Counted from the stretch's first letter, positions 1 through 64,000 are shown. The stretch is DNA of 64,000 bases from Kastovskya adunca ATA6-11-RM4 (GCA_019359445.1 JAHHHJ010000012.1:62001-126000); one strand, 5' to 3'. The notes: generated by a model not told the origin, from the sequence alone. Made by a program: numbers and translations.

Positions 1-2167
1 TACTTGCGGTCTCGGTGTAGTTCACTAAAGACTGATGTTGAATCATCACTCCCTTTGGCTGTCCTGTCGATCCTGACGTATAGATCCCATAAACCAGATT
101 CTCAGGCGTAGCGTTGTTGACAAGATTCTCTGGACTTTCCCGGTCAATTACATCCCAATCCGCATCCAAGCAAACGACCTGAGTTTTGTTTTCGGGAAGC
201 CATTCCCTCAACCGCTCTTGGGTTAACAACAACGAGAGCTGGGCATCCTTCAGTATGAAAGCCAGACGCTCTTTCGGATACGCTGGGTCTAGTGGCAGAT
301 AAGCCCCACCCGCTTTGAGAATTCCAACAATCCCGACCACCATCTCTATAGAGCGCTCTACACAGATGCCGACAAGTACCTCTGGCTTGACGCCCAACTT
401 TTGCAAGTGGTGTGCAATTTTGTTCGCCCGTTGATTCAGCTCCCGATAGCTGAGGTACTCGTCTTCAAATACCACTGCAATAGCATCGGGTGTCTGTTCT
501 ACCTGAGCTTCAAACAACTGATGGATGCACTGACCTTGAGAATAGTTAGCTTGGGTGTTATTCCACTCTACTAATAGCTGATGCTGCTCGGCTGGTGTTA
601 ATAACTGCAAGTCCTTTAGGCGTTGCTCAGGATTAGCCACCATCCCTTCTAGCAATGTTTGGAAATGCCCCAACATGCGGGTAATCGTGGCGGCATCAAA
701 GCGTCGGCGATCGTACCAAATATCCAATGACAGCTTTGCACCAATTCCTACTACCACAGTCAGGGGGTAGTTTATTGATTCCGCAAAGCGAAATTCGCGA
801 ATATCCAAGCTTTCACTTTGCTGCGCTAAGGAAGAGTCCACAGGGTAGTTTTCAAAAACCAAAATACTCTCGAATAACGGCATCCCCCGTGGCACATCAC
901 TCCAGGCTTGGACTTCTACTAAGGGGCTGTACTCATACTGTCGAGCCTCGATTTGTTGAGCTTGCAGTTTCTTTAGCCAAGGTAGAAGAAACTCCTCAGA
1001 AGGAACGCTTGTTCGCACTGGAAGGGTATTAATAAAAATACCCACCATATTCTCGACTCCCGCTAGGTCTGTCGGACGACCAGAAGAAGTCGCCCCAAAT
1101 AGGATGTCTTCCTCGCCACTGTAACGACTCAAGAGTAAAGCGAAGGCTCCTTGTACAAGCGTGTTTAGAGTTAGCTGATGCTGCTGTGCCAGAGTTTTTA
1201 GGGCAGAGGTTGTGGCTTCAGATAGCTGGATTTGCTGCTCATCTTGGTTTTCTTGTCCGCTAGGGAGTGTTGTCAAACCCGGAGATCCCCCTAAATCCCC
1301 CTTAAAAAGGGGGACTTTGACTGAATTCTCCCCCCTTGTTAAGGGGGGCTGGGGGGGATCTGTATTTAATGGAGAAGTTTCAAAAGATGCCCTATAGGAG
1401 CCTCCAGAATTTCGGTCTACGTTGACTAAATTCTCCCCCCTTAATAAGGGGGGCTGGGGGGGATCTGCATTTAACGGGGAAGTTTCAAAACACGCCCCCT
1501 GAGAGCCTTCAGAATTTCGGTCTACGTTGAAGGAAGTCGGTGTAGTAAAACCTTTGAGATCACGCCGCCAGAAAGCCTCGGCTTGAGACAAATCTTGCTG
1601 CTGCAACCAAGCAATATAATTTGCGAAAGGTGTGGTGGGGAGTAGGGGCAAATTTTGACCTTGTTGCAGTGCGGAGTAAGCGTCAAAAACGTCTTTGAAA
1701 ACTACGGCTGTTGACCACCCATCTAGAATCAGATGGTGTTTGCTCCAGATAAATTTGTACTGATCCTCAGCCAGTTGAATCAGCGTCAAACGCATTAACG
1801 GTGGTTTGTTGATGTCAAAATCCCGTTGGCGATCGCCTTTTAGAAAATTCCTCAGCAACTCTTGTTGCTCAGTTGCCGAAACTCCCCGCCAGTCATACTG
1901 CTCCCAAGGTAAGTTTACAGACCGATAAACGACCTGAAAGGGTTGATCGCGACGTTCCCAATGAAAAGAGGTACGCAAGACTGGATGCCGCTCTATTACT
2001 AACTGCCAAGCTTGTTTAAGCACTGAGACATTCAGGGAGTTGCTAAAGGTGCAACTAATCTGAGCAACATATACTCCTGAGTTCGGTGCATAGAGGGTGT
2101 GGAAGAGTATGCCCTGCTGCATCGGCGACAGGGGATAAATGTCTTCAATATTCTTTCTATTGTCCAT
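1..2167 (-). CDS. Non-ribosomal peptide synthetase, C-A (partial, runs off the left edge)
   Basis: This is the last visible protein of the NRPS operon; only its first ~722 residues are in the window. It starts at the ATG at 2165-2167, 21 bp after the stop of the upstream NRPS. A condensation domain comes first (PLSPMQQGILFHTLY near residue 15; active motif HHLILDG near residue 145), then the start of an adenylation domain up to its phosphate-binding core (TSGSTGQPKG), just before the window edge. The C domain looks like the type that follows an epimerase (DCL), which agrees with the E domain ending the preceding protein. The A-domain specificity residues lie off the window, so the amino acid is unknown. 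Between C-domain cores, at residues ~213-295, an in-frame block of repeat-derived sequence includes two tandem 35-residue copies. I checked that this block stays open. Downstream domains, including any thioesterase, cannot be seen. Confidence 0.93.
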   Translation of the reverse strand, partial: MDNRKNIEDIYPLSPMQQGILFHTLYAPNSGVYVAQISCTFSNSLNVSVLKQAWQLVIERHPVLRTSFHWERRDQPFQVVYRSVNLPWEQYDWRGVSATEQQELLRNFLKGDRQRDFDINKPPLMRLTLIQLAEDQYKFIWSKHHLILDGWSTAVVFKDVFDAYSALQQGQNLPLLPTTPFANYIAWLQQQDLSQAEAFWRRDLKGFTTPTSFNVDRNSEGSQGACFETSPLNADPPQPPLLRGENLVNVDRNSGGSYRASFETSPLNTDPPQPPLTRGENSVKVPLFKGDLGGSPGLTTLPSGQENQDEQQIQLSEATTSALKTLAQQHQLTLNTLVQGAFALLLSRYSGEEDILFGATSSGRPTDLAGVENMVGIFINTLPVRTSVPSEEFLLPWLKKLQAQQIEARQYEYSPLVEVQAWSDVPRGMPLFESILVFENYPVDSSLAQQSESLDIREFRFAESINYPLTVVVGIGAKLSLDIWYDRRRFDAATITRMLGHFQTLLEGMVANPEQRLKDLQLLTPAEQHQLLVEWNNTQANYSQGQCIHQLFEAQVEQTPDAIAVVFEDEYLSYRELNQRANKIAHHLQKLGVKPEVLVGICVERSIEMVVGIVGILKAGGAYLPLDPAYPKERLAFILKDAQLSLLLTQERLREWLPENKTQVVCLDADWDVIDRESPENLVNNATPENLVYGIYTSGSTGQPKGVMIQHQSLVNYTETAS
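1263..1528 (-). repeat. In-frame palindromic repeats with a 105-bp tandem duplication
   Basis: Within the C domain of the partial NRPS, positions 1319-1423 and 1424-1528 are two near-identical 105-bp direct copies. Each encodes 35 residues beginning NVDRNS and containing DPPQPPL-RGEN. A third, shorter GC-rich palindrome (about 1283-1318) follows and encodes VPLFKGDLGGSPG. Each copy contains the CCCCCC...TTA-TAA...GGGGGG palindrome also found between genes elsewhere in the window. The reading frame is kept through all copies. Confidence 0.85.
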
Positions 2168-2188
2168 TTAGAGTCACCCAGGAATTAA

Positions 2189-5100
2189 CTAGAGTTCTGC
2201 AAGCAGTTCGTCCAGCTCTTTCGAGCTAAACTGCATTTGTGGGAAGTCTGAGGGCGTGTAGCCTCCAGCTTCGGGAGACTGACAGTGAGTAATTAGGTCG
2301 CGCAACGCTTCCACAAAACTCTGAGCCAGACTCTCAATCGTGCTGCGGCGATGAATGTTCTCGCTGTAATTCCAATCCAGTCGGAGTTGACCGGAAACAA
2401 TTAACCCGTTAATCACCAGCAACCGATTCCGGCTTCCCTTTGAGGTGCGTTCTTGTCCACAAGACTCTTCAGCCGGGGCAAATAGTGAGGATTCTGATAA
2501 AAGTTGGTCAAACTGCCCCAAATAGTTAAATTTCACTTCCGGCTGCGGCAACGCTTCTATTTGCTCCCGCAATTCCCGGTTTCCGTTGAGATAACGCAGC
2601 ACACCATAACCGATGCCTCGATTTGGAAGACCCCGCAGTTGCTCTTTAACTGCTTTCAGCGCCTCGACTGGGTTGGATGCGTCCCCAATATCCAACAGCA
2701 CGGGAAAATGGGTGGTAAACCAGCCAACGGTACGGGATAGGTTTACATCGTTGAAAATATCTTCTCGTCCGTGACCTTCCAGTTCCACCAGCAGGGACGG
2801 CTCACCTGTCCACTGTGCAAATGATTGTGCGAGTGCCGTCATCAATACATCGTTGATTTGGGTGCGATAGGTGGCTGGAACTTCCTGGAGTAGAGCTTGA
2901 GTTTCTTCGACACTGAGTTCTACTGATACCGTGCGCTCTGATGCCACTGTGTTGTCGCAATACTGCAAGAGAGACCTCTCCCCCAGCTCCTCTCCTGCAA
3001 GAAGAGGGGAGTCCGACTCCCCTCTTCCCTCGTAGGGAAGGGGGGCTGGGGGGGTTAGGTCAGCCTTATCTAAGTAGTATTGAGTGTTGTCGCCCCCTAC
3101 ATAGTCCACTGGCAAGCGGGGAACTGATGTTCGAGCTTGAGCCAACCAATAGTCCTGCTCTTGCTGAACAGCTTCTGAATGCGCGTAATCCCTCAGTCTT
3201 TCCGCCCAATGCTTGAACGAAGTCGTTTTGGATGGTAGGGCAATTGCTTCACCTCGACTTAGCTGTTCGTAAGCAGTTTGGAAGTCTTCCAGCAAAATTC
3301 GCCAGGAGACGCCATCAACGACTAAGTGGTGAATGACAATCAGCAGGCGTTGAGAATCACCCAGATTAAACAGAGCCACCCGCATCAGCGGTTCTTCTGA
3401 TAGGTTTAGGCTCGTTTGGAGTTCAGTTGCTGCTTCCTCGATGGCTGCTTTTTGCTGCTCTGGCGACAGTACCGACAAATCCAGGTATTGAAATGGCACC
3501 ATCCCGTTGAAATCAGCATTAATCTGTTGCCAACCGGATTCAGCCTCAACAAACCGTAGGCGCAGAGCGTCGTGGTGTTCTAGCGATCGCTGTAAAGCCT
3601 TCTGCAATAGCATTGGGTCAAGCGCTTGTTTTACTTGCAGCAAAACCGCTTGGTTCCAGTGGTGGGAGTCAGGCTGATTTTGTTCAAAAAACCAGTGCTG
3701 AATCGGGGTGAGGGGGACTGAACCCGTTACCCGCCCTTGTTCCGCCATCACACCCTGACTCAGGTTAGCCACGGCGGCGAGTTCAGCAATCGTCTGGTTT
3801 TCAAAAAGTTGCTTGGGAGCGATTTCTATGCAAACTTGATGCGCTCTAGCAACGATTTGAATGCTAATAATGGAATCGCCGCCTAATTCAAAGAAGTTGT
3901 CGTGAATGCCTACTCGCTCGACCTTCAGGACTTCCGCCCAGAGGTTTGCTAGTTTTTCCTCTGTAGGAGTGCGCGGTGGTACATAAGCCTCTTTTAACTC
4001 AGGTCGGGACGCATCTGGTGCTGGCAGCATTTGGCGATTGACTTTGCCATTGGGTGTCAACGGTAGAGCCTTGAGCTGCACGAAAAACGACGGCACCATA
4101 TATTCTGGCAACCACTCCAAGAGGAAGCTTCGCAACTCACTGCTAGTCGGAGCCGATTTGTGTTTGGGTACTACATAAGCCACTAGGCGCTTGTTGTCTG
4201 GTTCATCTTCCTGCACTATGACGGCGGTTTCACTGACGCCAGGGTGTTTCAACAAGGCGGCTTCAATCTCTCCTAGCTCAATGCGGAAGCCGTGTATCTT
4301 GACTTGGCGATCAATTCGTCCGAGAAACTCAAGGGTTCCGTCGGGTAAGTAGCGGGCTAAGTCCCCGGTTTTGTAAACCCGTCCAGAAATAAAAGGATTA
4401 TTGATGAATTTCTCGGCAGTCAGTTCTGGTCGATGCAGATAGCCGCGTGCTAACCCTGCACCGCCAATATGCAGTTCTCCTGGTACACCAATGGGAACGG
4501 GTTGCCCATTAGAGTCGAGCAGATAGATTTGGGTGTTGGGAATGGGACGACCAATGGGAACTGTGCTGCTTTGACCTAACCCCCCCAACCCCCCTTCCCT
4601 GCAAGGGCAGGGGGGAGTCCGGCTCCCCTCTCCTGCAAGGAGAGGGGCTGGGGGAGAGGTATTCCTTGCACTATTGGGAACAGTGGAAGCAAATTTGGCA
4701 ACGGATTTGGTAGTGGATAAATTGTTAGTGATTGCATAGGTAAGAACGCCGACGGTGGCTTCGGTTGGCCCGTAGTGGTTGAGAATTTGGCATTCTGGTG
4801 CTAACTGCTGAATCTGTCTGATTAAGTCCCAACTACAAGCTTCACCTCCGAGTACTAGTCGCTGGCGAGGTAGAAGTTGCTGGGGATTTTCACCAGTCAG
4901 TAGGGCTTTCAGGTGAGATGGAACAATCTTGATGCAGTCGATGGGATGGCGCTGGAAGTAGTCGGCTAGGGCTTGCGGATCAGAAGCGCGATCGCTACAT
5001 ACTATATGCAAACAACCACCACTACATAGAGCCGGGAAGATAACTGTATTACCCAAATCAGCGGCAAAGGTGGACACCGTTGCATAACTAGCACCAGTAG

Positions 5101-7027
5101 GAAGATTGATGGTTTCCTGGATGCTGTATAGATAGTTGAGAAGTTGCTGATGCTCAATAGCAACGCCTTTAGGGACACCAGTAGAACCAGAGGTGTAAAT
5201 GGCATAGACTAAGTTCTCTGGTTTAACGTCGCTAGTTGGATTGCCACTGCATTCTCGCTCTATCTTCTCCCAGTCTGTATCCAGGCAAATAATAGTTCTT
5301 TGTTCTTGGTCATTCGTCAAAAGTTCTTTGCTCTTAACCAATGACTCTTGACTAATCAGCAATGATTGAGCCTCTTGCAACCGCAGAGCAATGCCAGAAG
5401 GGGGTAAGGCGGGGTCTAAGGGAAGGTATGCTCCCCCAGCTTTGAGAATGCCGAGCAATCCGACAATCAGGTCGAGGGAACGTTCTACAAATAGCCCCAC
5501 CAACACATCCGGCTTCACTCCCAATTGTTGTAGGTAATGAGCTAGTTTGTTCGCACGAGAGTTGAGTTCGCGGTAGGTCAGTTGCTGCTCTTCAAAGACA
5601 ACAGCAATGTTATCCGGTGTCCTGGCGGCTTGGTCTTCAAATAGTTTGTGAATGCAGGCTTCTTTGGGATAATCAACAGCCGTGTGGTTGAATTCAATTA
5701 ATAGCTGCTGTCGTTCGCGATCGCTTAAAATATTTAAATTAGACGCCGCCGCTTCTGGCTTACTGATAATGCTTTCTAGTAAGGTCGAAAACCGTTCTGC
5801 CAGACGTTTAATATCATCTTCTAAAAAATAATTACTATCATATTTAAATGCAGCTACGATTGAGTCATCGTTACGATCACAGGAAAGTTTTACCTTAAAT
5901 CTCTCAAGACAGATGTAGTGTTTGGAGAGCGAAAAATGGACATTAGACTTTAAGGATTGAGATGACCATTGTTCATACTCGAAGCCAAAAGGTAAAAAGG
6001 CTACATCTATACAATGCTCCAGCTCAGTAAAGTACTCTTGCCATTCGTAAGCCTCATGAACCGATTGATTAACTTGAGCGAGCAACTCACTGAATTTAGA
6101 TTCAGCCTCGAAGTGGCAAGTTAAGGGTAAATGCTTGGCGAATAATCCTAGCGATCGCTCTAGCTCTTCATAGGGACGACCATCGAATGCCGTACCGATG
6201 ATAATATCTTGCTGTCCAGTCAGCCGCCACAGTAGAACCTGCCAACATGTTAGTAAGACTGTAGAAACCGAAGTTTCACATTTTTGAGCTATTGCTTCAA
6301 TTTTGGCAACGACATCAGGCTCAACTTTACACTCAAGAGAATTGAATTCAAATTGAGCGGGAACATTACTCAGTTTGTTCTCAAAGGGTAGAGCTAAAGT
6401 TGCTAGGGCAGAAAAATCCTGTTTGCTCCAGTATTCTTTGCCAGCTAATCCATCCTCATCTTCAAGTAATTGATTCTGCCATTCGGAAAACTGAACGTAT
6501 TGCACGACTTCATCTTCATCCGATAGTTCCTCACCTTGAAGAGAAGCGGTATAAGACTGGCTAATTTCCACCACCAGATTTTTGAGTGTTTTACCATCCG
6601 CACAAATTGCTGGCAGGCTGATGAGCAAAATATGCTTTTGGGCTGACAGTATCAGCAGGTAAAAACGTAATAAGGTTTGTTCAAAATTTAGCTCTTGCTG
6701 TCGTTCTTCCTGAAGGATTTCCTCAATTTTGAATTCCTGTTGTTTGGAATCTAAACCGCTCAGATTGATATCACGACAGCAGAGGATACTGCTATCCGCA
6801 ACGACTTGAAGCGGCGCTTTAATTCCTGGCTTGCGCTGAAAGGTTGTCCGCAGAATTTCATGCCGATTGATGACATTTTGCAGAGCTATCTTCAAAACTT
6901 CTGGATTAAGATTGCCTTCGATGAGGATAGCACCTTGAGTCTGATAAGCAAGACTATCTCGTTGCAACGACCATAGCCGCTTTTGTTGAGGAGAAAGTTG
7001 AAATCCCTCAATTATTTGAACTGCCAT
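2189..7027 (-). CDS. NRPS module: degenerate C ('interface'-like) - A (Asp-like) - PCP - E
   Basis: A 1612-residue module. The N-terminal condensation-like domain (~1-430) has LPAICADG near residue 141 where active C domains have HHxxxDG, so both histidines are missing. The A domain follows (TSGSTG ~616). Its pocket residues read K278, V299, G301, H322, V330, G331, the second half of the Asp code, but the A4 region is FAADLGNT and lacks the usual Asp235. A carrier domain (LGGDSI, Ser ~1051) and an epimerization domain (VIHHLVVDG ~1236) complete it. The upstream protein ends C-TauD, so I infer that its C domain forms the peptide bond while this degenerate domain docks the hydroxylase, giving D-beta-hydroxy-Asp. 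Repeats are inserted in frame at ~786-817 and ~1322-1351. GGAGA lies 8 nt before the ATG. A 125-bp gap separates it from the upstream gene, the longest gap inside this operon. Confidence 0.92.
2976..3059 (-). repeat. In-frame palindromic repeat inside the E domain
   Basis: Two adjacent GC-rich palindromes, in the pattern CCCCCAGC...GCAAG...GGGG and CCTCGTAGGGAAGGGGGGCTG, encode a low-complexity stretch ([22 protein letters not shown]) between epimerization-domain motifs. The same DNA pattern occurs at 4574-4660 and 22514-22605 and in spacers. Confidence 0.8.
4574..4660 (-). repeat. In-frame palindromic repeat inside the A domain
   Basis: A double GC-rich palindrome placed between A-domain cores A5 (HYGPTEA) and A6 (VPIGRPIPN). 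It encodes [12 protein letters not shown] and GGLGGLGQ-type residues and keeps the frame. It lies in a surface loop region of A domains, so it is probably tolerated. Confidence 0.8.
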
Positions 7028-7152
7028 TAATTTCTCCTATTCTTTGTGTCTGCTCTTGTTTCGCTATTAAGACAACAAAGGAATTGAAATAGGGTAAAAG
7101 TCAAAATTCACTGATTTAATACTACTACAAAAGTCGCTGATAATTTCCTCTA

Positions 7153-10100
7153 TTAAAGATTTATCATTTCCCCCATTGCTACTACAATCTTTCGCGAACC
7201 AACATAAGGATTGCGACTATGGGCGGCCAACAAATTATCCAACATGAGGATGTCTCCTTTCTGCCAAGGAAAACTAATTTGCGACTGCTGATAGATTTCA
7301 TTAATTTCCTGGATAACTGATTCTTCAAGAGGAGAACCATCGCCGTAATAAACATTACGTGGTAGCTTTTCTTCCCCAAACAGCGACAACAGAGAATCTC
7401 GAACGGCTGAGTCTAAGAAGGATAGATGATGCAACTGAATTTGATTGAAAAAGACCAGTTCACCAGTTTTTGGGTGTTTGGCGATCGCGGGTCGAACTTG
7501 GCGAGTTCTTAACCCCTTCCCTGGAAGCCATTCAAAATCAATTCCCGCCTTGTCGCAATACTCTTCAACCACTGCTTTATCTGTGGTTCTAAAAAAGTCT
7601 TGCCAGCTTACATCTAGCCCTTCGATGTAGTTGCGGACATACATCAGCTGCTTATTAGCCAACTTTTCTCGCAGTTTTGGATCGAGAAGTTGATACATCT
7701 TCCGGCAATCTACAATTGGCGTTTCTCCACCTTGCTGCGCGGGTTGGACGCAGAAAAACCAAATTTTTAGAGGAAAACGTTGCAGGTGAGAACTTTCGTT
7801 ATGGAACAAAATGGCTTTGTCTGCCGGATAAGGAGTAGAAGCATAAACTTTTCCGCCAACGCCTTCCCGTGGTAAGTCGCCATACTCACCGAATAACTCC
7901 GGACAAATGGCTTGAGCAACCGTTTCAAATTCCGATGCTGAATTAACACTAAAGCCTCGGAAGAGAATCGCTCCGTGTTTGAGTAACTGGGTTTCTATAA
8001 ATTCGCGATCGCTTTTCGCCCAATCTACAAAATCAATTTCTCCGTCAGTGGGTTGGACTACTAAAGGTAACGTTTCCCCTGGGGTCAGGTAATCAGTTTT
8101 AATTAAGTCTCCTTGAGGCAAACTTACAGCTTTGGGTTTAACGCTTTTAAATTTGTTGAACTTGGTCTTTTTGCGTTGTTCTTGTGCTAAAAGTTGCTGT
8201 TGCTTTTCGGTTTCAGAGAGCATTTCTAGTGTCTTAATAGGGGTATCGGGTTGGGCAACAATGCTGCTCAATAGCATTTCAAAGTGACCTGACATCCGAG
8301 TGATGGTTGAGTCATCAAAAAGGTCGGTGCTGTAGTTCCAAGTCCCAACAATTCCTTGCTCCGTTTGTTCCATAAACAGAGCTAAATCAAACTTCGCCGT
8401 TCCGGTTTCAACCTCAATCGGGGTGAGGGTAAGCCCGGAAAGCTCCAAACTGGGCATGGGGGCATTTTGGAGGACAAATAACACCTGAAATAGGGGAGTA
8501 TGGTTGAGATTTCGCTCTGCACCTAGAGCCTCTACCAACTTCGCAAAGGGCACGTCTTGGTGAGCATAGGCTCCTAACGTGACTTCGCGCACCCGACGCA
8601 GCAACTCCCGGAAACTGGGGTTGCCAGATAAGTCGGTACGCAAGACTAAAAGGTTGACGAAGAAACCAATGAGTGGTTCTAGTTCGCTGCGGTTGCGGTT
8701 GGCGACATCGGTGCCGACAACGATATCGTCTTGATTGCTGTAGCGGGACAGTAGCGTCTGAAAGGCAGCCAGCAGGAGCATGAATAGAGTAACTCCTTCC
8801 TGGCGGCTGAGGGTGGCGATAGCGAAGCGCTGCTGCGAAGCGCAGATCGCATCACTCAAGTCTTTGGGAAGTACAAAGCGACTGGTAGCACCTCGAAACG
8901 TCTGAACTTCAGGACGCGAGCGATCTGTGGGTAACTTCAGCCGGGAAGGAGCGCCACCCAACTGCTGCTTCCAGTAACTTAGTTGAGCATCCAATGCTTC
9001 CCGGAGTAACCATTCCTGTTGCCACACAGCAAAGTCTGCATATTGAATGGGCAGTTCTGGGAGGGGTGAAGGTTCCCCCCTGGTAAATGCTTTGTAGAGT
9101 GCTGCGACTTCCCGGACGAGTACCCCCATTGACCAGCCATCACTAACAATGTGGTGCATCGTCAACAGCAGAATATGCTCAGTTTCGCCTAATTGCAGCA
9201 GCGTTGCTCGCAGTAATAGATCTTGCTCCAAATCGAAGGGGCGTTGAGCTTCCTCCACCGCCAGCCGTTGAATTTCAACCTGTTGCTCGGCTTCGGGTAA
9301 CTCGCGCCAATCTACTATCGGTAGCGGTAGAGTCATGCTAGGAGCGATAACCTGAATCGGTTGCTCGTTCCCCATCGCAAAGGTAGTGCGTAAGGCTTCG
9401 TGGCGGCGGACAATTTCGTTAAAACTCTGTTGCAATGCTGGCACGTTCAGCACGCCAGTCAGGCGCACGGCAGCAGAAATATTGTAAGCAGAGTTACCGG
9501 GAGCAATGCGATCGAGGAACCACAGCCGCGCTTGGGCAAAGGATAAGGGCAACTCCCCAGAACGGGAAACGGGTACTAGGGGCGGTATTTGCTGTTCCAA
9601 TTGGGTTGGACGGGTTGCCTCAATTCCTTGACTCAGTTCGGCTATAGTTGGCGATTCAAATAGACAGCGCAAGGGCAACTCCACCTGAAACGTATCCCGT
9701 ATCCGAGAGATTAGCTGAGTAGCGAGTAAGGAATGTCCTCCCAATTCAAAGAAATTATCGTCGATGCCAACTCGTTCTAGGTTGAGGACTTCTGCCCAAA
9801 GGTTTGTCAGTACTTCCTCAACCGGGGTTCGAGGTGCTACAAAGTCCGTTTCCCCTGCCAGCATCCTTGTGTCTGGCGCGGGTAAGGCACGGCGGTCTAC
9901 TTTACCATTAGGTGTCAGTGGTAGAGCAGAAAGCAGCACAAAGGCAGCAGGAATCATGTAGTCAGGTAGCTGCTTTTTCAGGAATTCCCGCAGTTCATTC
10001 GATTTTGGATTTTGCTCCCCCCTTAATAAGGGGGGGATGGGGGGGTGGGATTTTGGATTGGGGGATTGCTCATGAAGGACAATGTAGGCAACTAGGCGCT

Positions 10101-12912
10101 GGAGTCCGGGGCTATCTTCCCTAGCCAGAACAACTGCCTGTTCCACGCCTGGGTATTGCGCCAACGCCGTCTCAATTTCTCCCAGTTCAATGCGGAAGCC
10201 GCGAATTTTTACCTGATGGTCAATTCTCCCTAAGTAATCGATGTCTCCATTAGGGAGATGACGCGCCAAGTCTCCAGTTTTGTAGAGGTATTCTCCCCTG
10301 CTCCCCTGCTCCCCCGCTCCTCCGCCTCTTTGAAAGGGATTGGAAATAAACCGTTCGGCAGTTAATTCAGGGCGATTGAGATAGCCACGGGCTACCCCCG
10401 CTCCACCGATGTACAGTTCGCCGGGAACTCCAATAGGAGTAGGTTGCAAGCAGTGGTCTAGTATGTAAGCTTGAGTATTGGCAATCGCACGACCAATAGG
10501 AACTAACCCATCTCCAGACTTCACCTGATAGAGGGTAGACCAGATGGTAGTCTCTGTTGGGCCGTACAGATTCCATAGAGAATCGCAGCGAGTCAGCAAC
10601 TGATTCGCCAATTCCCGCGATAAAGCCTCACCCCCACAAAGTATTTTGAGCGTCTTGTCACCCTGCCACCCAGCCGCTAACAGCAGTCGCCAAGTCGCAG
10701 GTGTTGCTTGCATCACTGTAGCGCCAGAGTGAGTGAGCAGCTCTGACAACCGCCTGCCATCAGCCGCTACTTCCCGACTAGCGATGACCACACGCGCACC
10801 AACAATCAGAGGTAAGTAAAGTTCTAAACCAGCAATGTCAAAAGATAGCGTGGTGACACAAAGGAGTCTATCTTGCTTGGTCAATCCTGGCTTAAGACGC
10901 ATGGAACAGAGGAAGTTAACCAGCGCACGATGGGAAATTTGTACGCCCTTAGGCTTGCCCGTTGAACCAGAGGTATAAATTACATACGCCAAGTTGGAAG
11001 AATTTAGGCTTTTGACTCCCCCCGTTGACCCCCCTGTGTCCCCCAACGATAAACGCTGTTTCTTATACTCCCCCCTTGCTAAGGGGGGTTGGGGGGGTGA
11101 ATTTTCGATTAAGCTGCAATCATCGGCTTTTATTGCTTCCCCATCAGCATCCAAACAAATTATTTCCGCTCTGTGTTCGGGAAGTATTTCTAAAAGCCGC
11201 TGTTGCGTCAGCAGCACCGAAACTTGAGCATCCTCCAACATGAAAGCCAATCGCTCTTTAGGATAGGCAGGGTCTAGAGGGACGTAAGCGCCGCCAGCTT
11301 TGAGAATGCCGAGGAGGCCGATAAGCATCTCCAAAGAGCGCTCCACGCAAATTCCTACCAGCACCTCTGGTTTCACACCCAGCATTTGCAGGTGGTGCGC
11401 TAGTTGATCGGCTCGTTGGTCGAGTTCTCGGTAAGTTAGCTGTTGGTCTTCAAAGACTACGGCAATGGCATCAGGCGATCGCTCAACTTGCTCCTCAAAG
11501 AGTTGGTGAAGGCATCGATCTTGAGGATATTCAGCTTCAGTATCATTCCACTCTTCTAGCAGTTGCTGCCGTTCGCCTTCGGTCAACAGCGATAATTCAC
11601 AAAGGCGCTGCTTTGGATTGGCAACCATGCTTTCCAGCACGGTTTGGAAGTGACCTAACATTCGGGTAATGGTTGCACTATCAAACCGACGGCAATCGTA
11701 CAAAATCTTCAGTACCAACTCCGAACCAGGTAACGCGACAAAGGTTAGAGGATAGTTCGTCTTTTCAAACGCACGAACATTACCAATCTCTAGCTCTGCG
11801 ACGCGCTCCCTATGGTGCGCCTCTACGGGGTAGTTCTCAAAAACCACAATACTGTCAAACAGGGGCATATCCCTGGGGACATTACTCCACCCCTGTATAT
11901 CCACTAGCGGACTGTACTCATACTGACGTGCCTCAGTTTGTTGAGCTTGGAGTTGCTGTAGCCAGGTCACAAGAGACTCTTCAGAAGCCACCTGCACTCG
12001 TATCGGTAGGGTATTAATAAACAGTCCCACCATAGACTCTACTTTGGCTAGGGCAGAGGAACGACCAGAGACGGTCGCCCCAAATACCACGTCTTCCTCA
12101 CCGCTATAGCGACTTAAAAGCAAAGCCCAAGCTCCCTGCACTAAGGTATTCAGCGTTAGATGTTGCTGTTGTCCTAGTGACTGTAATGCTGCTGTTGTTC
12201 TGGTTGATAGCCTAATTTCCTGCTCCTCGTAGTCTTCCTTCTGGTCGGGCAACTTCCGAAAAACCTGGTCTACGCTTAACGGTGTCGGAGCTGTAAAACC
12301 CTTAAACTTCTCCCGCCAAAACGCTTCTGCCTGAGACAAGTCCTGTTGCTGTAACCAGGCGATGTAGTCGCGGTAAGGACGAGGGCGTTCTAACGAGAGT
12401 TGCTGATCTTGGCAGAAGGCTTCGTAGTAAGCAATGACTTCCTTAAAGATTAATTGAGTAGACCAGCCATCGAGCAGTAAATGGTGATGGCTCCAGATCA
12501 AGTGATAGGTAGCCTCTGTTAGCTGGATCAGGGTTAGGCGCATCAGCGGAGCCTTGGACAGTTCAAAGCCTTGCCTTCGCTCTGCTTGTAGTAAATTCTT
12601 CAGCCGTTCTTGTTGCTCTATGGGGGAAATTCCCTGCCAGTTGTGTTCTTCCCAGGGCAGTTTCACATGCCGCCCCACGACTTGCAACGGCTTCTTAACC
12701 TTTTCCCAGACAAAGGCAGTTCGTAAGATTGAATGCCGATCTATCACCTGCTGCCAAGCTTGGGTAAATGCCGAAACGTTCAACCTTCCAGAAAGGTCAA
12801 AGCTCATTTGTTCGACATATACCCCAGATGATGGAGCGTAAAGGCTGTGGAACAGTATCCCCTGTTGCAGAGACGATAAAGGATATGCGTCTTCAATCGT
12901 TTTGACACTCAT
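7153..12912 (-). CDS. NRPS: C - A (Gly) - PCP - C - TauD/SyrP-like hydroxylase
   Basis: A 1919-residue protein. Order: C domain of the type that follows an epimerase (HHLLLDG ~144); A domain (TSGSTG ~647) with pocket D-I-L-Q-L-G-L-I-W, the glycine code; PCP (LGGHSL ~1056); a second C domain with an intact motif (HHIVSDG ~1254) but no A domain after it; and from ~1580 to the end a TauD-family Fe(II)/2-oxoglutarate dioxygenase. Its iron ligands are visible as HNE (~1706; the H-x-E form) and the distal His in AAHSRNP (~1899), followed by the 2-oxoglutarate-binding Arg region. Such fused hydroxylases act on carrier-bound Asp in NRPS siderophores. The start overlaps the previous stop (ATGA) and has a strong ribosome site (AAGGAGGAG). 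Repeats are inserted in the A domain (~601-637, ~947-967). The terminal C-TauD pair most likely works with the next protein. Confidence 0.93.
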   Translation of the reverse strand: MSVKTIEDAYPLSSLQQGILFHSLYAPSSGVYVEQMSFDLSGRLNVSAFTQAWQQVIDRHSILRTAFVWEKVKKPLQVVGRHVKLPWEEHNWQGISPIEQQERLKNLLQAERRQGFELSKAPLMRLTLIQLTEATYHLIWSHHHLLLDGWSTQLIFKEVIAYYEAFCQDQQLSLERPRPYRDYIAWLQQQDLSQAEAFWREKFKGFTAPTPLSVDQVFRKLPDQKEDYEEQEIRLSTRTTAALQSLGQQQHLTLNTLVQGAWALLLSRYSGEEDVVFGATVSGRSSALAKVESMVGLFINTLPIRVQVASEESLVTWLQQLQAQQTEARQYEYSPLVDIQGWSNVPRDMPLFDSIVVFENYPVEAHHRERVAELEIGNVRAFEKTNYPLTFVALPGSELVLKILYDCRRFDSATITRMLGHFQTVLESMVANPKQRLCELSLLTEGERQQLLEEWNDTEAEYPQDRCLHQLFEEQVERSPDAIAVVFEDQQLTYRELDQRADQLAHHLQMLGVKPEVLVGICVERSLEMLIGLLGILKAGGAYVPLDPAYPKERLAFMLEDAQVSVLLTQQRLLEILPEHRAEIICLDADGEAIKADDCSLIENSPPQPPLARGEYKKQRLSLGDTGGSTGGVKSLNSSNLAYVIYTSGSTGKPKGVQISHRALVNFLCSMRLKPGLTKQDRLLCVTTLSFDIAGLELYLPLIVGARVVIASREVAADGRRLSELLTHSGATVMQATPATWRLLLAAGWQGDKTLKILCGGEALSRELANQLLTRCDSLWNLYGPTETTIWSTLYQVKSGDGLVPIGRAIANTQAYILDHCLQPTPIGVPGELYIGGAGVARGYLNRPELTAERFISNPFQRGGGAGEQGSRGEYLYKTGDLARHLPNGDIDYLGRIDHQVKIRGFRIELGEIETALAQYPGVEQAVVLAREDSPGLQRLVAYIVLHEQSPNPKSHPPIPPLLRGEQNPKSNELREFLKKQLPDYMIPAAFVLLSALPLTPNGKVDRRALPAPDTRMLAGETDFVAPRTPVEEVLTNLWAEVLNLERVGIDDNFFELGGHSLLATQLISRIRDTFQVELPLRCLFESPTIAELSQGIEATRPTQLEQQIPPLVPVSRSGELPLSFAQARLWFLDRIAPGNSAYNISAAVRLTGVLNVPALQQSFNEIVRRHEALRTTFAMGNEQPIQVIAPSMTLPLPIVDWRELPEAEQQVEIQRLAVEEAQRPFDLEQDLLLRATLLQLGETEHILLLTMHHIVSDGWSMGVLVREVAALYKAFTRGEPSPLPELPIQYADFAVWQQEWLLREALDAQLSYWKQQLGGAPSRLKLPTDRSRPEVQTFRGATSRFVLPKDLSDAICASQQRFAIATLSRQEGVTLFMLLLAAFQTLLSRYSNQDDIVVGTDVANRNRSELEPLIGFFVNLLVLRTDLSGNPSFRELLRRVREVTLGAYAHQDVPFAKLVEALGAERNLNHTPLFQVLFVLQNAPMPSLELSGLTLTPIEVETGTAKFDLALFMEQTEQGIVGTWNYSTDLFDDSTITRMSGHFEMLLSSIVAQPDTPIKTLEMLSETEKQQQLLAQEQRKKTKFNKFKSVKPKAVSLPQGDLIKTDYLTPGETLPLVVQPTDGEIDFVDWAKSDREFIETQLLKHGAILFRGFSVNSASEFETVAQAICPELFGEYGDLPREGVGGKVYASTPYPADKAILFHNESSHLQRFPLKIWFFCVQPAQQGGETPIVDCRKMYQLLDPKLREKLANKQLMYVRNYIEGLDVSWQDFFRTTDKAVVEEYCDKAGIDFEWLPGKGLRTRQVRPAIAKHPKTGELVFFNQIQLHHLSFLDSAVRDSLLSLFGEEKLPRNVYYGDGSPLEESVIQEINEIYQQSQISFPWQKGDILMLDNLLAAHSRNPYVGSRKIVVAMGEMINL
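10015..10048 (-). repeat. In-frame palindromic repeat near the A-domain C-terminal subdomain
   Basis: A single copy of the palindrome CCCCCCTTAATAAGGGGGG plus flank encodes HPPIPPLLRGEQ between A-domain cores A8 and A10. It is flanked on both sides by a short direct repeat encoding NPKS. Confidence 0.8.
11015..11099 (-). repeat. In-frame palindromic repeat between A2 and A3 cores
   Basis: Two palindromic units encode NSPPQPPLARGEYKKQR and SLGDTGGSTGGVKS just before the phosphate-binding loop of the A domain. The paralogous A domain at 27383-27483 carries almost the same insertion at the same place, so the two modules share ancestry or have exchanged sequence. Confidence 0.8.
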
Positions 12913-15900
12913 CGGGTTGCTCCTCCTTCAAACTCAACCATGCCCAATACTGCATCGAGTTCGTCTTGTCCAAGCTGTGCCAGTGGGAAGTCTGAAGGCG
13001 TAAAGCCGCCTACATCAGGAGACTGATAGTAAGCAATGAGCGATCGCAACGCTTCCACAAAACTTTCTGCCAGCCTCTCAACGGTGACTCGTTTGTGAAT
13101 CGTCTCGCTGTACGTCCAATGCAATTGCAGTTGGTTCTCCACCACCAACCCGTTGACTTCTAGCAAATAGCCGCGACTTCCCTTGAGGCTATGAGCAGAT
13201 CCACTAGACTCGTTTGCCAGTCGAAATAGAGGCGATCCTGACAAAACGCGATCGACCTGACCCAGGTAGTTGAAAAGTATCTCAGCTTGGGGACGTTCGC
13301 GCAGTTTTGTCGTAATGTCCGCGCGATCGCTAAGATAGCGCAGCAGACCGTAGCCGATACCTCGATTGGGAATGCGGCGTAGCTGTTCCTTGACTGATTT
13401 CAACGCCTCCCCTGGATGGGAAGTCTCCTCCAGATTCAACAGGATGGGAAATACAGTCGTAAACCAACCTACCGTGCGCGAGAGATCCACCTCCTCGAAG
13501 AGTTCCTCTCGCCCGTGTCCCTCTAGGTCAACGAGCAGAGACGGCGAACCCGTCCACTGGGCAAAAACTTGCACCAAGGCAGTTAGTAGCACGTCGTTAA
13601 TTTGGGTATTGTAGGCTTGCGGTACTTCCTGTATCAGAGCTTGGGTTTCCTCTGCGCTAAGCGACACCGATAGGGTGCGGGCTGAAGCCTCGGTGTTGTC
13701 ACCCGACCGATAGTCTACTGGTAGCGGGGAGACTCGCGTGCCGGATTCGGCAAGCCAATAGTTCAACTCTTGCTCTAGCGTTCCCGATTTTGCATATTCT
13801 GTCAGTCGCTCTGCCCAATCCTTGAAAGAGGTTGTCTTCGAGGGTAGATGAACGCTCTCCCCACGACTGAGTTGCTGGTAAGCCATCTGTAAATCCTCCA
13901 GCAAAATCCGCCACGAGACACCATCCACCACCAGATGGTGGATGACGAGTAGCAAACGCCCCGGTTTGTTAGCTCCAAGGTCAAACAAAGCGACCCGCAC
14001 TAAGGAACCCTCTGACAGGTTTAAGCTAGCCTGCAATTGGGCTGCTGCCGCTTCAATTGCCGCTCCCTGCTCCAATTCCGACAGCGCCGACAAATCCACC
14101 CGTGTTAAGGGTACGGTTTTGACAAAATCAGCGATCGCTTGTTGCCAACGGGATGCCTGCTGCTCAAAACACAAACGGAGTGCATCATGGTGTACTAGCA
14201 GAGACTGCACTGCCTTATCTAATACCTCTGGGTTCAGTGCTTGCCGCAGTTCCAGCAAAACGGCTTGGTTCCAGTGGTGCGGTTCTGGAAGCTCCTGCTC
14301 AAAAAACCAGTGTTGGATAGGAGTAAGAGGCGCTATACCCGTTACTAAGCCCTGTTCTGCCTGCGGTGTCTGGTTCGTACCTGCCACTGCGGCTAACTCG
14401 GCAATTGTCTGGTACTGAAACAGGTGCTTGGGGGCAAGCTTAAGACCTGCCTGATTAGCTTGGGAAATAATTTGAAGGCTGAGGATAGAATCCCCACCTA
14501 GTTCAAAGAAGTTATCTTCTACTCCAACCGACTCCCGTCTCAGAACATCGCTCCAGATTCTGGCTAGCACTTGCTCGACGGCAGTACGGGGTGGCACAAA
14601 GGTTTTTTCTAGCTCGGATCTGCCTGTGTCAGGGTCAGGTAGTGCCTGACGATCCACCTTACCGCTGGGTGAGAGCGGCAATGCTTCTAAAATTACAAAG
14701 GCAGAAGGCACCATATAATTGGGCAGCTTTTCCTCTAAGAAGCGGCGCAGGTCAGTAATCGTGAGTGTCGGCTCTGGATCGAGGACTGTGTAAGCTACCA
14801 ATCGCTTAGAATTGGGTTCATTCTCACGAACGACAACCACATTCGCCCGCACTCCTGGATGTTGCCCCAGAACAGCCTCAATTTCTCCCAACTCAATGCG
14901 GAAGCCCCGGACTTTTACCTGGTGGTCGATACGACCGAGAAACTCAATGTTGCCATCGGGGAGGTAACGGGCTAGGTCGCCAGTCTTGTAGAGGCGGCTT
15001 CCGGGTGCGTCGTTGAAGGGATTGGGGATGAAGCGTTCCGCCGTCAGTTCGGGGCGGTTGAGATAGCCCCGTGCTAGTCCTTTACCGCCGATGTGCAATT
15101 CCCCAGGTACGCCGATAGGAACAAGCTGCCCCTTACAGTCGAGTAGATAGATCTGCGTATTAGCGATCGCACGACCAATGGGGACAATAGGTAAATTGCT
15201 TTGGCGATCGCACTTCCAGAACGTGACATCAATGGCAGCTTCGGTCGGACCGTAGAGGTTGTGCAGTTCCGCATCCAGACGCGCAAAGAATCGTTGTTGG
15301 AGTTCCTTGGGTAGTGCCTCACCACTGCAAATAACACGGTTGAGAGATGTACACGCCTCTAGTCCTTGCTCTTCCAGAAAAATCTGGAGCATAGAGGGGA
15401 CAAAATGGAGTGTGGTGATTTGCTGGGTAGCAATCAGCTTGACTAGGTAGGCGCTGTCCTGATGACCTCCCGGTTGGGCAACAACCAGACGCGCTCCATT
15501 CAGCAAGGGCCAGAAAAACTCCCAAACGGATACATCAAAGCTAAAAGGGGTCTTTTGCAGAACCCGGTCTGTTTCCGTTAACAGATAGGCATCCTGCATC
15601 CAGAGCAAGCGATTACAGATTCCCTGGTGGGTGTTCATTGCCCCCTTGGGTTTGCCTGTAGAGCCAGAGGTATAAATAACATAGGCGAGATGGTTAGCTG
15701 TCACCCTGCTAATTGGGTTTTCTTGGCTCTGCTGAGCAGTAAGCGAAGCTATGCCCGAAGGGCTTATCGCATCCCAGTCTGTATCCAAACAAATTACTTT
15801 AGCTGGATGAGCAGGCAATGTCTCCAATAACCTTGCCTGGGTAAGCAGCACTGGCACCTGAGAATCTGAAAGCATGAAGGCTAGACGTTCTTGAGGGTAG

Positions 15901-17642
15901 CCTGGGTCAAGCGGCACGTAAGCTCCATCAGCCTTGAGGATAGCCAGCAGCCCTACAACCATCTCTAGCGATCGCTCTACGCAAATTCCCACTAGCACAT
16001 CGGGTTTCACTCCCAGCCCTCTCAGGTAGTGCGCCAGTTGATTAGCTCGCTGATTGAGTTCCCGATACGTTAGCTGTTGGTCTTCAAATACCACTGCCAC
16101 AGCATCAGGTGTCCGCTCTACTTGGGCTTCAAATAGCTGGTGAATGCGTCGATCCGTCGGGTAGTCTGCCTGAGTTTGATTCCACTCCAAAAGCTGTTGC
16201 TGCTCGGCTGATGTCAACAGCGGTAAGGTACTCAGAGATTGGTCGGGGTTCGTAACAATCCCTTCTAACAACGTCTGTAAATGCCCTGTCATCCGGGTGA
16301 TGGTGTTCGCATCGAATAAGTCGGTACTGTACTCCAGCGTTCCAACCAGTCTTCCCCCGACTTCCGTGACGCGCAGAGTCAAATCAAACTTTGTGGTGTC
16401 GTTGTCGATGTCTAGAGCATTCCACGTCAAACCTGACAGATCCAAGGCAGACATTGATACGTTGTCTTGCATGACAAACATCACCTGGAACAGAGGCGTG
16501 TAGCTCAGGTTTCGCTCTGGCTGGAGTTCCTCAACGAGCTTCTCAAAGGGCAAGTCCTGGTGGGCATACGCTCCTAAGGTGACTTCGCGCACCCGGCGCA
16601 GCAACTTCCGAAACGTGGGATTGTCGGATAGGTCAGTTCGCAGAACAAGGGTATTGACAAAACAACCAATTAACCCTTCTATTTCCGCTCGGTTGCGGTT
16701 GGCAATGGGCGAACCGACTACAACGTCCTCGCTTCCCGTGTAGCGGTACAGCAGTGTTTTGAATGCGGCGAGCAGGGTCATGAAGAGCGTGACATCTTCT
16801 TTTTGGCTCAGTGCCTTCAGTGCTTCGGTGAGTTCGGCAGTCAGGGAAAAGGATTGACTCGCACCTCGGAAGCTGGCAACGGCGGGTCGGGGGTAGTCTG
16901 TAGGCAACTGGAGGACGGAAAGGCGATCGCCTAATTGCTGCTTCCAGTAGGAGAGTTGATTCTGGAGTACATCTCCCTGTAACCACTGCTGCTGCCAAAG
17001 GGCAAAGTCCGCATAGTGGATTGGGAGTTCTGGTAGTGGTGAGAGTTGGTGGCGGTTAAAGGCGTCGTAAAGTGCTGTCAGTTCCCGAATCAGTATCCCA
17101 ATCGACCAGTCATCGGAAACAAGGTGATGGATGGCGAACAGGACTATATGCTCAGTTTCGTTTAAGCATAGCAATGTAGATCGCAGTAAGCGATCGCATT
17201 CCAAATTAAACGGTCGTTTTGCTTCCTCACGAGCTAACCTTAAGACTTCAGCTTCTCGCTCAACCTCAGAGAATTCCTGCAAGTTCACCACGGGTAAGGT
17301 TGAGGTCGAGGTAAGTGCGATCGCCTGAAAGGCTTGCCCATCAACTTTGACAACATTGGTTCGCAAAGCTTCGTGACGCTTGATGATTTCATTCAAACTC
17401 TGCTCAAACGCCGCCACATTGAGTGACCCTTTCAGGCGAAGGGCAGTAGAGATATTGAACAAAGGGCTGCCTGACATTAACTCATCGAGAAACCACAGCC
17501 TTGCTTGAGCAAAGGATAGTGGAACAGGGTCGCTACTGTTTCTGCGAGAAATCCGTTCAATAGGCGAAGAATCTACCCCTTTCTCTTTAAGCAACACCTC
17601 AAGCAGCGCACGCCGTTTAGCAGAAAGCTTTAAAGAACTCAT
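12909..17642 (-). CDS. NRPS module: C - A (Ser) - PCP - E
   Basis: A 1577-residue module that adds D-serine. The C domain (~45-480) has HHLVSDD (~174), with Asp in place of the usual final Gly. The A domain (TSGSTG ~659) shows pocket residues D-V-W-H-I-S-L-I-D, a close match to the serine code. The carrier domain has LGGDSI (~1051), the form usual before epimerases, and the E domain has HHLVVDG (~1238) and EGHGRE. No repeat insertions were found in this gene, unlike most of its neighbours. It follows the Cys module after a 20-bp gap, and its stop overlaps the next start (ATGA). Serine could be structural or could contribute a hydroxyl group; its role in metal binding is not shown. Confidence 0.93.
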   Translation of the reverse strand: MSSLKLSAKRRALLEVLLKEKGVDSSPIERISRRNSSDPVPLSFAQARLWFLDELMSGSPLFNISTALRLKGSLNVAAFEQSLNEIIKRHEALRTNVVKVDGQAFQAIALTSTSTLPVVNLQEFSEVEREAEVLRLAREEAKRPFNLECDRLLRSTLLCLNETEHIVLFAIHHLVSDDWSIGILIRELTALYDAFNRHQLSPLPELPIHYADFALWQQQWLQGDVLQNQLSYWKQQLGDRLSVLQLPTDYPRPAVASFRGASQSFSLTAELTEALKALSQKEDVTLFMTLLAAFKTLLYRYTGSEDVVVGSPIANRNRAEIEGLIGCFVNTLVLRTDLSDNPTFRKLLRRVREVTLGAYAHQDLPFEKLVEELQPERNLSYTPLFQVMFVMQDNVSMSALDLSGLTWNALDIDNDTTKFDLTLRVTEVGGRLVGTLEYSTDLFDANTITRMTGHLQTLLEGIVTNPDQSLSTLPLLTSAEQQQLLEWNQTQADYPTDRRIHQLFEAQVERTPDAVAVVFEDQQLTYRELNQRANQLAHYLRGLGVKPDVLVGICVERSLEMVVGLLAILKADGAYVPLDPGYPQERLAFMLSDSQVPVLLTQARLLETLPAHPAKVICLDTDWDAISPSGIASLTAQQSQENPISRVTANHLAYVIYTSGSTGKPKGAMNTHQGICNRLLWMQDAYLLTETDRVLQKTPFSFDVSVWEFFWPLLNGARLVVAQPGGHQDSAYLVKLIATQQITTLHFVPSMLQIFLEEQGLEACTSLNRVICSGEALPKELQQRFFARLDAELHNLYGPTEAAIDVTFWKCDRQSNLPIVPIGRAIANTQIYLLDCKGQLVPIGVPGELHIGGKGLARGYLNRPELTAERFIPNPFNDAPGSRLYKTGDLARYLPDGNIEFLGRIDHQVKVRGFRIELGEIEAVLGQHPGVRANVVVVRENEPNSKRLVAYTVLDPEPTLTITDLRRFLEEKLPNYMVPSAFVILEALPLSPSGKVDRQALPDPDTGRSELEKTFVPPRTAVEQVLARIWSDVLRRESVGVEDNFFELGGDSILSLQIISQANQAGLKLAPKHLFQYQTIAELAAVAGTNQTPQAEQGLVTGIAPLTPIQHWFFEQELPEPHHWNQAVLLELRQALNPEVLDKAVQSLLVHHDALRLCFEQQASRWQQAIADFVKTVPLTRVDLSALSELEQGAAIEAAAAQLQASLNLSEGSLVRVALFDLGANKPGRLLLVIHHLVVDGVSWRILLEDLQMAYQQLSRGESVHLPSKTTSFKDWAERLTEYAKSGTLEQELNYWLAESGTRVSPLPVDYRSGDNTEASARTLSVSLSAEETQALIQEVPQAYNTQINDVLLTALVQVFAQWTGSPSLLVDLEGHGREELFEEVDLSRTVGWFTTVFPILLNLEETSHPGEALKSVKEQLRRIPNRGIGYGLLRYLSDRADITTKLRERPQAEILFNYLGQVDRVLSGSPLFRLANESSGSAHSLKGSRGYLLEVNGLVVENQLQLHWTYSETIHKRVTVERLAESFVEALRSLIAYYQSPDVGGFTPSDFPLAQLGQDELDAVLGMVEFEGGATR

Positions 17643-17662
17643 TTTTGTTTACGATGCCTCGA

Positions 17663-20600
17663 TTAACTTAGTGTTTTTTCAGCCAGCATTTTGTCCACTT
17701 CGTCATCCGAAAGTTCAGCAAGACTCAACACCAGTTGAGCAATGGCTTCAACTTTGGCTCGCTGGGCTGAGTCTTGGAGAATTACCGCCACTTGCTCCGC
17801 TACGGTAGGTGACTCGAAGAAGTGTCGCAGGGGTAGCTCAACCTGCAAGGTTTCGCGGACGTGAGCCATAACCTGAGTAGCTAGCAGGGAGTTTCCCCCT
17901 AAATCCAAGAAAAAGTTGTCGTGAATTCCGATTTGCTCTACACCTAGAACTTCAGACCAGATGCCTGCCATGACCTTCTCAAGGGAGGTATGAGGCAGCA
18001 CAAAGGATTTTTCTGGCTTGGCAATGATTGTGTCAGGTTCAGGAAAAGCTTGACGGTCTATCTTGCCATTTGCAGATAGGGGCAGGGTATCCAGCCAGAC
18101 GAACGCAGACGGAACCATATATTCCGGCAGCTTTTCCCTCAAGAAACTTCGCAGTTCGTCAACCGCAGGGGCTTGCTCTTGGTCTGAAACCAGATAGGCA
18201 ACCAAGCGTTCTTGTCCTCGCTGTTCGCCAACTGCCTTAACAACTGACGCCTCCACGGCTGGATGCTCTACTAAAGCGGCTTCAATCTCCCCAGGTTCAA
18301 TGCGGTAGCCTCGAATTTTGAGCTGAAAGTCTGCTCGTCCTAAAAACTCAATCGTGCCGTCTGGTAAATAGCGCCCTAAATCTCCCGTTTTGTACAGCCG
18401 TTCCCCTGTGACTGGATGATTGATAAAGTTGGCGCGAGTCTTTTCTTCATTTCGCCAGTACCCCTTGGCTAGTCCCATCCCAGCACAGTAGAGTTCTCCT
18501 GGAACCCAAACAGGACAGTCTTCCAACGCTTCATTGAAAACGTAGTATTTTGTGTTGGCGATCGGGCGACCGTAGGGAATGCTTTTCCAGTCTGGGTTAA
18601 CGGCTTCCACTGGATACCAGATATTCCAAACTGTGGTTTCGGTTGGTCCACCGATACTGACTAGGCGAACGTTTGTTGCCAGAGCCTTCAATCGATTAGG
18701 CAACGTAACCGACAGCCAATCTCCTCCCAGAAATGTTAGGCGTAAATCTGGAAGCTGCACGTCAGAACGACTGGCGGCATAGTCTAACAACATCTCCATC
18801 ATCGGAGGTACGGAGTTCCAGACTGTGACCCGTTCCTTTTGCATTAATTCGAGCCAGTGAGCTGGGTCGCGTTGCGCTGAAGCGTCGGGAATGACGAGGG
18901 TTCCGCCTGCTGTCAAAAGACCGAAAATGTCATAGACGGATAGGTCGTGATTCAGAGCGGTGAGTGCTAATACGCGATCGCTAGAACTCACCTTAAACGA
19001 CTGATTGGTGTGAATCGCTAAGTTGACAACGCTCTGATGAGCCACCATAACGCCCTTGGGCAAACCCGTTGAGCCAGAGGTATAGATAACATAAGCAAGA
19101 TCATCGGGTTTTTGGACGGGTTCCAGAGGTTGGTCGCTTTCACCAGCTAGCTCCTCGTTGTCTAAACACAGACACTGAATTCCCTCTGGGAACTCTAAGC
19201 GCTCGCGCAAGTAAGACTGAGTTAAAACTAACTTCACTTCGCCATTCTCCAGCAGATACCAAAGGCGTTCTTTCGGTAATCCCGGATCGATGGGCAAATA
19301 GGCAGCACCAGACGCCAGCACACCCATCACACTGACAATTTGCTCCCAACCTTTCTCCATCACAATCGCAACCAAGGTGTTAGGCAATGCACCTAATTTC
19401 CGCAACCGATGACCGACTTGATTCGAGCGACGGTACAACTCTTCGTAGGTGAGGGTAAGGTGGGGTGTAATGACAGCAGCTTGCTGGGGACGCTGAGACA
19501 CTTGGGCAGCAAACAAGGTGTGAGCCAGCGTTTCTGGCATGGGAACGGCGGTGTCATTGATGGCTGTTCGCTGTTCCAACTGTTTGGGCGGTATTAACTG
19601 CCGCCTTTGTTCCTGCCAAGCCTCTTCCTCAGTTGCCAGTTGCCTTAAAAGACGGCAGAACGCATCAAACATATCGTCCACCAGTCCGGCAGGAAACATG
19701 TCCTCCACGCCATCCCAGTTCAGAAACAGAGAGTCTTCTGCCTCCATATATTGACAATCCAGCCAAACTTGAGGCGTCTGGCTAATGGTGTAAACCACCT
19801 CTCCTAACTCTTTGAATAAGGAGGCTCTTGAGGAATCCAAATGGCTACCTACGGTTTGAGGCGTGGTGGTAAATACAACGGGTGCGATCGCTCCTGTTGT
19901 TCTGCCCTGAATTTTGGACAGTTCTCGCAGCACTCTTACCCCACTGACATATTGGTGTTCTAGGTCTTTCCAGAGTTGTTCTTGCAAGCGTCTGGCTCGA
20001 TCCTGAAATGACTCTTGCCTGGAATTGTCTACTTCCAATAACGTAAATGAGGCAAACTCCCCGATGATGTCGTTGACTTGAGGATGTAACGGTAAACGAT
20101 TAAAACGCGGCACGTTGAGCGTGAACCGAGGACTCTTACTCCAAAGCGTCAGAACCTCAGCATAAGCAGCAAGCAAAATTCCCGTGGGCGTTAAACCTGC
20201 TTTCGCGGCACGCAACTTCAACGGCTGCCAGATTTCCCGCTCTAGTTTCGTATCCCAACTCTTGAATTGAGGTTGTGTCAGTGAACCCGGAGCTTTCGCT
20301 AGGACTAAATCCGGTGGTGGCGGTAATGTGGGAAGACGCTTCTGCCAATAGTCTAGGGAGCGTTGGAAGGTTGGGGATTCTTGGAAAGCAATCTCTTCTA
20401 AAACGTAGTCTCGGAAGGAAAGCTCTAGAGGAGGCAGGTTAATCTGGGGATTTTGGTAGAATTTCACCAAATCCTGCAAAAGAACTTGAGCGCTCCAGCC
20501 ATCAACGCATAAACCATCGACGCTGATATGCAGGCGAAAATGATGGTCATCGAGCTGAGTGGCGCAAATCTCAAATAGGGGGAACTGGTCAATCGGTAGA

Positions 20601-21157
20601 ACTTGGTGAGATAAGCGATCGCGAATCGCTGACAATTTAGAGGCAATAGTATCCGAGTCTTGTCCCCGCAGATCTAACAGTTCAATGTGATAGGGCGGAA
20701 CTTGTTCTAAAATCTGTTGCTGTCCATCCGAATGCACAACCGCTCGTAGCATGTCGTGACGTTCGACCAACTTCTGCCATGCCAGATTAAACCGCTCTAG
20801 GTCTAAATCGGTGCTTTCAATCTCGGTATAGACATGGATGGCAACATTCCCTCCCTCGAAGAAGCTATTTCTGCCAATCCAGTAGGCTTGCTGCATTTCA
20901 TTCAGGGGAAATGGCTGATGTCGCTCCGCTAAATTGGGCGTTAGAGTCGGCAGAGGTTGGTAACGAGCGCTTAGGCGGTCAAAATTATATTGATTGAGAA
21001 ACGTGAGGATTTCCGGTTTCCGCTCAGCCAGTTGAGCCTGCAACGTTGATGTCAACACACCCTTAGGAGCGCTACAGTGCAAGCGGTCGCCATCCACCCA
21101 TAACTTGACATCTAAGCTACTGAGATCGGAGAGAAACTCTTCTATTGTTGGTTTCAT
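17663..21157 (-). CDS. NRPS module: docking - Cy (heterocyclization) - A (Cys) - PCP
   Basis: A 1164-residue module predicted to add cysteine and close it to a thiazoline. The first ~55 residues resemble a TubC-type N-terminal docking domain, which suits a hand-over from the upstream PKS. The condensation-family domain has DGLCVDGWS (~213), matching DxxxxDxxS of heterocyclization domains rather than HHxxxDG. The A domain (TSGSTG ~694) has pocket residues D-L-Y-N-F-G-I-V-W, closest to cysteine codes (D-L-Y-N-L-S-L-I-W). The carrier domain contains FFLDLGGNSLL (~1088), one residue longer than the other carrier motifs here. No oxidase, reductase or methyltransferase domain is visible, so the ring should stay a thiazoline unless a separate enzyme acts. 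The start overlaps the PKS stop (ATGA). Confidence 0.92.
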   Translation of the reverse strand: MKPTIEEFLSDLSSLDVKLWVDGDRLHCSAPKGVLTSTLQAQLAERKPEILTFLNQYNFDRLSARYQPLPTLTPNLAERHQPFPLNEMQQAYWIGRNSFFEGGNVAIHVYTEIESTDLDLERFNLAWQKLVERHDMLRAVVHSDGQQQILEQVPPYHIELLDLRGQDSDTIASKLSAIRDRLSHQVLPIDQFPLFEICATQLDDHHFRLHISVDGLCVDGWSAQVLLQDLVKFYQNPQINLPPLELSFRDYVLEEIAFQESPTFQRSLDYWQKRLPTLPPPPDLVLAKAPGSLTQPQFKSWDTKLEREIWQPLKLRAAKAGLTPTGILLAAYAEVLTLWSKSPRFTLNVPRFNRLPLHPQVNDIIGEFASFTLLEVDNSRQESFQDRARRLQEQLWKDLEHQYVSGVRVLRELSKIQGRTTGAIAPVVFTTTPQTVGSHLDSSRASLFKELGEVVYTISQTPQVWLDCQYMEAEDSLFLNWDGVEDMFPAGLVDDMFDAFCRLLRQLATEEEAWQEQRRQLIPPKQLEQRTAINDTAVPMPETLAHTLFAAQVSQRPQQAAVITPHLTLTYEELYRRSNQVGHRLRKLGALPNTLVAIVMEKGWEQIVSVMGVLASGAAYLPIDPGLPKERLWYLLENGEVKLVLTQSYLRERLEFPEGIQCLCLDNEELAGESDQPLEPVQKPDDLAYVIYTSGSTGLPKGVMVAHQSVVNLAIHTNQSFKVSSSDRVLALTALNHDLSVYDIFGLLTAGGTLVIPDASAQRDPAHWLELMQKERVTVWNSVPPMMEMLLDYAASRSDVQLPDLRLTFLGGDWLSVTLPNRLKALATNVRLVSIGGPTETTVWNIWYPVEAVNPDWKSIPYGRPIANTKYYVFNEALEDCPVWVPGELYCAGMGLAKGYWRNEEKTRANFINHPVTGERLYKTGDLGRYLPDGTIEFLGRADFQLKIRGYRIEPGEIEAALVEHPAVEASVVKAVGEQRGQERLVAYLVSDQEQAPAVDELRSFLREKLPEYMVPSAFVWLDTLPLSANGKIDRQAFPEPDTIIAKPEKSFVLPHTSLEKVMAGIWSEVLGVEQIGIHDNFFLDLGGNSLLATQVMAHVRETLQVELPLRHFFESPTVAEQVAVILQDSAQRAKVEAIAQLVLSLAELSDDEVDKMLAEKTLS

Positions 21158-24100
21158 AATGTTATTTCCTCACGTTCGGCTTCCGTATTAGCGATCGCGC
21201 CATCCGTACTGATAGAAGACTGAAGTTTTTGAATCCCGCGCATTTTAAGAGACTCCGCCATACCCGCCACATTAGGTTTTTCAAACAAGTTTGATAGGGA
21301 CAGTTCGATCTCAAAGGCTTGGCGAACTTGAGCAATAACTCGCACAGCCATTAGGGAATCGCCCCCCAGCTCAAAGAAGTTGTCGTAAATCCCTACTTTT
21401 TCGATTCCCAGCAATCCTTGCCAGATATTGACCAGGGTTTGCTCAAGTTCATTTCTGGGAGCAATGTAAGCATTATTTAACTCAGGTCGTGAGTGCGTCG
21501 GTTCCGGTAGGTTCGCCGTTTCTAAGATTTCCGAGGACAGTAATGCGCCTAAATCTTTCTCTTGCTCAACCCGCATCTGAAAATTACGAGTTGATACCAG
21601 AATCTGAGGGAGATTAACCCCCAAAATACGACTCAATGCCTCTGCACCTTCTTTTGGTAAAATTCCTTGTTTAAGATTTTCTGCCTGCAAGGATTGAAGT
21701 TTGAGTGGTACGGGTGTATTAACCGCCATCCCGACTTCTTGCCAGGTATCCCAGTTGATACATGCAGTGAACGTGCCTTGTTGGGAGTAATTCCAGTGAG
21801 CAAAGGCATCAAGAAAGGCATTAGCTCCGGCGTAGTCTACCTGTCCGAATCCCCCCAAAATTGAACTCAGTGATGAGCAGATCGCTAAGAAATCCAAGGG
21901 GACATTTTTAAGTAACTCATGAAGAACCAGCGTTCCTTTGACTTTGGGAGCGAAAATCTTGGCGGTTTCTTCCAGCGTTTGGCGCTGAATCATGCCGCCT
22001 CCAGGTACTCCGGCGGCGTGGATTGCTCCATCAATTCGACCGAATTGCTTCTGTGCAGTTGCGATCGCTTTTCGCATCGGTTCGAGTTCACTGACATCAG
22101 CACTGACGACCAAAACCTCAGCGCCTAGTTTTTCCAGTTGCTGCACTTTGCGAATCTTGCGGCTGACGCTATCTTGCTCAGTGTGAGTCACCAGCCAGTT
22201 TTCCCATTCATCTCGATTGGGCAATGCTGAACGACTCACGAGGAGGAGTTTCGCCCGTACCGTCTGCGCCAGATATTCCGCCAGAGCCAGCCCAATACCT
22301 CCAAGTCCACCTGTAATTAGATAAACTCCCCCTTCCTTTAACCGTTTTGGTGTCCTTTTAGGAGTTCCATGCAATCGGACGGGTTCAAAGGTTTGTACCC
22401 AGCGATGCAAACCCCGGTAGCTAATAAGTAAGTTGGGGGACTGGGCTGTCAGTTCTGCTAGCAGCCAGTTTGTGAGATTTTGCTGTTCCCAAGTTCCTCT
22501 CGGATCGGGCGAACCTAACCCCCCCAGCCCCCCTTCCCTGCAAGGGAAGGGGGGAGCAGGAGCAATACTCCCCTCTCCTCGTAGGAGAGGGGTTGGGGGA
22601 GAGGTTAACTCAACATCAATGCTGCGACAGCTAATATTTGGATATTCTTGCGGAATGACTTTAACGGCTCCAAGTACAGTCGCTTTCTCTGGAGATAAAC
22701 GTTCAAACCCTGTTACGGGCTGCAAGTTATTGGAGATGACCGTAATTTGAAACTGATCAGTGGTGTTGTGTTTCCCAAGGGCTTGGGCTAGAAACAGCAA
22801 ACTGTAAAATCCTTTGGCTTGGCTTTCTTCAAGGGATTCAAGTTCTAATGTTGTGGTGTCAGGCGTGACACTCCATAAATGAACAATGGTTTTGGGCAGC
22901 TTGTTTTGTGCTAAAAGTTCATAGAGTAAAGCCTCATAGTCATCGCGTCGTTGGGGATTAAGGGTATATTCGCGTTTATTGAGTTTTTTCAACCCTGACC
23001 CAGCCCTGACAGTAATTACATCCCGCCCCTCAATTTCGAGCTGTTTTACCAGCGATTCACCCAAGCCGCACTGATCGACAAACACGAGTGTGCATGGTGC
23101 TACTAATCTCTGTTCGAGCAGGGTAGGAGGTACAGATTGCTTCCAAACAGGAAGGTAGAACCAGTCAGCAATATCCGGTTTTTTGCTCAAGGACTCTGGA
23201 GTTAAAGCGATCGCCTCCGTCCGTTTTTGAGGTTCAATCCAGTAACGCTGACGCTCAAAGGGATAGGTCGGTAAGGGAAGGCGATGGCGGCGCTCATCGG
23301 TATAAAATCTTGACCAATCCACCTCTACTCCAGACAGCCATAACTTGCCCAAGCTATTTAGCAAGAATGCAACATCAGACTGTTTATGCTTGGGATGGCG
23401 TAAGGAGGCGATCGCCACTTGCTCATCTTCCCGATTTAAATGCTTTTTGGCGAAGGTACACAAGCTACATCCAGCACCCACTTCCAACAAGATACGATTC
23501 GGTTCTTGCAACAACTGGGCAATACCCGCTGAAAAGCGAACCGTTTGGCGTAGATGCTGCGCCCAATAACTCGGTTCTGTGGCTTGGGCCGTTGTAATCC
23601 AAGTTCCCGTAACGTTGGAGACAAAGGGAAGTTTAGGAGGATGCAGTTTGACTTTTTTAACTTCCTCGATAAAAGGTTCTAAGATGGCATCCATCATCGG
23701 GGAATGAAAAGCATGGGAGGTATGCAGGCGGCGACAGTCTATCCCTTGAGCTACTAACTTGTTTTGAAAAGCATCTATAGCTTCTTGGGTTCCCGACACT
23801 ACGCAGGAGGCTGGGCTATTACTAACAGCGAGGGATAATTGGCGATCGAGTCGGGCTTCCACCTCACTTGCAGGTAGTGAAACAGCCAGCATTGTTCCTG
23901 TTGGAAGTTGCTGCATCAGTCGTCCGCGAACCGCAACCAGAGCTAAAGCATCTTTAAGAGACATGACTTCAGCCAAACAAGCGGCGACGTATTCCCCAAT
24001 GCTGTGACCAATCATCGCCTGGGGAGAAATCCCCCAGGACATCCATAACTGAGCTAGAGCGTACTCAATGACGAATAAAGCGGGTTGAGCGATCGCCGTT

Positions 24101-25884
24101 TGTTTGATCTCGGCTGCGGCTTCAGTATCAGATTCACTAGGGTAGATTAGCGGTCGCAAATCCAGCCCTAAATAAGGTTTGAGCAACTCACAACAGCGAT
24201 CGACTTGCTCTTTAAACGTCGCCTCAGTCTGGTACAATTCTTTGCCCATATCCACATACTGAGTCCCCTGTCCGGGAAACATGAAGGCGATAGGGCGATC
24301 GCACGGTTCTTGAACGTGGGTAAAAACTCGTTGAGCATCTCGCGTCTCTAAGGCATTAACGGCATCCTCAATATCTCGGCATACCAACACTCGACGATAA
24401 TTAAACTCTCTACGCCCCACTTGCAGAGTATGAGCAACATCCGCCAAGTTCAGTTCGGGATGCTGCGTGAGGTGTTGTAAAAGATTCGTTGTCGCCGTTT
24501 CCAACGCTGACTCAGTTTTGGCAGAAAGTACCAACAACTGCCAAGGACGAGAAGGTGTCGAAGCGGGTAACGCTGGGGCTTCTTCAAGAATTACATGAGC
24601 ATTAGTTCCACCCATCCCCAAGGAACTCACACCCGCGCGGCGAGGAGTCAGCCCCGCTTTCCAGGGGGAAAGTTTTGTATTGACATAAAAAGGACTGTTG
24701 GCAAAATCAATCTGGGGGTTGGGTTGCTCGAAATTCAGCGTCGGCGGTAGGGATTGGTGTTTGAGGGCGAGAACCGTTTTAATCAGTCCCGCGATACCTG
24801 CGGCTGCATCTAAATGACCGATATTGGTTTTAACCGAACCGATTGCACAGCCAGCCTTTTTTTCAGTATTGGCGCGAAAAACCTGGGAGAGTGCTGCAAT
24901 TTCAATCGGATCGCCTAAGGCGGTTCCAGTACCGTGCGCCTCGATATAGTTGATTGTTTCCGGTTCAACCTCCGCAAACATGATCGCTTCGGCGATCGCT
25001 TCGGCTTGAGCATCCACACTCGGCGCTGTATACCCAACTTTCCGAGAACCATCATTGTTGATGGCTGAACCTTTAATCACAGCCTGAATGCAATCACCAT
25101 CGGCGATCGCCTCCGATAACCGCTTTAAAACCACAACCCCCAAACCATTGCCAATCGTTGTTCCCTGAGCCTGGGAATCAAAGGCGCGACAATGACCATC
25201 AGGCGATAACGCTCCCCCTTCCTGGTACAAATAGCCCGTCTTGTGCGGGACTCGAATTGAAACCCCACCCGCCAACGCCATATCACACTGATAATTCAGC
25301 AAACTTTGGCAGGCGATCGCCGTCGCCACCAATGACGTAGAGCAAGCGCTCTGAACTGTAAAACTCGCTCCCTTGAGATTTAATTTGTAAGCAACGCGGG
25401 TTGTGAGGAAATCTTTATCATTACCAATGAGCGTTTGGTAGCATTGCGCCGAACCCAGGCGATCGCGGTTTAAATCAAAGGAATAATAGTTACTCAGGCT
25501 TGCCCCAGCGTAAACTCCAATCCGACTTTCACATCGTTGGGAATCATAACCAGCACTTTCCAGGGCTTCCCAAGCACACTCTAAAAATAGGCGGTGTTGC
25601 GGGTCGGTTACTTCAGCTTCTCTAGGATTAATGTCAAAGAATGAAGCATCAAATAACTCAATGTCTTCTAATACTGCACCTGCTTTTACATAATTAGATT
25701 CTCTTAACACCGCTGAATCTATTCCCGCAGCCATTAACTCTTCATCCGTGAAGCAGGAAATGGACTCCACTCCATCGCGCAAATTCTGCCAAAATTCCTC
25801 AAGATTTTTGGCTCCAGGGAAACGTCCTGCCATGCCAATGATGGCTATTCCTTCTGTTGAATCGTATGCTTCTGCACTATCCAT
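21154..25884 (-). CDS. Type I polyketide synthase: KS - AT (malonyl) - KR - ACP
   Basis: A 1576-residue PKS module that extends the Thr-bound chain by two carbons. KS active Cys is in SACSTSL (~180), with EAHGTGT and KTNIGH histidines following. The AT has GHSIGEY (~628) and HAFHSP (~724), the signature of malonyl-CoA selection. The KR has the nucleotide loop GGLGGIG (~1193) and catalytic Tyr in YAGAN (~1350), so the beta-keto group is likely reduced to a hydroxyl. The ACP has LGGDSL (~1508). Extending threonine with malonate and KR would give a gamma-amino-beta-hydroxy unit. I chose the ATG at 25884, preceded by GAAGGGA, over an upstream TTG at 25911. A repeat is inserted ahead of the KR nucleotide site (~1094-1124). 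Confidence 0.93.
22514..22605 (-). repeat. In-frame palindromic repeat in the PKS, before the KR core
   Basis: Two adjacent GC-rich palindromes encode [13 protein letters not shown] and [12 protein letters not shown] in the non-catalytic half of the ketoreductase region. The DNA and encoded residues closely match those at 4574-4660, although one host is a PKS and the other an NRPS. Confidence 0.8.
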
Positions 25885-25914
25885 TAGCTTTTCCCTTCTC
25901 ACTACACTCAATCT

Positions 25915-28900
25915 TTAGTGAGTGTTTTTTTGCTTGGTTAATAATTTCTTGCGTTTGTTGATCGCTTCTAATTGTTTTTGAACCCGGTCTTGTACAGGAT
26001 CAAAAGCAGAACTTTCCTCTGATTTTTTACTTAAAGACTGTGCTAAAGAGCTGATAGTTGGGTTTTGAAACAGTTCTACGATGGATAAATCCCGGTTAAA
26101 AACATCTTGCAGTTTGTTATTAACCTGAATCATTAATAATGAATGACCACCGAGGTCAAAGAAATTATCGTGGATGCCTACTTTTTCTAAATGCAGCACC
26201 GATTGCCAAACCGTGGCGATCGCTCGTTCTACCTCAGAACGAGGAGCCTGATAAACCTCTTGCAAATCCGGACGATGACTCTCTGGTGCAGGTAGCCCCC
26301 GACGGTCTACCTTCCCGTTTGATGTCAGCGGTAGTGCCTCTAGCAGCACAAAGCTGGCGGGTATCATATAGTCAGGCAACCTTGCTTGGAGAAACTGGCG
26401 CAACTCGCTAATATTGGGCATTTGTTTGGGGTTGGGGACAACATAAGCCACCAAATGCAAAACACCAGGGATATCCTCCCGTGCCATCACCACAACGTCT
26501 TGCACTGCGGGATGCTGTCCCAACACCGCCTCAATCTCTCCCAACTCGATACGGAAGCCCCGAATCTTAACTTGCTGGTCGATTCGCCCTAAGTACTCTA
26601 AATCACCATTGGGCAGATAGCGTACCAAATCACCGGACTTATACAATCGCGCATCCACCTTGTCATCAAAGGGATTGCGAATAAACCGTTCGGTCGTTAA
26701 TTCTGGGCGATTGAGATAGCCACAAGCCAAACCAGCGCCACCAATGTACAGTTCACCGGGAACCCCAATCGGCACAGGTTGATGATGCCGATCCAGCACA
26801 TATACCTGTAAATCTGGAATGGGGCGACCGATAACACTGCTCATCCCGCTCAGATCGCTCATTGTTAGTGGGCGATAGGTTACATGCACGGTTGTTTCTG
26901 TAATGCCGTACATATTGACTAACTGAGGAACCTGGTCACCATGTCGCTCAAACCAAGGTTTTAAGCTTTGCACCTCCAATGCTTCTCCACCAAAAATGAC
27001 TAGGCGAAGGCTCAGATCTGAGTTAACTCCTATCTCTTCAGCCCGAATCAGTTGGCGGAAAGCTGAAGGAGTTTGGTTAAGAACCGTTACCTGTTCTTTG
27101 CACAACAACTCGTAGAACGACTCAGGGGATCGACTAATCCAGTAAGGCACCACCACCAGTCGCCCACCATAGAGAAGAGCACCCCAGATTTCCCAAACGG
27201 AGAAGTCAAAGGCATAGGAATGGAAGAGTGTCCAAACATCCTGCTCGTTAAAGTGATACCAGGGCTGAGTAGCGGCAAACAGACGGACAACATTGGCATG
27301 GCTTACTAAAACGCCTTTTGGTTGACCCGTGGAGCCAGAGGTATAAATGACGTAGGCTAGGCTGGAAGGATTTTGGCTTTCGACTCCCTCCTGTGATTCC
27401 CCTTCCTCATACTCCCCCCTATCCCCCAAGGAGAAACGCTTTTCCTCATACTCCCCCCTTGCCAAGGGGGGTTGGGGGGGTGAATTTGAGCTATCACTAT
27501 GAACTCGTATCGATTCCCAATCTGTATCTAAACAAACGACCTTAGCTGCGTGTTCGGGAAGTGTTTCTAAAAGCCGTTTTTGAGTCAACAGCACTGGTAC
27601 TTGCCTATCTGACAACATGAAAGCCAGCCGATCTTTCGGATAGGCGGGGTCTAACGGCACATAAGCGCCTCCAGCTTTGAGAATGCCGAGTATCCCAACG
27701 ACCATCTCCAAGGAGCGCTCTAAACACAAACCTACTAATACGTCTGGTTTCACGCCTAACTGTTTCAGGTAGTGTGCTAGCTGATTTGCTCGGTTGTTTA
27801 ACTCTCGGTAAGTGAGTTGCTGGTTCTCAAAAACGAGAGCGATCGCATCTGGTGTCCGTTCTACCTGTGCCTCAAAGAGCTGATGAATGCACAAATCTGC
27901 CGGATACTCCGCCTCTGTATCATTCCAAGCAACCAGCAGTTGATGTCGCTCCGATGCCGTCAACAGTGGCAAGTCCGAGAGGCGTTGGTTGGGATTAGAG
28001 ACAATGCCTAAGAGCAAGTTCTGAAAATGCCCCAACATTCGCGCGATCGTTGCCGCCTCAAACAAGTCGGTATTGTACTCAAATGAGGCAATTAATCCTT
28101 GCTCTGTAATGTCAACAAACAGGCTTAAATCAAACTGCGCCGTCAATGTTTCTACGTTTACCAGGCTCAACGCCAATCCAGGAATCTCCTCCAACTGCGG
28201 AGACTTCCGAAGCGCGAATGACACCTGAAAAAGTGGCGTATAGCTGGCATCCCTTACAGGTCGCAGTGCCTCTACCAGTTGGTCGAAGGGTAAATCCTGA
28301 TGGGTATAGGCTCCTAAAGCCACCTGACGCACTCGACTGAGGAGTTCTCGAAAACTGGGATTGTCTCCTAAGTCGGTTCGCAGCACTAGGGTATTGACAA
28401 AAAAGCCAATTAGTGAGTTGAGTTCGCTACGGTTGCGGTTGGCAATGGGTGAGCCTACAGGAATATCGTCTTGTCCTGTATAGCGGTAGAGGAACGTCTG
28501 AAATGCTGCCAGGAGTACCATGAATGGCGTGACACCCTCTTGACGTGAGAGTGTGGCGATCGCATCCGTTAGAGATTTGGGTAATTCCAGCGATTGACGC
28601 GCCCCCCGATAGGTCTGAACGGCAGGTCTTGGGCGGTCAGTAGGCAGTTGTAATGAAGGAACACCGTTGAGTTGTTGTTTCCAGTAGGAAAGCTGAGTTT
28701 CCAGCAACTCTCCCTGAAGCCATTGCCGCTGCCAATAGGCAAAGTCAGTATACTGAACAGGCAGATCCGGTAGAGGTAAGGGACTGCTAGCTAAGAATGC
28801 CTTGTACAGGATTGCCATCTCACGGATGAACACCTCAACCGACCATTCATCACCGATAATGTGGTGCAAGGTCAGTAGCAGGACGTGTTCCTGTTCACCC

Positions 28901-31467
28901 AAGCGCAGCAGTTTGACACGCCATAACGGTTCCCTCGTCAGGTCGAAAGGCTGTTGGGCTTCCTCCGTTGCAAGGCGCTGTACTTCGGACTTGTGCCAAT
29001 ATTGTTCGCTTAACCTCTCCCCCAACCCCTCTCCTGCAAGGAGAGGGGAGAAATGCTCCCCACAGTATCGGGACTCACGCTCCAATTCCAGAAGTTGCTG
29101 ACAATCCACTACCTGTAAAGCCAGCGTCACACAAGGAGCGATCGCCTGAACGGGTTGACCTTCTGCAATGCTGAAGCTAGTCCGCAATGCTTCGTGTCGC
29201 CGCACAATTTCGTTAAGGCTGCGCTCCAGCACCGTCACATCCAGCGAACCCTTGAGGTGAATTCCCACGGAAATGTTATAGGCGGGGTTGCCTTTCTCCA
29301 ACTGGTCGATGAACCACAATCGTTGCTGGGCGAAAGAAAGGGGATGAACGTCAGAGGTGTTCTGAACTCGGTCGATGGATACTGATACAGGCTTCCAATC
29401 CGCCGATGTTACTTGGTTGAGTACTTGTGTTGTCAGTTGAGCAATGCTAATACCTTCAAAGAAATCAGCGATCGCTACCTCAACCCCAAAGTCAGCCTCA
29501 ATGCGATTTTTTAGCTCGAAGACCATTAAGGAATCAAGACCAAAGCGGCTTAAAGGTGACTTGCCATCTATTGCGGACGGCGTTGCTCTCAGTACCTGCG
29601 CTACTTGCTCTTGAAGATAAGACTCTAAAAGCTGTTGGCGTTCTTCTGGTTCTACTACCAGTAAGGTTTCGCGGGTGAGGTTCCTCTCGTTGTTTACAAC
29701 AATAGAGGTATCTAGAATACTGCTACCAATTACATCCAGTTCGCCTGCTAAAAACTTAGCTCGACAAGCACGACGTTGAATCTTACCACTAGAGGTTTTG
29801 GGAATACTCCCAGGCTTAATTAAAACCACCCCATAAACTTGCACCTCATGTTCTTCAGACACTGTCTGACGAATGGCGGCGATGACTTCCTCAACATCCG
29901 GTTTGGCGCGAAACTCCAACTCTTGCACCACCACCAGCCGTTCTTCACCCTCAACCTCTACGGAAAAGGCGGCGCTACTGCCCAATCGCAATGCTGAATG
30001 GCTACGTTCTGAGGTCAGTTCAATATCCTGCGGGTAAAGGTTACGACCACGAATAATAATTAAATCCTTAACTCGACCCGTGACGAACAGTTCCCCATCC
30101 TGCAAAAAGCCTAAGTCTCCAGTTCGCAAAAAAGGCTTTTTCTCCGCAGTTGTATCCGTATCTAATGGGTAAGCTTGAAACGTCTGCTCTGTCTCTTCAG
30201 GACGATGCCAATATCCTTGCCCCACACTCGAACCGGATACCCAGATTTCACCCACCTCATCAGGTTGGCAACGGGTTAATGTTTCGGGATCAGCAATAAC
30301 AATTTGCTGCTCTGGTATGCTTTTGCCACAGCTAACAAAGGTGCAAACATCTTCGTTATCAGCATCAGCCGCAATAATCTGATGGCGTTCTAGAGCATCT
30401 ACTCGGACAGTTTTGATAGTCGGCGGAGCGCTTTTGAGACTGCCGGAAACCATCAAGGTTGCCTCTGCCATCCCGTAACAAGGGTAGAAGGCTGACGGAC
30501 GGAAACCGCAATCTGCAAATTTTGCCCAAAATCGCTCCAGAGTATCCTGCCGAATCGGTTCCGCACCGTTAAAAGCGACGTCCCAACTGCTTAAGTCCAG
30601 CGTCTGGAGTTGCTCTGGTGTAATTTTATGAATGCACAGTTCATAAGCAAAATTGGGAGCGCCGCTTGTCGTGCCTTTGTACTGGGAAATCGCCTGCAAC
30701 CAGCGGTAAGGACGCTGGAGAAATGCGGCTGGAGGCATGAAGATGCAAGGGAAACCCCCATACAGCGGTTGCAGTATGCCGCCGATGAGTCCCATGTCAT
30801 GGTACGCGGGCAGCCACGAAATAAATTTACTGCTGGGTGAATGTTCCATGATGCAGTAAGTCATGGCGGCGTTGTGGAGCAAATTGCCGTGACTCAGCAT
30901 TACCCCTTTGGGCGTTCCTGTAGATCCGGAAGTGTATTGCAGAAACGCTAATGTATCTTTTTTTATAAAGGGCTGTTGCCAGTTCTCTTCTATCCCACTC
31001 GCTAGGTTATCGGTAGTCAGCCACTGCAAATTCCCCAAGTCAGCTTTTTCAGTCAGGAGGGATTGCACCTTGGAGTGAACTGCTGTTGTTGTGAGGGCGA
31101 TCGCTGCCTGTGCATCTTTGGCGATCGCTTGGATTCTGGGCGTGTTGCGTTGGTTGCGCGGTGGATAAGCTGGAACCGCGACGACTCCAGCATACAAACA
31201 CCCGAAAAACGCCGCCAGATAATCCAGTCCTGGGGGATAAAGCAACAATGCACGTTCGCCACTTAAACCTAAAGCCTGAAGTTGAGAGGCGATCGCGCGA
31301 CTGCGCCGATCCAATTCTCGATAGGTGAGTTGTTCGCCTTCTATTTCTCCATCCGGCAAAAAGGTAAAAGCCAGTTGTTCGGGCTGCTGTAAAGTCCTTT
31401 GGCGTAAAAGATCCACCCAAGTCGAATAGAGGAGGCTTTCTGGAAACGCATTAAAAGATTGAGGCAT
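25915..31467 (-). CDS. Hybrid loading protein: FAAL - ACP - C - A (Thr) - PCP
   Basis: An 1850-residue protein that starts the assembly line. A fatty acyl-AMP ligase (~1-585; TSGSTGTPKG ~178, SWLPAYHDMG, GRNLYPQDIE) activates a free fatty acid and loads the adjacent ACP (GLDSLM ~643). A C domain (~690-1120; HHIIGDE ~871) joins the acyl chain to the amino acid chosen by the A domain (TSGSTG ~1377). Pocket residues D-F-W-N-I-G-M-V-H match the threonine code. The last domain is a PCP (LGGHSL ~1772) with a charged, Lys-rich tail that may dock to the PKS. It is the first gene of the operon, 3.4 kb upstream of nothing else on this strand, with a ~130-nt leader after the candidate promoter. Two repeat insertions lie at ~799-819 and ~1328-1361. 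Confidence 0.94.
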   Translation of the reverse strand: MPQSFNAFPESLLYSTWVDLLRQRTLQQPEQLAFTFLPDGEIEGEQLTYRELDRRSRAIASQLQALGLSGERALLLYPPGLDYLAAFFGCLYAGVVAVPAYPPRNQRNTPRIQAIAKDAQAAIALTTTAVHSKVQSLLTEKADLGNLQWLTTDNLASGIEENWQQPFIKKDTLAFLQYTSGSTGTPKGVMLSHGNLLHNAAMTYCIMEHSPSSKFISWLPAYHDMGLIGGILQPLYGGFPCIFMPPAAFLQRPYRWLQAISQYKGTTSGAPNFAYELCIHKITPEQLQTLDLSSWDVAFNGAEPIRQDTLERFWAKFADCGFRPSAFYPCYGMAEATLMVSGSLKSAPPTIKTVRVDALERHQIIAADADNEDVCTFVSCGKSIPEQQIVIADPETLTRCQPDEVGEIWVSGSSVGQGYWHRPEETEQTFQAYPLDTDTTAEKKPFLRTGDLGFLQDGELFVTGRVKDLIIIRGRNLYPQDIELTSERSHSALRLGSSAAFSVEVEGEERLVVVQELEFRAKPDVEEVIAAIRQTVSEEHEVQVYGVVLIKPGSIPKTSSGKIQRRACRAKFLAGELDVIGSSILDTSIVVNNERNLTRETLLVVEPEERQQLLESYLQEQVAQVLRATPSAIDGKSPLSRFGLDSLMVFELKNRIEADFGVEVAIADFFEGISIAQLTTQVLNQVTSADWKPVSVSIDRVQNTSDVHPLSFAQQRLWFIDQLEKGNPAYNISVGIHLKGSLDVTVLERSLNEIVRRHEALRTSFSIAEGQPVQAIAPCVTLALQVVDCQQLLELERESRYCGEHFSPLLAGEGLGERLSEQYWHKSEVQRLATEEAQQPFDLTREPLWRVKLLRLGEQEHVLLLTLHHIIGDEWSVEVFIREMAILYKAFLASSPLPLPDLPVQYTDFAYWQRQWLQGELLETQLSYWKQQLNGVPSLQLPTDRPRPAVQTYRGARQSLELPKSLTDAIATLSRQEGVTPFMVLLAAFQTFLYRYTGQDDIPVGSPIANRNRSELNSLIGFFVNTLVLRTDLGDNPSFRELLSRVRQVALGAYTHQDLPFDQLVEALRPVRDASYTPLFQVSFALRKSPQLEEIPGLALSLVNVETLTAQFDLSLFVDITEQGLIASFEYNTDLFEAATIARMLGHFQNLLLGIVSNPNQRLSDLPLLTASERHQLLVAWNDTEAEYPADLCIHQLFEAQVERTPDAIALVFENQQLTYRELNNRANQLAHYLKQLGVKPDVLVGLCLERSLEMVVGILGILKAGGAYVPLDPAYPKDRLAFMLSDRQVPVLLTQKRLLETLPEHAAKVVCLDTDWESIRVHSDSSNSPPQPPLARGEYEEKRFSLGDRGEYEEGESQEGVESQNPSSLAYVIYTSGSTGQPKGVLVSHANVVRLFAATQPWYHFNEQDVWTLFHSYAFDFSVWEIWGALLYGGRLVVVPYWISRSPESFYELLCKEQVTVLNQTPSAFRQLIRAEEIGVNSDLSLRLVIFGGEALEVQSLKPWFERHGDQVPQLVNMYGITETTVHVTYRPLTMSDLSGMSSVIGRPIPDLQVYVLDRHHQPVPIGVPGELYIGGAGLACGYLNRPELTTERFIRNPFDDKVDARLYKSGDLVRYLPNGDLEYLGRIDQQVKIRGFRIELGEIEAVLGQHPAVQDVVVMAREDIPGVLHLVAYVVPNPKQMPNISELRQFLQARLPDYMIPASFVLLEALPLTSNGKVDRRGLPAPESHRPDLQEVYQAPRSEVERAIATVWQSVLHLEKVGIHDNFFDLGGHSLLMIQVNNKLQDVFNRDLSIVELFQNPTISSLAQSLSKKSEESSAFDPVQDRVQKQLEAINKRKKLLTKQKNTH
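27383..27483 (-). repeat. In-frame palindromic repeat between A2 and A3 cores
   Basis: Several repeat units encode NSPPQPPLARGEYEEKR and FSLGDRGEYEEGESQEG. The position and residues correspond to the insertion at 11015-11099 in the Gly-activating domain. Confidence 0.8.
29011..29050 (-). repeat. In-frame palindromic repeat inside the C domain
   Basis: A palindrome of the CTCTCC...GCAAG...GGAGAG type encodes [17 protein letters not shown] within the loop preceding the HHxxxDG-region helix of the loading C domain. Confidence 0.78.
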
Positions 31468-31567
31468 ATTATTCGGACTCGATTCGATGCGAACCTGACG
31501 TTTTGAATCTGGCGAGTTTAGTTAAACCCAATTCCGTCAAAGCGTTTGCTGTTTTTTACAGCCTTAT

Positions 31568-31582
31568 TGATATCTATTTTCG
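31568..31582 (-). promoter_or_regulatory. Possible weak Fur box for the NRPS operon
   Basis: TGATATCTATTTTCG matches 10 of 14 fixed positions of the 7-1-7 Fur consensus (TGATAATnATTATCA). It lies 16-30 bp downstream of the candidate -10 hexamer of the minus-strand promoter. Alone this is weak; its position and the better site on the other side support it. Confidence 0.35.
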
Positions 31583-31597
31583 ATTAGACTTCGCTAA

Positions 31598-31625
31598 CAT
31601 ATAGCAAATCCTTGAATTTCGTCAA
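31598..31625 (-). promoter_or_regulatory. Candidate promoter of the NRPS/PKS operon
   Basis: On the minus strand TTGACG (31620-31625) and TATATG (31598-31603) are separated by 16 bp, a fair match to a housekeeping sigma promoter. Transcription would start near 31590 and leave a leader of ~125 nt before the FAAL gene. Confidence 0.5.
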
Positions 31626-31631
31626 GGATTT
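31606..31631. promoter_or_regulatory. Perfect 10-bp inverted repeat over the NRPS promoter
   Basis: AAATCCTTGA (31606-31615) and TCAAGGATTT (31622-31631) are perfect inverted arms around a 6-bp centre. The repeat covers the -35 box and most of the spacer of the minus-strand promoter, so it is well placed as an operator. It does not resemble a Fur box. Confidence 0.45.
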
Positions 31632-31785
31632 ATCCAAAGTTTTATTGGCTATACTTTCAATTACGATCGAGTCGTTGCCGCTAAAAGCTAGCATTGGCAA
31701 AGCCTTTGCCCTCTAAAAACTTGCTCCACAGATGAGAGTTCTCAACAACGAGGGAATTTACTCTAAAATTTTTTAGCTTTCTCTC

Positions 31786-31815
31786 TTGACCTTAGTGATA
31801 CTGACGTTTTATTCT
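31786..31815 (+). promoter_or_regulatory. Candidate promoter of the siderophore-uptake operon
   Basis: TTGACC (31786-31791) and TATTCT (31810-31815) with an 18-bp spacer. The expected transcription start is near 31822, about 80 nt before the first plus-strand gene. Confidence 0.5.
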
Positions 31816-31828
31816 TAGCGGGTGCTAT

Positions 31829-31843
31829 TGAGAATAATTACTA
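31829..31843 (+). promoter_or_regulatory. Fur-box-like operator of the siderophore-uptake operon
   Basis: TGAGAATAATTACTA matches 11 of 14 fixed positions of the 7-1-7 Fur consensus TGATAATnATTATCA. It sits immediately after the expected transcription start of the plus-strand promoter, where bound Fur would block transcription when iron is plentiful. The downstream genes are a TonB receptor and a ferric-siderophore-binding protein, which agrees with this reading. Confidence 0.6.
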
Positions 31844-31900
31844 AATTTCGTGGAGCGCAATCGATAGCCTGATTGCCTCTACTGTGGGTGAGGAAAAAAG

Positions 31901-32095
31901 ATGGAACGAAAGCAACTACTCTTGCGCCTGTTACTTGCAGGTTCAGGGGGTGTTTTGGCAGGGCTGCTCATTTTGACTGAGGTTGTACAAGCGCTGGGTG
32001 TGCAGCGTCATGACTTCAGCACAAACCTTGAGATGACTTTAGAAAGAGATGATGCCGCATCTGAAGGGTTGGCGGTGAGTGAGGTGAAGAAATGA
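31901..32095 (+). CDS. Small 64-residue protein with one hydrophobic segment
   Basis: The start is ATG after a GAGGAAAAAAG ribosome site, and the stop overlaps the receptor start (ATGA), so it is probably translated together with the receptor. The N-terminus is basic (MERKQLLLR), followed by a hydrophobic stretch (residues ~7-32: LLLAGSGGVLAGLLILTE) and a polar, acidic tail. This could be a single-pass membrane peptide or an uncleaved signal anchor. I recognise no family. Being first behind the Fur-box-like site, it is probably iron-regulated and connected with siderophore uptake. Confidence 0.65.
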   Translation: MERKQLLLRLLLAGSGGVLAGLLILTEVVQALGVQRHDFSTNLEMTLERDDAASEGLAVSEVKK

Positions 32096-34845
32096 AACTG
32101 CATCTACCATTTTTAATTGTTGCCCTGCTCAGTATTGGCATACCGCCAGCAGTAGCAACGCCTAGGAGCGTTTCCGTCAACCCAGTCTCAGCGACAGCAT
32201 TACCAGATGGGGAGATGGGAAGAGGGGGAAATGAACCTGTGAAGAGAAGTTCTCCTCAGGCTTCCAGTTCGCAATCCCCCATTACGGCAATTCCTCATCT
32301 TAGTGAGATAGAATTTCCCCTTACCCGTGCTGAGGGGCTATGGCAGTCACAATCAGCCAATTCATTACAAGTTGCTCAGAGCGAGTCCGGTGTTCTACAA
32401 GTAACGGGTGTACAGGTTAACCCCACAGACATCGGCTTTGAAGTCATTTTAGAAACCCCAGATGGAGAACTTCTGGACGCCGAAACTCGGAGTGAGGGCA
32501 ATACCTTAATCGTTGATATCCCCAATGCGGCGCTAGTGCTTGTAGAGGGTGACGAGTTTCGTGAAGACAACCCAGCAGAAGGAATTAGTTCCGTTGTTGT
32601 GACTCAGCTCGATGGGAATAATATCCAAGTCGCTGTGACTGGAGAAACGGGAACGCCGACGGTGGAGGTGGTTCCGAGTCAGAGCGGTTTAGCTCTAAGT
32701 TTGGCTCCAGCGCTCTTAGATGGGGAAGAGGTTATCGAGGAAGAGGTTATCGGGGAAGACACAGAAGAAATTGAAGAAGTTGAACTTGTGGTAACGGCTA
32801 CGCGCACAGCACAAGAGCTACCTGAGGTGCCGCGCTCGGTGACGGTGATTACCCGCGAGGACATCGAGGGACAAAGTAGCGTCACCAGGGACGTACAAGA
32901 CATTCTGGCTCAAACGGTTCCTGGCTATGGCCCCCCCACTCAGAGGGCTTTCGGCGATACGACGGCTTCTTTGCGGGGTCGTGCTCCCCTGGTTTTGATT
33001 GACGGCGTCCCTCAGAACACGAATTCTGGTAATGCGGGGAGACAGCTAAGAACCATTGACCCCGCTTCTATTGAGCGGATTGAGGTGGTGCGTGGCCCCT
33101 CCGCTCTCTACGGTCAAGGAGCAACTGGCGGTGTGATCAACATCATTACACGCCGACCTGATGAGCAAAGGCTGACGACTACGGCAGAAGTCGGTGTAAC
33201 GGCTGCATTAGGAAAGTTGCAAGGTGAAAGTTTTGGTAACTACCAAGAGTATGGACTTTCGCTCAATGAAGGCGATGTTGACTTGGTTTTTAATTTATCG
33301 CGGGAGGATACGGGAGCAACGTTTGATGCTGAAGGCGATCGCCTTGCCATCGTTCAGGGAATAGATGAAAGTGAAACCTTTAATATCCTGGGCAAACTGG
33401 GGTGGGACATTAGCGAGCAACAACGCCTGCAACTAAGTGCCAATTTCTACCGTAGCGAACGCAACACCAATGCGATCTCAGATCCGATCGTTGACGACAT
33501 TCCTGGCATCCAAAAACCCCGCGCCATCGTCTTTGAAGAGGGGATCGACTTTATTGGTGTCTCCCCGCAAAGCGATCGCAATACTGTCCTCAATCTCGAT
33601 TACACCAACGAGAATGTCTTCGGCAGTCAGCTTGGCTTGCAAACCTACTACCGAGATAACGTAGTTCGGACTGACGTCCGCGATCGACGAAACCGCGATC
33701 AGGAGATTACTCAAGGGATTGATGAAGCGGAAAATTGGGGAGCCAGGTTGCAAATTGAGACCCCCTTTAACTCAGAGGAAACAATCAGTCTGCTTTGGGG
33801 AGTTGACTACGCCAACGAGAATAACTCTTTGCTCCGAAATCTTTTCGATCCTGAATCCTTCGATGCCAGTGGGGGGCGAGTATACCGCAAAATCGGAGAG
33901 GTGACAGTTGTTCCTCCCTATGACGTTAAAAACCTAGGTTTGTTTGCCCAACTGCAATGGGAGGTGAGCGATCGCTTGTCTCTCAGTAGCGGAACTCGTT
34001 ACGACCGCTTTGATATTACCGTTCCTAGCTACACCACTCTTTTTGGTGACCAAGCTGAAGGCGGTAAACGCAACTTTGATGATATTGTCTTCAATCTCGG
34101 TGCTGTCTATGAAGTCACTGATGAAGTGAGCTTGTATACCAACTATGCTCAGGGCTTTTCAGTGCCTAATCTGGTCGATGTTCTGTTTGCTCCATCTGCC
34201 GGATTCAACTTTGAAACCAGTGTGGGAGATCTGCAACCGCAACAGGTTAACAGTTACGAAATCGGGGTACGCGGCAACTGGTCTCAGGTGCAGGTGTCTT
34301 TAGCTGGTTTCTACAACCAATCTGATTTGGGTTCAGCCATCGTCCCCACCGATGATTTCTTTGACTTCGTCCGCGCTCCAGAGCGAATTTACGGCATAGA
34401 AACAACCCTTGATTGGCAAGCAGGTGGGGGCTTTTCCCTCGGTGGTACCTTGGGTTGGTCATCAGGGAAAGTCGATCTTCCGGATGATGATCAAGGGTTC
34501 TTAGCGTTGGGAAGCGATCGCATCCAACCCTTGAAGCTGACGGCTTATGTGGAGCATCAAACGACTCCAGGTTGGCGAAATCGCATCCAGGCTTTGTTAG
34601 TGGGTAGTCGCGATCGCGGTTTTGAGGACGGACTCGATCTTGCCCCCATCGAAAGCTACCTAGTTGTAGACTACATCGGCAGCATTCAGCTTGGCCCTGG
34701 GGCGCTGCAAATCGGCATCCGGAATCTGCTCAACAACCAGTATTTCCAAGCCTACGACCAATCACTACGGAGTGACGGCTTGGAGAGTTTTGTCAGTCCA
34801 GCCAGTGGCAGAACCATCAGTGTCGGCTACCGTGTGAGTTGGTGA
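32092..34845 (+). CDS. TonB-dependent siderophore receptor with N-terminal AMIN domain
   Basis: A 917-residue outer-membrane receptor. A signal peptide (residues 1-23, ending AVATP) is followed by a variable spacer, an AMIN domain (~100-200; VTGVQVNPTDIGFEVILETP), a TonB-box-like segment (ELVVTATRTAQ ~242), the plug domain (VPRSVTVITREDI; IERIEVVRGPSALYGQGATGG ~330-355 in part) and a 22-strand-type barrel ending in the aromatic terminus VGYRVSW. AMIN-plus-plug architecture is characteristic of cyanobacterial siderophore receptors, where AMIN may bind the cell wall. It is the second gene of the uptake operon, divergent from the NRPS operon, so its likely ligand is the ferric form of the compound made next door. 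Confidence 0.94.
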   Translation: MKLHLPFLIVALLSIGIPPAVATPRSVSVNPVSATALPDGEMGRGGNEPVKRSSPQASSSQSPITAIPHLSEIEFPLTRAEGLWQSQSANSLQVAQSESGVLQVTGVQVNPTDIGFEVILETPDGELLDAETRSEGNTLIVDIPNAALVLVEGDEFREDNPAEGISSVVVTQLDGNNIQVAVTGETGTPTVEVVPSQSGLALSLAPALLDGEEVIEEEVIGEDTEEIEEVELVVTATRTAQELPEVPRSVTVITREDIEGQSSVTRDVQDILAQTVPGYGPPTQRAFGDTTASLRGRAPLVLIDGVPQNTNSGNAGRQLRTIDPASIERIEVVRGPSALYGQGATGGVINIITRRPDEQRLTTTAEVGVTAALGKLQGESFGNYQEYGLSLNEGDVDLVFNLSREDTGATFDAEGDRLAIVQGIDESETFNILGKLGWDISEQQRLQLSANFYRSERNTNAISDPIVDDIPGIQKPRAIVFEEGIDFIGVSPQSDRNTVLNLDYTNENVFGSQLGLQTYYRDNVVRTDVRDRRNRDQEITQGIDEAENWGARLQIETPFNSEETISLLWGVDYANENNSLLRNLFDPESFDASGGRVYRKIGEVTVVPPYDVKNLGLFAQLQWEVSDRLSLSSGTRYDRFDITVPSYTTLFGDQAEGGKRNFDDIVFNLGAVYEVTDEVSLYTNYAQGFSVPNLVDVLFAPSAGFNFETSVGDLQPQQVNSYEIGVRGNWSQVQVSLAGFYNQSDLGSAIVPTDDFFDFVRAPERIYGIETTLDWQAGGGFSLGGTLGWSSGKVDLPDDDQGFLALGSDRIQPLKLTAYVEHQTTPGWRNRIQALLVGSRDRGFEDGLDLAPIESYLVVDYIGSIQLGPGALQIGIRNLLNNQYFQAYDQSLRSDGLESFVSPASGRTISVGYRVSW

Positions 34846-34849
34846 TTCA

Positions 34850-35926
34850 ATGATCAAGATGGTTTACCGAAAGTCTTTAATCCGTCACAGGAAGAAGTGG
34901 AGCCACGCTATCCAAATTTGTCTACTGGCGCTGTTGAGCTTTGGACTAGTTTGTGCTTGCAGTGGTAGTTTACCTCAAGATTCTGCTGCTCCTGGCTCAC
35001 CGTTATCTGAGTCGGTGCAGGTTGTATCTCCTGCAAAGACAGCAAGTGAACCAGACTCCCCCTGCCGAATGGTCAAGCACGCTCTGGGTGAAACCTGCGT
35101 TCCCGCTCACCCCCAGCGAGTTGTGGCGCTAGTTAGCAGTGCAGTCGTCGATCTTTTATCTTTGGGTGTTCAGCCTGTTGGTGCCGTATCAAATGTGCCC
35201 TCATTCGTACTCGACCAACTTAAGGATGTGGAAATTCTCGGCTACAGCGAACAAGTAAACCTTGAGACGATTCTGCTTTTGAAACCTGACCTAATTCTGG
35301 CTCAAAAATGGAACGCCCAGCCAGTTTACGACAAGCTCTCGAAAATTGCGCCTACGGTTGTTAGCGATTACCGCATTGGTGAATGGAAACAATCGTTTGC
35401 GCTACATGCCGAGGCGCTAGGGATGACTGATAAAGCAAATCAATTGATGGCTGAATATGACCAGCGTATAGAACGCTTCCAAGCTCAGATGGGAGATCAA
35501 CTGAAGCAAACCGACGTTTCACTGATCGGTGTTTATCCGGAGGGCATTTTTATCTACTTCCAGAATTCCTTTGGCGGCACAATTTTGCAAGACATCGGTT
35601 TACCTCGCCCACCTGTTCAAATTCGGGAAAAGAGCAGACGGATTGGGGAGCGTATTAGCAAGGAACTGATGCCCTATGCCGATGGGGATGTCATATTCGC
35701 GTGGAGTTACAGTGATACTCTAAAAACCCTGGGAGCAGCACAAGAGAAGCTAGATCGGCTCAAGTCTGATCCCCTGTGGTTGAAGTTGAACGCCGTTGAG
35801 CAAGACAGGGTTTATCAGGTGGGAGACCATTGGACTATTGGTAGCCCCCTGACAGCTAACCTCGTCCTCGACGATCTGTTTAAGTACCTGATCGAGGAAC
35901 GGAAATTGTCGAGCCAGACGCAATGA
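34850..35926 (+). CDS. Ferric-siderophore-binding periplasmic lipoprotein (FecB/FhuD-like)
   Basis: A 358-residue solute-binding protein of the Peripla_BP_2 class that carries iron-siderophore complexes from the receptor to an inner-membrane ABC transporter. The N-terminus has basic residues, a hydrophobic stretch and a lipobox-like LVCAC/SGS near residue 36, so it is probably a lipoprotein. Family features are HPQRVVALVSSAVVDLLSLG (~83 on) and LLLKPDLILAQ (~143). A second ATG at 34859 is possible. The gene begins 5 bp after the receptor stop and overlaps the MFS gene by 4 bp. The permease and ATPase partners are not in this window. Confidence 0.9.
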   Translation: MIKMVYRKSLIRHRKKWSHAIQICLLALLSFGLVCACSGSLPQDSAAPGSPLSESVQVVSPAKTASEPDSPCRMVKHALGETCVPAHPQRVVALVSSAVVDLLSLGVQPVGAVSNVPSFVLDQLKDVEILGYSEQVNLETILLLKPDLILAQKWNAQPVYDKLSKIAPTVVSDYRIGEWKQSFALHAEALGMTDKANQLMAEYDQRIERFQAQMGDQLKQTDVSLIGVYPEGIFIYFQNSFGGTILQDIGLPRPPVQIREKSRRIGERISKELMPYADGDVIFAWSYSDTLKTLGAAQEKLDRLKSDPLWLKLNAVEQDRVYQVGDHWTIGSPLTANLVLDDLFKYLIEERKLSSQTQ

Positions 35927-37248
35927 GGATAGTAAAGCAGCTTGCTAGTATGCGTACCTTTTTGATCATCTGGAGTGGTCAGACTGCCTCCCTCGTCGGC
36001 AGCTATATGACTACCTTTGCCCTGACCCTCTGGGCTTGGGAACTCACAGGACAAGCCACCGCCTTAGCCTTGGTTTATTTCTTCAACCGTCTATCAAGCG
36101 TTTTGATTTCCCCCGTGGCTGGGATCATTGTCGATCGCTGGAACCGTAAATTACTGCTGGTCGCCAGTGATGCGGTAGCGGGTCTTTCTACACTGATCAT
36201 CCTTTTGCTCTATCTGACTAACAACCTGCAAATTTGGCATATCTATATCACTAGCACCCTCAACGGTGCGTTTGGTTGCTTGCAGTTGCTCACCTACTCT
36301 GCCTCAGTCTCGCTGCTAGTTCCCAAGGAGCAATATGGGCGCGTCAGTAGCTTAGATTTTCTATCAAGTTACGGTGCTGATATTATTGCCCCGGCTTTGG
36401 CAGCGTCGTTCTACTATGTCATTGGTCTGAGGGGAATTCTGTGCATTGACTTGATGACGTTTGCGATCGCTGTTACCACACTACTCCTCGTACCCATTCC
36501 CCAACCTCCCCTCACGGCGACAGAACTGCAACCCCAAAAGAATATTTGGCAAGAACTATTCTTCGGCTTCCGCTACATCTTGGGGCGTCCTAGCCTGATG
36601 GCACTGGTTGTAGTGATGTCGTTGTTCCAGCTAGCTCATGACTTTGGCGCGGCTGTCTATTCACCACTAGTTCTTGTCCGCTCCGATAACAATGCCAGCG
36701 CTTTAGCAAGCGTGTCGATGGCAGCAGGCGTCGGGGGTGTGTTCGGAGCATCGCTCATGAGTACCTGGGGTGGGCCCAAGCGCCGCATGGACGGTGTGCT
36801 CATGAGCATGGTGGGGGCGGGTTTGAGCAAAACCGTATTTGGACTGGGTCAGAACCTGTCGGTTTGGGTTCCCGCTCAATTCTGTTCATCGTTTAATTTC
36901 CCCTTTCTCGGCAGTTGCTCTCAAGCTATTTTGATGAGCAAGGTAAAACCTGACTTGCAGGGGCGAGTGTTTGCTGCCAATTCCATGAGCGTGATGGTGA
37001 CTTCACCCATCGGCTACTTGCTCGGAGCACCTCTGGCGGATTACATCCTCGAACCCGCCATGAAACCGGGAGGCAGTCTCGCCCCTGTGTTTGGCGGGAT
37101 ATTCGGCACAGGGGCAGGTGCAGGGATGGCACTCCTGTATGTGTCCTGTGCTATCTGCATGTTGCTCATTGGCTTGGCAGGATATGCTTTCCCAATATTG
37201 CGTAATGTCGAGAAGGTAATGCCTGATCACGATATAGCGATTAGCTAG
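35923..37248 (+). CDS. MFS transporter, EntS-like, probable siderophore exporter
   Basis: A 441-residue integral membrane protein with about 11-12 hydrophobic segments. It starts with FLIIWSGQTASLVGSYMTTFAL and has the MFS loop GIIVDRWNRKLLL (~66-78), typical of the MFS_3/EntS group that exports siderophores and some drugs. It overlaps the binding-protein stop (ATGA), so it is in the uptake operon. Because NRPS products must leave the cell and no other exporter is visible, export of the siderophore is the best reading. Re-entry of ferric complex through the inner membrane is a less likely alternative. Confidence 0.87.
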   Translation: MRIVKQLASMRTFLIIWSGQTASLVGSYMTTFALTLWAWELTGQATALALVYFFNRLSSVLISPVAGIIVDRWNRKLLLVASDAVAGLSTLIILLLYLTNNLQIWHIYITSTLNGAFGCLQLLTYSASVSLLVPKEQYGRVSSLDFLSSYGADIIAPALAASFYYVIGLRGILCIDLMTFAIAVTTLLLVPIPQPPLTATELQPQKNIWQELFFGFRYILGRPSLMALVVVMSLFQLAHDFGAAVYSPLVLVRSDNNASALASVSMAAGVGGVFGASLMSTWGGPKRRMDGVLMSMVGAGLSKTVFGLGQNLSVWVPAQFCSSFNFPFLGSCSQAILMSKVKPDLQGRVFAANSMSVMVTSPIGYLLGAPLADYILEPAMKPGGSLAPVFGGIFGTGAGAGMALLYVSCAICMLLIGLAGYAFPILRNVEKVMPDHDIAIS

Positions 37249-37694
37249 TACAGGCATTTTGCCTGATTAATCTCTACACGCAGGTAATACCAACTTTAAT
37301 TAGTGTTGGCGACATCTTCGATCCCCCCTAGCCTCCCTTAACAAGGGTACTCAGTAGACCTCTTGCAAAAATGTACCAGACCCCTCCCCAACCCTCCCCT
37401 TAGTAAGGGGAGGGGGCAAGATTTCAAGTCTCCCCCCTTACTAAGGGGGGTCTATTCGACTTATGCAAGAGGTCTAGTATGATCAAGTCCTTTTTTGTGT
37501 CCTTTGCGGAGCAGATAGTTGAGTGGCAATGGAAAATTTCGGACAGGCAAAGTTCAAGTGGCTAAAGCGCATCTTAGAGCTTTAGTTTGATTATTATTGC
37601 AATTTAGTTACAATACGTCTTCTGGAAATGCGATCGCGGTTTCCTATGATTAGAGATAAATTGCGATCGCGATCGCCAAAAAAAAATAGGCTTT
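37249..37694. other. Gene-free spacer with palindromic repeats
   Basis: A 446-bp spacer after the uptake operon. It holds an incomplete GC-rich palindrome near 37320-37350, the MITE-like element at 37355-37476, and HIP1 octamers close to the carbonic anhydrase start (37630-37675). No RNA gene or convincing terminator was seen. Confidence 0.7.
37355..37476. mobile_element. MITE-like element, 122 bp with perfect 13-bp terminal inverted repeats
   Basis: TAGACCTCTTGCA (37355-37367) and TGCAAGAGGTCTA (37464-37476) are perfect inverted ends. The interior contains two GC-rich palindromes (CCCCTTAGTAAGGGG and CCCCCCTTACTAAGGGGGG) and no open frame. A similar end, TAGACTTCTTGCA, occurs at 43971-43983. 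The 5'-TA at each end could be a target-site duplication. Confidence 0.6.
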
Positions 37695-38426
37695 ATGAAG
37701 AAACTGATCAAAGGTCTGCGCCAGTTCCAAAGCGGCTACTTCAGCACGCACCATGAGTTGTTTGAGCAACTCGCTCACGGTCAGAAACCGAGAGTGCTAT
37801 TTATCACCTGCTCAGATTCGCGTATCGACCCGAATTTGATTACTCAAGCTGGTGTCGGCGAACTATTTATTATTCGCAATATTGGTAACATGATTCCGCC
37901 CTTTGGCGCAACCAATGGTGGCGAAGGCGCAGCGGTTGAATACGCCGTTCATGCTTTAGGTATCGAGCAAATTGTTGTCTGCGGTCATTCCCACTGCGGC
38001 GCAATGAAGGGACTGTTGAAATTGGACAAATTAGCTGAAGAAATGCCGCTAGTTTACGAATGGTTAAAGCACGCAGAAGCAACTCGGCGGCTGGTTAAAG
38101 ATAACTACACAAGCCTCGCTGGGGAAGAACTTCTGGACGCCACCATTGCTGAGAACGTGCTAACCCAAATCGAAAATCTGCGGACTTATCCAGTAATTCG
38201 CTCCAAACTTCACCGAAAACAGCTATCTCTCCACGCCTGGGTCTATCAGATTGAATCAGGTCAGGTTTTGGAGTACGATCCTGTTCTTCACGAGTTCGCG
38301 GCACCCTACAGTGAACTTCGCTCCTATGACGATCAGCCTGTAGTATCTAACACTGAGCGAATTCCATCCATGCGGATATCTTCTGAGCAGGCAGAAAGAA
38401 TTTACAGGGGTTCTACCGCGCGATGA
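37695..38426 (+). CDS. Beta-class carbonic anhydrase
   Basis: A 243-residue enzyme that interconverts CO2 and bicarbonate. The zinc ligands and active-site pair are visible: CSDSR (Cys ~39, Asp-Arg dyad) and GHSHCGA (His and Cys ~97-100), with RNIGNMIPP and EGAAVEYAVHALG between them. In cyanobacteria such enzymes act in carboxysomes or at the cell surface; I see no signal peptide. It is shorter than the ~270-residue carboxysomal IcfA/CcaA type because the C-terminal extension is short. HIP1 sites and an A-rich stretch precede the ATG. It has no evident link to the siderophore genes. Confidence 0.93.
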   Translation: MKKLIKGLRQFQSGYFSTHHELFEQLAHGQKPRVLFITCSDSRIDPNLITQAGVGELFIIRNIGNMIPPFGATNGGEGAAVEYAVHALGIEQIVVCGHSHCGAMKGLLKLDKLAEEMPLVYEWLKHAEATRRLVKDNYTSLAGEELLDATIAENVLTQIENLRTYPVIRSKLHRKQLSLHAWVYQIESGQVLEYDPVLHEFAAPYSELRSYDDQPVVSNTERIPSMRISSEQAERIYRGSTAR

Positions 38427-38450
38427 AGGTGCGGGTTATAAACCTTTTAT

Positions 38451-38489
38451 CTGCTGGTATCTACAATTTCAATTATTAGGAACCAGCAG
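38451..38489 (+). terminator. Weak stem-loop after the carbonic anhydrase gene
   Basis: CTGCTGGT (38451-38458) pairs with ACCAGCAG (38482-38489) across a 23-nt loop, 25 bp after the stop codon. No T-run follows, so termination is only possible. Confidence 0.3.
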
Positions 38490-38500
38490 CCGCCGCTCCT

Positions 38501-38839
38501 CTATTGCTCTAGCCATGATTTGCGATCGCGACCCTTGGTCTCATACTTAATATCTTCTTTAGCGGTATCTATCAAGCTTTCAAATACGCTAGTCATTGCC
38601 TCAGATGTAGATTGCTTGGCGTTCGTAATTACATCAGGTTTAAATGATCCATTGTTGATAAAAATGTCAGTGGCACCAGGAGGCGGAAAACTATCCAAAT
38701 CTTGTACTACAGACTTTGTTAGATTTTGATGTATGTAAAAATTTATGTTTTCTGTAGTATCAAAACAAACGGGTTTTAAAACGCGACCGCTCCGGATGCT
38801 GCTGCTGTTTACTCTCGTCTTTACCTTACTGACAGGCAT
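38501..38839 (-). CDS. Possible hypothetical protein or gene remnant (112 codons)
   Basis: An open frame in the gap before the acylase and opposite its first codons. The part from ~residue 22 onward has ordinary soluble-protein composition (for example TENINFYIHQNLTKSVVQD and AMTSVFESLIDTAKEDI), while the first ~20 residues are only the antisense of the acylase signal peptide. A real gene would need an internal non-ATG start. No family was recognised; a decayed fragment is equally likely. Confidence 0.3.
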   Translation of the reverse strand: MPVSKVKTRVNSSSIRSGRVLKPVCFDTTENINFYIHQNLTKSVVQDLDSFPPPGATDIFINNGSFKPDVITNAKQSTSEAMTSVFESLIDTAKEDIKYETKGRDRKSWLEQ

Positions 38840-40877
38840 CCACAGCCTCGCCGCTGAGTCGAAGAAAACTGAAATTCTTTGGGATACCTATGGGGTGCCT
38901 CATATTTATAGCCAGAATGCAAAGGAGCTGTTCCACGCCTTTGGGTGGGCACAGATGCAAAGTCACGGCAACCTGATTCTGCGTCTCTACGGACAGGCTC
39001 GCGGACAAGCAGCAGAATACTGGGGCGAAGATTACTTAGAGTCAGATCAGTGGGTGCAAACCCTGGGCGTTCCCGATCGCGCTCGTCAATGGTACAAGAT
39101 GCAAACCCCAACCTTTCGCCGCTACCTAGATGCCTTCGCCGACGGGATTAACGCTTATGTCAAAGAACACGGCGAGCTGATTGATGATGAAGTTGAGACT
39201 GTGCTGCCAGTGAGTGCAGTGGATGTCCTGGCTCACCTCCAGCGTGTGCTTCATTTCACCTTTGTAGTCAATCCCGATCACATAGAAGACATTAGCGAAG
39301 AGCCGGACTCTGCTAGTGCGGCGTCTGGGCAAAAAATGGGTTCTAACGGTTGGGCGATCGCCCCTTCCCGTTCTGCCAGTGGAAACGCGATGCTGTTGGC
39401 AAACCCACACCTGCTGTGGTCAGATTTATTCCTCTGGTATGAAGCTCAACTGACTGCCCCAGGTATCGATGCTTACGGAGCCTCACTTGTCGGTATCCCT
39501 GTCTTGAGTATTGCATTCAACGATTACCAAGGCTGGACTCACACGGTAAACACCCATGATGGGTGGGACGCCTATGAACTGACCCTCGCCAATGAGGGCT
39601 ACCAGTTTGATGGTAAAGTTCGAGCCTTTGAGACAGAAGAACGAACCCTGAAAGTTAGGCAGGCTGACGGTACTCTGCGTCAAGAACCATTAATAGTGCG
39701 ACGCTCTGTTCATGGGCCAATTGTCACCCAGAAAGACGGCAAAGCCATTGCCTTACGGGTCGTCGGACTTGACCAGCCTGGGGCATTAGAGGAATGGTGG
39801 GATATGGCGCGTGCCAAGAACCTAGGTGAGTTTGAAGCCGCTCTCAAACGCTTGCAGATTCCGATGTTCACTGTGATCTATGCAGATCGAGACGGTCACA
39901 TCCTGCATCTGTTCAATGGTCAAGTACCCGTCCGAACTCAAGGCGATTTTGAATCTTGGTCGAGGATTATTCCTGGCGACACATCGGCGACGTTGTGGAC
40001 AAAACTTCACCCCTACCGCGATCTACCCCGCGTACTCGATCCAGCAAGCGGCTGGCTACAAAATGCCAACGATCCACCCTGGACAACAACCTTTCCACCC
40101 GCCATCAATGCGGATAACTATCCACCCTACATGGCACCACAGGGTTTCATGTCGTTCCGGGCGCAGCGCTCTGCCCGTATGCTTGCTGAAGATGAACGCA
40201 TCTCTTTTGAGGAAATGGTGGAGTACAAGCACTCGACACGCATGGAACTCGCCGATCGCTTACTCGATGATCTGATTGCGGCTGCACGACAAGAAGGGGG
40301 AGAACTGGCGCGTCGGGCGGCTGATGTCCTCAGTGATTGGGATCGTCAGGCGGATGCAGATAGCCGGGGTGCAGTCCTTTTTGCCTTCTGGGAGCAAGCG
40401 GTAGATTCCTCTACCTTGTTTGCTGTTCCCTGGAATGAGAATTCTCCCTTCTCGACACCGAATGGTCTTGCCGATCCGCCTAGTGCTGTGGCAGCCTTGG
40501 AAGCTGCTGCTACTAAGGTCGAGGCGGACTATGGAGCGCTGGATGTGCCGTGGGGGGAGGTTTTCCGGTTGCGGGTTGGCGATGCAGATTTGCCTGCCAA
40601 TGGGGGTGCCGATGACCTGGGTATTTTCCGAGCGCTGTGGTTTGTGCCATCAGAAGACAAGCAGTTTGAGGCTATTGGTGGAGAGTCTTATGTTGCGGCG
40701 ATTGAGTTTTCTAATCCAGTCCGGGCGATGGCGCTGACGAGTTACGGTAATGCAACTCAACCGGGAGCGCTCAATAAAGGCGAACAGTTGCAGCTATTTG
40801 CCAACAAACAGTTACGACCTGTTTGGCGATCGCGTCAGGAAATAGAAGAGAATCTGGCTGGGCGTAAGGTGTTCTGA
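38745..40877 (+). CDS. Penicillin acylase family (Ntn-hydrolase) amidase, AHL-acylase/PvdQ-like
   Basis: A 710-residue secreted amidase. A signal peptide (LLLFTLVFTLLTGIHSLAA) is followed by the alpha-subunit region (WDTYGVPHIYS; FGWAQMQSHGNL), a spacer and the beta-subunit starting at the self-cleavage site MG/SNGWAI (~198), where the exposed Ser is the nucleophile. FNDYQGWTHTVNTHDGWD and a conserved Asn follow. Relatives hydrolyse N-acyl homoserine lactones (AiiC of Nostoc, PvdQ of Pseudomonas) or acyl-amides; PvdQ also removes the fatty acid from a siderophore precursor. The start may instead be the ATG at 38796, which leaves a cleaner signal peptide. The substrate here is unknown. Confidence 0.88.
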   Translation: MFSVVSKQTGFKTRPLRMLLLFTLVFTLLTGIHSLAAESKKTEILWDTYGVPHIYSQNAKELFHAFGWAQMQSHGNLILRLYGQARGQAAEYWGEDYLESDQWVQTLGVPDRARQWYKMQTPTFRRYLDAFADGINAYVKEHGELIDDEVETVLPVSAVDVLAHLQRVLHFTFVVNPDHIEDISEEPDSASAASGQKMGSNGWAIAPSRSASGNAMLLANPHLLWSDLFLWYEAQLTAPGIDAYGASLVGIPVLSIAFNDYQGWTHTVNTHDGWDAYELTLANEGYQFDGKVRAFETEERTLKVRQADGTLRQEPLIVRRSVHGPIVTQKDGKAIALRVVGLDQPGALEEWWDMARAKNLGEFEAALKRLQIPMFTVIYADRDGHILHLFNGQVPVRTQGDFESWSRIIPGDTSATLWTKLHPYRDLPRVLDPASGWLQNANDPPWTTTFPPAINADNYPPYMAPQGFMSFRAQRSARMLAEDERISFEEMVEYKHSTRMELADRLLDDLIAAARQEGGELARRAADVLSDWDRQADADSRGAVLFAFWEQAVDSSTLFAVPWNENSPFSTPNGLADPPSAVAALEAAATKVEADYGALDVPWGEVFRLRVGDADLPANGGADDLGIFRALWFVPSEDKQFEAIGGESYVAAIEFSNPVRAMALTSYGNATQPGALNKGEQLQLFANKQLRPVWRSRQEIEENLAGRKVF

Positions 40878-41254
40878 GTTAGGCTCGTGGATCAATCAAA
40901 GTTTACATGGCAACACAAAGTTTGATTGATTCCCGTCTACTTGCTTGCACCACCACCTCTGGCATCTGGGAGTCGATTGCTATAGTTGACAAGAACTCGC
41001 CCTACACTCAACCTGCAAGCGATCGCCCCAATGACTCAGCAAGATACAGCAATAGGCTTGGGGTTACACAATGTAGCAACATAGCTGCTTACATCTCCAC
41101 AGGCTTAAATACCTAAAACAAGTCTCGCCGCAAATCGGACGCCAAAATTTGCCAAACCGGAGACAAAGGAAAAAAGCCAGAGTGGTATGCTACTGACTTA
41201 CGCTAAAGGTGGTGTTGCTGCCCCCTTTTATTGAGCGCTTGCTGGTCAGTATTT
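40878..41254. other. Gene-free spacer
   Basis: A 377-bp spacer between the acylase and the pseudo-receiver gene. It contains one short open frame (40907-41116) of atypical composition that I do not accept as a gene. No RNA gene, palindromic repeat or clear promoter was recognised. Confidence 0.6.
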
Positions 41255-43024
41255 ATGAGCGATCGCGTATTCAAACTCCTCTTGATTGACGATGACCCCA
41301 TCTTCCGGCTCGGTCTGCGTACCGCTCTGGACACCTTTCCCGATTTGCAAGTTGTTGCTGAAGCGGATACGGGGACAGCCGCGTTAGAACTCCTCGGTCG
41401 TCGGAGCGCTCAAGAAGCCATAGATTTGATAGTTTTAGAGCTGAACCAAAAGCGCTATAACCCCAACGAACTTTCCGGACTGCAACTCTGCCAGCAGCTC
41501 AAGTACCGCTACCCTCGCCTCCCCATTCTCCTCCTGACTCCCCAACTCACCCAAGAGCAACGGCTCAATGCCAGAGCGGCAGGAGTGGATGGCTATTGTC
41601 CCAAAGGGACAGACATCTCCGAGCTAGTGACGGCGATGCGTCAACTCTGTGATGGACAACCCCACTGGGTAGATCTACCTATCGCCTCAGTGCCGCAAAT
41701 TAGCTCAGTTCGCCCTCCCAGTTGGCACGGTAGACTTCGCCAATCGGGGTTGCAGCAGATAGAAGACGAGATCATGGGGGTAAATACCCAACTGCAAAAG
41801 CCGCAACTATCAACCTTCGATTGGCTATTTTGGAGCGGACGGCGCAGAGAACTGGTAGCCGCTCGTTGGATTGTCAATCAACTCTTACCCACCGATGTCC
41901 TTGTCGTCGAACCACCACGCGATACACCAGCGAATCGACCGCGAATTGAACCACCAAGCCGCAGAACGCGAGCCTCGCTGCAAAGCACCCCTAACGAGCA
42001 ACTCCCACCCGCTGAAGCCCCTGCTATAGAGCCAGTCAGGGCCCAGTTGAGTGTCAACGCTCAGGAACTTGCCCTCTTTGATGTTGTAGCAAGCCAAACC
42101 TCCGGCGTCCGCAACCTCACAGACATTCCTTTAGAAATCGACATTCTCCAGGAAGAACGCCAGCGAGACTTGCTTTATATCGTCCTGGAAAAATTTCAGG
42201 AAATCCTTGATGACTTGCGCTTTTCCCAAATTAGCCCAGAGCAAGTCCCCTTAATGCGATCGCGTATTTTAATCGATTTGTGGCAGTCATCCCTGACCGA
42301 CTTTTTTGGCAAATACTACACTTTGCCCTTAAACAGAGGCGATTTTGAAGTAGTTGATGCCTTGCTGCAAGATGCCCCAGTGATCAATGACCAGATCTTA
42401 GATAAAATTCCTTTGGTAACTGAGTTATTGTTGCATCGCTTGTTTCAGGCTTCCTTGGTGGTTGATAATGTTTCCTACAAAGCAGAAACACCAGAAGCCA
42501 AAGCACGGGCAGAAGTCCTACTCCAAAATCTAATTGTCCAAGTTGCCAATGCCGTTGTGCAGCCGCTTTTGAATAATTTGGCGGACGTAGAAACGATTAA
42601 GCAAAGCTTTTTTAATCGGCGTATGCTTTCCTCGCGGGAGATTGCCCGCTTCCGCAATGACTTGTCCTGGAAATATCGCACCGCACAATGGCTTTGGGAG
42701 CCAAAATCAATTTTTGAAAGTCGCTATTACTTATTTGTCCTCAGCAGCATCGGGATTAAACAAATCTCAATTTATGCCCCTCGCCGCCAAGAACTGCAAG
42801 AACTCCGAGGCTGGCAGCTTGCCGTCACAATAGCACTCGAAGGTAGAGATGCGATCGCTCCCCGTCTGCGAGGTACTGTGGGTTTGCTCGGCAAAGGTAC
42901 CGTCTATACCCTCACACAAGTACTAGGTAGAGCAATCGGTCTCATCATTCGTGGCGTGATTCAAGGCGTCGGTAGTGCCCTGCAAGACACCCGGTTCGGT
43001 AAAAACGGCGAACGAGGCAAGTAG
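41255..43024 (+). CDS. Pseudo-receiver domain fused to a DUF3685 (Ycf55-like) region
   Basis: A 589-residue cyanobacterial protein. Residues ~5-125 form a response-regulator receiver domain: the acidic pair is present (LLIDDDP) and the Lys is present (YCPKGTD), but the phosphoryl-acceptor position is Glu (DLIVLELNQ) where Asp is expected. A linker follows, and the rest (~240-580) fits DUF3685, related to the plastid Ycf55 protein; it includes LREEERQRDLLYIVLEKFQEIL-like helices and ends FGKNGERGK. I use the ATG at 41255 (TTTATGAGCGATCGC) rather than the upstream start at 41231. The function of the family is not known; the Glu may hold the receiver in an 'on' state. Confidence 0.85.
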   Translation: MSDRVFKLLLIDDDPIFRLGLRTALDTFPDLQVVAEADTGTAALELLGRRSAQEAIDLIVLELNQKRYNPNELSGLQLCQQLKYRYPRLPILLLTPQLTQEQRLNARAAGVDGYCPKGTDISELVTAMRQLCDGQPHWVDLPIASVPQISSVRPPSWHGRLRQSGLQQIEDEIMGVNTQLQKPQLSTFDWLFWSGRRRELVAARWIVNQLLPTDVLVVEPPRDTPANRPRIEPPSRRTRASLQSTPNEQLPPAEAPAIEPVRAQLSVNAQELALFDVVASQTSGVRNLTDIPLEIDILQEERQRDLLYIVLEKFQEILDDLRFSQISPEQVPLMRSRILIDLWQSSLTDFFGKYYTLPLNRGDFEVVDALLQDAPVINDQILDKIPLVTELLLHRLFQASLVVDNVSYKAETPEAKARAEVLLQNLIVQVANAVVQPLLNNLADVETIKQSFFNRRMLSSREIARFRNDLSWKYRTAQWLWEPKSIFESRYYLFVLSSIGIKQISIYAPRRQELQELRGWQLAVTIALEGRDAIAPRLRGTVGLLGKGTVYTLTQVLGRAIGLIIRGVIQGVGSALQDTRFGKNGERGK

Positions 43025-43103
43025 AAACTTGTATGCCTCTCTACCATCCACTAAAATCAGGCGATCGCTAGTAATTCAGACCTGTTGTTTGCTCCCCCTC
43101 TTT

Positions 43104-43190
43104 AAGAGTGACTAAGATTTCTATTCTCCCCTTTTTAAGAGTGACTAAGATTTCTATTCCCCCCTTTTTAAGGGGGGTTAGGGGGGATCT
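43104..43190. repeat. 33-bp tandem pair and GC-rich palindrome
   Basis: Two 33-bp direct units (43104-43136 and 43137-43169) containing GAGTGACTAAGATTTCTATT lead into the palindrome CCCCCCTTTTTAAGGGGGG-T and its GGGGGGATCT tail, the same repeat family as inside the NRPS genes. Confidence 0.75.
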
Positions 43191-43318
43191 AAATGTAGCC
43201 CCTTAAAAGAAAAATAGTATAAGTCAGCACTTCAAACTCTAACTCGTGGAAGAAGTCGCTAACTTTCGTTTGTGTCAACTTGAGCGTAAAACTTACAAGT
43301 TCAAGGACAACAGACTTT

Positions 43319-43816
43319 ATGACACTCAATCCTGAAACGCCTCAGCGTAGCAAACTGTTAATCGCCGCTGGTTTCTTGATTGGCGCGGGGATGTTGGGAG
43401 GATTTGTTGATGGCATCTTCCTGCACCAAATTTTGCAATGGCATCACATGATCACCAATGTTCAACCCGCCACGAATCTTTCTAGTTTAGAACGCAATAC
43501 CCTAGATGATGGTCTTTTTAATCTCGGTTCTTGGATCGTAACTCTCACTGGTATCGCTTTGCTGTGGCGTGCGGGGGGACGTAGCCATGTAATTTGGTCG
43601 TCGAAGGTTTTTGGCGGTTCTTTACTCCTCGGTGCTGGGTTATTTGATTTAGTTGAGGGGTTGATCAACCACCAAATTTTAGGAATTCACCACGTTAAAC
43701 CGGGAATAAATCAGTTAGCTTGGGATTTAGGATTTCTTGGTTTTGGGATAACTTTGATTGCAGTCGGCTTGATTATGTTGCGGTTAGGAGAAAAGGAGAG
43801 TGCTATTAAAGGGTAG
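43319..43816 (+). CDS. DUF2243 family membrane protein
   Basis: A 165-residue protein with four hydrophobic segments and an internal duplication: GGFVDGIFLHQILQWHHM in the first half and FDLVEGLINHQILGIHHV in the second. Each half has an acidic residue and an HQIL--HH histidine cluster in or near a membrane segment. This is the DUF2243 pattern, a family of unknown function; the histidines suggest metal or haem binding, which is inference. I prefer the ATG at 43319 over 43280 because the family starts close to the first helix. Confidence 0.83.
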   Translation: MTLNPETPQRSKLLIAAGFLIGAGMLGGFVDGIFLHQILQWHHMITNVQPATNLSSLERNTLDDGLFNLGSWIVTLTGIALLWRAGGRSHVIWSSKVFGGSLLLGAGLFDLVEGLINHQILGIHHVKPGINQLAWDLGFLGFGITLIAVGLIMLRLGEKESAIKG

Positions 43817-43970
43817 GTAAGGTTAGGGAGTGCGTTTAAGGAAGTTTGGATTGAACCGCAAAGACGCATAGACGCGACAGCGGCTTGCCGAAGGCTAGAG
43901 CGCAAAGAGAGGAAATTAAGAGAGGAAGTTTTCTTGGGTTCGGGATTTTTGGTAGTGGTTTGCTAGTCAA

Positions 43971-44241
43971 TAGACTTCTTGCAAAAAGCTCTCTCACCCT
44001 TTCCCTTAGTAAGGCTACCGTGTATACATAACTGGTTCTTTCTGATGCAAATTTCGTTCAAACCCCATAAATCCCCCTCGGAGATCCCCCTCCCGTCCCC
44101 CTTAAAAAGGGGGAAGCTAGATGTTGCTTCGCCTTTGATATCACGGGGGACTTTGAATCTAGTTCACCCCTTGATAAGGGGACTTTGAATCTAGTTCACC
44201 CCTTGATAAGGGGACTTTGAATCTAGTTCACCCCTTGATAA
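43971..44241. repeat. Repeat-rich spacer: MITE-like end and 32-bp triple tandem repeat
   Basis: TAGACTTCTTGCA (43971-43983) resembles the end of the 37355-37476 element but has no matching right end nearby. Positions 44146-44241 contain three 32-bp copies of GGGGACTTTGAATCTAGTTC plus CACCCCTTGATAA. The last copy runs into a GGGGGGTCA tail beside the aminopeptidase stop. An open frame here is made only of repeat sequence. Confidence 0.8.
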
Positions 44242-44260
44242 GGGGGGTCAGGGGGGTCAA

Positions 44261-45643
44261 TCAACTTTGAACGAGTTGCTCGATTTCTTCAGCTTTGGTT
44301 GGTAAATCTGCTGTCAAAACTTCGCTACCGGATTCTGTGACTAAAACATCATCTTCGATGCGAATTCCCCGGACATCGGAGAATTGCGCTAGGCGTTCCC
44401 AGTCAACGACATCCTGATATTTTGACCGTAGGGCGGGATCGTTGAGAATTGCTGGAACTTGGTAAAATCCTGGCTCAATGGTGACGAGCATTCCTGCTTT
44501 TAAGGGACGATTGAGTCGGAGGAAGCCTAAGCCAAAGCGATCGCTTCTAGTTTTCCCAGCTTCATAGCCTGCTAAATCTCCCAAATCTTCCATATCGTGG
44601 ACATCCAACCCCAGCAAATGTCCGACTCCGTGGGGAAAAAACAAGGCATGAGCGTCCATTTCAACTAAATCTGCAACTTTACCGCGCAAAATGCCCAAAT
44701 CAGCTAATCCTTGGGCAATTACACTGGCGGCTAAAAAGTGTACGTCCTGATACTCCACACCAGGGCGAACTTTCTCAATGCAGGCATCATGCGCCGCCAA
44801 TACTACATCGTAGAGGTCGCGTTGTGTGGGGGAAAACTTGCCGCTAACGGGCCAAGTACGGGTGACATCAGACGCCCAACCATTCTCTGTTTCTGCCCCG
44901 ACATCGGCTAGTAATAAAGCGTCCGCTAGCAGGGCGTGGTGATATTGATTGTTGTGGAGAACTTCACCGTGAACTGTCACAATGCTGCTATAGGCAAAGG
45001 TCATATTATGGGCAATAATTACACCCTCCATTGCTGCTCGGACTTCTGCTTCTAGTTTGGCGTTAGGAGTTGCCTGCATCCCGGCTTTGTGAGCTTGCAC
45101 GGTACAAGTGGCGGCTTGGCGTAACTCGGCTAGAGCAGTGGCGTCATGAGTTAGGCGCAGGGTGATAATCGCTCTTGCTAGCTCCAAATCAATGCTGTGG
45201 GGAGCATTGGCAGGGGCAATTGGGCGATTTAAAACTTCGGCTTGTTCCTGGTAGGTGGTAGGATTTTGAACGGCGATCGTTGCGGCTTCCGTGGAATGCG
45301 ATCGCAACTCCGCCAAGGGAAAAGCTGCATCCGCGCCAATTAACTGAGCAAAGTCCTCCCGTGTCGGCATTTCTCCATGCCACAAGGCACTTCCCGGAAC
45401 CGCGTCATCCATAAACAGTTGCAGCTTACCATCCTCTAGGCGAATCGCTGCATTCTCTAACGGCAACCCTGCAAAGTAGAGAAAGTGGCTGCTAGAGCGA
45501 AAGGAATAAAGATTTGCAGGAAAGTTTCGGGAACTAGCGGTTCCTGACCAGAGAATTGCCGGAAAATCAATAATTTCGGCAAGTCGCTGCCGTCGAGAAC
45601 GGAGATTTGTTGCAATAGAGATAGGAGCGCTCTTTATTGACAT
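44261..45643 (-). CDS. pepP: Xaa-Pro aminopeptidase (M24B family)
   Basis: A 460-residue cytosolic metallopeptidase that removes N-terminal residues preceding proline. The N-terminal AMP_N domain (WSGTASSRNFPANLYSFRSSSHFLYFAG) is followed by the pita-bread catalytic domain. Metal ligands are visible as DVGAETENGWASDVTRT (two Asp, ~230), HGVGHLLGLDVHD (His ~335), VTIEPGFY (Glu) and GIRIEDD (Glu ~430). It is transcribed opposite to its neighbours, and the 32-bp tandem repeat ends just past its stop. Confidence 0.93.
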   Translation of the reverse strand: MSIKSAPISIATNLRSRRQRLAEIIDFPAILWSGTASSRNFPANLYSFRSSSHFLYFAGLPLENAAIRLEDGKLQLFMDDAVPGSALWHGEMPTREDFAQLIGADAAFPLAELRSHSTEAATIAVQNPTTYQEQAEVLNRPIAPANAPHSIDLELARAIITLRLTHDATALAELRQAATCTVQAHKAGMQATPNAKLEAEVRAAMEGVIIAHNMTFAYSSIVTVHGEVLHNNQYHHALLADALLLADVGAETENGWASDVTRTWPVSGKFSPTQRDLYDVVLAAHDACIEKVRPGVEYQDVHFLAASVIAQGLADLGILRGKVADLVEMDAHALFFPHGVGHLLGLDVHDMEDLGDLAGYEAGKTRSDRFGLGFLRLNRPLKAGMLVTIEPGFYQVPAILNDPALRSKYQDVVDWERLAQFSDVRGIRIEDDVLVTESGSEVLTADLPTKAEEIEQLVQS

Positions 45644-45716
45644 GGAATAGACTCCTTATGGGCAGCTTCTATCCGTCAGGATATCAACCCTAATTAAAGA
45701 ATGCGAGGTGGTAAGA

Positions 45717-46160
45717 ATGTCTCCTCAACCGAAAGCCCGTCCCCACTCAATTCGTCCCCGCAACTGGCAACTCGAACAACTGCCAGGATTGAGTGCGGAA
45801 GATCGCTTACACCTAGAAACCTGCGGCATTACCACCACCAGGCAACTCCTCCAGAAAGCGAGTACCCCCACCTCCCGACAAGCCTTGGCAAATCAGTTGC
45901 AACTCCCTGTCAAACACGTCAATAAGTGGGTTGCTCTGTCCGATTTAGCGCGGGTTCCTGGCGTCGGCTACCAGCACTGCGGGCTGTTGCTACATTCCGG
46001 TATCGTCTCGGTTAACCAACTCGCGCAAATACCCGCCCACAAGTTGCAGCAACAAATTCTCCGCCTCCAAGTCGCTACCCTACAACGCCGCGATCTCTGT
46101 CCTTCGGTAGATGAAGTACAAGTCTGGATTCAACAAGCACAGCAACTTGTCAAGTCATGA
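45717..46160 (+). CDS. DUF4332 helix-hairpin-helix protein
   Basis: A 147-residue protein with two helix-hairpin-helix-like motifs (LPGLSAEDRLHLETCGITTTRQLL at ~22-45 in part; LARVPGVGYQHCGLLLHSGI ~85). This is the DUF4332 pattern, found in small proteins presumed to bind nucleic acid. I chose the ATG at 45717, after GAGGTGGTAAG, over a GTG/ATG in frame at 45708. Its last 24 codons were copied downstream in the 625-bp duplication. It is divergent from pepP with a ~70-bp gap. Confidence 0.82.
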   Translation: MSPQPKARPHSIRPRNWQLEQLPGLSAEDRLHLETCGITTTRQLLQKASTPTSRQALANQLQLPVKHVNKWVALSDLARVPGVGYQHCGLLLHSGIVSVNQLAQIPAHKLQQQILRLQVATLQRRDLCPSVDEVQVWIQQAQQLVKS

Positions 46161-46196
46161 ATATAGGCGATCGCTAACTGTTTGAGGTGTTGAGTT

Positions 46197-46655
46197 GTGG
46201 ATAGAGAAGAGTTAGTTAGAAAGTACGCTGGGGGAGAAAAAGATTTCACTGGACGTAGGTTTCGGAATTCTAACTGGATTGACGAAATAGTTAGAGGTGG
46301 TATCTACCGAGAAGCCGACTTCAGCAATGCCTACTTCGTGAGAAGCGGATTTGATGAGGCTGACTTGAGTTTCGCTAAATTCGTTAGAGCGCGTATGTAT
46401 GAAAGTGGTTTCGGGAGCACTTGTTGTTTGGAAGGGATTGACTTTACCTATGCTGTTTTCAGTCAATGTAACTTTAGTGAGGTTGATCTCAGAGGAGCCA
46501 TATTTAGGAACGCTACTCTTAGCGAAGTCAATTTCAGAAATGCCAACCTCAGTTATGCCGATTTGAGAGGGGCTAGAAAGCTGACTGTTGGAAGTTGTGA
46601 GAATGCCATTTTTTATGAAACTATCATGCCCAACGGTAGGATTTATACTGCTTGA
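46197..46655 (+). CDS. Pentapeptide repeat protein, copy 1
   Basis: A 152-residue protein with a GTG start (VDREELVRKYAGGEKDFTG). From ~residue 18 it consists of five-residue repeats with A/N-hydrophobic-L/F at the centre (EADFSNAYF, EADLSFAKF, NANLSYADLRGA), which form a right-handed quadrilateral beta-helix. It ends ENAIFYETIMPNGRIYTA. There is no catalytic signature; such proteins usually act by binding partners. It is paralogous to the next two pentapeptide genes and sits in the first unit of the tandem duplication. Confidence 0.87.
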   Translation: MDREELVRKYAGGEKDFTGRRFRNSNWIDEIVRGGIYREADFSNAYFVRSGFDEADLSFAKFVRARMYESGFGSTCCLEGIDFTYAVFSQCNFSEVDLRGAIFRNATLSEVNFRNANLSYADLRGARKLTVGSCENAIFYETIMPNGRIYTA

Positions 46656-46713
46656 ATCTAGCTCATTTATCCAATTGTCTGCTTCTGAATTAGCCAGAAG
46701 TGCTGCTAAGAAA

Positions 46714-46785
46714 CGCGATCTCTGTCCTTCGGTAGATGAAGTACAAGTCTGGATTCAACAAGCACAGCAACTTGTCAAGTCATGA
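46714..46785 (+). pseudogene. Duplicated 3' fragment of the DUF4332 gene
   Basis: It encodes the last 24 residues of the DUF4332 protein (RDLCPSVDEVQVWIQQAQQL and so on to its stop) with no start or upstream domain. It is the left end of the second 625-bp unit, left behind by the duplication. Confidence 0.85.
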
Positions 46786-46821
46786 ATATAGGCGATCGCT
46801 AATTATTTGAGGTGTTGAGTT

Positions 46822-47286
46822 GTGGACAGAGAAGAATTAATTAGAAAGTACGCTGGGGGAGAAAAAGATTTCACTGGCGGTAACTTTCGGAGCGCTAACT
46901 GGATTAGCAAAAGAGTTAGAGGTGGTATCTACCGAGAAGCCAACTTCAGCGATGCCTATTTCGATGGCAGTAGCTTCGTTGAAGCTGATTTGAGCTTTGC
47001 TAAATTCGTTAGAGTGCGTATCTATGAAAGTGTTTTCGCGAAGAATTGTTACATGGAAGGGGCTGATTTTAGTTACGCCGTTTTCGGGCAAGTTACTTTC
47101 TGTAACGTCGATCTCAGCAGAGCCATCTTTAGAAATGCTCGTCTTAGTGAAACTAGTTTCGAGAATGCCAATCTCAGTTATGCCGATTTCAGGGGAGCCA
47201 GAAGGTTCAACGAAGTTAGCTTTGAAAATGTTATCTTCTATGAAACTATTATGCCCGACGGCAGTATCTATACTGATAGTATCTAA
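46822..47286 (+). CDS. Pentapeptide repeat protein, copy 2
   Basis: A 154-residue paralogue of the 46197 gene, also with a GTG start (VDREELIRKYAGGEKDFTG). Repeats such as EANFSDAYF, EADLSFAKF, GADFSYAVF and NANLSYADFRGA fill residues ~18-140, ending ENVIFYETIMPDGSIYTDSI. The leader before the GTG (TTTGAGGTGTTGAGTTGTGGA) is the same as in copy 1. Many differences from copy 1 change amino acids, yet the repeat pattern is kept, so it is probably a functional gene. Confidence 0.87.
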   Translation: MDREELIRKYAGGEKDFTGGNFRSANWISKRVRGGIYREANFSDAYFDGSSFVEADLSFAKFVRVRIYESVFAKNCYMEGADFSYAVFGQVTFCNVDLSRAIFRNARLSETSFENANLSYADFRGARRFNEVSFENVIFYETIMPDGSIYTDSI

Positions 47287-47860
47287 AGTTAGTTTATTTA
47301 TCAGATTATCAGCTTCTAAATTAGGCAGAAGTGCTGCTGCTAAAGAATTTGCATTAATCCATTACAATATTTCCTCTTTGTCCCTGTCTTCAATAACATC
47401 TTGAATTTTTGCGGGGATATTTGAAAGAAAATCGTAAGCCAAACTGCTTTCTGCTTCATCGCCCTTAAGTGCGATCGCGATCGCTCGTAGGTTAGGTTGA
47501 ACAATAGAGAAACCCAACAGCCGCCACTCTATTCCCCCGCTAGCATCCCCTCAAAAGTTATCTCCTCATTCATCCCCAATTCATCGGCTCAACTCCCGGC
47601 GCTACACACCGATGAAAACTCGAATATTCCCAATCCTTCGCAGCCTTCACCAAACCCGGTTTGACAGGATTGAAATGGATGTAGTCGAAATGATGTTAAA
47701 AATCCGCAGGGTCGAAGGAGGTAATTTGAGCTTCGGCGAGTTGTCCGGTAGGGAGGTCAACGATTTGGAGGGTGATGTCTAGGGGGTGAGGGGTGAGGTG
47801 GTTTGACCAGATAGAGGTTGCGCTATTTTTGAGTTGATTAACTATTTGAGGAGTTGAACT
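47287..47860. other. Spacer with gene remnants and a 51-bp direct repeat
   Basis: A 574-bp gap without an intact gene. On the minus strand, 47362-47466 reads as the end of a protein (LAYDFLSNIPAKIQDVIEDR...EEIL, stop at 47362-47364) with no start. A transposase remnant follows at 47570-47695. One copy of a 51-bp repeat lies at 47468-47518. The last ~40 bp before the next gene resemble the leader of the other pentapeptide genes. Confidence 0.65.
47570..47695 (-). pseudogene. Remnant of a REP-associated tyrosine transposase (RAYT)
   Basis: The minus strand encodes HHFDYIHFNPVKPGLVKAA, then DWEYSSFHR and PMNWG and a stop at 47570-47572. This is the typical C-terminus of Y1/REP-associated transposases (DYIHxNPVKHGLV--WxYSSF). 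The first two-thirds, including the HUH and catalytic Tyr region, are absent, and unrelated sequence precedes it. Confidence 0.75.
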
Positions 47861-48343
47861 ATGGATAGAGAGGAATTGCTCAGAAGGTATGCGGCTGGAG
47901 AGAGAGATTTCACTGGTATCAAACTGACGGGGATTCGTTTGTCTGATGTCAACTGCCCTGACATCATTCTTAGAAACGCCAATATTAGTGAGACTTCCAT
48001 TGAATTGTCTGACTTTAGCTTTGCTGACTTGAGAGATAGTAATATGACTAGAATTCGTCTTGATGAAGTTTCTCTGAGAGGGGCTAATTTGAGTGGTGCC
48101 AATTTGAGTAGTGCTATCTTTAGCGTACCTTACCTTAGAGATGCCAACCTCAGCCATACTAACTTGAGTAATGCTATCTTTGGTGATGCTTCTTTCAAAA
48201 ATGCTAATTTCAGCCATGCTAACTTGAGAGGCGTTCGTGGTTTCCGTATCAATAAATGTAAAGGAGCTATCTTTAAAGACACGATCATGCCCGATGGAAC
48301 TATCAGGAACAGTGCGATCGCGATCGCCCGTAGGTTAGGTTGA
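47861..48343 (+). CDS. Pentapeptide repeat protein, divergent copy 3
   Basis: A 160-residue protein with ATG start (MDREELLRRYAAGERDFTG) and the same N-terminal pattern as copies 1 and 2. Repeats include NANISETSI, GANLSGANLSSAIF, DANLSHTNLSNAIF and NANFSHANLRGV, then KGAIFKDTIMPDGTI. The last residues (AIAIARRLG) come from the 51-bp repeat containing two HIP1-like sites, so the natural C-terminus appears to have been replaced or extended by repeat DNA. No enzymatic function is suggested. Confidence 0.85.
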   Translation: MDREELLRRYAAGERDFTGIKLTGIRLSDVNCPDIILRNANISETSIELSDFSFADLRDSNMTRIRLDEVSLRGANLSGANLSSAIFSVPYLRDANLSHTNLSNAIFGDASFKNANFSHANLRGVRGFRINKCKGAIFKDTIMPDGTIRNSAIAIARRLG

Positions 48344-48392
48344 ACAATAGAGAAACCCAACCTACTAGGTATTATTAGCTATTACCCTCTCA

Positions 48393-49007
48393 CTATTCTT
48401 TCGCTAAAACGCCGTTGAGAAAGATATCAGCTATCCCTTCTGCCATTTCTTGCATCTCTTGGGGCGAAGCGTCGGGTTCTCCGAGGGTTTTGTGGCTGAA
48501 ACCCGCGACAGCAAACATGCCTAAAAAGACTTGGGCGACAATTTTGGGATTCGTGCGGCGATAAATGCCTTTATCCATTGCCGTTTGAAAGAAGGCTTCG
48601 GCAACATCCGTCATTTTGGCAATGACTTCCGACTGAATGCGATCGCGTAACTCTGGGTGAAACTGCGCCTCCATAAAGCACACCCGCATCATGTCGGCAT
48701 TCTCGCGCATTCGCAGCATCCGCCGCCGCATCACCTGCGCCACCGCTTTATAGCTGCCCATTTCGCTCAGTTCCGTGAGCAAATCCGTGAGAATTTCTAC
48801 CCATCCCTGCGTCGCTACCTCAATGAGGATAGCCTTCTTATTTTCAAAATGACGAAACAGCGTACCTTCTGCAACACCAGCCGCTTGAGCCAAATCGCGG
48901 GTTGTTGTACCGTCGTATCCCCGACGAGAAAACAAGCGTTGCGCCGCTTGCAGGATGCGCTGTCTTGTCTCCATCTCTGACTGAGGACGCCGATTTAAAA
49001 TTCGCAT
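48393..49007 (-). CDS. TetR family transcriptional regulator
   Basis: A 204-residue one-component repressor-type regulator. The N-terminal helix-turn-helix is clear (RILQAAQRLFSRRGYDGTTTRDLAQAAGVAEGTLFRHFENK in pieces at ~18-58). The C-terminal half (~70-200) is a helical ligand-binding and dimerization domain of unknown ligand. It is transcribed away from the M16 peptidase genes with a ~410-bp repeat-rich gap, so regulating them is possible but not shown. Confidence 0.92.
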   Translation of the reverse strand: MRILNRRPQSEMETRQRILQAAQRLFSRRGYDGTTTRDLAQAAGVAEGTLFRHFENKKAILIEVATQGWVEILTDLLTELSEMGSYKAVAQVMRRRMLRMRENADMMRVCFMEAQFHPELRDRIQSEVIAKMTDVAEAFFQTAMDKGIYRRTNPKIVAQVFLGMFAVAGFSHKTLGEPDASPQEMQEMAEGIADIFLNGVLAKE

Positions 49008-49117
49008 GAATTCTCAATATAAGCTGTAGCGTTATTGTGCAACAGGTTCCCTGATAATCGACAAAAGTGTCATAGTTCCTCACAAATTCCCCCTTTCCGC
49101 CTGAGGTAAAGCAGAGG

Positions 49118-49355
49118 TGCAGGGGAGCCGGGGAGCAGGGGAGCCGGGGAGCAGGGAAGCAGGGAAGCAGGGAAGCAGGGAAGCAGGGGAGCAGGGGATA
49201 ACTACACTTCATCCTTCATACTTTATACTTCACCCTTCACCCTTCATCCTTCATACTTTATACTTCACCCTTCATACTTCACCCTTCATCCTTCATACTT
49301 TCTTCCCTACTCAGGACTCAGGACTCAGGACTCAGGACTCAGGACTAATTAACCC
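49118..49355 (+). repeat. Composite low-complexity repeat block 1
   Basis: Three tandem blocks in order: G-rich units (GGGGAGCA / GGGAAGCA), then heptamers of TTCATAC/TTCACCC/TTCATCC, then five copies of ACTCAGG. These short tandem blocks are typical of filamentous cyanobacteria and are not coding. The spacer around it (49008-49419) holds no gene. Confidence 0.85.
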
Positions 49356-49419
49356 TTTGGAACACTCAAAGGGTTGAGAAATTCTTATCCTAGAAGACAG
49401 TGCCAATTGCTACTGCTTT

Positions 49420-51042
49420 ATGAGTCAGTCGAATCAATTTATTTTGCTTTTGATGAATTTAACTACCTGGTGGAGGCTGCGCCGTTGGCGTACCGGAATG
49501 GCGGTATTTCTATCAGCGATAATGCTGGCGTGGGGAATGCTTCCTGCTGTTGCGTTGGCTCGCACGGAGACACCTGTTCCGCAGTCGGAGTCTATCCAGC
49601 CTTATTTGGATCGAGTCATTGAAAAGGTGAGCGAGTTTAGCCTTGACAATGGCATGAAGTTCATTGTTTTGGAACGTCACCAGGCACCTGTTGTGTCGTT
49701 TGTGACTTATGCCGATGTTGGGGGAGTTGATGAACCCGATGGAAAGACAGGGGTTGCTCACTTTCTGGAACACTTGGCGTTCAAAGGAACTACCCGCATT
49801 GGGACAACGGATTACCAAGCAGAGAGTCAGCTCCTAGACCGATTGGATCAGTTGTTTGAGCAAATTCAAGCCGCGAAAGCTGCGGGTAACCAGGCAGAAG
49901 TCGCGAGGCTAGAAGCGGAGTTTGCCAAGGTAGACGCGGAAGCATTAGAGTATGTCACGCAAAATGAGTTGGGGCAGATTGTTGAGCAGGCGGGGGGCGT
50001 TGGCTTAAATGCCGCCACCTCTGCGGATGCGACGGTGTACTTTTACAGCTTTCCGTCTAATAAGCTAGAACTCTGGATGTCTCTGGAGTCAGAGCGCTTT
50101 CTAGACCCAGTGTTTCGGGAATTTTATAAGGAAAAAGATGTCATTTTGGAGGAGCGGCGTCTGAGGACGGACAACTCTCCTATCGGTCAGATGATTGAGG
50201 CGTTCCTTGATGAGGCTTTTCAGGTACATCCTTACAAGCGTCCGGTGATTGGTTACAACGAAGATATCCGTAACCTCACCCGTGCAGATGTCCAGGAATT
50301 TTTTGAGACTTATTATCCTCCCAACAACCTAACAATTGCAGTGGTGGGTGATGTTGATGCCTCGGAAGTCAAGCAGTTAGCTGAAACTTACTTTGGGCGT
50401 TTCAAAGGTCGTGAAAAGCCGCCAGCCGTGACGGCGGTTGAGCCGCCTCAGAAGCAAACGCGGGAAGTAACGTTAGAACTAGCGTCCCAACCGTGGTATT
50501 TGGAGGGCTATCATCGACCTGCGATCGATCATCCTGACCATGTGGTTTACGACATTATCGGGCGTCTGCTAAGTGATGGTCGTACCTCTCGACTGTATAA
50601 GTCTTTGGTGGAAGAGAAACAGGTGGCACTAACAGCGCAAGGCTTTAGTGGTTTTCCGGGAGACAGGTATCCGAATTTAGTGTTGTTGTATGCTTTGACG
50701 GCTCCGGGTCATACGGTAGAGGAAGTGGCGACAGCATTACGGGCTGAAATTGAGCGGCTGAGGACGGAACCTGTATCAGCGCAAGAGTTAGAGCGGGTGA
50801 AAACCCAGGCGCGGGCAGAGGTATTGCGATCGCTTGATTCCAATATGGGTATGGCACGCAATCTGGTGGAGTATGAAGTGAAAACGGGCGACTGGCGCAA
50901 TTTATTTGAAGAGCTAGAAGCGATCGCAGCAGTCACGCCTAAAGATATTCAACGGGTAGCCCAGGTAACCTTCCAACCCGAAAACCGCACAATTGGACGC
51001 ATCTTGCCCAAAGCCAATGAAGGACAGAGTCCTGAGTCCTGA
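49420..51042 (+). CDS. M16 family zinc peptidase (catalytic subunit type), exported
   Basis: A 540-residue protein. A long N-region and hydrophobic stretch (~27-47: MAVFLSAIMLAWGMLPAVAL) look like a signal peptide or anchor for the periplasm or membrane. The M16 active site is complete: HFLEH (~107-111, two zinc His and catalytic Glu), with the downstream acidic zinc ligand region around residue 185. LDNGMKFIVLERH and PVIGYNEDIRNLT follow the family pattern, as does the second half (YDIIGRLLSDGRTSRLYKSLVE). It is paired with the inactive-type homologue at 51384, as in heteromeric M16 processing peptidases. The substrate is unknown. Confidence 0.9.
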   Translation: MSQSNQFILLLMNLTTWWRLRRWRTGMAVFLSAIMLAWGMLPAVALARTETPVPQSESIQPYLDRVIEKVSEFSLDNGMKFIVLERHQAPVVSFVTYADVGGVDEPDGKTGVAHFLEHLAFKGTTRIGTTDYQAESQLLDRLDQLFEQIQAAKAAGNQAEVARLEAEFAKVDAEALEYVTQNELGQIVEQAGGVGLNAATSADATVYFYSFPSNKLELWMSLESERFLDPVFREFYKEKDVILEERRLRTDNSPIGQMIEAFLDEAFQVHPYKRPVIGYNEDIRNLTRADVQEFFETYYPPNNLTIAVVGDVDASEVKQLAETYFGRFKGREKPPAVTAVEPPQKQTREVTLELASQPWYLEGYHRPAIDHPDHVVYDIIGRLLSDGRTSRLYKSLVEEKQVALTAQGFSGFPGDRYPNLVLLYALTAPGHTVEEVATALRAEIERLRTEPVSAQELERVKTQARAEVLRSLDSNMGMARNLVEYEVKTGDWRNLFEELEAIAAVTPKDIQRVAQVTFQPENRTIGRILPKANEGQSPES

Positions 51043-51365
51043 GTTCTGAGTCCTGAGTAGGGGAAAAAGTATGAAGGGTGAAGGGTGAAGTATGAAGTAT
51101 GAAGGGTGAAGGATGAAGGATGAAGGGTGAAGTGTGAAGTGTGAAGTATGAAGGGTGAAGGATGAAGGAGGTTATCAGTTTTCCTCATCGCCTCATCTCC
51201 TCTGCCCCTCTGCACCTCATCTCCTCTGCCCCTCTGCCCCTCTGCCCCTCTGCCCCTTTGCTCCCCCGCACCTCTGCACCCCTGCACCCCTGCTCCCCCG
51301 CTCCCCCGCTCCCCCGCTCCCCTGCACCCCTGCACCCCTGCTCCCCTGCTCCTCATTCTCTTTAC
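51023..51365 (-). repeat. Composite low-complexity repeat block 2, inverted relative to blocks 1 and 3
   Basis: The order is TGAGTCC units, then GAAGGGTGAAG/TATGAAG heptamers, then C-rich units (CCCCTGCA, CCCCCGCT). This is the reverse complement of block 1. The segment GGAGGTTATCAGTTTTCCTC (about 51168-51187) and the following 25 bp recur inverted in block 3. The block lies in the ~340-bp gap between the two M16 genes and makes a false N-terminal extension of the second. Confidence 0.85.
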
Positions 51366-51383
51366 ATAATTGAATTGCCTTTT

Positions 51384-52907
51384 ATGACCCATTCTCATTT
51401 TCCAATTTCTAGTAGACGCGATCGCGCCTTGCTTAGCTATCGCCGCCCTAATCTCCGCAAAGTTTTTCCCTGGTTAGGGCTAATGATGGTAACAGCGTTG
51501 CTGGTTGTGGCATCGAGTTTGCCAGCCGCGGCAGAGACAGCACAGCATTACACTGAGTTAGAGTTCAAGTCGTTACCGGAAGTGGAGTTTCCGGATTACA
51601 CGCGCTATGAGCTAGACAATGGCATGGTTGTCTATCTGATGGAAGACCATGAGTTGCCATTGGTTGAGGGTATGGCGATGATTCGCACGGGTAGTCGCCT
51701 TGAACCCGCCAACGAAGTTGGTTTAGCGTCGCTCACTGGGGAAGTGATGCGTACAGGTGGTACGACCGAACACACGGGCGATGAACTCAATCAGCTTTTG
51801 GAACAACGCGCCGCAGCGGTGGAAGTTGGCATTGATACAGCAGTAGCCACTGCAAGCTTCAACGCCTTGAGTGAAGACCTGGATACGGTTTTTGATTTGT
51901 TTGCGGAAGTGCTGCAAAAGCCGGCTTTTCCTCAAGACAAGCTGGAGTTGGCAAAAAATCAGCAGGCGGGACAAATTGCCCGTCGGAATGATGACCCCAA
52001 TGACATTGTGGGGCGAGAGTTTCAGAAACTGGTTTACGGCGAAAATAGCCCCTATGCCCAGACAGTAGAGTATTCCACGCTGGAGAATATTTCTCGTGAG
52101 GATTTAGTCGGGTTTTACAACCAGTATTTCCACCCCTCGGATATGATTCTGGGAATCGTTGGGGATTTTGACTCTGCCAAAATGCGATCGCGCATTCAGG
52201 AGGAATTTGGCAACTGGAAGCCAAAATCTAAACCTCCTCAGCCGGAAGTTCCCTCAGCGTCCCAAGCAAAGACAGGTGGACTCTTTTTTATCAATCAGCC
52301 GCAACTAAGTCAAAGTTACATTCAGATGGGGCATCTGGGTGGGGTGTTGAATAACCCCGACTATCCCGCCTTGGAGGTTTTAAATGGAGTTATGAATGGC
52401 TTTGGCGGACGGCTGTTTAATGAAGTGCGATCGCGTCAAGGTCTGGCTTACTCTGTCTACGGCTTTTGGAGTCCCCGCTACGACTATCAGGGAACCTTTC
52501 TCGCTGGCGGACAAACACGCTCTGATGCCACTGTCCCCCTGATTCAAGCTGTTCTTGCTGAAATTGAGAAACTACGGACAACACCGATCACAGCCCAGGA
52601 ACTCGCCTATGCCAAAGAGGGCGTCCTCAACTCCTTTGTCTTCAATTTCCAAGACCCCGCCCAGTCTTTATCGCGGCTGATGCGCTACGAGTACTATGGT
52701 TACCCCAAGGATTTCATTTTCCGCTATCGAGAGGGCGTGGAAGCCACAACTATTGAGGATGTTCAACGGGTTGCCCAAAAATACCTGCAACCCGATCAAA
52801 TCGTCACGCTAGTTGTGGGTAACGCGGCGGAGATTCAACCGCAGCTTACCCGTTTGTCAACTGATATCACCTCCCTAGATATCACTATTCCAAAACCAGA
52901 AAGCTAA
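51384..52907 (+). CDS. M16 family peptidase homologue lacking the zinc site
   Basis: A 507-residue exported M16 homologue. The ATG at 51384 is followed by a basic N-region and hydrophobic segment (LGLMMVTALLVVASSLPAAAE). LDNGMVVYLMEDHELPLVEG is typical, but where HxxEH should be the sequence reads ASLTGEVMRTGGT, so neither zinc His is present. The rest is well conserved (GFGGRLFNEVRSRQGLAYSV ~350). Such inactive partners form heterodimers with a catalytic M16 subunit, here the gene just upstream. An in-frame extension back to 51162 is only low-complexity repeat and should not be included. Confidence 0.9.
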   Translation: MTHSHFPISSRRDRALLSYRRPNLRKVFPWLGLMMVTALLVVASSLPAAAETAQHYTELEFKSLPEVEFPDYTRYELDNGMVVYLMEDHELPLVEGMAMIRTGSRLEPANEVGLASLTGEVMRTGGTTEHTGDELNQLLEQRAAAVEVGIDTAVATASFNALSEDLDTVFDLFAEVLQKPAFPQDKLELAKNQQAGQIARRNDDPNDIVGREFQKLVYGENSPYAQTVEYSTLENISREDLVGFYNQYFHPSDMILGIVGDFDSAKMRSRIQEEFGNWKPKSKPPQPEVPSASQAKTGGLFFINQPQLSQSYIQMGHLGGVLNNPDYPALEVLNGVMNGFGGRLFNEVRSRQGLAYSVYGFWSPRYDYQGTFLAGGQTRSDATVPLIQAVLAEIEKLRTTPITAQELAYAKEGVLNSFVFNFQDPAQSLSRLMRYEYYGYPKDFIFRYREGVEATTIEDVQRVAQKYLQPDQIVTLVVGNAAEIQPQLTRLSTDITSLDITIPKPES

Positions 52908-52915
52908 GGTGTGGC

Positions 52916-53566
52916 GTGCAAAGTCAGATGAGTGACGGCAAAACAACGTCAAGGCGATCGCCTAGTGCAATTATCCTCGCCGGGGGACAAAGTTCTCGCA
53001 TGGGTGAGGATAAAGCCCTGATTGCCTTGCACGGTGTTCCCTTACTGCGGCAAATTTGCGAAGTTGCCCAACAGTGTGCGGCACCAGTGTACGTCGTCAC
53101 GCCCTGGATAGAGCGCTATCAGGAGGTTATACCAAACGATGTGCGGTTGATTCAGGAAGTCCCTTTGCCGAAAGAAACAACCCCCCACGGCCCTTTGGTG
53201 GGGTTTGCTCAAGGGTTAGCGCAGGTGGAAACAGACTGGGTGTTGTTGCTGGCTTGTGATTTGCCGCAGTTGCAAGTTGCAGTATTACAGGATTGGGTAG
53301 GGAGATTAGAGACGGTGCCAGAAGAGGCGATCGCCTTTTTACCCCGACACCCAAAAGGCTGGTGGGAACCCCTTTGTGGGTTCTACCGCCGTCAGTGTTT
53401 CCCCCTACTGACGGATTACATTCAGCAGGATAAAAGGTCGTTCCAGGGCTGGTTGGCACAACATCCGGTAGAGGAATTGCAGGTAAAAGAGCGATCGCTT
53501 TTGTTTAATTGCAATACACCGGATGACCTCAAAGAAGTCAACAACAGGCACCAGAATGAAGCATGA
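52916..53566 (+). CDS. mobA: Molybdenum cofactor guanylyltransferase
   Basis: A 216-residue cytosolic nucleotidyltransferase that joins GMP to molybdopterin. The signature IILAGGQSSRMGEDKALI (~19-36) binds GTP, and LLACDLPQL (~104-112) carries the metal-binding Asp. HGPLVGFAQGL and PLCGFYRR are also family-like. The start is a GTG with AAGG upstream; an ATG at 52928 is the alternative. It lies 8 bp after the M16 homologue and may be cotranscribed, although no functional link is apparent. Confidence 0.9.
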   Translation: MQSQMSDGKTTSRRSPSAIILAGGQSSRMGEDKALIALHGVPLLRQICEVAQQCAAPVYVVTPWIERYQEVIPNDVRLIQEVPLPKETTPHGPLVGFAQGLAQVETDWVLLLACDLPQLQVAVLQDWVGRLETVPEEAIAFLPRHPKGWWEPLCGFYRRQCFPLLTDYIQQDKRSFQGWLAQHPVEELQVKERSLLFNCNTPDDLKEVNNRHQNEA

Positions 53567-53626
53567 AGTCCAACCCCATCAATAAATTCCGGCGCTTGAG
53601 ATTATTGATGGACTTTCACTTTTCAT

Positions 53627-53672
53627 CTATCGGTTCCTTTTTGGTCTAAAGCACTTGCAAAGGAACCGATAG
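53627..53672 (+). terminator. Perfect 14-bp stem-loop after mobA
   Basis: CTATCGGTTCCTTT (53627-53640) and AAAGGAACCGATAG (53659-53672) are perfect inverted arms with an 18-nt loop, 60 bp after the mobA stop. No T-run follows. It could end transcription, stabilise the mRNA end or be a repeat unit; I favour transcript end. Confidence 0.45.
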
Positions 53673-53794
53673 GTGCCAAAATTCACCGATGCAGATTTAG
53701 GGATTTAATTTAATATACTTACGTAGAAATATCAACGCCCGGTTCTTTATACGTACGAGTTTCTACTGAACCAAGGACAGCTCCGGATTGAACG

Positions 53795-54706
53795 ATGTCA
53801 GACTCCAGCAGTTTTACGCCACAATCGACCGAGGATGGCTCGTTTACCTTTTTCTCTACCCAGTTTGGGGAGTGCTTTCATAGCCACACAGGAGCCTATA
53901 CCGAAGCCCAAAAGAAGTTTGTCGAGCCAACGGAACTTCTGCAAAAAGCCAAGACGGCTAAACGCTTGCGGCTGCTGGATATTTGTTACGGTCTGGGCTA
54001 CAACACGGCGGCGGCTTTGGAAGCAATTTGGAGCGTCAACCCTGAGTGTTATGTAGAAGTCATTGGTTTAGAGATAGATTTGACTGTCCCCAAAAGCGCG
54101 ATCGCTCATCAACTTTTGCAGCCCTGGAACGCGCCAATTCCAAAGCTTTTAGAAACCTTAGTCACAACAACCCAGTCGGTACAAACTGAGCGTCTTTCTG
54201 CCCGACTTTTACTCGGTGATGCCAGACTCACGATTCAACAGATAAAGCAGTCCAGTTTCCGTGCGGATGCGATTTTTCTTGACCCTTTTTCCCCACCCGT
54301 TTGTCCGCAACTCTGGACAGTTGAGTTTTTGCAGTTAGTTGCTGATTGTTGTGCCAAAACGGGTAGGCTGGCAACCTATTCTTGTGCCGCCGCAGTCCGA
54401 GCGGCATTGATAGCCGTGGGGTTCCAGATTGGTCAAGTTCCCGATTTAGGGCAACGACCGGGCACAATAGCGAGTTTTAGCGCGGCTGGTTTGCCTCCCC
54501 TCTCAGCGCGATCGCAAGAGCATTTACAAACCCGTGCGGCGGTTCCCTACCACGATCCTCAGCTTTGTGACGAGGCAAGGGTGATTGTACAACGCCGCCA
54601 CCAAGAGCAACAAATTTCTCCTTTAGAACCGTCCTCCCACTGGAAACGACGATGGTTAAATCACTGGAGAGAAAGGATGAAAGAGGAAGAATCAAGGATG
54701 AAGTAA
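53795..54706 (+). CDS. MnmC-like SAM-dependent methyltransferase (Methyltransf_30/DUF752)
   Basis: A 303-residue protein. Features match the methyltransferase half of MnmC, which makes the final methylation of 5-methylaminomethyl-2-thiouridine at the tRNA wobble position: FHSHTGAYTEAQKKFVEPTE (substrate entry, ~29-48), LLDICYGLGYN (SAM-binding loop ~62), IGLEID (~91), FLDPFSPPVCPQLWT (catalytic loop ~163-177) and TYSCAAAVRAAL. It lacks the FAD oxidase half found in the E. coli fusion, as in other bacteria with stand-alone MnmD proteins. The charged C-terminal tail is unremarkable. Confidence 0.8.
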   Translation: MSDSSSFTPQSTEDGSFTFFSTQFGECFHSHTGAYTEAQKKFVEPTELLQKAKTAKRLRLLDICYGLGYNTAAALEAIWSVNPECYVEVIGLEIDLTVPKSAIAHQLLQPWNAPIPKLLETLVTTTQSVQTERLSARLLLGDARLTIQQIKQSSFRADAIFLDPFSPPVCPQLWTVEFLQLVADCCAKTGRLATYSCAAAVRAALIAVGFQIGQVPDLGQRPGTIASFSAAGLPPLSARSQEHLQTRAAVPYHDPQLCDEARVIVQRRHQEQQISPLEPSSHWKRRWLNHWRERMKEEESRMK

Positions 54707-54930
54707 AAACTCGGAACTGGTGCTCTTTACCCTTAGCGTTACCTTACAAATTAAAATTACAGAAAAGTTAGCAGGATTACCGGAAAAACATTAACTTTCA
54801 ATACTTTTTGTTGATTAAAAGCATAATTGAGAGACATTGTTGACTGATTTCAGCTAAACATATCCGTAAAAAACCTGATTTAAAACTTACGCAATTTCAG
54901 CATACTGAAAACAAACCTCTAGATTAAGTC

Positions 54931-55992
54931 ATGATAGATGGGTCTGATCGTGCCATTTCATCTAAAACCAGTTTTTATTCAGTGAACTTCTCAGAATCTG
55001 ATCGTCTCAAAATTCTTGTTGTTGATGACCATCCTTCTAGCCGCATGACAGCGGTCGCTCTTCTAACCATAGAAGGCTACGACGTTGTAGAAGCGGAGAG
55101 TGGCCCGGTTGCCCTCAAACGAGTTACTGAGTTCAATCCTGACTTAATTCTCCTGGATGTGATGATGCCAGGAATGGATGGGTATGAGGTTTGTCGGCAT
55201 CTTAAACAGGACGAGCAAACCCGCTTAATTCCTGTGGTTTTTATTACGGCATTGGGCGATAAGCGATCGCGCATTATGGGCATTGAAGTAGGAGGCGATG
55301 ACTTTCTCACTAAACCCTTCGACCGCCTAGAACTCTCCGCTAGGGTTAAATCCCTTACCCGTCAAAAACGTCTCAACGAAGATTTAGACCACGCTGAAAA
55401 AGTTCTCTTTTCCATCGCCAGTGCTGTTGAAAGTCGCGACCCCAATACGGGCGATCACTGCGAACGGCTTGTCAATATGGGCAAAGCCTTTGGTGAGTAC
55501 CTACAACTCTCCCGTGCTGATATTCGCCATCTGATGTGGGGAGGATACCTGCATGACATCGGTAAAGTCGGAATCCCGGATGCGGTGTTGCTAAAAAAAG
55601 GCAAGTTTACGCCGGAAGAACGGGAGATCATCAATCAACACGTCCTAATTGGCGAGAAGATTTGTCAGCCGTTGCGAACGATGCGCGGCGTCATTCCGAT
55701 TATTAAATACCACCACGAACGTTGGGATGGCACAGGCTACCCTGATGGATTAATGGGAGATGAAATTCCCTATCTGGCGCAGCTATTTCAAATTATTGAT
55801 ATCTATGATGCGTTAACCAACGAACGTCCCTATAAACCAGCTTATTCCAGTGAAGAAGCCTTAAAAATCATGAGGGAGGAAACCGATAAAGGGTGGCGTA
55901 ACCCGCAACTGATGGAGCAGTTTGCTGAATTTATCGCCTCGATCCTGCCGCAGCCAGCAACAGCCTCAAACACGCCTCATCGTAATTTTTGA
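54931..55992 (+). CDS. Response regulator with HD-GYP phosphodiesterase output
   Basis: A 353-residue RpfG-type protein. Residues ~27-140 are a receiver domain with the acidic pair (VVDDHP), phospho-acceptor Asp ([16 protein letters not shown] ~80) and Lys (FLTKPFD ~132). Residues ~165-345 are an HD-GYP domain with [23 protein letters not shown] and [14 protein letters not shown], so the metal and GYP motifs are intact. This predicts cyclic di-GMP hydrolysis controlled by phosphorylation. No histidine kinase is adjacent. The GGDEF-EAL protein at 58836 could belong to the same signalling network, but nothing in the sequence links them directly. Confidence 0.92.
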
Positions 55993-56092
55993 AGGCTTGG
56001 CTCAAACAGACCTCATCAGCGTGGATGAAAAAGACAGTGCAGGTACCATCAAGCGCGGTATACTCCAGTCGAAGAGATTAGCTAACAAGGGA

Positions 56093-57460
56093 ATGGTTGC
56101 AGTAGCAATTCTTGCGGCAGGACGAGGGACACGGATGAAATCTCAACTCCCTAAGGTGTGTCATGCTTTGGGGGGGCGATCGCTAGTTGAACGCGTCCTG
56201 ATTAATTGTTTGTCTATCGAACCCTCGCGGCGTTTGGTAATTATTGGCTATCAAGGAGGTCTGGTCAAAACTTCCTTAAAAGCATTTGATAATTTAGAGT
56301 TTGTTGAACAAACTGAGCAACTGGGTACAGGTCATGCCGCCCAGCAACTGCTACCGCATCTAGAAGGCTTTACAGGCGACCTACTGGTCTTAAATGGGGA
56401 TGTCCCCTTGCTGCGTCCCGATACCCTCAAGCTGCTTCTGGAGACGCATCAAGCCCATCAAAACGCAGCGACACTGCTCACTGCCAACTTGCCCAATCCT
56501 CAAGGCTACGGGCGGGTGTTTTGTGATGGTCAAAATCACCTGACGCAAATTATTGAAGACCGGGATTGTACAACGGCACAAAAGCAAAATCGCCGGATCA
56601 ATGCTGGGGTGTACTGCTTTAATTGGTCTCAACTCGCAAAGGTGCTGCCCCAGCTCACTGCTGACAATGACCAGCAGGAATATTATCTCACCGACGCGGT
56701 GAACTACCTTTCCCCCGTAATGGCAGTTGATGTAGAGGATTACCAGGAAATTATTGGTATTAATGACCGCAAACAACTCGCCGCCGCCGATGCAATTTTG
56801 CAAGCACGGGTCAAAGATAAGTGGATGACCGCAGGTGTTACCTTAATTGAGCCAAATAGCATCACGATTGATGACACGGTGGAACTGGAACCGGATACGA
56901 CTATCGAACCGCAAACCCATCTGCGCGGCAACACTATAATTCGCTCCGGTTGCCGCATCGGGCCGGGTAGCTTAATTGAAAATAGTGAGATTGGGGAGAA
57001 TGTGAAGGTGCTGTTCTCAGTAGTGAGTGATAGCGCGATCGCTGCCCATACCCGTGTTGGCCCCTATGCCCATCTGCGTGGTCACGCGACGGTTGGGGAA
57101 GCCTGCCGGGTGGGGAATTTTGTGGAATTGAAAAATGTCACTATGGGCGATCGCACTAATGTGGCTCACCTGTCCTATCTGGGGGACGCCACCCTAGGCA
57201 ATCAAGTCAATATCGGGGCGGGGACGATTACGGCAAACTACGATGGCGTCAGGAAGCATCGTACCGAAATTGGCGATCGCACCAAAACTGGATCGAATAG
57301 CGTCCTCGTTGCGCCCCTCACCCTAGGCGAAGATGTCACCGTCGCCGCTGGTTCGACTGTGACGGAGGATGTCCCTAGTGATTCTTTAGTTGTTGCCCGT
57401 GCGCGTCAAGTTGTCAAACCCGGTTGGCGCTTAGAAACGGCTCCTAAACCATCCAGTTAA
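56093..57460 (+). CDS. glmU: Bifunctional N-acetylglucosamine-1-phosphate uridyltransferase / glucosamine-1-phosphate acetyltransferase
   Basis: A 455-residue enzyme making UDP-GlcNAc for peptidoglycan and lipopolysaccharide. The uridyltransferase half has [16 protein letters not shown] (~7-22), LNGDVPLL (Asp ~102) and INAGVYCF. The C-terminal half is a left-handed beta-helix of hexapeptide repeats with [17 protein letters not shown] (~375-391), the acetyl-CoA site. The ATG at 56093, with AAGGGA just upstream, gives the normal family length; the 57-codon in-frame extension upstream overlaps the HD-GYP gene and has no family match. Confidence 0.95.
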
Positions 57461-57474
57461 GGCAAGGCAATCCC

Positions 57475-57501
57475 TAGGGGCGCTCATCGAGAACGCCCCT
57501 A
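57475..57501. terminator. Stem-loop between convergent glmU and the isoaspartyl peptidase gene
   Basis: TAGGGGCG (57475-57482) pairs with CGCCCCTA (57494-57501) around an 11-nt loop. It starts 14 bp after the glmU stop and ends 10 bp before the stop of the opposing gene, which suggests a two-way terminator; the T-runs are poor. Confidence 0.5.
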
Positions 57502-57511
57502 AAACCTTCGA

Positions 57512-58471
57512 CTAAGCCGCAAAGCTTGTTAAAGCCTCTCCCGTCCATTCCAGGGTGTCACCCAGTTGATTGCCATCGTGGTAGGCAGCTAGCAGGACTT
57601 GGCTAGTTTTGCCCCAAGCGATCGCGCCTGTGGCATCAATAGCGATCGCGCCAAAGTCCCGACGATTCTGCTGCGCTTCCGCAAAGGAACGCTGCATCGC
57701 CTGCTCCAAAGACATACCATCCGTCACGCGCACCACAATCCGCGCCGCCAGACACTCATCGATAATATCTTCCCCAATCCCCGTGCAACTCACCGCTGCA
57801 TGGGGGTTGGCGTAGTTCCCGGCTGGCATAGCAGAATCGCTGACTCGTCCGATGCGCTCGAACCCTTTGCCCCCTGTAGAGGTGCCCGCCGCTAGATTGC
57901 CCTCTCGATCGAGGACAACCACCCCAATCGTGCCGCGTCGCGGTTCTGAGGTGGTGAGTAACTCCGGTTCAGCAACCACTCCCGCCGCATCATCTTCAAA
58001 ATTATGCTCTCGTTCCCGTATCCACTCCTGCAAGCGGAGATTCGTCATGGGGTTGTAAACCGGAAGCTTCAGTTCTCGCAGCAGTTCCGCTGCACCGAAA
58101 TCGGAGAGGACGCGGTCATCGGAATTTTGCAAAAACTGGGCAAGCTCAATCGGGTGCTGCACGCGGGAGACATTGATTACCCCGCTAAAACGCTGCGTCT
58201 TCCCCGCCATCAACGCCGCACTCATGCGAATCTGCCCATCTGATTGCAGCACTGAACCTGTCCCGGCATTAAAGCGCGGATTATCTTCCAACATCTGACA
58301 CCCTTGAACCACCGCCTCATGGGCGCTGACTCCCTCTAATAACAGGGCATAAATCGGTTCAACGATTTCATAAAGCGATCGCCTCACTGACTCTATAGAT
58401 TTTCCTCCGTGCAGAGAACTCCCCGCCCCACCATGAACAATTAGCTTCGGTTGCACAAAATTGCCTGCCAT
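57512..58471 (-). CDS. Isoaspartyl peptidase / L-asparaginase (plant-type, Ntn-hydrolase)
   Basis: A 319-residue precursor that cleaves itself to alpha and beta subunits. The start IVHGGAGS (~11) and NAGTGSVLQSDG (~67-78) are typical. The nucleophile Thr is in RRGTIGVVVLD (~179), where self-cleavage occurs, followed by GKGFERIGRVSDSA and TGIGEDII. The enzyme hydrolyses beta-aspartyl dipeptides and asparagine; in cyanobacteria the related enzyme acts after cyanophycinase in cyanophycin breakdown. No cyanophycin gene is adjacent. Confidence 0.93.
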   Translation of the reverse strand: MAGNFVQPKLIVHGGAGSSLHGGKSIESVRRSLYEIVEPIYALLLEGVSAHEAVVQGCQMLEDNPRFNAGTGSVLQSDGQIRMSAALMAGKTQRFSGVINVSRVQHPIELAQFLQNSDDRVLSDFGAAELLRELKLPVYNPMTNLRLQEWIREREHNFEDDAAGVVAEPELLTTSEPRRGTIGVVVLDREGNLAAGTSTGGKGFERIGRVSDSAMPAGNYANPHAAVSCTGIGEDIIDECLAARIVVRVTDGMSLEQAMQRSFAEAQQNRRDFGAIAIDATGAIAWGKTSQVLLAAYHDGNQLGDTLEWTGEALTSFAA

Positions 58472-58835
58472 TTTAATCTCTTATCGCCACTCAAAACAAA
58501 CTACTAACTGCTTTGGTACTGACCGTCACCTGCGACAGCATTCTCAACAAACAGTACTTTATATCATTCAATCAATCTAGCCATTTTATCCATCAAGAAA
58601 AGAAAAAGTGACCGACTCAGCAAATTTCCCTAGCTCTGCAATCACTTCCTCATAGTTATTGCGGAGGGAATTATCTTTTCAAATGCTTACAATCTTATTA
58701 GTGTATAGAAAGTTCTGTTTCGGTTTTTCCCGGCTTGAGTTGGCTCTAACTAACTCCTCCCCAGTCCTACAGGATGCCAGTTTTAACGAGTTGTTCCCTG
58801 AAGATTTATCACTTATTCCCTTCTAGAACTTAGGT
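58472..58835. other. Gene-free spacer
   Basis: A 364-bp spacer between the divergent isoaspartyl peptidase and GGDEF-EAL genes, so it should contain both promoters. I saw no palindromic repeat, RNA gene or clear promoter consensus. Confidence 0.6.
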
Positions 58836-60614
58836 ATGAATAGCCCTAACCTCTGGCTGTATTCCTCTCTATCTCGTTTACAACAACCGAAAAGTTACAA
58901 AGGCAAAATCATGCTAGTTGCCTTTGTCGGTACTCATATACCGCTGTTGACTTTGCTGCTGTATTTCCTCATTTCCAACTCTTTTTCGCTGGAGATGACA
59001 ATACGTGTCTTGGTGATCGCCTTAGTGGCAACATTAGTCGGCACCGGGTGCACACTCTGTGCCTTACACCATCTGCTACTTCCCGTCAGTTTAACCTCGC
59101 GAGCACTGCAATCCTACCTGCGCGAAAAAAAGCTCCCCCAATTGCCAACCCAGTTTACTGACGAAGCTGGCACATTGATGACAGATACGGTACAAACAAT
59201 TAAAAAACTAGACGTTGTCATTCAACGGCTGACTGATTACGATGACCTTACAGATCTGCCCAATCGAGACTTATTCCGTAACTATTGCCAAAAAACTTTA
59301 ATAAATTTACCGAATGACAAGCATTTATTTGCAGTCATCGCTTTAAACATCAATAACTTCAGGAGCATCAACAATACCCTAGGAGCGAGAATCGGTGACC
59401 TCCTCCTAAAAGCCGTTGCCGAACGATTGGTGACTAATGGGGGTCAAAATAATTATGTTTGTCGTCTAGGGAACGATGAATTTGCGATCGCCATCTCCCA
59501 TCTCACCACGATAGAAGCCGTCACAGAGCGAGCCGAAACACTCCTCAAGACCCTCTTGCCAGCCTTTATTTTAGAGGGCAAAGAAATATACATCAGTGCC
59601 AGCCTAGGCATTGCGGTATCTCCCAATGATGGCTCCCACATCGATTCTCTGTTGCAAAACGCCACTACCGCCCTAAATCAGCCACAACGGTGCGAACCAA
59701 ACCGTTACCAGTTTTACGGTTCTGAGATGAATGCTCAGTTGCAGAAGCGCTTGCTAATGGAAAACCAATTGCGTCAAGCGTTAGAGCGGGGTGAATTTTT
59801 CCTACACTACCAACCACGAGTCAAAGCCCATACTGGACAGGTTGTTGCTGTAGAAGCGCTACTACGTTGGCACAACCCTATTTTGGGAATGGTTTCCCCT
59901 GCTGTATTTATCCCCATTGCCGAAGCCAATGGTCTGATTGGGGAGATTGGGGAGTGGGCATTGTACATCGCCTGCGCTCAAAACAAGGCTTGGCAATCAG
60001 CAGGATTACCACCAATCCGCATGTCAGTTAACTTGTCAGCCCAGCAAGTGAAACAGCCCAATCTGGCAGAGCAAGTTTCCCAAATTTTGGAAAAAACGGG
60101 TCTAGATGTTGCTTATCTAGAACTAGAAGTCACTGAAAGCCTGATGATGGAAAATGTTCAGCAAGCCCTTGCCACCTTGCAACAACTCCACGAACTAGGC
60201 ATCATGCTGGCACTTGATGATTTTGGGACAGGTTACTCATCCTTGAGTTATTTGAGGCATTTCCCTATTGATACTCTCAAGATTGACCGCTCATTTGTCA
60301 CCGATGTTGTGACTAACCTAGATAACTCAGCGATCACGAACGCCATTATCGCCTTAGCCAAGAGTTTGTATTTGAATATCACAGCGGAGGGCGTAGAGAC
60401 ACAAGAGCAATTAGAATATCTCCAAGCCCAAGGCTGTCATGAAATTCAGGGCTACTACTTCAGTCCTCCAATTCCTGCCGAGGCAATTGCTGATTTTTTG
60501 CAGCCACCCCCGCTACCCTTGAGTGATAACTCGCAGGAGTACAATCAGCGATCGCTAACACATATTACTCCTACACCTATTAGCCAGCTTGTCCATTATC
60601 ACTCCCCTGATTGA
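58836..60614 (+). CDS. Membrane-bound GGDEF-EAL protein with a degenerate GGDEF site
   Basis: A 592-residue protein with two transmembrane segments (~24-48 and ~55-80) and a short HAMP-like linker, then a GGDEF domain (~135-300) and an EAL domain (~310-565). The GGDEF signature reads RLGNDEF, so the first Gly of the core is followed by Asn; diguanylate cyclase activity is doubtful. The EAL domain has VEALLRW, ESLMMEN, DDFGTGYSSL and KIDRSFV, the full catalytic set, so it probably hydrolyses cyclic di-GMP. No periplasmic sensor of useful size is present. It has its own start after a 364-bp spacer. Confidence 0.92.
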   Translation: MNSPNLWLYSSLSRLQQPKSYKGKIMLVAFVGTHIPLLTLLLYFLISNSFSLEMTIRVLVIALVATLVGTGCTLCALHHLLLPVSLTSRALQSYLREKKLPQLPTQFTDEAGTLMTDTVQTIKKLDVVIQRLTDYDDLTDLPNRDLFRNYCQKTLINLPNDKHLFAVIALNINNFRSINNTLGARIGDLLLKAVAERLVTNGGQNNYVCRLGNDEFAIAISHLTTIEAVTERAETLLKTLLPAFILEGKEIYISASLGIAVSPNDGSHIDSLLQNATTALNQPQRCEPNRYQFYGSEMNAQLQKRLLMENQLRQALERGEFFLHYQPRVKAHTGQVVAVEALLRWHNPILGMVSPAVFIPIAEANGLIGEIGEWALYIACAQNKAWQSAGLPPIRMSVNLSAQQVKQPNLAEQVSQILEKTGLDVAYLELEVTESLMMENVQQALATLQQLHELGIMLALDDFGTGYSSLSYLRHFPIDTLKIDRSFVTDVVTNLDNSAITNAIIALAKSLYLNITAEGVETQEQLEYLQAQGCHEIQGYYFSPPIPAEAIADFLQPPPLPLSDNSQEYNQRSLTHITPTPISQLVHYHSPD

Positions 60615-60664
60615 TTTCACCCTTCATCCTGCCCTCACTGTAGGTTTTCACCTTTAACATTGTT

Positions 60665-60805
60665 TTGGGCAGGGGAGCGGGGGAGCAGGGGAGCGGGGGG
60701 GCAGAGGGGCAGAGGAGATGAAGCGATGAGGAGATGAGGAAAACTGATAACCTCCTTCATACTTCACCCTTCATACTTCATACTTCACCCTTCATCCTTT
60801 CTTCC
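60665..60805 (+). repeat. Composite low-complexity repeat block 3
   Basis: The order is G-rich units (GGGGAGCGG), then GAGGAAAACTGATAACCTCC, then TTCATAC/TTCACCC heptamers, ending at the trmJ start. It has the same orientation as block 1 and is inverted relative to block 2. It creates a false 25-codon extension of trmJ. Confidence 0.85.
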
Positions 60806-60808
60806 CAA

Positions 60809-61594
60809 ATGTCCTTAGATCAAATCCGCATCATCTTAGTAGAACCAGCTGGCCCTCTAAATGTGGGTGCAGTGGCGCGTGTGATGAAAAATATGGGACT
60901 AAGGCAGTTAGTGCTAGTTAATCCCCAGTGCGATCCCCTAGGGGAAGAAGCGCGGCAAATGGCGGTGCATGGGGGGGATATCCTGGAAGCGGCGCAACGA
61001 GTGGAAACTCTGCCGGAAGCCTTAGTTGGTTGTCAACGCGCGATCGCCACAACAGGACGCAGTCGTTCTCTACCAACGCAGTTGGAACCTCCTCGCGCCG
61101 CTTTGCCTTGGTTGCTGGAGTCATCGGTGCCATCAGCCTTAATTTTTGGTAGAGAAGACCGAGGACTGAGCAATGTTGAGCTAAACTATGCCCAACGCTT
61201 TGTCGGCATTCCTTCTAACCCGGAGTATCCGGCTCTAAACCTGGCGCAAGCGGTAGCGGTTTGCTGTTACGAACTTTATCAAAGTACCCAGCCCCAAACC
61301 CCTCAGAACCCAGAACTCAGGACTCAGGACGTAGTATCTACCACTGACGTTGCCCCCTTAGATGTATTAGAGGGTTACTACAACCATTTGGAAGCTGTGT
61401 TAGTAAAAATTGGTTATCTTTATCCTCACACCGCCCAAACCCGTCTAGAGAAATTCCGACGTCTGTATAATCGTGCTAACCTGACGACGGCAGAAGTCGT
61501 AATGCTACGGGGAATCCTCCGCCAAACAGAATGGGCAATAGAAAATTTAAACCCGTCTGTTAAGAATGACGTTCCGGAGCAGAAAGAGTCCTAA
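60809..61594 (+). CDS. trmJ: tRNA (cytidine/uridine-2'-O-)-methyltransferase, TrmH/SpoU family
   Basis: A 261-residue SPOUT-class enzyme that methylates the ribose at position 32 of tRNAs. Family motifs are ILVEPAGPLNVGAVARVMKN (~7-27), LIFGREDRGLSN (~114-125) and IPSNPEYPALNLAQAVAV (~135-152), which form the SAM-binding knot, and a TrmJ-like C-terminal helical tail. The start is the ATG at 60809, since earlier codons are repeat DNA. Codons at 61314-61330 (PELRTQD) consist of the ACTCAGG repeat, apparently inserted in frame between the knot domain and the C-terminal helices. Confidence 0.85.
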   Translation: MSLDQIRIILVEPAGPLNVGAVARVMKNMGLRQLVLVNPQCDPLGEEARQMAVHGGDILEAAQRVETLPEALVGCQRAIATTGRSRSLPTQLEPPRAALPWLLESSVPSALIFGREDRGLSNVELNYAQRFVGIPSNPEYPALNLAQAVAVCCYELYQSTQPQTPQNPELRTQDVVSTTDVAPLDVLEGYYNHLEAVLVKIGYLYPHTAQTRLEKFRRLYNRANLTTAEVVMLRGILRQTEWAIENLNPSVKNDVPEQKES

Positions 61595-61741
61595 AATAAA
61601 CTTGCATCAGATGAGTTGTTAGGTGTTAAGTGAGTTAGTAGTAGCTAGTTGCCGATCTAGAGCGCTAATTGGCGAAAAATCAGCGTTTCCTTGTCGTTCA
61701 GCAGACTACAGCTTTAGTTGGTTGTGTGGGAGGTGTGATCC

Positions 61742-63289
61742 GTGGCAGTAACGTTAAGAAATGACCCTCAACCGGAGGATTTACCACCGCAACAGGGCGA
61801 TCGCGAAGTATCCCCTGCGGATTCTCGCCTCCGTTCGCGTCGCTACGAGCAAAAACAGTCATCTACACCGGAATCTTCTCGCTCTGTCAATAGGCGACGG
61901 CGCGAACATCAACTCGCTCGCTCTCGCAATCGCTCCGAATCTCAACAGCTAAATGGGGAGGCTAATGGCATTGCGGCTAAGGGCAAAAGCAATGGTAAGC
62001 CGCCGAAAAGATCCTTTGGTCGTAGCAGCGAAAAACGGTCGAAAAAACCTCTAACCGCCGCCCAACGCCGCCAGGTTCGGGAACGCCACCTAGCTCGCTT
62101 GGCAACTAGCCCCTCCACTGCCAATCCTCACCCCGCATCGCCTCCAGAAACGACAGCTCCCCGACGCCCAAATTCCCGGACTGACAACTCTTCTAGTCTC
62201 AACAGAAAACGGGGAGTCCGTAGCGCTCAGAAACGCCCCCTTTCACCACTGTTATACGTTGTCCGGCTGTTGATTTTGGGGGTGGGAATTGGCACGATTG
62301 CCGGGACGATTTTATCAATCTCCGATCCAGCGACGCGCCAATCGGAGTTGAACCCAACTGAGAAAAAGGAAGTGCAAGCCAGCGATACAGGTGGGGGCGT
62401 CCCTAGTCCCATCTCCCTTGCTCAAGACTTACCCGATTTAAAAGCCAAAATTCAGGGCTTGTTAGTGGCTGACTCGAAGTTGCAACCGGGCGTGTTTTTC
62501 GTGGATCTTGATACGAATTCCTACCTAGATTTGGACGGTTCTGTCTTGTTTCCCGCCGCTAGTACCATCAAGGTACCAATTCTGGTGGCGTTTTTTCAGG
62601 ATGTTGATGCAGGAAAGATTCGTCTTGATGAAATGTTAACCCTTGAGCCAGAGGTGATTGGTTCGGGTTCTGGGGATCTGCAATATAAAAAAGTCGGAAC
62701 CCAGTACACCGCTCTGGAAGTTGCGACCAAGATGATTGCTATTAGTGACAACACGGCAACAAATATGCTGATTACGCGGCTTGGGGGACAAGAAGTCCTC
62801 AATGAGCGTTTTCGTCGTTGGGGCTTAACCGCAACAGGAATTCAGAATCCCCTACCAGATTTAGAAGGGACAAATACGACTAGCCCAAAAGATTTGGCAA
62901 TGTTGATGTCAATGGTGAATCAGGGGGATTTGCTGTCGATGCGATCGCGCGATCGCCTATTGAGTATCATGAACCGTACCGTTAACAATTCCCTCTTACC
63001 TAAGGGATTAGGGGACGGCGCAACCATTGCTCACAAAACTGGTGATATTGGTTCGCTCATTGCTGATGTGGGCTTAGTGGATATGCCCAGTGGTAAGCGT
63101 TACATTGCTGTTGTCATGGTGAGACGCCCCCACAACGATGCTAGCGCCTCAGAGTTGATCCGCCAAATTTCTCGTACGGCTTACGAATTTTTTAGTCAAC
63201 CCCCCTCTACCACCCCTAGCACAACTTCCACTCCCACGGGACGCACTGCAACCACTAGCCAAAACATCACAGCCGGAAACTTACTTTAA
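61742..63289 (+). CDS. Class A beta-lactamase-like serine hydrolase with basic N-terminal region
   Basis: A 515-residue protein with a GTG start (GTGGCAGTAACG). Residues 1-165 are polar, rich in Arg, Ser and Pro and probably disordered and cytoplasmic. One transmembrane segment follows (~172-195, LLYVVRLLILGVGIGTIAGTI). The exported catalytic domain (~235-490) has the class A elements SxxK (STIK ~274), SDN (ISDNTATN ~334) and KTG (HKTGDIG ~427), with a possible Glu in PDLEGTN. It may be a cell-wall-acting hydrolase or a beta-lactamase; resistance cannot be inferred from sequence alone. Confidence 0.87.
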   Translation: MAVTLRNDPQPEDLPPQQGDREVSPADSRLRSRRYEQKQSSTPESSRSVNRRRREHQLARSRNRSESQQLNGEANGIAAKGKSNGKPPKRSFGRSSEKRSKKPLTAAQRRQVRERHLARLATSPSTANPHPASPPETTAPRRPNSRTDNSSSLNRKRGVRSAQKRPLSPLLYVVRLLILGVGIGTIAGTILSISDPATRQSELNPTEKKEVQASDTGGGVPSPISLAQDLPDLKAKIQGLLVADSKLQPGVFFVDLDTNSYLDLDGSVLFPAASTIKVPILVAFFQDVDAGKIRLDEMLTLEPEVIGSGSGDLQYKKVGTQYTALEVATKMIAISDNTATNMLITRLGGQEVLNERFRRWGLTATGIQNPLPDLEGTNTTSPKDLAMLMSMVNQGDLLSMRSRDRLLSIMNRTVNNSLLPKGLGDGATIAHKTGDIGSLIADVGLVDMPSGKRYIAVVMVRRPHNDASASELIRQISRTAYEFFSQPPSTTPSTTSTPTGRTATTSQNITAGNLL

Positions 63290-63325
63290 TCTGAAACTAA
63301 GTAGGAAAAAGTAAATAATTAAAGG

Positions 63326-63377
63326 TTGGTAGTGAGGACTAAATTCCTCAAAATAGGGCTAAAGCCCTGACTACCAA
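63326..63377. repeat. Nested inverted repeat in the spacer
   Basis: TTGGTAG (63326-63332) pairs with CTACCAA (63371-63377), enclosing GAGGACTAAATTCCTC and GGGCTAAAGCCC, so up to three hairpins form. This is a common cyanobacterial intergenic motif. The spacer 63290-63517 holds no gene. Confidence 0.65.
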
Positions 63378-63517
63378 ACCATTTAAGAAATTTTCCATCA
63401 CCATACAAAGTTGATTTATTCTCGCTTACTTACTTAGTCGGTGAGTTGGAGGAGATTGTCTAAGGGTAGGGGGATAAAAAGAGAAACACTAGTAACTATT
63501 AGCTATTAGTGAATTAA

Positions 63518-63925
63518 TTATGCAGACTGCCACATGTCGCAAATTTCTTCGGGGAGAAAGCTAGAAACTTCCTCGGCTCGTTCTGGGGATAATTCCTCTT
63601 TTGTCGCTGAAAAAACGGCTTTGATAACTGTTTCAGCGTCGGCTCCTGGCAAGTTTCCTTCTTGTCTAACTCGGACAAGAAAGTTTCCGGCTTCGATGTT
63701 TAACTTAGGTCGAATGCGGCTGAGGAAATAGACGATAGGGTTTTGGTCTGTCCATAAGTCTTCTGCCTCGCTGTCTAAGTCAGCCGCCACACGGTCTACG
63801 GCTTCATTACTCATTACATCTCGCAGCGTCCGGAATGTTACTTCAGTTGCACTACGGGCTTCCTCTAGGTCTTTTAAATTACCTTTCTCTTTTACTTTTT
63901 CTAGAAATGCTGTATGTTTTTCCAT
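63518..63925 (-). CDS. DUF2267 family protein
   Basis: A 135-residue protein starting at the ATG 63925 (MEKHTAFLEKVKEKG), with GGAGA upstream; the 21-codon extension to 63988 is unlikely. It has two similar helical halves, each with a hydrophobic-acidic pattern (ATEVTFRTLRDVMSNEAVDRVAADL and DAETVIKAVFSATKEELSPERAEEVSSFLPEEI in pieces), typical of DUF2267. The function is unknown; members often occur in stress-related contexts. No partner gene is in view. Confidence 0.85.
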   Translation of the reverse strand: MEKHTAFLEKVKEKGNLKDLEEARSATEVTFRTLRDVMSNEAVDRVAADLDSEAEDLWTDQNPIVYFLSRIRPKLNIEAGNFLVRVRQEGNLPGADAETVIKAVFSATKEELSPERAEEVSSFLPEEICDMWQSA

Positions 63926-64000
63926 GAAATTTCTCCAAAATTTAAGTATCAATAGGTTAGTGAGATTGTGAATGGGATGCCATTTCACCTCTGGGGCTAA

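Follow-up and report, generated by a model that had tools for sequence, protein, structure and literature searches.

A cyanochelin-class gene cluster of Kastovskya adunca with a predicted Thr-ketide-thiazoline start and a linked secreted acylase

The gene cluster of Kastovskya adunca ATA6-11-RM4 analyzed in this work belongs to a known class, the cyanochelins (PKS/NRPS lipopeptide siderophores with β-hydroxyaspartate, β-OH-Asp), and its gene content marks the Kastovskya variant as new. It is likely that the cluster makes, exports and re-imports such a siderophore by the pathway proposed below, including trimming of the lipid tail and an amine end of the peptide. The predicted chain is acyl-Thr-C2(OH)-thiazoline-D-Ser-Gly-D-β-OH-Asp-(Lys/Orn)-D-β-OH-Asp-CH2NH2, probably a congener not yet described, as had been suggested in the original prediction for this DNA. 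This reading was built on genes, domains, motifs, specificity codes, synteny and co-occurrence, all taken from the sequences. Only a small number of siderophores are known from cyanobacteria, and the photolabile β-OH-Asp ones influence iron sharing in a community.

The window, i.e., the whole analyzed stretch of 64,000 nucleotides, corresponds to bases 62001-126000 of contig C34 (genome of 5.09 Mb in 37 contigs). In its left half, the minus strand carries the megasynthase genes g1-g7, the first six complete and g7 with its start only, and the plus strand encodes a TonB-dependent receptor together with a binding protein and an MFS transporter. The left window edge cuts the cluster, and the same contig carries the remainder (given below in L006 coordinates, equal to the window coordinate + 16000). 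Reading the contig left of position 1, as the original prediction had advised, revealed the rest of g7, then g8, g9 and g10, followed by opposite-facing genes of an ABC ATPase, two FecCD permeases, a MORN protein and a TonB-like protein. Because of the DNA synteny with Symplocastrum torsivum CPER-KK1, the cluster limits were set at 18.1 kb left of window position 1 and at 40877, the end of an acylase gene, which gives a span of about 59 kb. The parts named originally (FAAL, PKS, Cy-Cys, Ser-E, Gly, TauD, Asp-E and the divergent transport cassette) were all found by domains and codes where they had been placed, within 1-37248, but these bounds proved too narrow on both sides. The ORFs of the cluster are long and intact, with domain E-values far below chance, and the whole line is a collinear PKS/NRPS beside a siderophore transport cassette.

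The assembly line is predicted to start with g1 (25915..31467, minus strand), encoding FAAL-ACP-C-A-T (Pfam/NCBIfam domains; A-domain code DFWNIGMVH). It is followed by g2 (21154..25911, minus), a KS-AT-KR-ACP module recognized with Pfam, with an AT of malonyl type (HAFH) and with KS, AT and KR motifs that look intact in the translation, and by g3 (17663..21157, minus), encoding TubC_N-Cy-A-T (Pfam), whose Cy domain carries DxxxxDxxS and whose code, DLYNFGIVW, appears to be of Cys type without being an exact match to a known Cys code. The next genes are g4 (12909..17642, minus; C-A-T-E, code DVWHISLID, from domain, code and motif reading), g5 (7153..12912, minus; C-A-T-C-TauD, code DILQLGLIW, an active C domain preceding the fused β-hydroxylase), g6 (2189..7027, minus; His-less C-A-T-E, code DLTKVGHVG, from motif reading) and g7 (1655 aa, minus; C-A-T-C, code DVEDIGSIG), of which the window holds only the start (1..2167) and which runs on to L006:13200. 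Outside the window lie g8 (stand-alone TauD, L006:12073-13167), g9 (His-less C-A-T-E-TD, L006:5705-11965, code DLTKIGHVG) and g10 (class III aminotransferase, L006:4137-5543). Based on general knowledge of specificity codes, we take the A domains of g1, g3, g4, g5, g6, g7 and g9 to select Thr, a Cys-type residue, Ser, Gly, Asp, a basic residue and Asp, respectively; in g7, acidic residues at positions 239 and 278 would presumably suit a basic side chain (Lys/Orn). All three E domains carry HHxxxDG, and the carrier-domain motif is GGDS ahead of them (g4, g6 and g9) and GGHS in g5 and g7.

According to the proposed pathway, the FAAL would load a fatty acid and the Thr module would convert it into N-acyl-Thr, one malonyl extension with ketoreduction would yield an N-acyl-4-amino-3,5-dihydroxyhexanoyl chain, and the Cy module would add Cys and close the thiazoline. 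D-Ser, Gly, D-β-OH-Asp, the basic residue and a second D-β-OH-Asp would be the next units. For the predicted product, [M+H]+ is calculated at 768.319 (Lys) or 754.304 (Orn) for the des-acyl amine and at 1006.549 or 992.533 for the amine with a C16:0 tail; forms ending as an alcohol would be 0.984 Da heavier. Domains and A-domain codes are in line with the Thr-C2-thiazoline start of the original prediction, and its unit order is borne out by the codes through D-OH-Asp but stops early, as Lys/Orn, a second hydroxylase with D-OH-Asp, reductive release and an aminotransferase follow.

The comparison with known members of the class covered cyanochelin B. Its cluster (ccs) is located on plasmid 2 of Leptolyngbya sp. 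NIES-3755 and is also present in Myxacorys almedinensis A, and the compound consists of a C-methylated thiazoline, Phe, Gly, OH-Asp, Ser, OH-Asp and ethanolamine, with two threo β-OH-Asp residues established by NMR and Marfey analysis (PMC12628792). Both clusters share the FAAL start, a PKS step, a Cy-Cys module, Gly, a fused TauD followed by Asp, Ser, a stand-alone TauD followed by Asp-E, TD release and the divergent receptor-binding protein-MFS cassette. The Kastovskya cluster thus has the class features, i.e., paired β-OH-Asp hydroxylases with Asp modules, FAAL with hybrid PKS/NRPS, and transport genes, but it is not that of cyanochelin B itself, as order, start and end differ. In cyanochelin B the tail is carbon-linked through FAAL-KS, the thiazoline is C-methylated and Phe is incorporated, whereas N-acyl-Thr, an unmethylated thiazoline and Lys/Orn are predicted for Kastovskya. 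The Cy-A part of g3 is 53% identical to that of cyanochelin B; the cyanochelin B protein matching g3 carries a C-methyltransferase (PMC12628792) and g3 is much shorter, therefore the thiazoline should be unmethylated.

The start, called distinctive in the original prediction, is indeed so when set against cyanochelin B, but acyl-amino acid-thiazoline starts without the PKS step (FAAL-C-A-T-Cy-A-T) were found in four genomes (G224, G053, G041 and G241, the last corresponding to Tychonema sp. LEGE 06208). These clusters also have TauD modules; they differ in that the first amino acid is followed directly by Cys, with no PKS module in between. The combination of FAAL-C-A, KS-AT-KR and Cy-A(Cys) was present in none of ten opened neighborhoods of g3 matches (386 cyanobacterial genomes searched), and among the neighborhoods opened the full Thr-ketide-thiazoline start is confined to Kastovskya and Symplocastrum.

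The assignment to the cyanochelin type made originally is corroborated by the hydroxylases: the TauD fused into g5 shares 71% identity with its fused counterpart in the cyanochelin B cluster, and g8 shares 58% with the stand-alone enzyme there. In both Kastovskya hydroxylases, the HNE motif is intact, and an Asp code comes after each. A motif survey of 77 loci, retrieved with a stand-alone-TauD profile, revealed that 90 of the 91 C domains scored ahead of a TauD retain the catalytic HH, and that 92 of the 93 C-like domains behind a TauD are without it. This pattern is obeyed by g6 and g9, with PAICADGKT and PALCADTVT in place of the catalytic HH. Therefore, it is most likely the C domain ahead of the hydroxylase that forms the bond to OH-Asp, and the first domain of each Asp module is most likely an interface domain, a concept reportedly due to Reitz et al. 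2019. The TauD enzyme docked at this His-less domain would hydroxylate each Asp. The Asp-like-E module of the original prediction was right as to the Asp code and the E domain, but it is headed by this domain and not by an active C. The opposite assignment, with the C domains ending g5 and g7 as interface domains, was ruled out by the survey.

The closest relative found was the cluster of S. torsivum CPER-KK1 (contig JAHHIF010000002.1), which matches that of Kastovskya in its ten biosynthetic genes, its transport genes and their arrangement. The genes acylase-MFS-binding protein-receptor diverge from g1-g10, beyond which ATPase-FecCD-FecCD are located, and g1 to g10 are 77-94% identical to their orthologues. 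A literature search found no paper linking Symplocastrum with siderophores. In g4 and g7, identity is mostly 62-100% per 50-residue block, but it drops to 26-54% in an A-core segment of about 250 residues. The A cores of modules 4 and 7 are predicted as Ser and basic in Kastovskya, and as basic and Thr in Symplocastrum. The basic core of Kastovskya g7 is 90% identical to that of Symplocastrum g4, and it is therefore the same core, placed in module 7 here and in module 4 there. Compared at the sequence level, the two clusters differ by two adenylation-core exchanges, and the relocated basic core appears as a clear instance of such an exchange inside one cluster. A-core exchange is a known and frequent mode of NRPS evolution (PMC8097286). 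The orthologous pair is a clean natural example of a specificity core that changed its module within a single assembly line, and such an example is of use for NRPS engineering; the relocated core is, together with the linked acylase, the part of specialist interest.

As for the release step, the last domain of g9 is a thioester reductase (TIGR01746), which matches the reductase region of MxcG. In the biosynthesis of myxochelin B, reductive release by the MxcG reductase is followed by amination by the aminotransferase MxcL. A similar sequence of events is the preferred reading here, with the reductase domain freeing an aldehyde and the adjacent aminotransferase g10 converting it into a primary amine; the peptide and the ligands differ from those of myxochelin B. 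Among solved structures, the best match of g10 (E 1e-150) is the AMT domain of mycosubtilin synthase, and this would suit an enzyme that acts, as there, on a β-ketoacyl intermediate of the PKS, with the peptide ending as an alcohol as in cyanochelin B. We regard this as improbable, as the PKS module of g2 has an intact KR, a stand-alone aminotransferase gene stands directly after TD in 23 distinct loci (Kastovskya included; not a frequency, some loci having been found by the aminotransferase itself), and in a midpoint-rooted tree the TD-adjacent aminotransferases are separated from the AMTs that form part of PKS modules. An aminotransferase working in trans for the PKS was disfavored on the same grounds of TD adjacency and separate grouping. 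The Asp-E-TD end with its aminotransferase differs from the Gly-TD end of cyanochelin B, which leads to ethanolamine, and no aminotransferase gene was found beside the cyanochelin B TD. In g9, it is E, not T, that stands directly ahead of TD, which was counted against the favored reading.

The Fe(III) ligands of the product would be the two β-OH-Asp, the thiazoline nitrogen and the ketide β-hydroxyl. The presence of two β-OH-Asp and a β-hydroxy-thiazoline makes a hexadentate Fe(III) site, comparable to that of cyanochelin B, plausible, and the thiazoline and OH-Asp named in the original prediction keep their place as likely ligands. The transport set consists of a TonB-dependent receptor (AMIN-plug-barrel; 32092..34845, plus strand), a periplasmic binding protein of ferric-siderophore type (34850..35926, plus), an MFS exporter (35923..37248, plus), two FecCD permeases, an ATPase and a TonB-like protein, and is conserved in Symplocastrum; the MFS pump would export the siderophore, and the ferric complex would be taken up via TonB, the receptor, the binding protein and FecCD-ATPase. 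Copper is the preferred metal of fatuamide A, a metallophore of PKS/NRPS type that also has a TauD gene and transporters of a similar kind, and a metallophore mainly for a non-iron metal, or a lipopeptide with another role beside iron transport genes, was considered on this model. The two hard-donor OH-Asp, the full TonB/receptor/binding protein/FecCD set and the kinship with cyanochelins, which are induced by iron starvation, make it very improbable.

Iron regulation would be expected to act in the intergenic region (31468..32091) from which g1 and the receptor gene are divergently transcribed. Symplocastrum shares its block around 31824-31842 (GCTATTGAGAATAATTACT), the conserved block of the two promoters being GCTATTGAGAATAATTA. 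A Fur-box scan gave a best match of 13/19, which is not significant (shuffle p ~0.06-0.10), and most related promoters were likewise unremarkable.

The acylase gene (38745..40877, plus strand) had been left out of the cluster in the original prediction. As judged from its sequence context, it belongs to the cluster. The 710-aa protein of the penicillin amidase superfamily has a signal-like N-terminus, its Ser200 aligns with residue 1 of mature acylase β chains, and it is predicted to be a secreted, self-processing Ntn-hydrolase. Among solved structures, glutaryl-7-ACA acylases are nearest to it and PvdQ is more distant, and it scores 247.6 bits against the PvdQ family cut-off of 950, and these two results ruled out its assignment as PvdQ. 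The likeness to PvdQ of pyoverdine maturation is in idea only, in that a secreted Ntn-hydrolase would take the N-acyl anchor off a siderophore precursor. We infer that the enzyme removes the N-acyl tail, probably after export, and the exported molecule may therefore not keep it. Judged by titles, the literature joining siderophore, cyanobacteria, acylase and PvdQ deals mostly with quorum quenching.

Among 386 cyanobacterial genomes (thresholds: E≤1e-200 for the acylase, E≤1e-80 for the hydroxylase), 29 have the acylase, 25 the hydroxylase and 21 both. The acylase is thus present in 21/25 hydroxylase genomes versus 8/361 others (Fisher p=2e-24, the genomes not being independent), and in 17 of the 21 genomes with both, the listed coordinates place the two genes within about 45 kb on one contig. 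Four hydroxylase genomes are without an acylase match: G326 (corresponding to Myxacorys almedinensis), of the cyanochelin B type with FAAL fused to KS; G024, with a KS gene after the FAAL gene; G370 (corresponding to PCC 7702), where the acylase gene is split in two; and G372, with no FAAL in the stretch read. The acylase was not found on the NIES-3755 plasmid, the only replicon of that strain searched, so that both cyanochelin B clusters, in which the tail is not amide-linked, are without it. For the FAAL-C-A-T-Cy-A-T clusters, it is located close to the cluster in three of the four stretches examined, and the fourth genome was positive by search. According to this distribution, the acylase accompanies N-acyl amide clusters and is lacking from those with a carbon-linked tail, which is a correlation.

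It is possible, and we propose it tentatively, that cyanobacterial β-OH-Asp siderophores mature in two ways: those with an N-acyl-amide start would have the tail stripped after export by a linked secreted acylase (cf. pyoverdine), and those with a PKS-linked tail would keep it. In Kastovskya the former would be joined with the Thr-ketide-thiazoline ligand, a C-terminal diamine formed by reductive amination of β-OH-Asp, and one A core relocated between two modules. The same siderophore might instead keep its fatty tail as cyanochelin B does, the acylase quenching signals, recycling the imported siderophore or serving some other role. The kinship with glutaryl-7-ACA acylases rather than with PvdQ, and the eight genomes having the acylase without the hydroxylase, would fit such a role, but we consider it rather unlikely in view of the tight linkage and co-occurrence with hydroxylase clusters, the position of the acylase gene next to the MFS gene in Symplocastrum, and its lack in clusters with a carbon-linked tail. 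Whether the tail is kept or lost decides if a siderophore stays at the cell or diffuses away, and under the proposed tail removal the acylase pattern would make this fate predictable from genomes in a testable manner.

Between the MFS and acylase genes of Kastovskya lies a carbonic anhydrase gene (37695-38426), which has no counterpart at this place in the Symplocastrum cluster and falls in a gap of the synteny; it looks like an insertion in the Kastovskya genome.

The megasynthase genes of the siderophore cluster carry in-frame insertions of a G/C-rich palindromic repeat family, copies of which were found at window positions 1277-1530, 2972-3058, 4571-4660, 10012-10050, 11017-11103, 22510-22605, and 29014-29049, as well as in g9, the gene of the Asp-activating reductase-terminated module located left of the window. 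The peptides encoded by these insertions include DPPQPPLTRGEN and, as another example, one of 11 residues. In the orthologous cluster of Symplocastrum torsivum CPER-KK1, the insertion sites are mostly empty, and its megasynthase genes have their own insertions at other sites. The repeat has a 105-bp unit, which is found in partial form about 30 times across the Kastovskya genome. Outside the cluster, intergenic tandem-repeat arrays of 7-8 bp units (AGCAGGGG, CTTCATC, and similar) were observed at window positions 49110-49346, 51027-51354, and 60669-60799.

A beta-type carbonic anhydrase gene (37695-38426) lies between the MFS exporter and acylase genes and, since it is missing from that position in Symplocastrum, it looks like an insertion in Kastovskya. 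A further acylase gene, 62% identical to that of the cluster, is localized elsewhere in the same genome (G000:C1:92616-94661).

In related cyanobacterial clusters (L050, L051, L055, L059, L064, L066, L084, L087, and L088), the last module is interface-A-T-TD with a His-like code (DSALIAEVW or DSASIAEVW), accompanied by the same aminotransferase as g10, the neighbor of g9. This combination of code and aminotransferase suggests that products of other cyanobacteria have beta-OH-His-derived ends. Additional NRPS genes of Kastovskya are located at G000:C37:84649-96972 (L008), G000:C6:4846-11314, and G000:C16:279837-281789.

Follow-up and report, generated by a model that had tools for sequence, protein, structure and literature searches.

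A predicted beta-hydroxyaspartate module split between a C-TauD protein and an interface-domain protein in a cyanochelin-like siderophore cluster of Kastovskya adunca

Introduction

How could a single hydroxylation module operate when its parts are carried by two different proteins? This question is raised by a locus of Kastovskya adunca ATA6-11-RM4, which we analysed as one 64,000-nt stretch of DNA (GCA_019359445.1 JAHHHJ010000012.1:62001-126000; "the window" denotes this whole stretch). One NRPS protein encoded there ends in a condensation (C) domain followed by a TauD-type hydroxylase, and the next protein opens with a C-like domain in which the HHxxxDG motif is lost. A preliminary description had proposed that the catalytic C domain is supplied by the first protein, that the degenerate domain is a non-condensing interface domain, and that the arrangement is unusual.

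The pairing of an interface domain with a fused beta-hydroxylase (IbetaH_Asp) in siderophore NRPSs was described by Reitz et al. (2019), as relayed in PMC12971057, PMC12230676 and PMC7100376. In the systems as relayed there, a C-fold domain without the catalytic His precedes an Asp-specific adenylation (A) domain and the hydroxylase lies at the C terminus of the preceding NRPS, as in the window; unlike them, the window belongs to a cyanobacterial branch, has a hydroxylase close to that of cyanochelin and contains an epimerization (E) domain in the module. Cyanobacterial hydroxylases were named separately in a mining paper (PMC12971057), and the pairing with interface domains is here extended to them. 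According to a review, TauD domains are always located next to Asp-selective A domains (PMC8949500).

Results

Read along the minus strand, the assembly line begins with a starter protein with an acyl-AMP ligase, ACP, C, A (Thr code) and PCP (25915-31467), followed by a type I PKS module, KS-AT-KR-ACP (21154-25911); an NRPS with a TubC docking domain, a Cy-type C domain, A and PCP, for which a thiazoline unit is probable (17663-21157); a C-A-PCP-E protein with a Ser code (12909-17642); the 1919-aa C-A-PCP-C-TauD protein, with the Gly code DILQLGLIWK (7153-12912); the 1612-aa protein, interface domain-A(Asp)-PCP-E (2189-7027); and the start of a 1655-aa C-A-PCP-C protein (2-2167), which is completed in the adjoining record L011. 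The final C domain of this last protein serves a second hydroxylation pair (L011, 7705-15167), in which the C-ended protein is followed by a stand-alone TauD of 364 aa and then by a degenerate C-A(Asp)-PCP-E-TD protein whose motif reads PALCADT. Genes for an aminotransferase, FecCD permeases, an ABC ATPase and TonB come after the E-TD protein, and a TonB-dependent receptor, a periplasmic Fe-siderophore binding protein and an MFS exporter are encoded on the plus strand of the window (32092-37248). The traits of the cyanochelin type were all found: a lipid start, a PKS, a Cy module, two hydroxylase/interface Asp modules, reductive release and TonB/Fe-uptake genes. Judged by its gene content, the cluster is a predicted cyanochelin-like siderophore synthetase with two beta-hydroxy-Asp modules, one with a fused and one with a stand-alone hydroxylase. 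Near the siderophore genes, a PvdQ-like acylase is encoded at 38745-40877 (E 1.8e-73, under the curated cut-off), and an acylase is also present in the Leptolyngbya boryana cluster L015.

The cyanochelin B cluster ccs of Leptolyngbya sp. NIES-3755 (plasmid AP017310.1, here L012/L013) makes a seven-residue product in which positions 4 and 6 are beta-hydroxy-Asp; its authors ascribed the hydroxylation at position 4 to a hydroxylase fused to the NRPS protein that comes before CcsI (PMC12628792). Both clusters contain a fused TauD followed by interface-A-PCP and a stand-alone TauD followed by interface-A-PCP-E, together with a PKS, a thiazoline-type module, Gly before the first Asp, and TonB and Fe-uptake genes. 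They differ in that the fused-TauD module of cyanochelin B lacks the E domain present in the window, in that Phe occupies the position of the window's Ser, and in that the cyanochelin B line ends in a Gly-TD module, whereas the last Asp module of the window cluster itself bears the TD. The A-code columns, which were placed at the Stachelhaus positions, reproduce the published order Phe, Gly, Asp, Ser, Asp, Gly of cyanochelin B, and this agreement validates the codes read for the window.

Pfam identified two Condensation domains, AMP-binding, PP-binding and, as the last domain, TauD (residues 1622-1912) in the 1919-aa protein. Its second C domain (8194-9558, minus strand) is intact, with HHIVSDG at about 9136-9156, and is followed by TauD with no A domain, just as the preliminary description had stated. 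The span which that description gave to the split module, 2189-9200, is correct in its start and layout, but its end cuts into this C domain, which reaches about 9558. In the tree described below, the domain joined other C-before-TauD domains (SH-aLRT 99), and its sequence supports a role in which it would condense onto the Asp of the next protein. The fused TauD domain (7156-8133, minus strand), a predicted Fe(II)/2-oxoglutarate beta-hydroxylase, retains the HxE and the distal His of the metal triad and shares 69.7% identity with the cyanochelin B cluster's hydroxylase. It thus has the traits of an NRPS-fused Asp beta-hydroxylase, namely membership of the TauD family, the Fe-binding residues and a C-terminal position after a C domain. 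The predicted C-TauD structure consists of two well-folded domains joined by a low-confidence linker; with a pTM of 0.60 and this uncertain linker, the model gives TauD no fixed position and is compatible with a tethered hydroxylase. Action of TauD on the upstream residue was considered and rejected, because the upstream module has a code for Gly, which offers no beta carbon to hydroxylate.

The 1612-aa protein comprises a Condensation domain (residues 10-443), AMP-binding, PP-binding and a Condensation-type E domain matching TIGR01720. As the preliminary description had it, the protein opens with a degenerate C domain (5699-7006, minus strand), in which alignment places PAICADG instead of HHxxxDG at about 6593-6613, and continues with an A domain with the Asp code DLTKVGHVGK (4043-5641), a peptidyl carrier protein predicted to hold the Asp to be hydroxylated (3773-3958) and an E domain in which the catalytic motif HHLVVDG is intact (2258-3736), all on the minus strand. 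AlphaFold2 modelled the degenerate domain as a confident C fold (pLDDT 94.4, pTM 0.93); condensation domains matched it in a fold comparison, VIA having the highest Z (39.8, 416 aligned, rmsd 2.4), and the teicoplanin X domain was also among the structural matches. A search by sequence turned up no solved structure that bears the name of an interface domain. The traits of interface domains are present in the window: a C-superfamily fold, loss of the catalytic His, a position directly before an Asp A domain and a neighbouring beta-hydroxylase.

In a tree of 153 C-superfamily domains, which came from a quick search, has long branches in places (L029) and contains none of the sequences named by Reitz et al. 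under those names, 61 interface domains formed one side of a single branch (SH-aLRT 99), and the condensing C, C-before-TauD, E and Cy domains fell outside it. This clade spans phyla and includes the cyanochelin B domain and a Variovorax domain, probably that of variochelin; the window's domain lies inside it, nearest to that of Nostoc foliaceum. The phylogeny that the preliminary description had proposed therefore separates the degenerate domain from condensing domains. The catalytic His was kept in none of the 61 and the D of the motif in all of them, and their alignment revealed class-specific conserved residues. An Asp code was read in 111 of the 126 A domains located behind interface domains. 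The assignment to the non-condensing interface type is well supported by this His-less clade, by the TauD partner and by the Asp-selective A domain behind.

To see how general the split is, TauD relatives were gathered from plasmids and genomes and interface-domain relatives from 386 cyanobacterial genomes, and the domains were annotated by script. TauD was the last domain in all 78 C-TauD proteins. Apart from the window's, 74 had an NRPS gene downstream, and in every case the protein encoded there opened with a His-less C domain (48 in Cyanobacteria, 8 in Nitrospirota, 4 in Pseudomonadota, one each in Myxococcota and Acidobacteriota, and 12 in plasmid records, both cyanobacterial and proteobacterial); the records are related, so these counts are not independent, but the pattern nonetheless spans phyla. 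The C domain before TauD kept HH in 71 of 71 readable cases, which agrees with the earlier proposal that the previous protein supplies the catalytic C domain. When the interface domain was the sole query, it was present in 24 of the 386 cyanobacterial genomes, and 29 of the 30 loci fetched had TauD directly upstream. A C-led protein came after 37 stand-alone TauD genes; its first domain was degenerate in 27 cases and an ordinary C domain in 10. Within this survey, the split between TauD and the interface domain is the dominant layout in the five named phyla wherever TauD is fused to an NRPS C domain, and chance does not account for it.

The arrangement had been considered unusual, and this part of the preliminary description is not supported: what was thought odd is the rule in this survey, and the layout has been published for potashchelin (PMC7100376) and cyanochelin B (PMC12628792). 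In Halomonas sp. MG34, potashchelin synthesis involves FAAL-ACP-C-TauD (PtcB) followed by C-A(Asp)-PCP, and the TauD at the C terminus of PtcB was proposed to act on the Asp of the adjacent module, the product being L-threo (PMC7100376). The C-TauD end of one protein and the C-A(Asp)-PCP opening of the next are shared with the window, although the potashchelin system is proteobacterial and lacks the E domain of the window module. The split layout is therefore already known; the window is a further instance, and a fused hydroxylase before an E domain is its uncommon feature.

Among the fused-TauD modules whose downstream module could be read, only 7 of 66 have an E domain (the window, L033, L064, L068, L076, L082 and L093), and these seven fall in about four places on the TauD tree, the window grouping with L033 and L093. 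According to published stereochemical rules, to which exceptions have also been published, fused hydroxylases give the 3S configuration, so that an active E domain would lead to D-erythro (2R,3S) beta-hydroxy-Asp. If the rules apply, the window's fused module would make this residue, a reading to which we attach moderate weight; the combination of fused hydroxylase and E domain yields a clear stereochemical prediction. No report of (2R,3S) beta-hydroxy-Asp as a siderophore constituent was found in the siderophore literature compared here.

Discussion

Our analysis makes it very probable that the two proteins share one beta-hydroxy-Asp module of a cyanochelin-like synthetase, split at the usual place, in which the interface domain presents Asp-PCP to the upstream TauD. 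The A domain of the 1612-aa protein would load Asp onto its own PCP; the interface domain, unable to condense, would hold the Asp-PCP and the TauD that ends the upstream protein; TauD would beta-hydroxylate the carrier-bound Asp; the C domain before TauD would join the Gly-ending upstream peptide to the hydroxy-Asp; and the E domain would invert its alpha carbon. Direct support comes from the architecture, the loss of the catalytic His, the Asp code, the clade, the constant pairing with TauD, purifying selection and the cyanochelin B residue count. We infer that TauD physically touches the interface domain, that Asp is hydroxylated while bound to its carrier, and that condensation follows hydroxylation and precedes epimerization. 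The glycopeptide X domain (PDB 4tx2, 4tx3) offers an analogy as a domain with an inactive C fold that brings an oxidase to its substrate on the carrier; unlike the interface domain, it recruits P450s and sits before the terminal TE. Against the proposed mechanism stands one interface domain (L142) without TauD nearby. In addition, stand-alone relatives of TauD work beside ordinary C domains without an interface domain, and the interface domain is therefore not needed for this chemistry in general.

Distances between TauD domains were correlated with those between interface domains in fused pairs, although the two domains are on different proteins (r 0.85; 0.83 when the C domain fused to TauD was controlled for), and when partners were swapped within genomes at 17 loci with two pairs, the observed value was reached in 0 of 2000. 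Part of this correlation is accounted for by the common ancestry of each pair, and the TauD-A correlation was as high among fused pairs (0.87), indicating that TauD is paired with the interface-A module as a whole and that co-inheritance does not set the interface domain apart.

The boundary itself bears on what the degenerate domain does. All 102 well-placed degenerate domains were N-terminal and never internal, two others being start-site artefacts; a median of 6 residues followed TauD, the interface domain started at a median residue 8, and no other docking domain was visible at this boundary in the surveyed pairs. No natural protein seen in the survey had TauD and then an interface domain on one chain. 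The N-terminal position and the lack of another visible docking domain would also be expected if the domain served the subunit boundary or the A domain as a structural or docking platform and its role in hydroxylation were secondary; we regard this reading as unlikely, though a serious contender, since a hydroxylase partner accompanies the domain almost everywhere, stand-alone TauD included. The preferred role in hydroxylation and a docking role might be combined: because the subunit break is always flanked by TauD and the interface domain and nothing else resembling a docking element was seen, the TauD-interface contact could itself be the docking device, both hydroxylating the carrier-bound Asp and bringing in the upstream C domain, with the E domain then giving D-erythro (2R,3S). 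We offer this only tentatively.

That the domain is a dead remnant in a working protein, with TauD finding the Asp-PCP unaided, might be argued from TauD families that have no interface domain, some of which share a cluster with the fused type (L021, L024). However, the domain is kept and well conserved beside TauD across phyla and has class-specific conserved residues. Against its Symplocastrum orthologue (L033), its dN/dS is 0.195, and because this value lies within the range of the neighbouring domains (0.07-0.22), the domain is under purifying selection and not decaying; we regard a remnant as very unlikely. Some other tailoring oxygenases of the TauD fold act on free amino acids, and TauD could likewise make beta-hydroxy-Asp from free Asp for loading by the A domain; such a route is scarcely probable, given that the A code is that of plain Asp, nearly identical to CcsI/CcsL, and that TauD is tethered beside the module. 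For cupriachelin, moreover, an analysis of A-domain specificity pointed to hydroxylation of Asp after its loading onto the carrier (PMC8949500). Finally, the idea that the degenerate domain also condenses, by means of a non-standard active site, for which the C fold and the retained D of the motif might speak, was rejected as barely conceivable in view of the His-less motif, the separate clade and the cyanochelin B cluster, where seven canonical C/Cy domains and two degenerate ones stand against seven residues, so that the two degenerate domains do not condense. With fused and stand-alone versions of the module side by side in one genome, K. adunca is a good system for testing the role of the interface domain.

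Several loci depart from the common pattern. In L142, no TauD or other NRPS gene was found next to the start of an interface-A-PCP-E-C protein (3969-10076). Non-Asp codes behind interface domains, mostly with stand-alone TauD, included DSALIAEVW (L040, L125, L131, L139 and L141), SSRDxAxGI (L058, L078 and L103), DATKxGEVG (L015, L044 and L134) and DAWQFGLID (L051), and the code DAHI occurred with fused TauD in L018 and L019; such pairs suggest that other residues may be hydroxylated in cyanobacteria. A group of acidobacterial stand-alone TauD (L089, L092, L094, L096 and L101) is nested among fused TauD on the tree, yet precedes ordinary C domains, which suggests that this group may have lost the interface pairing.

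C-rich palindromic repeats (about CTCCCCCCTTNNNAAGGGGGGCTGGGGGGG) were noted in the window at 1294-1468, 2969-3061, 4562-4663, 10012-10047, 11017-11103 and 27451-27480, with further copies at 22513-22605 and 29009-29061. Those checked are in frame inside NRPS domains (C, A and E) and are translated as PPQPPLxRGE or as a second 10-residue string. In the 1612-aa protein, the copy at 2969-3061 forms an insert in the E domain and that at 4562-4663 an insert in the A domain, the latter being absent from the Symplocastrum orthologue.
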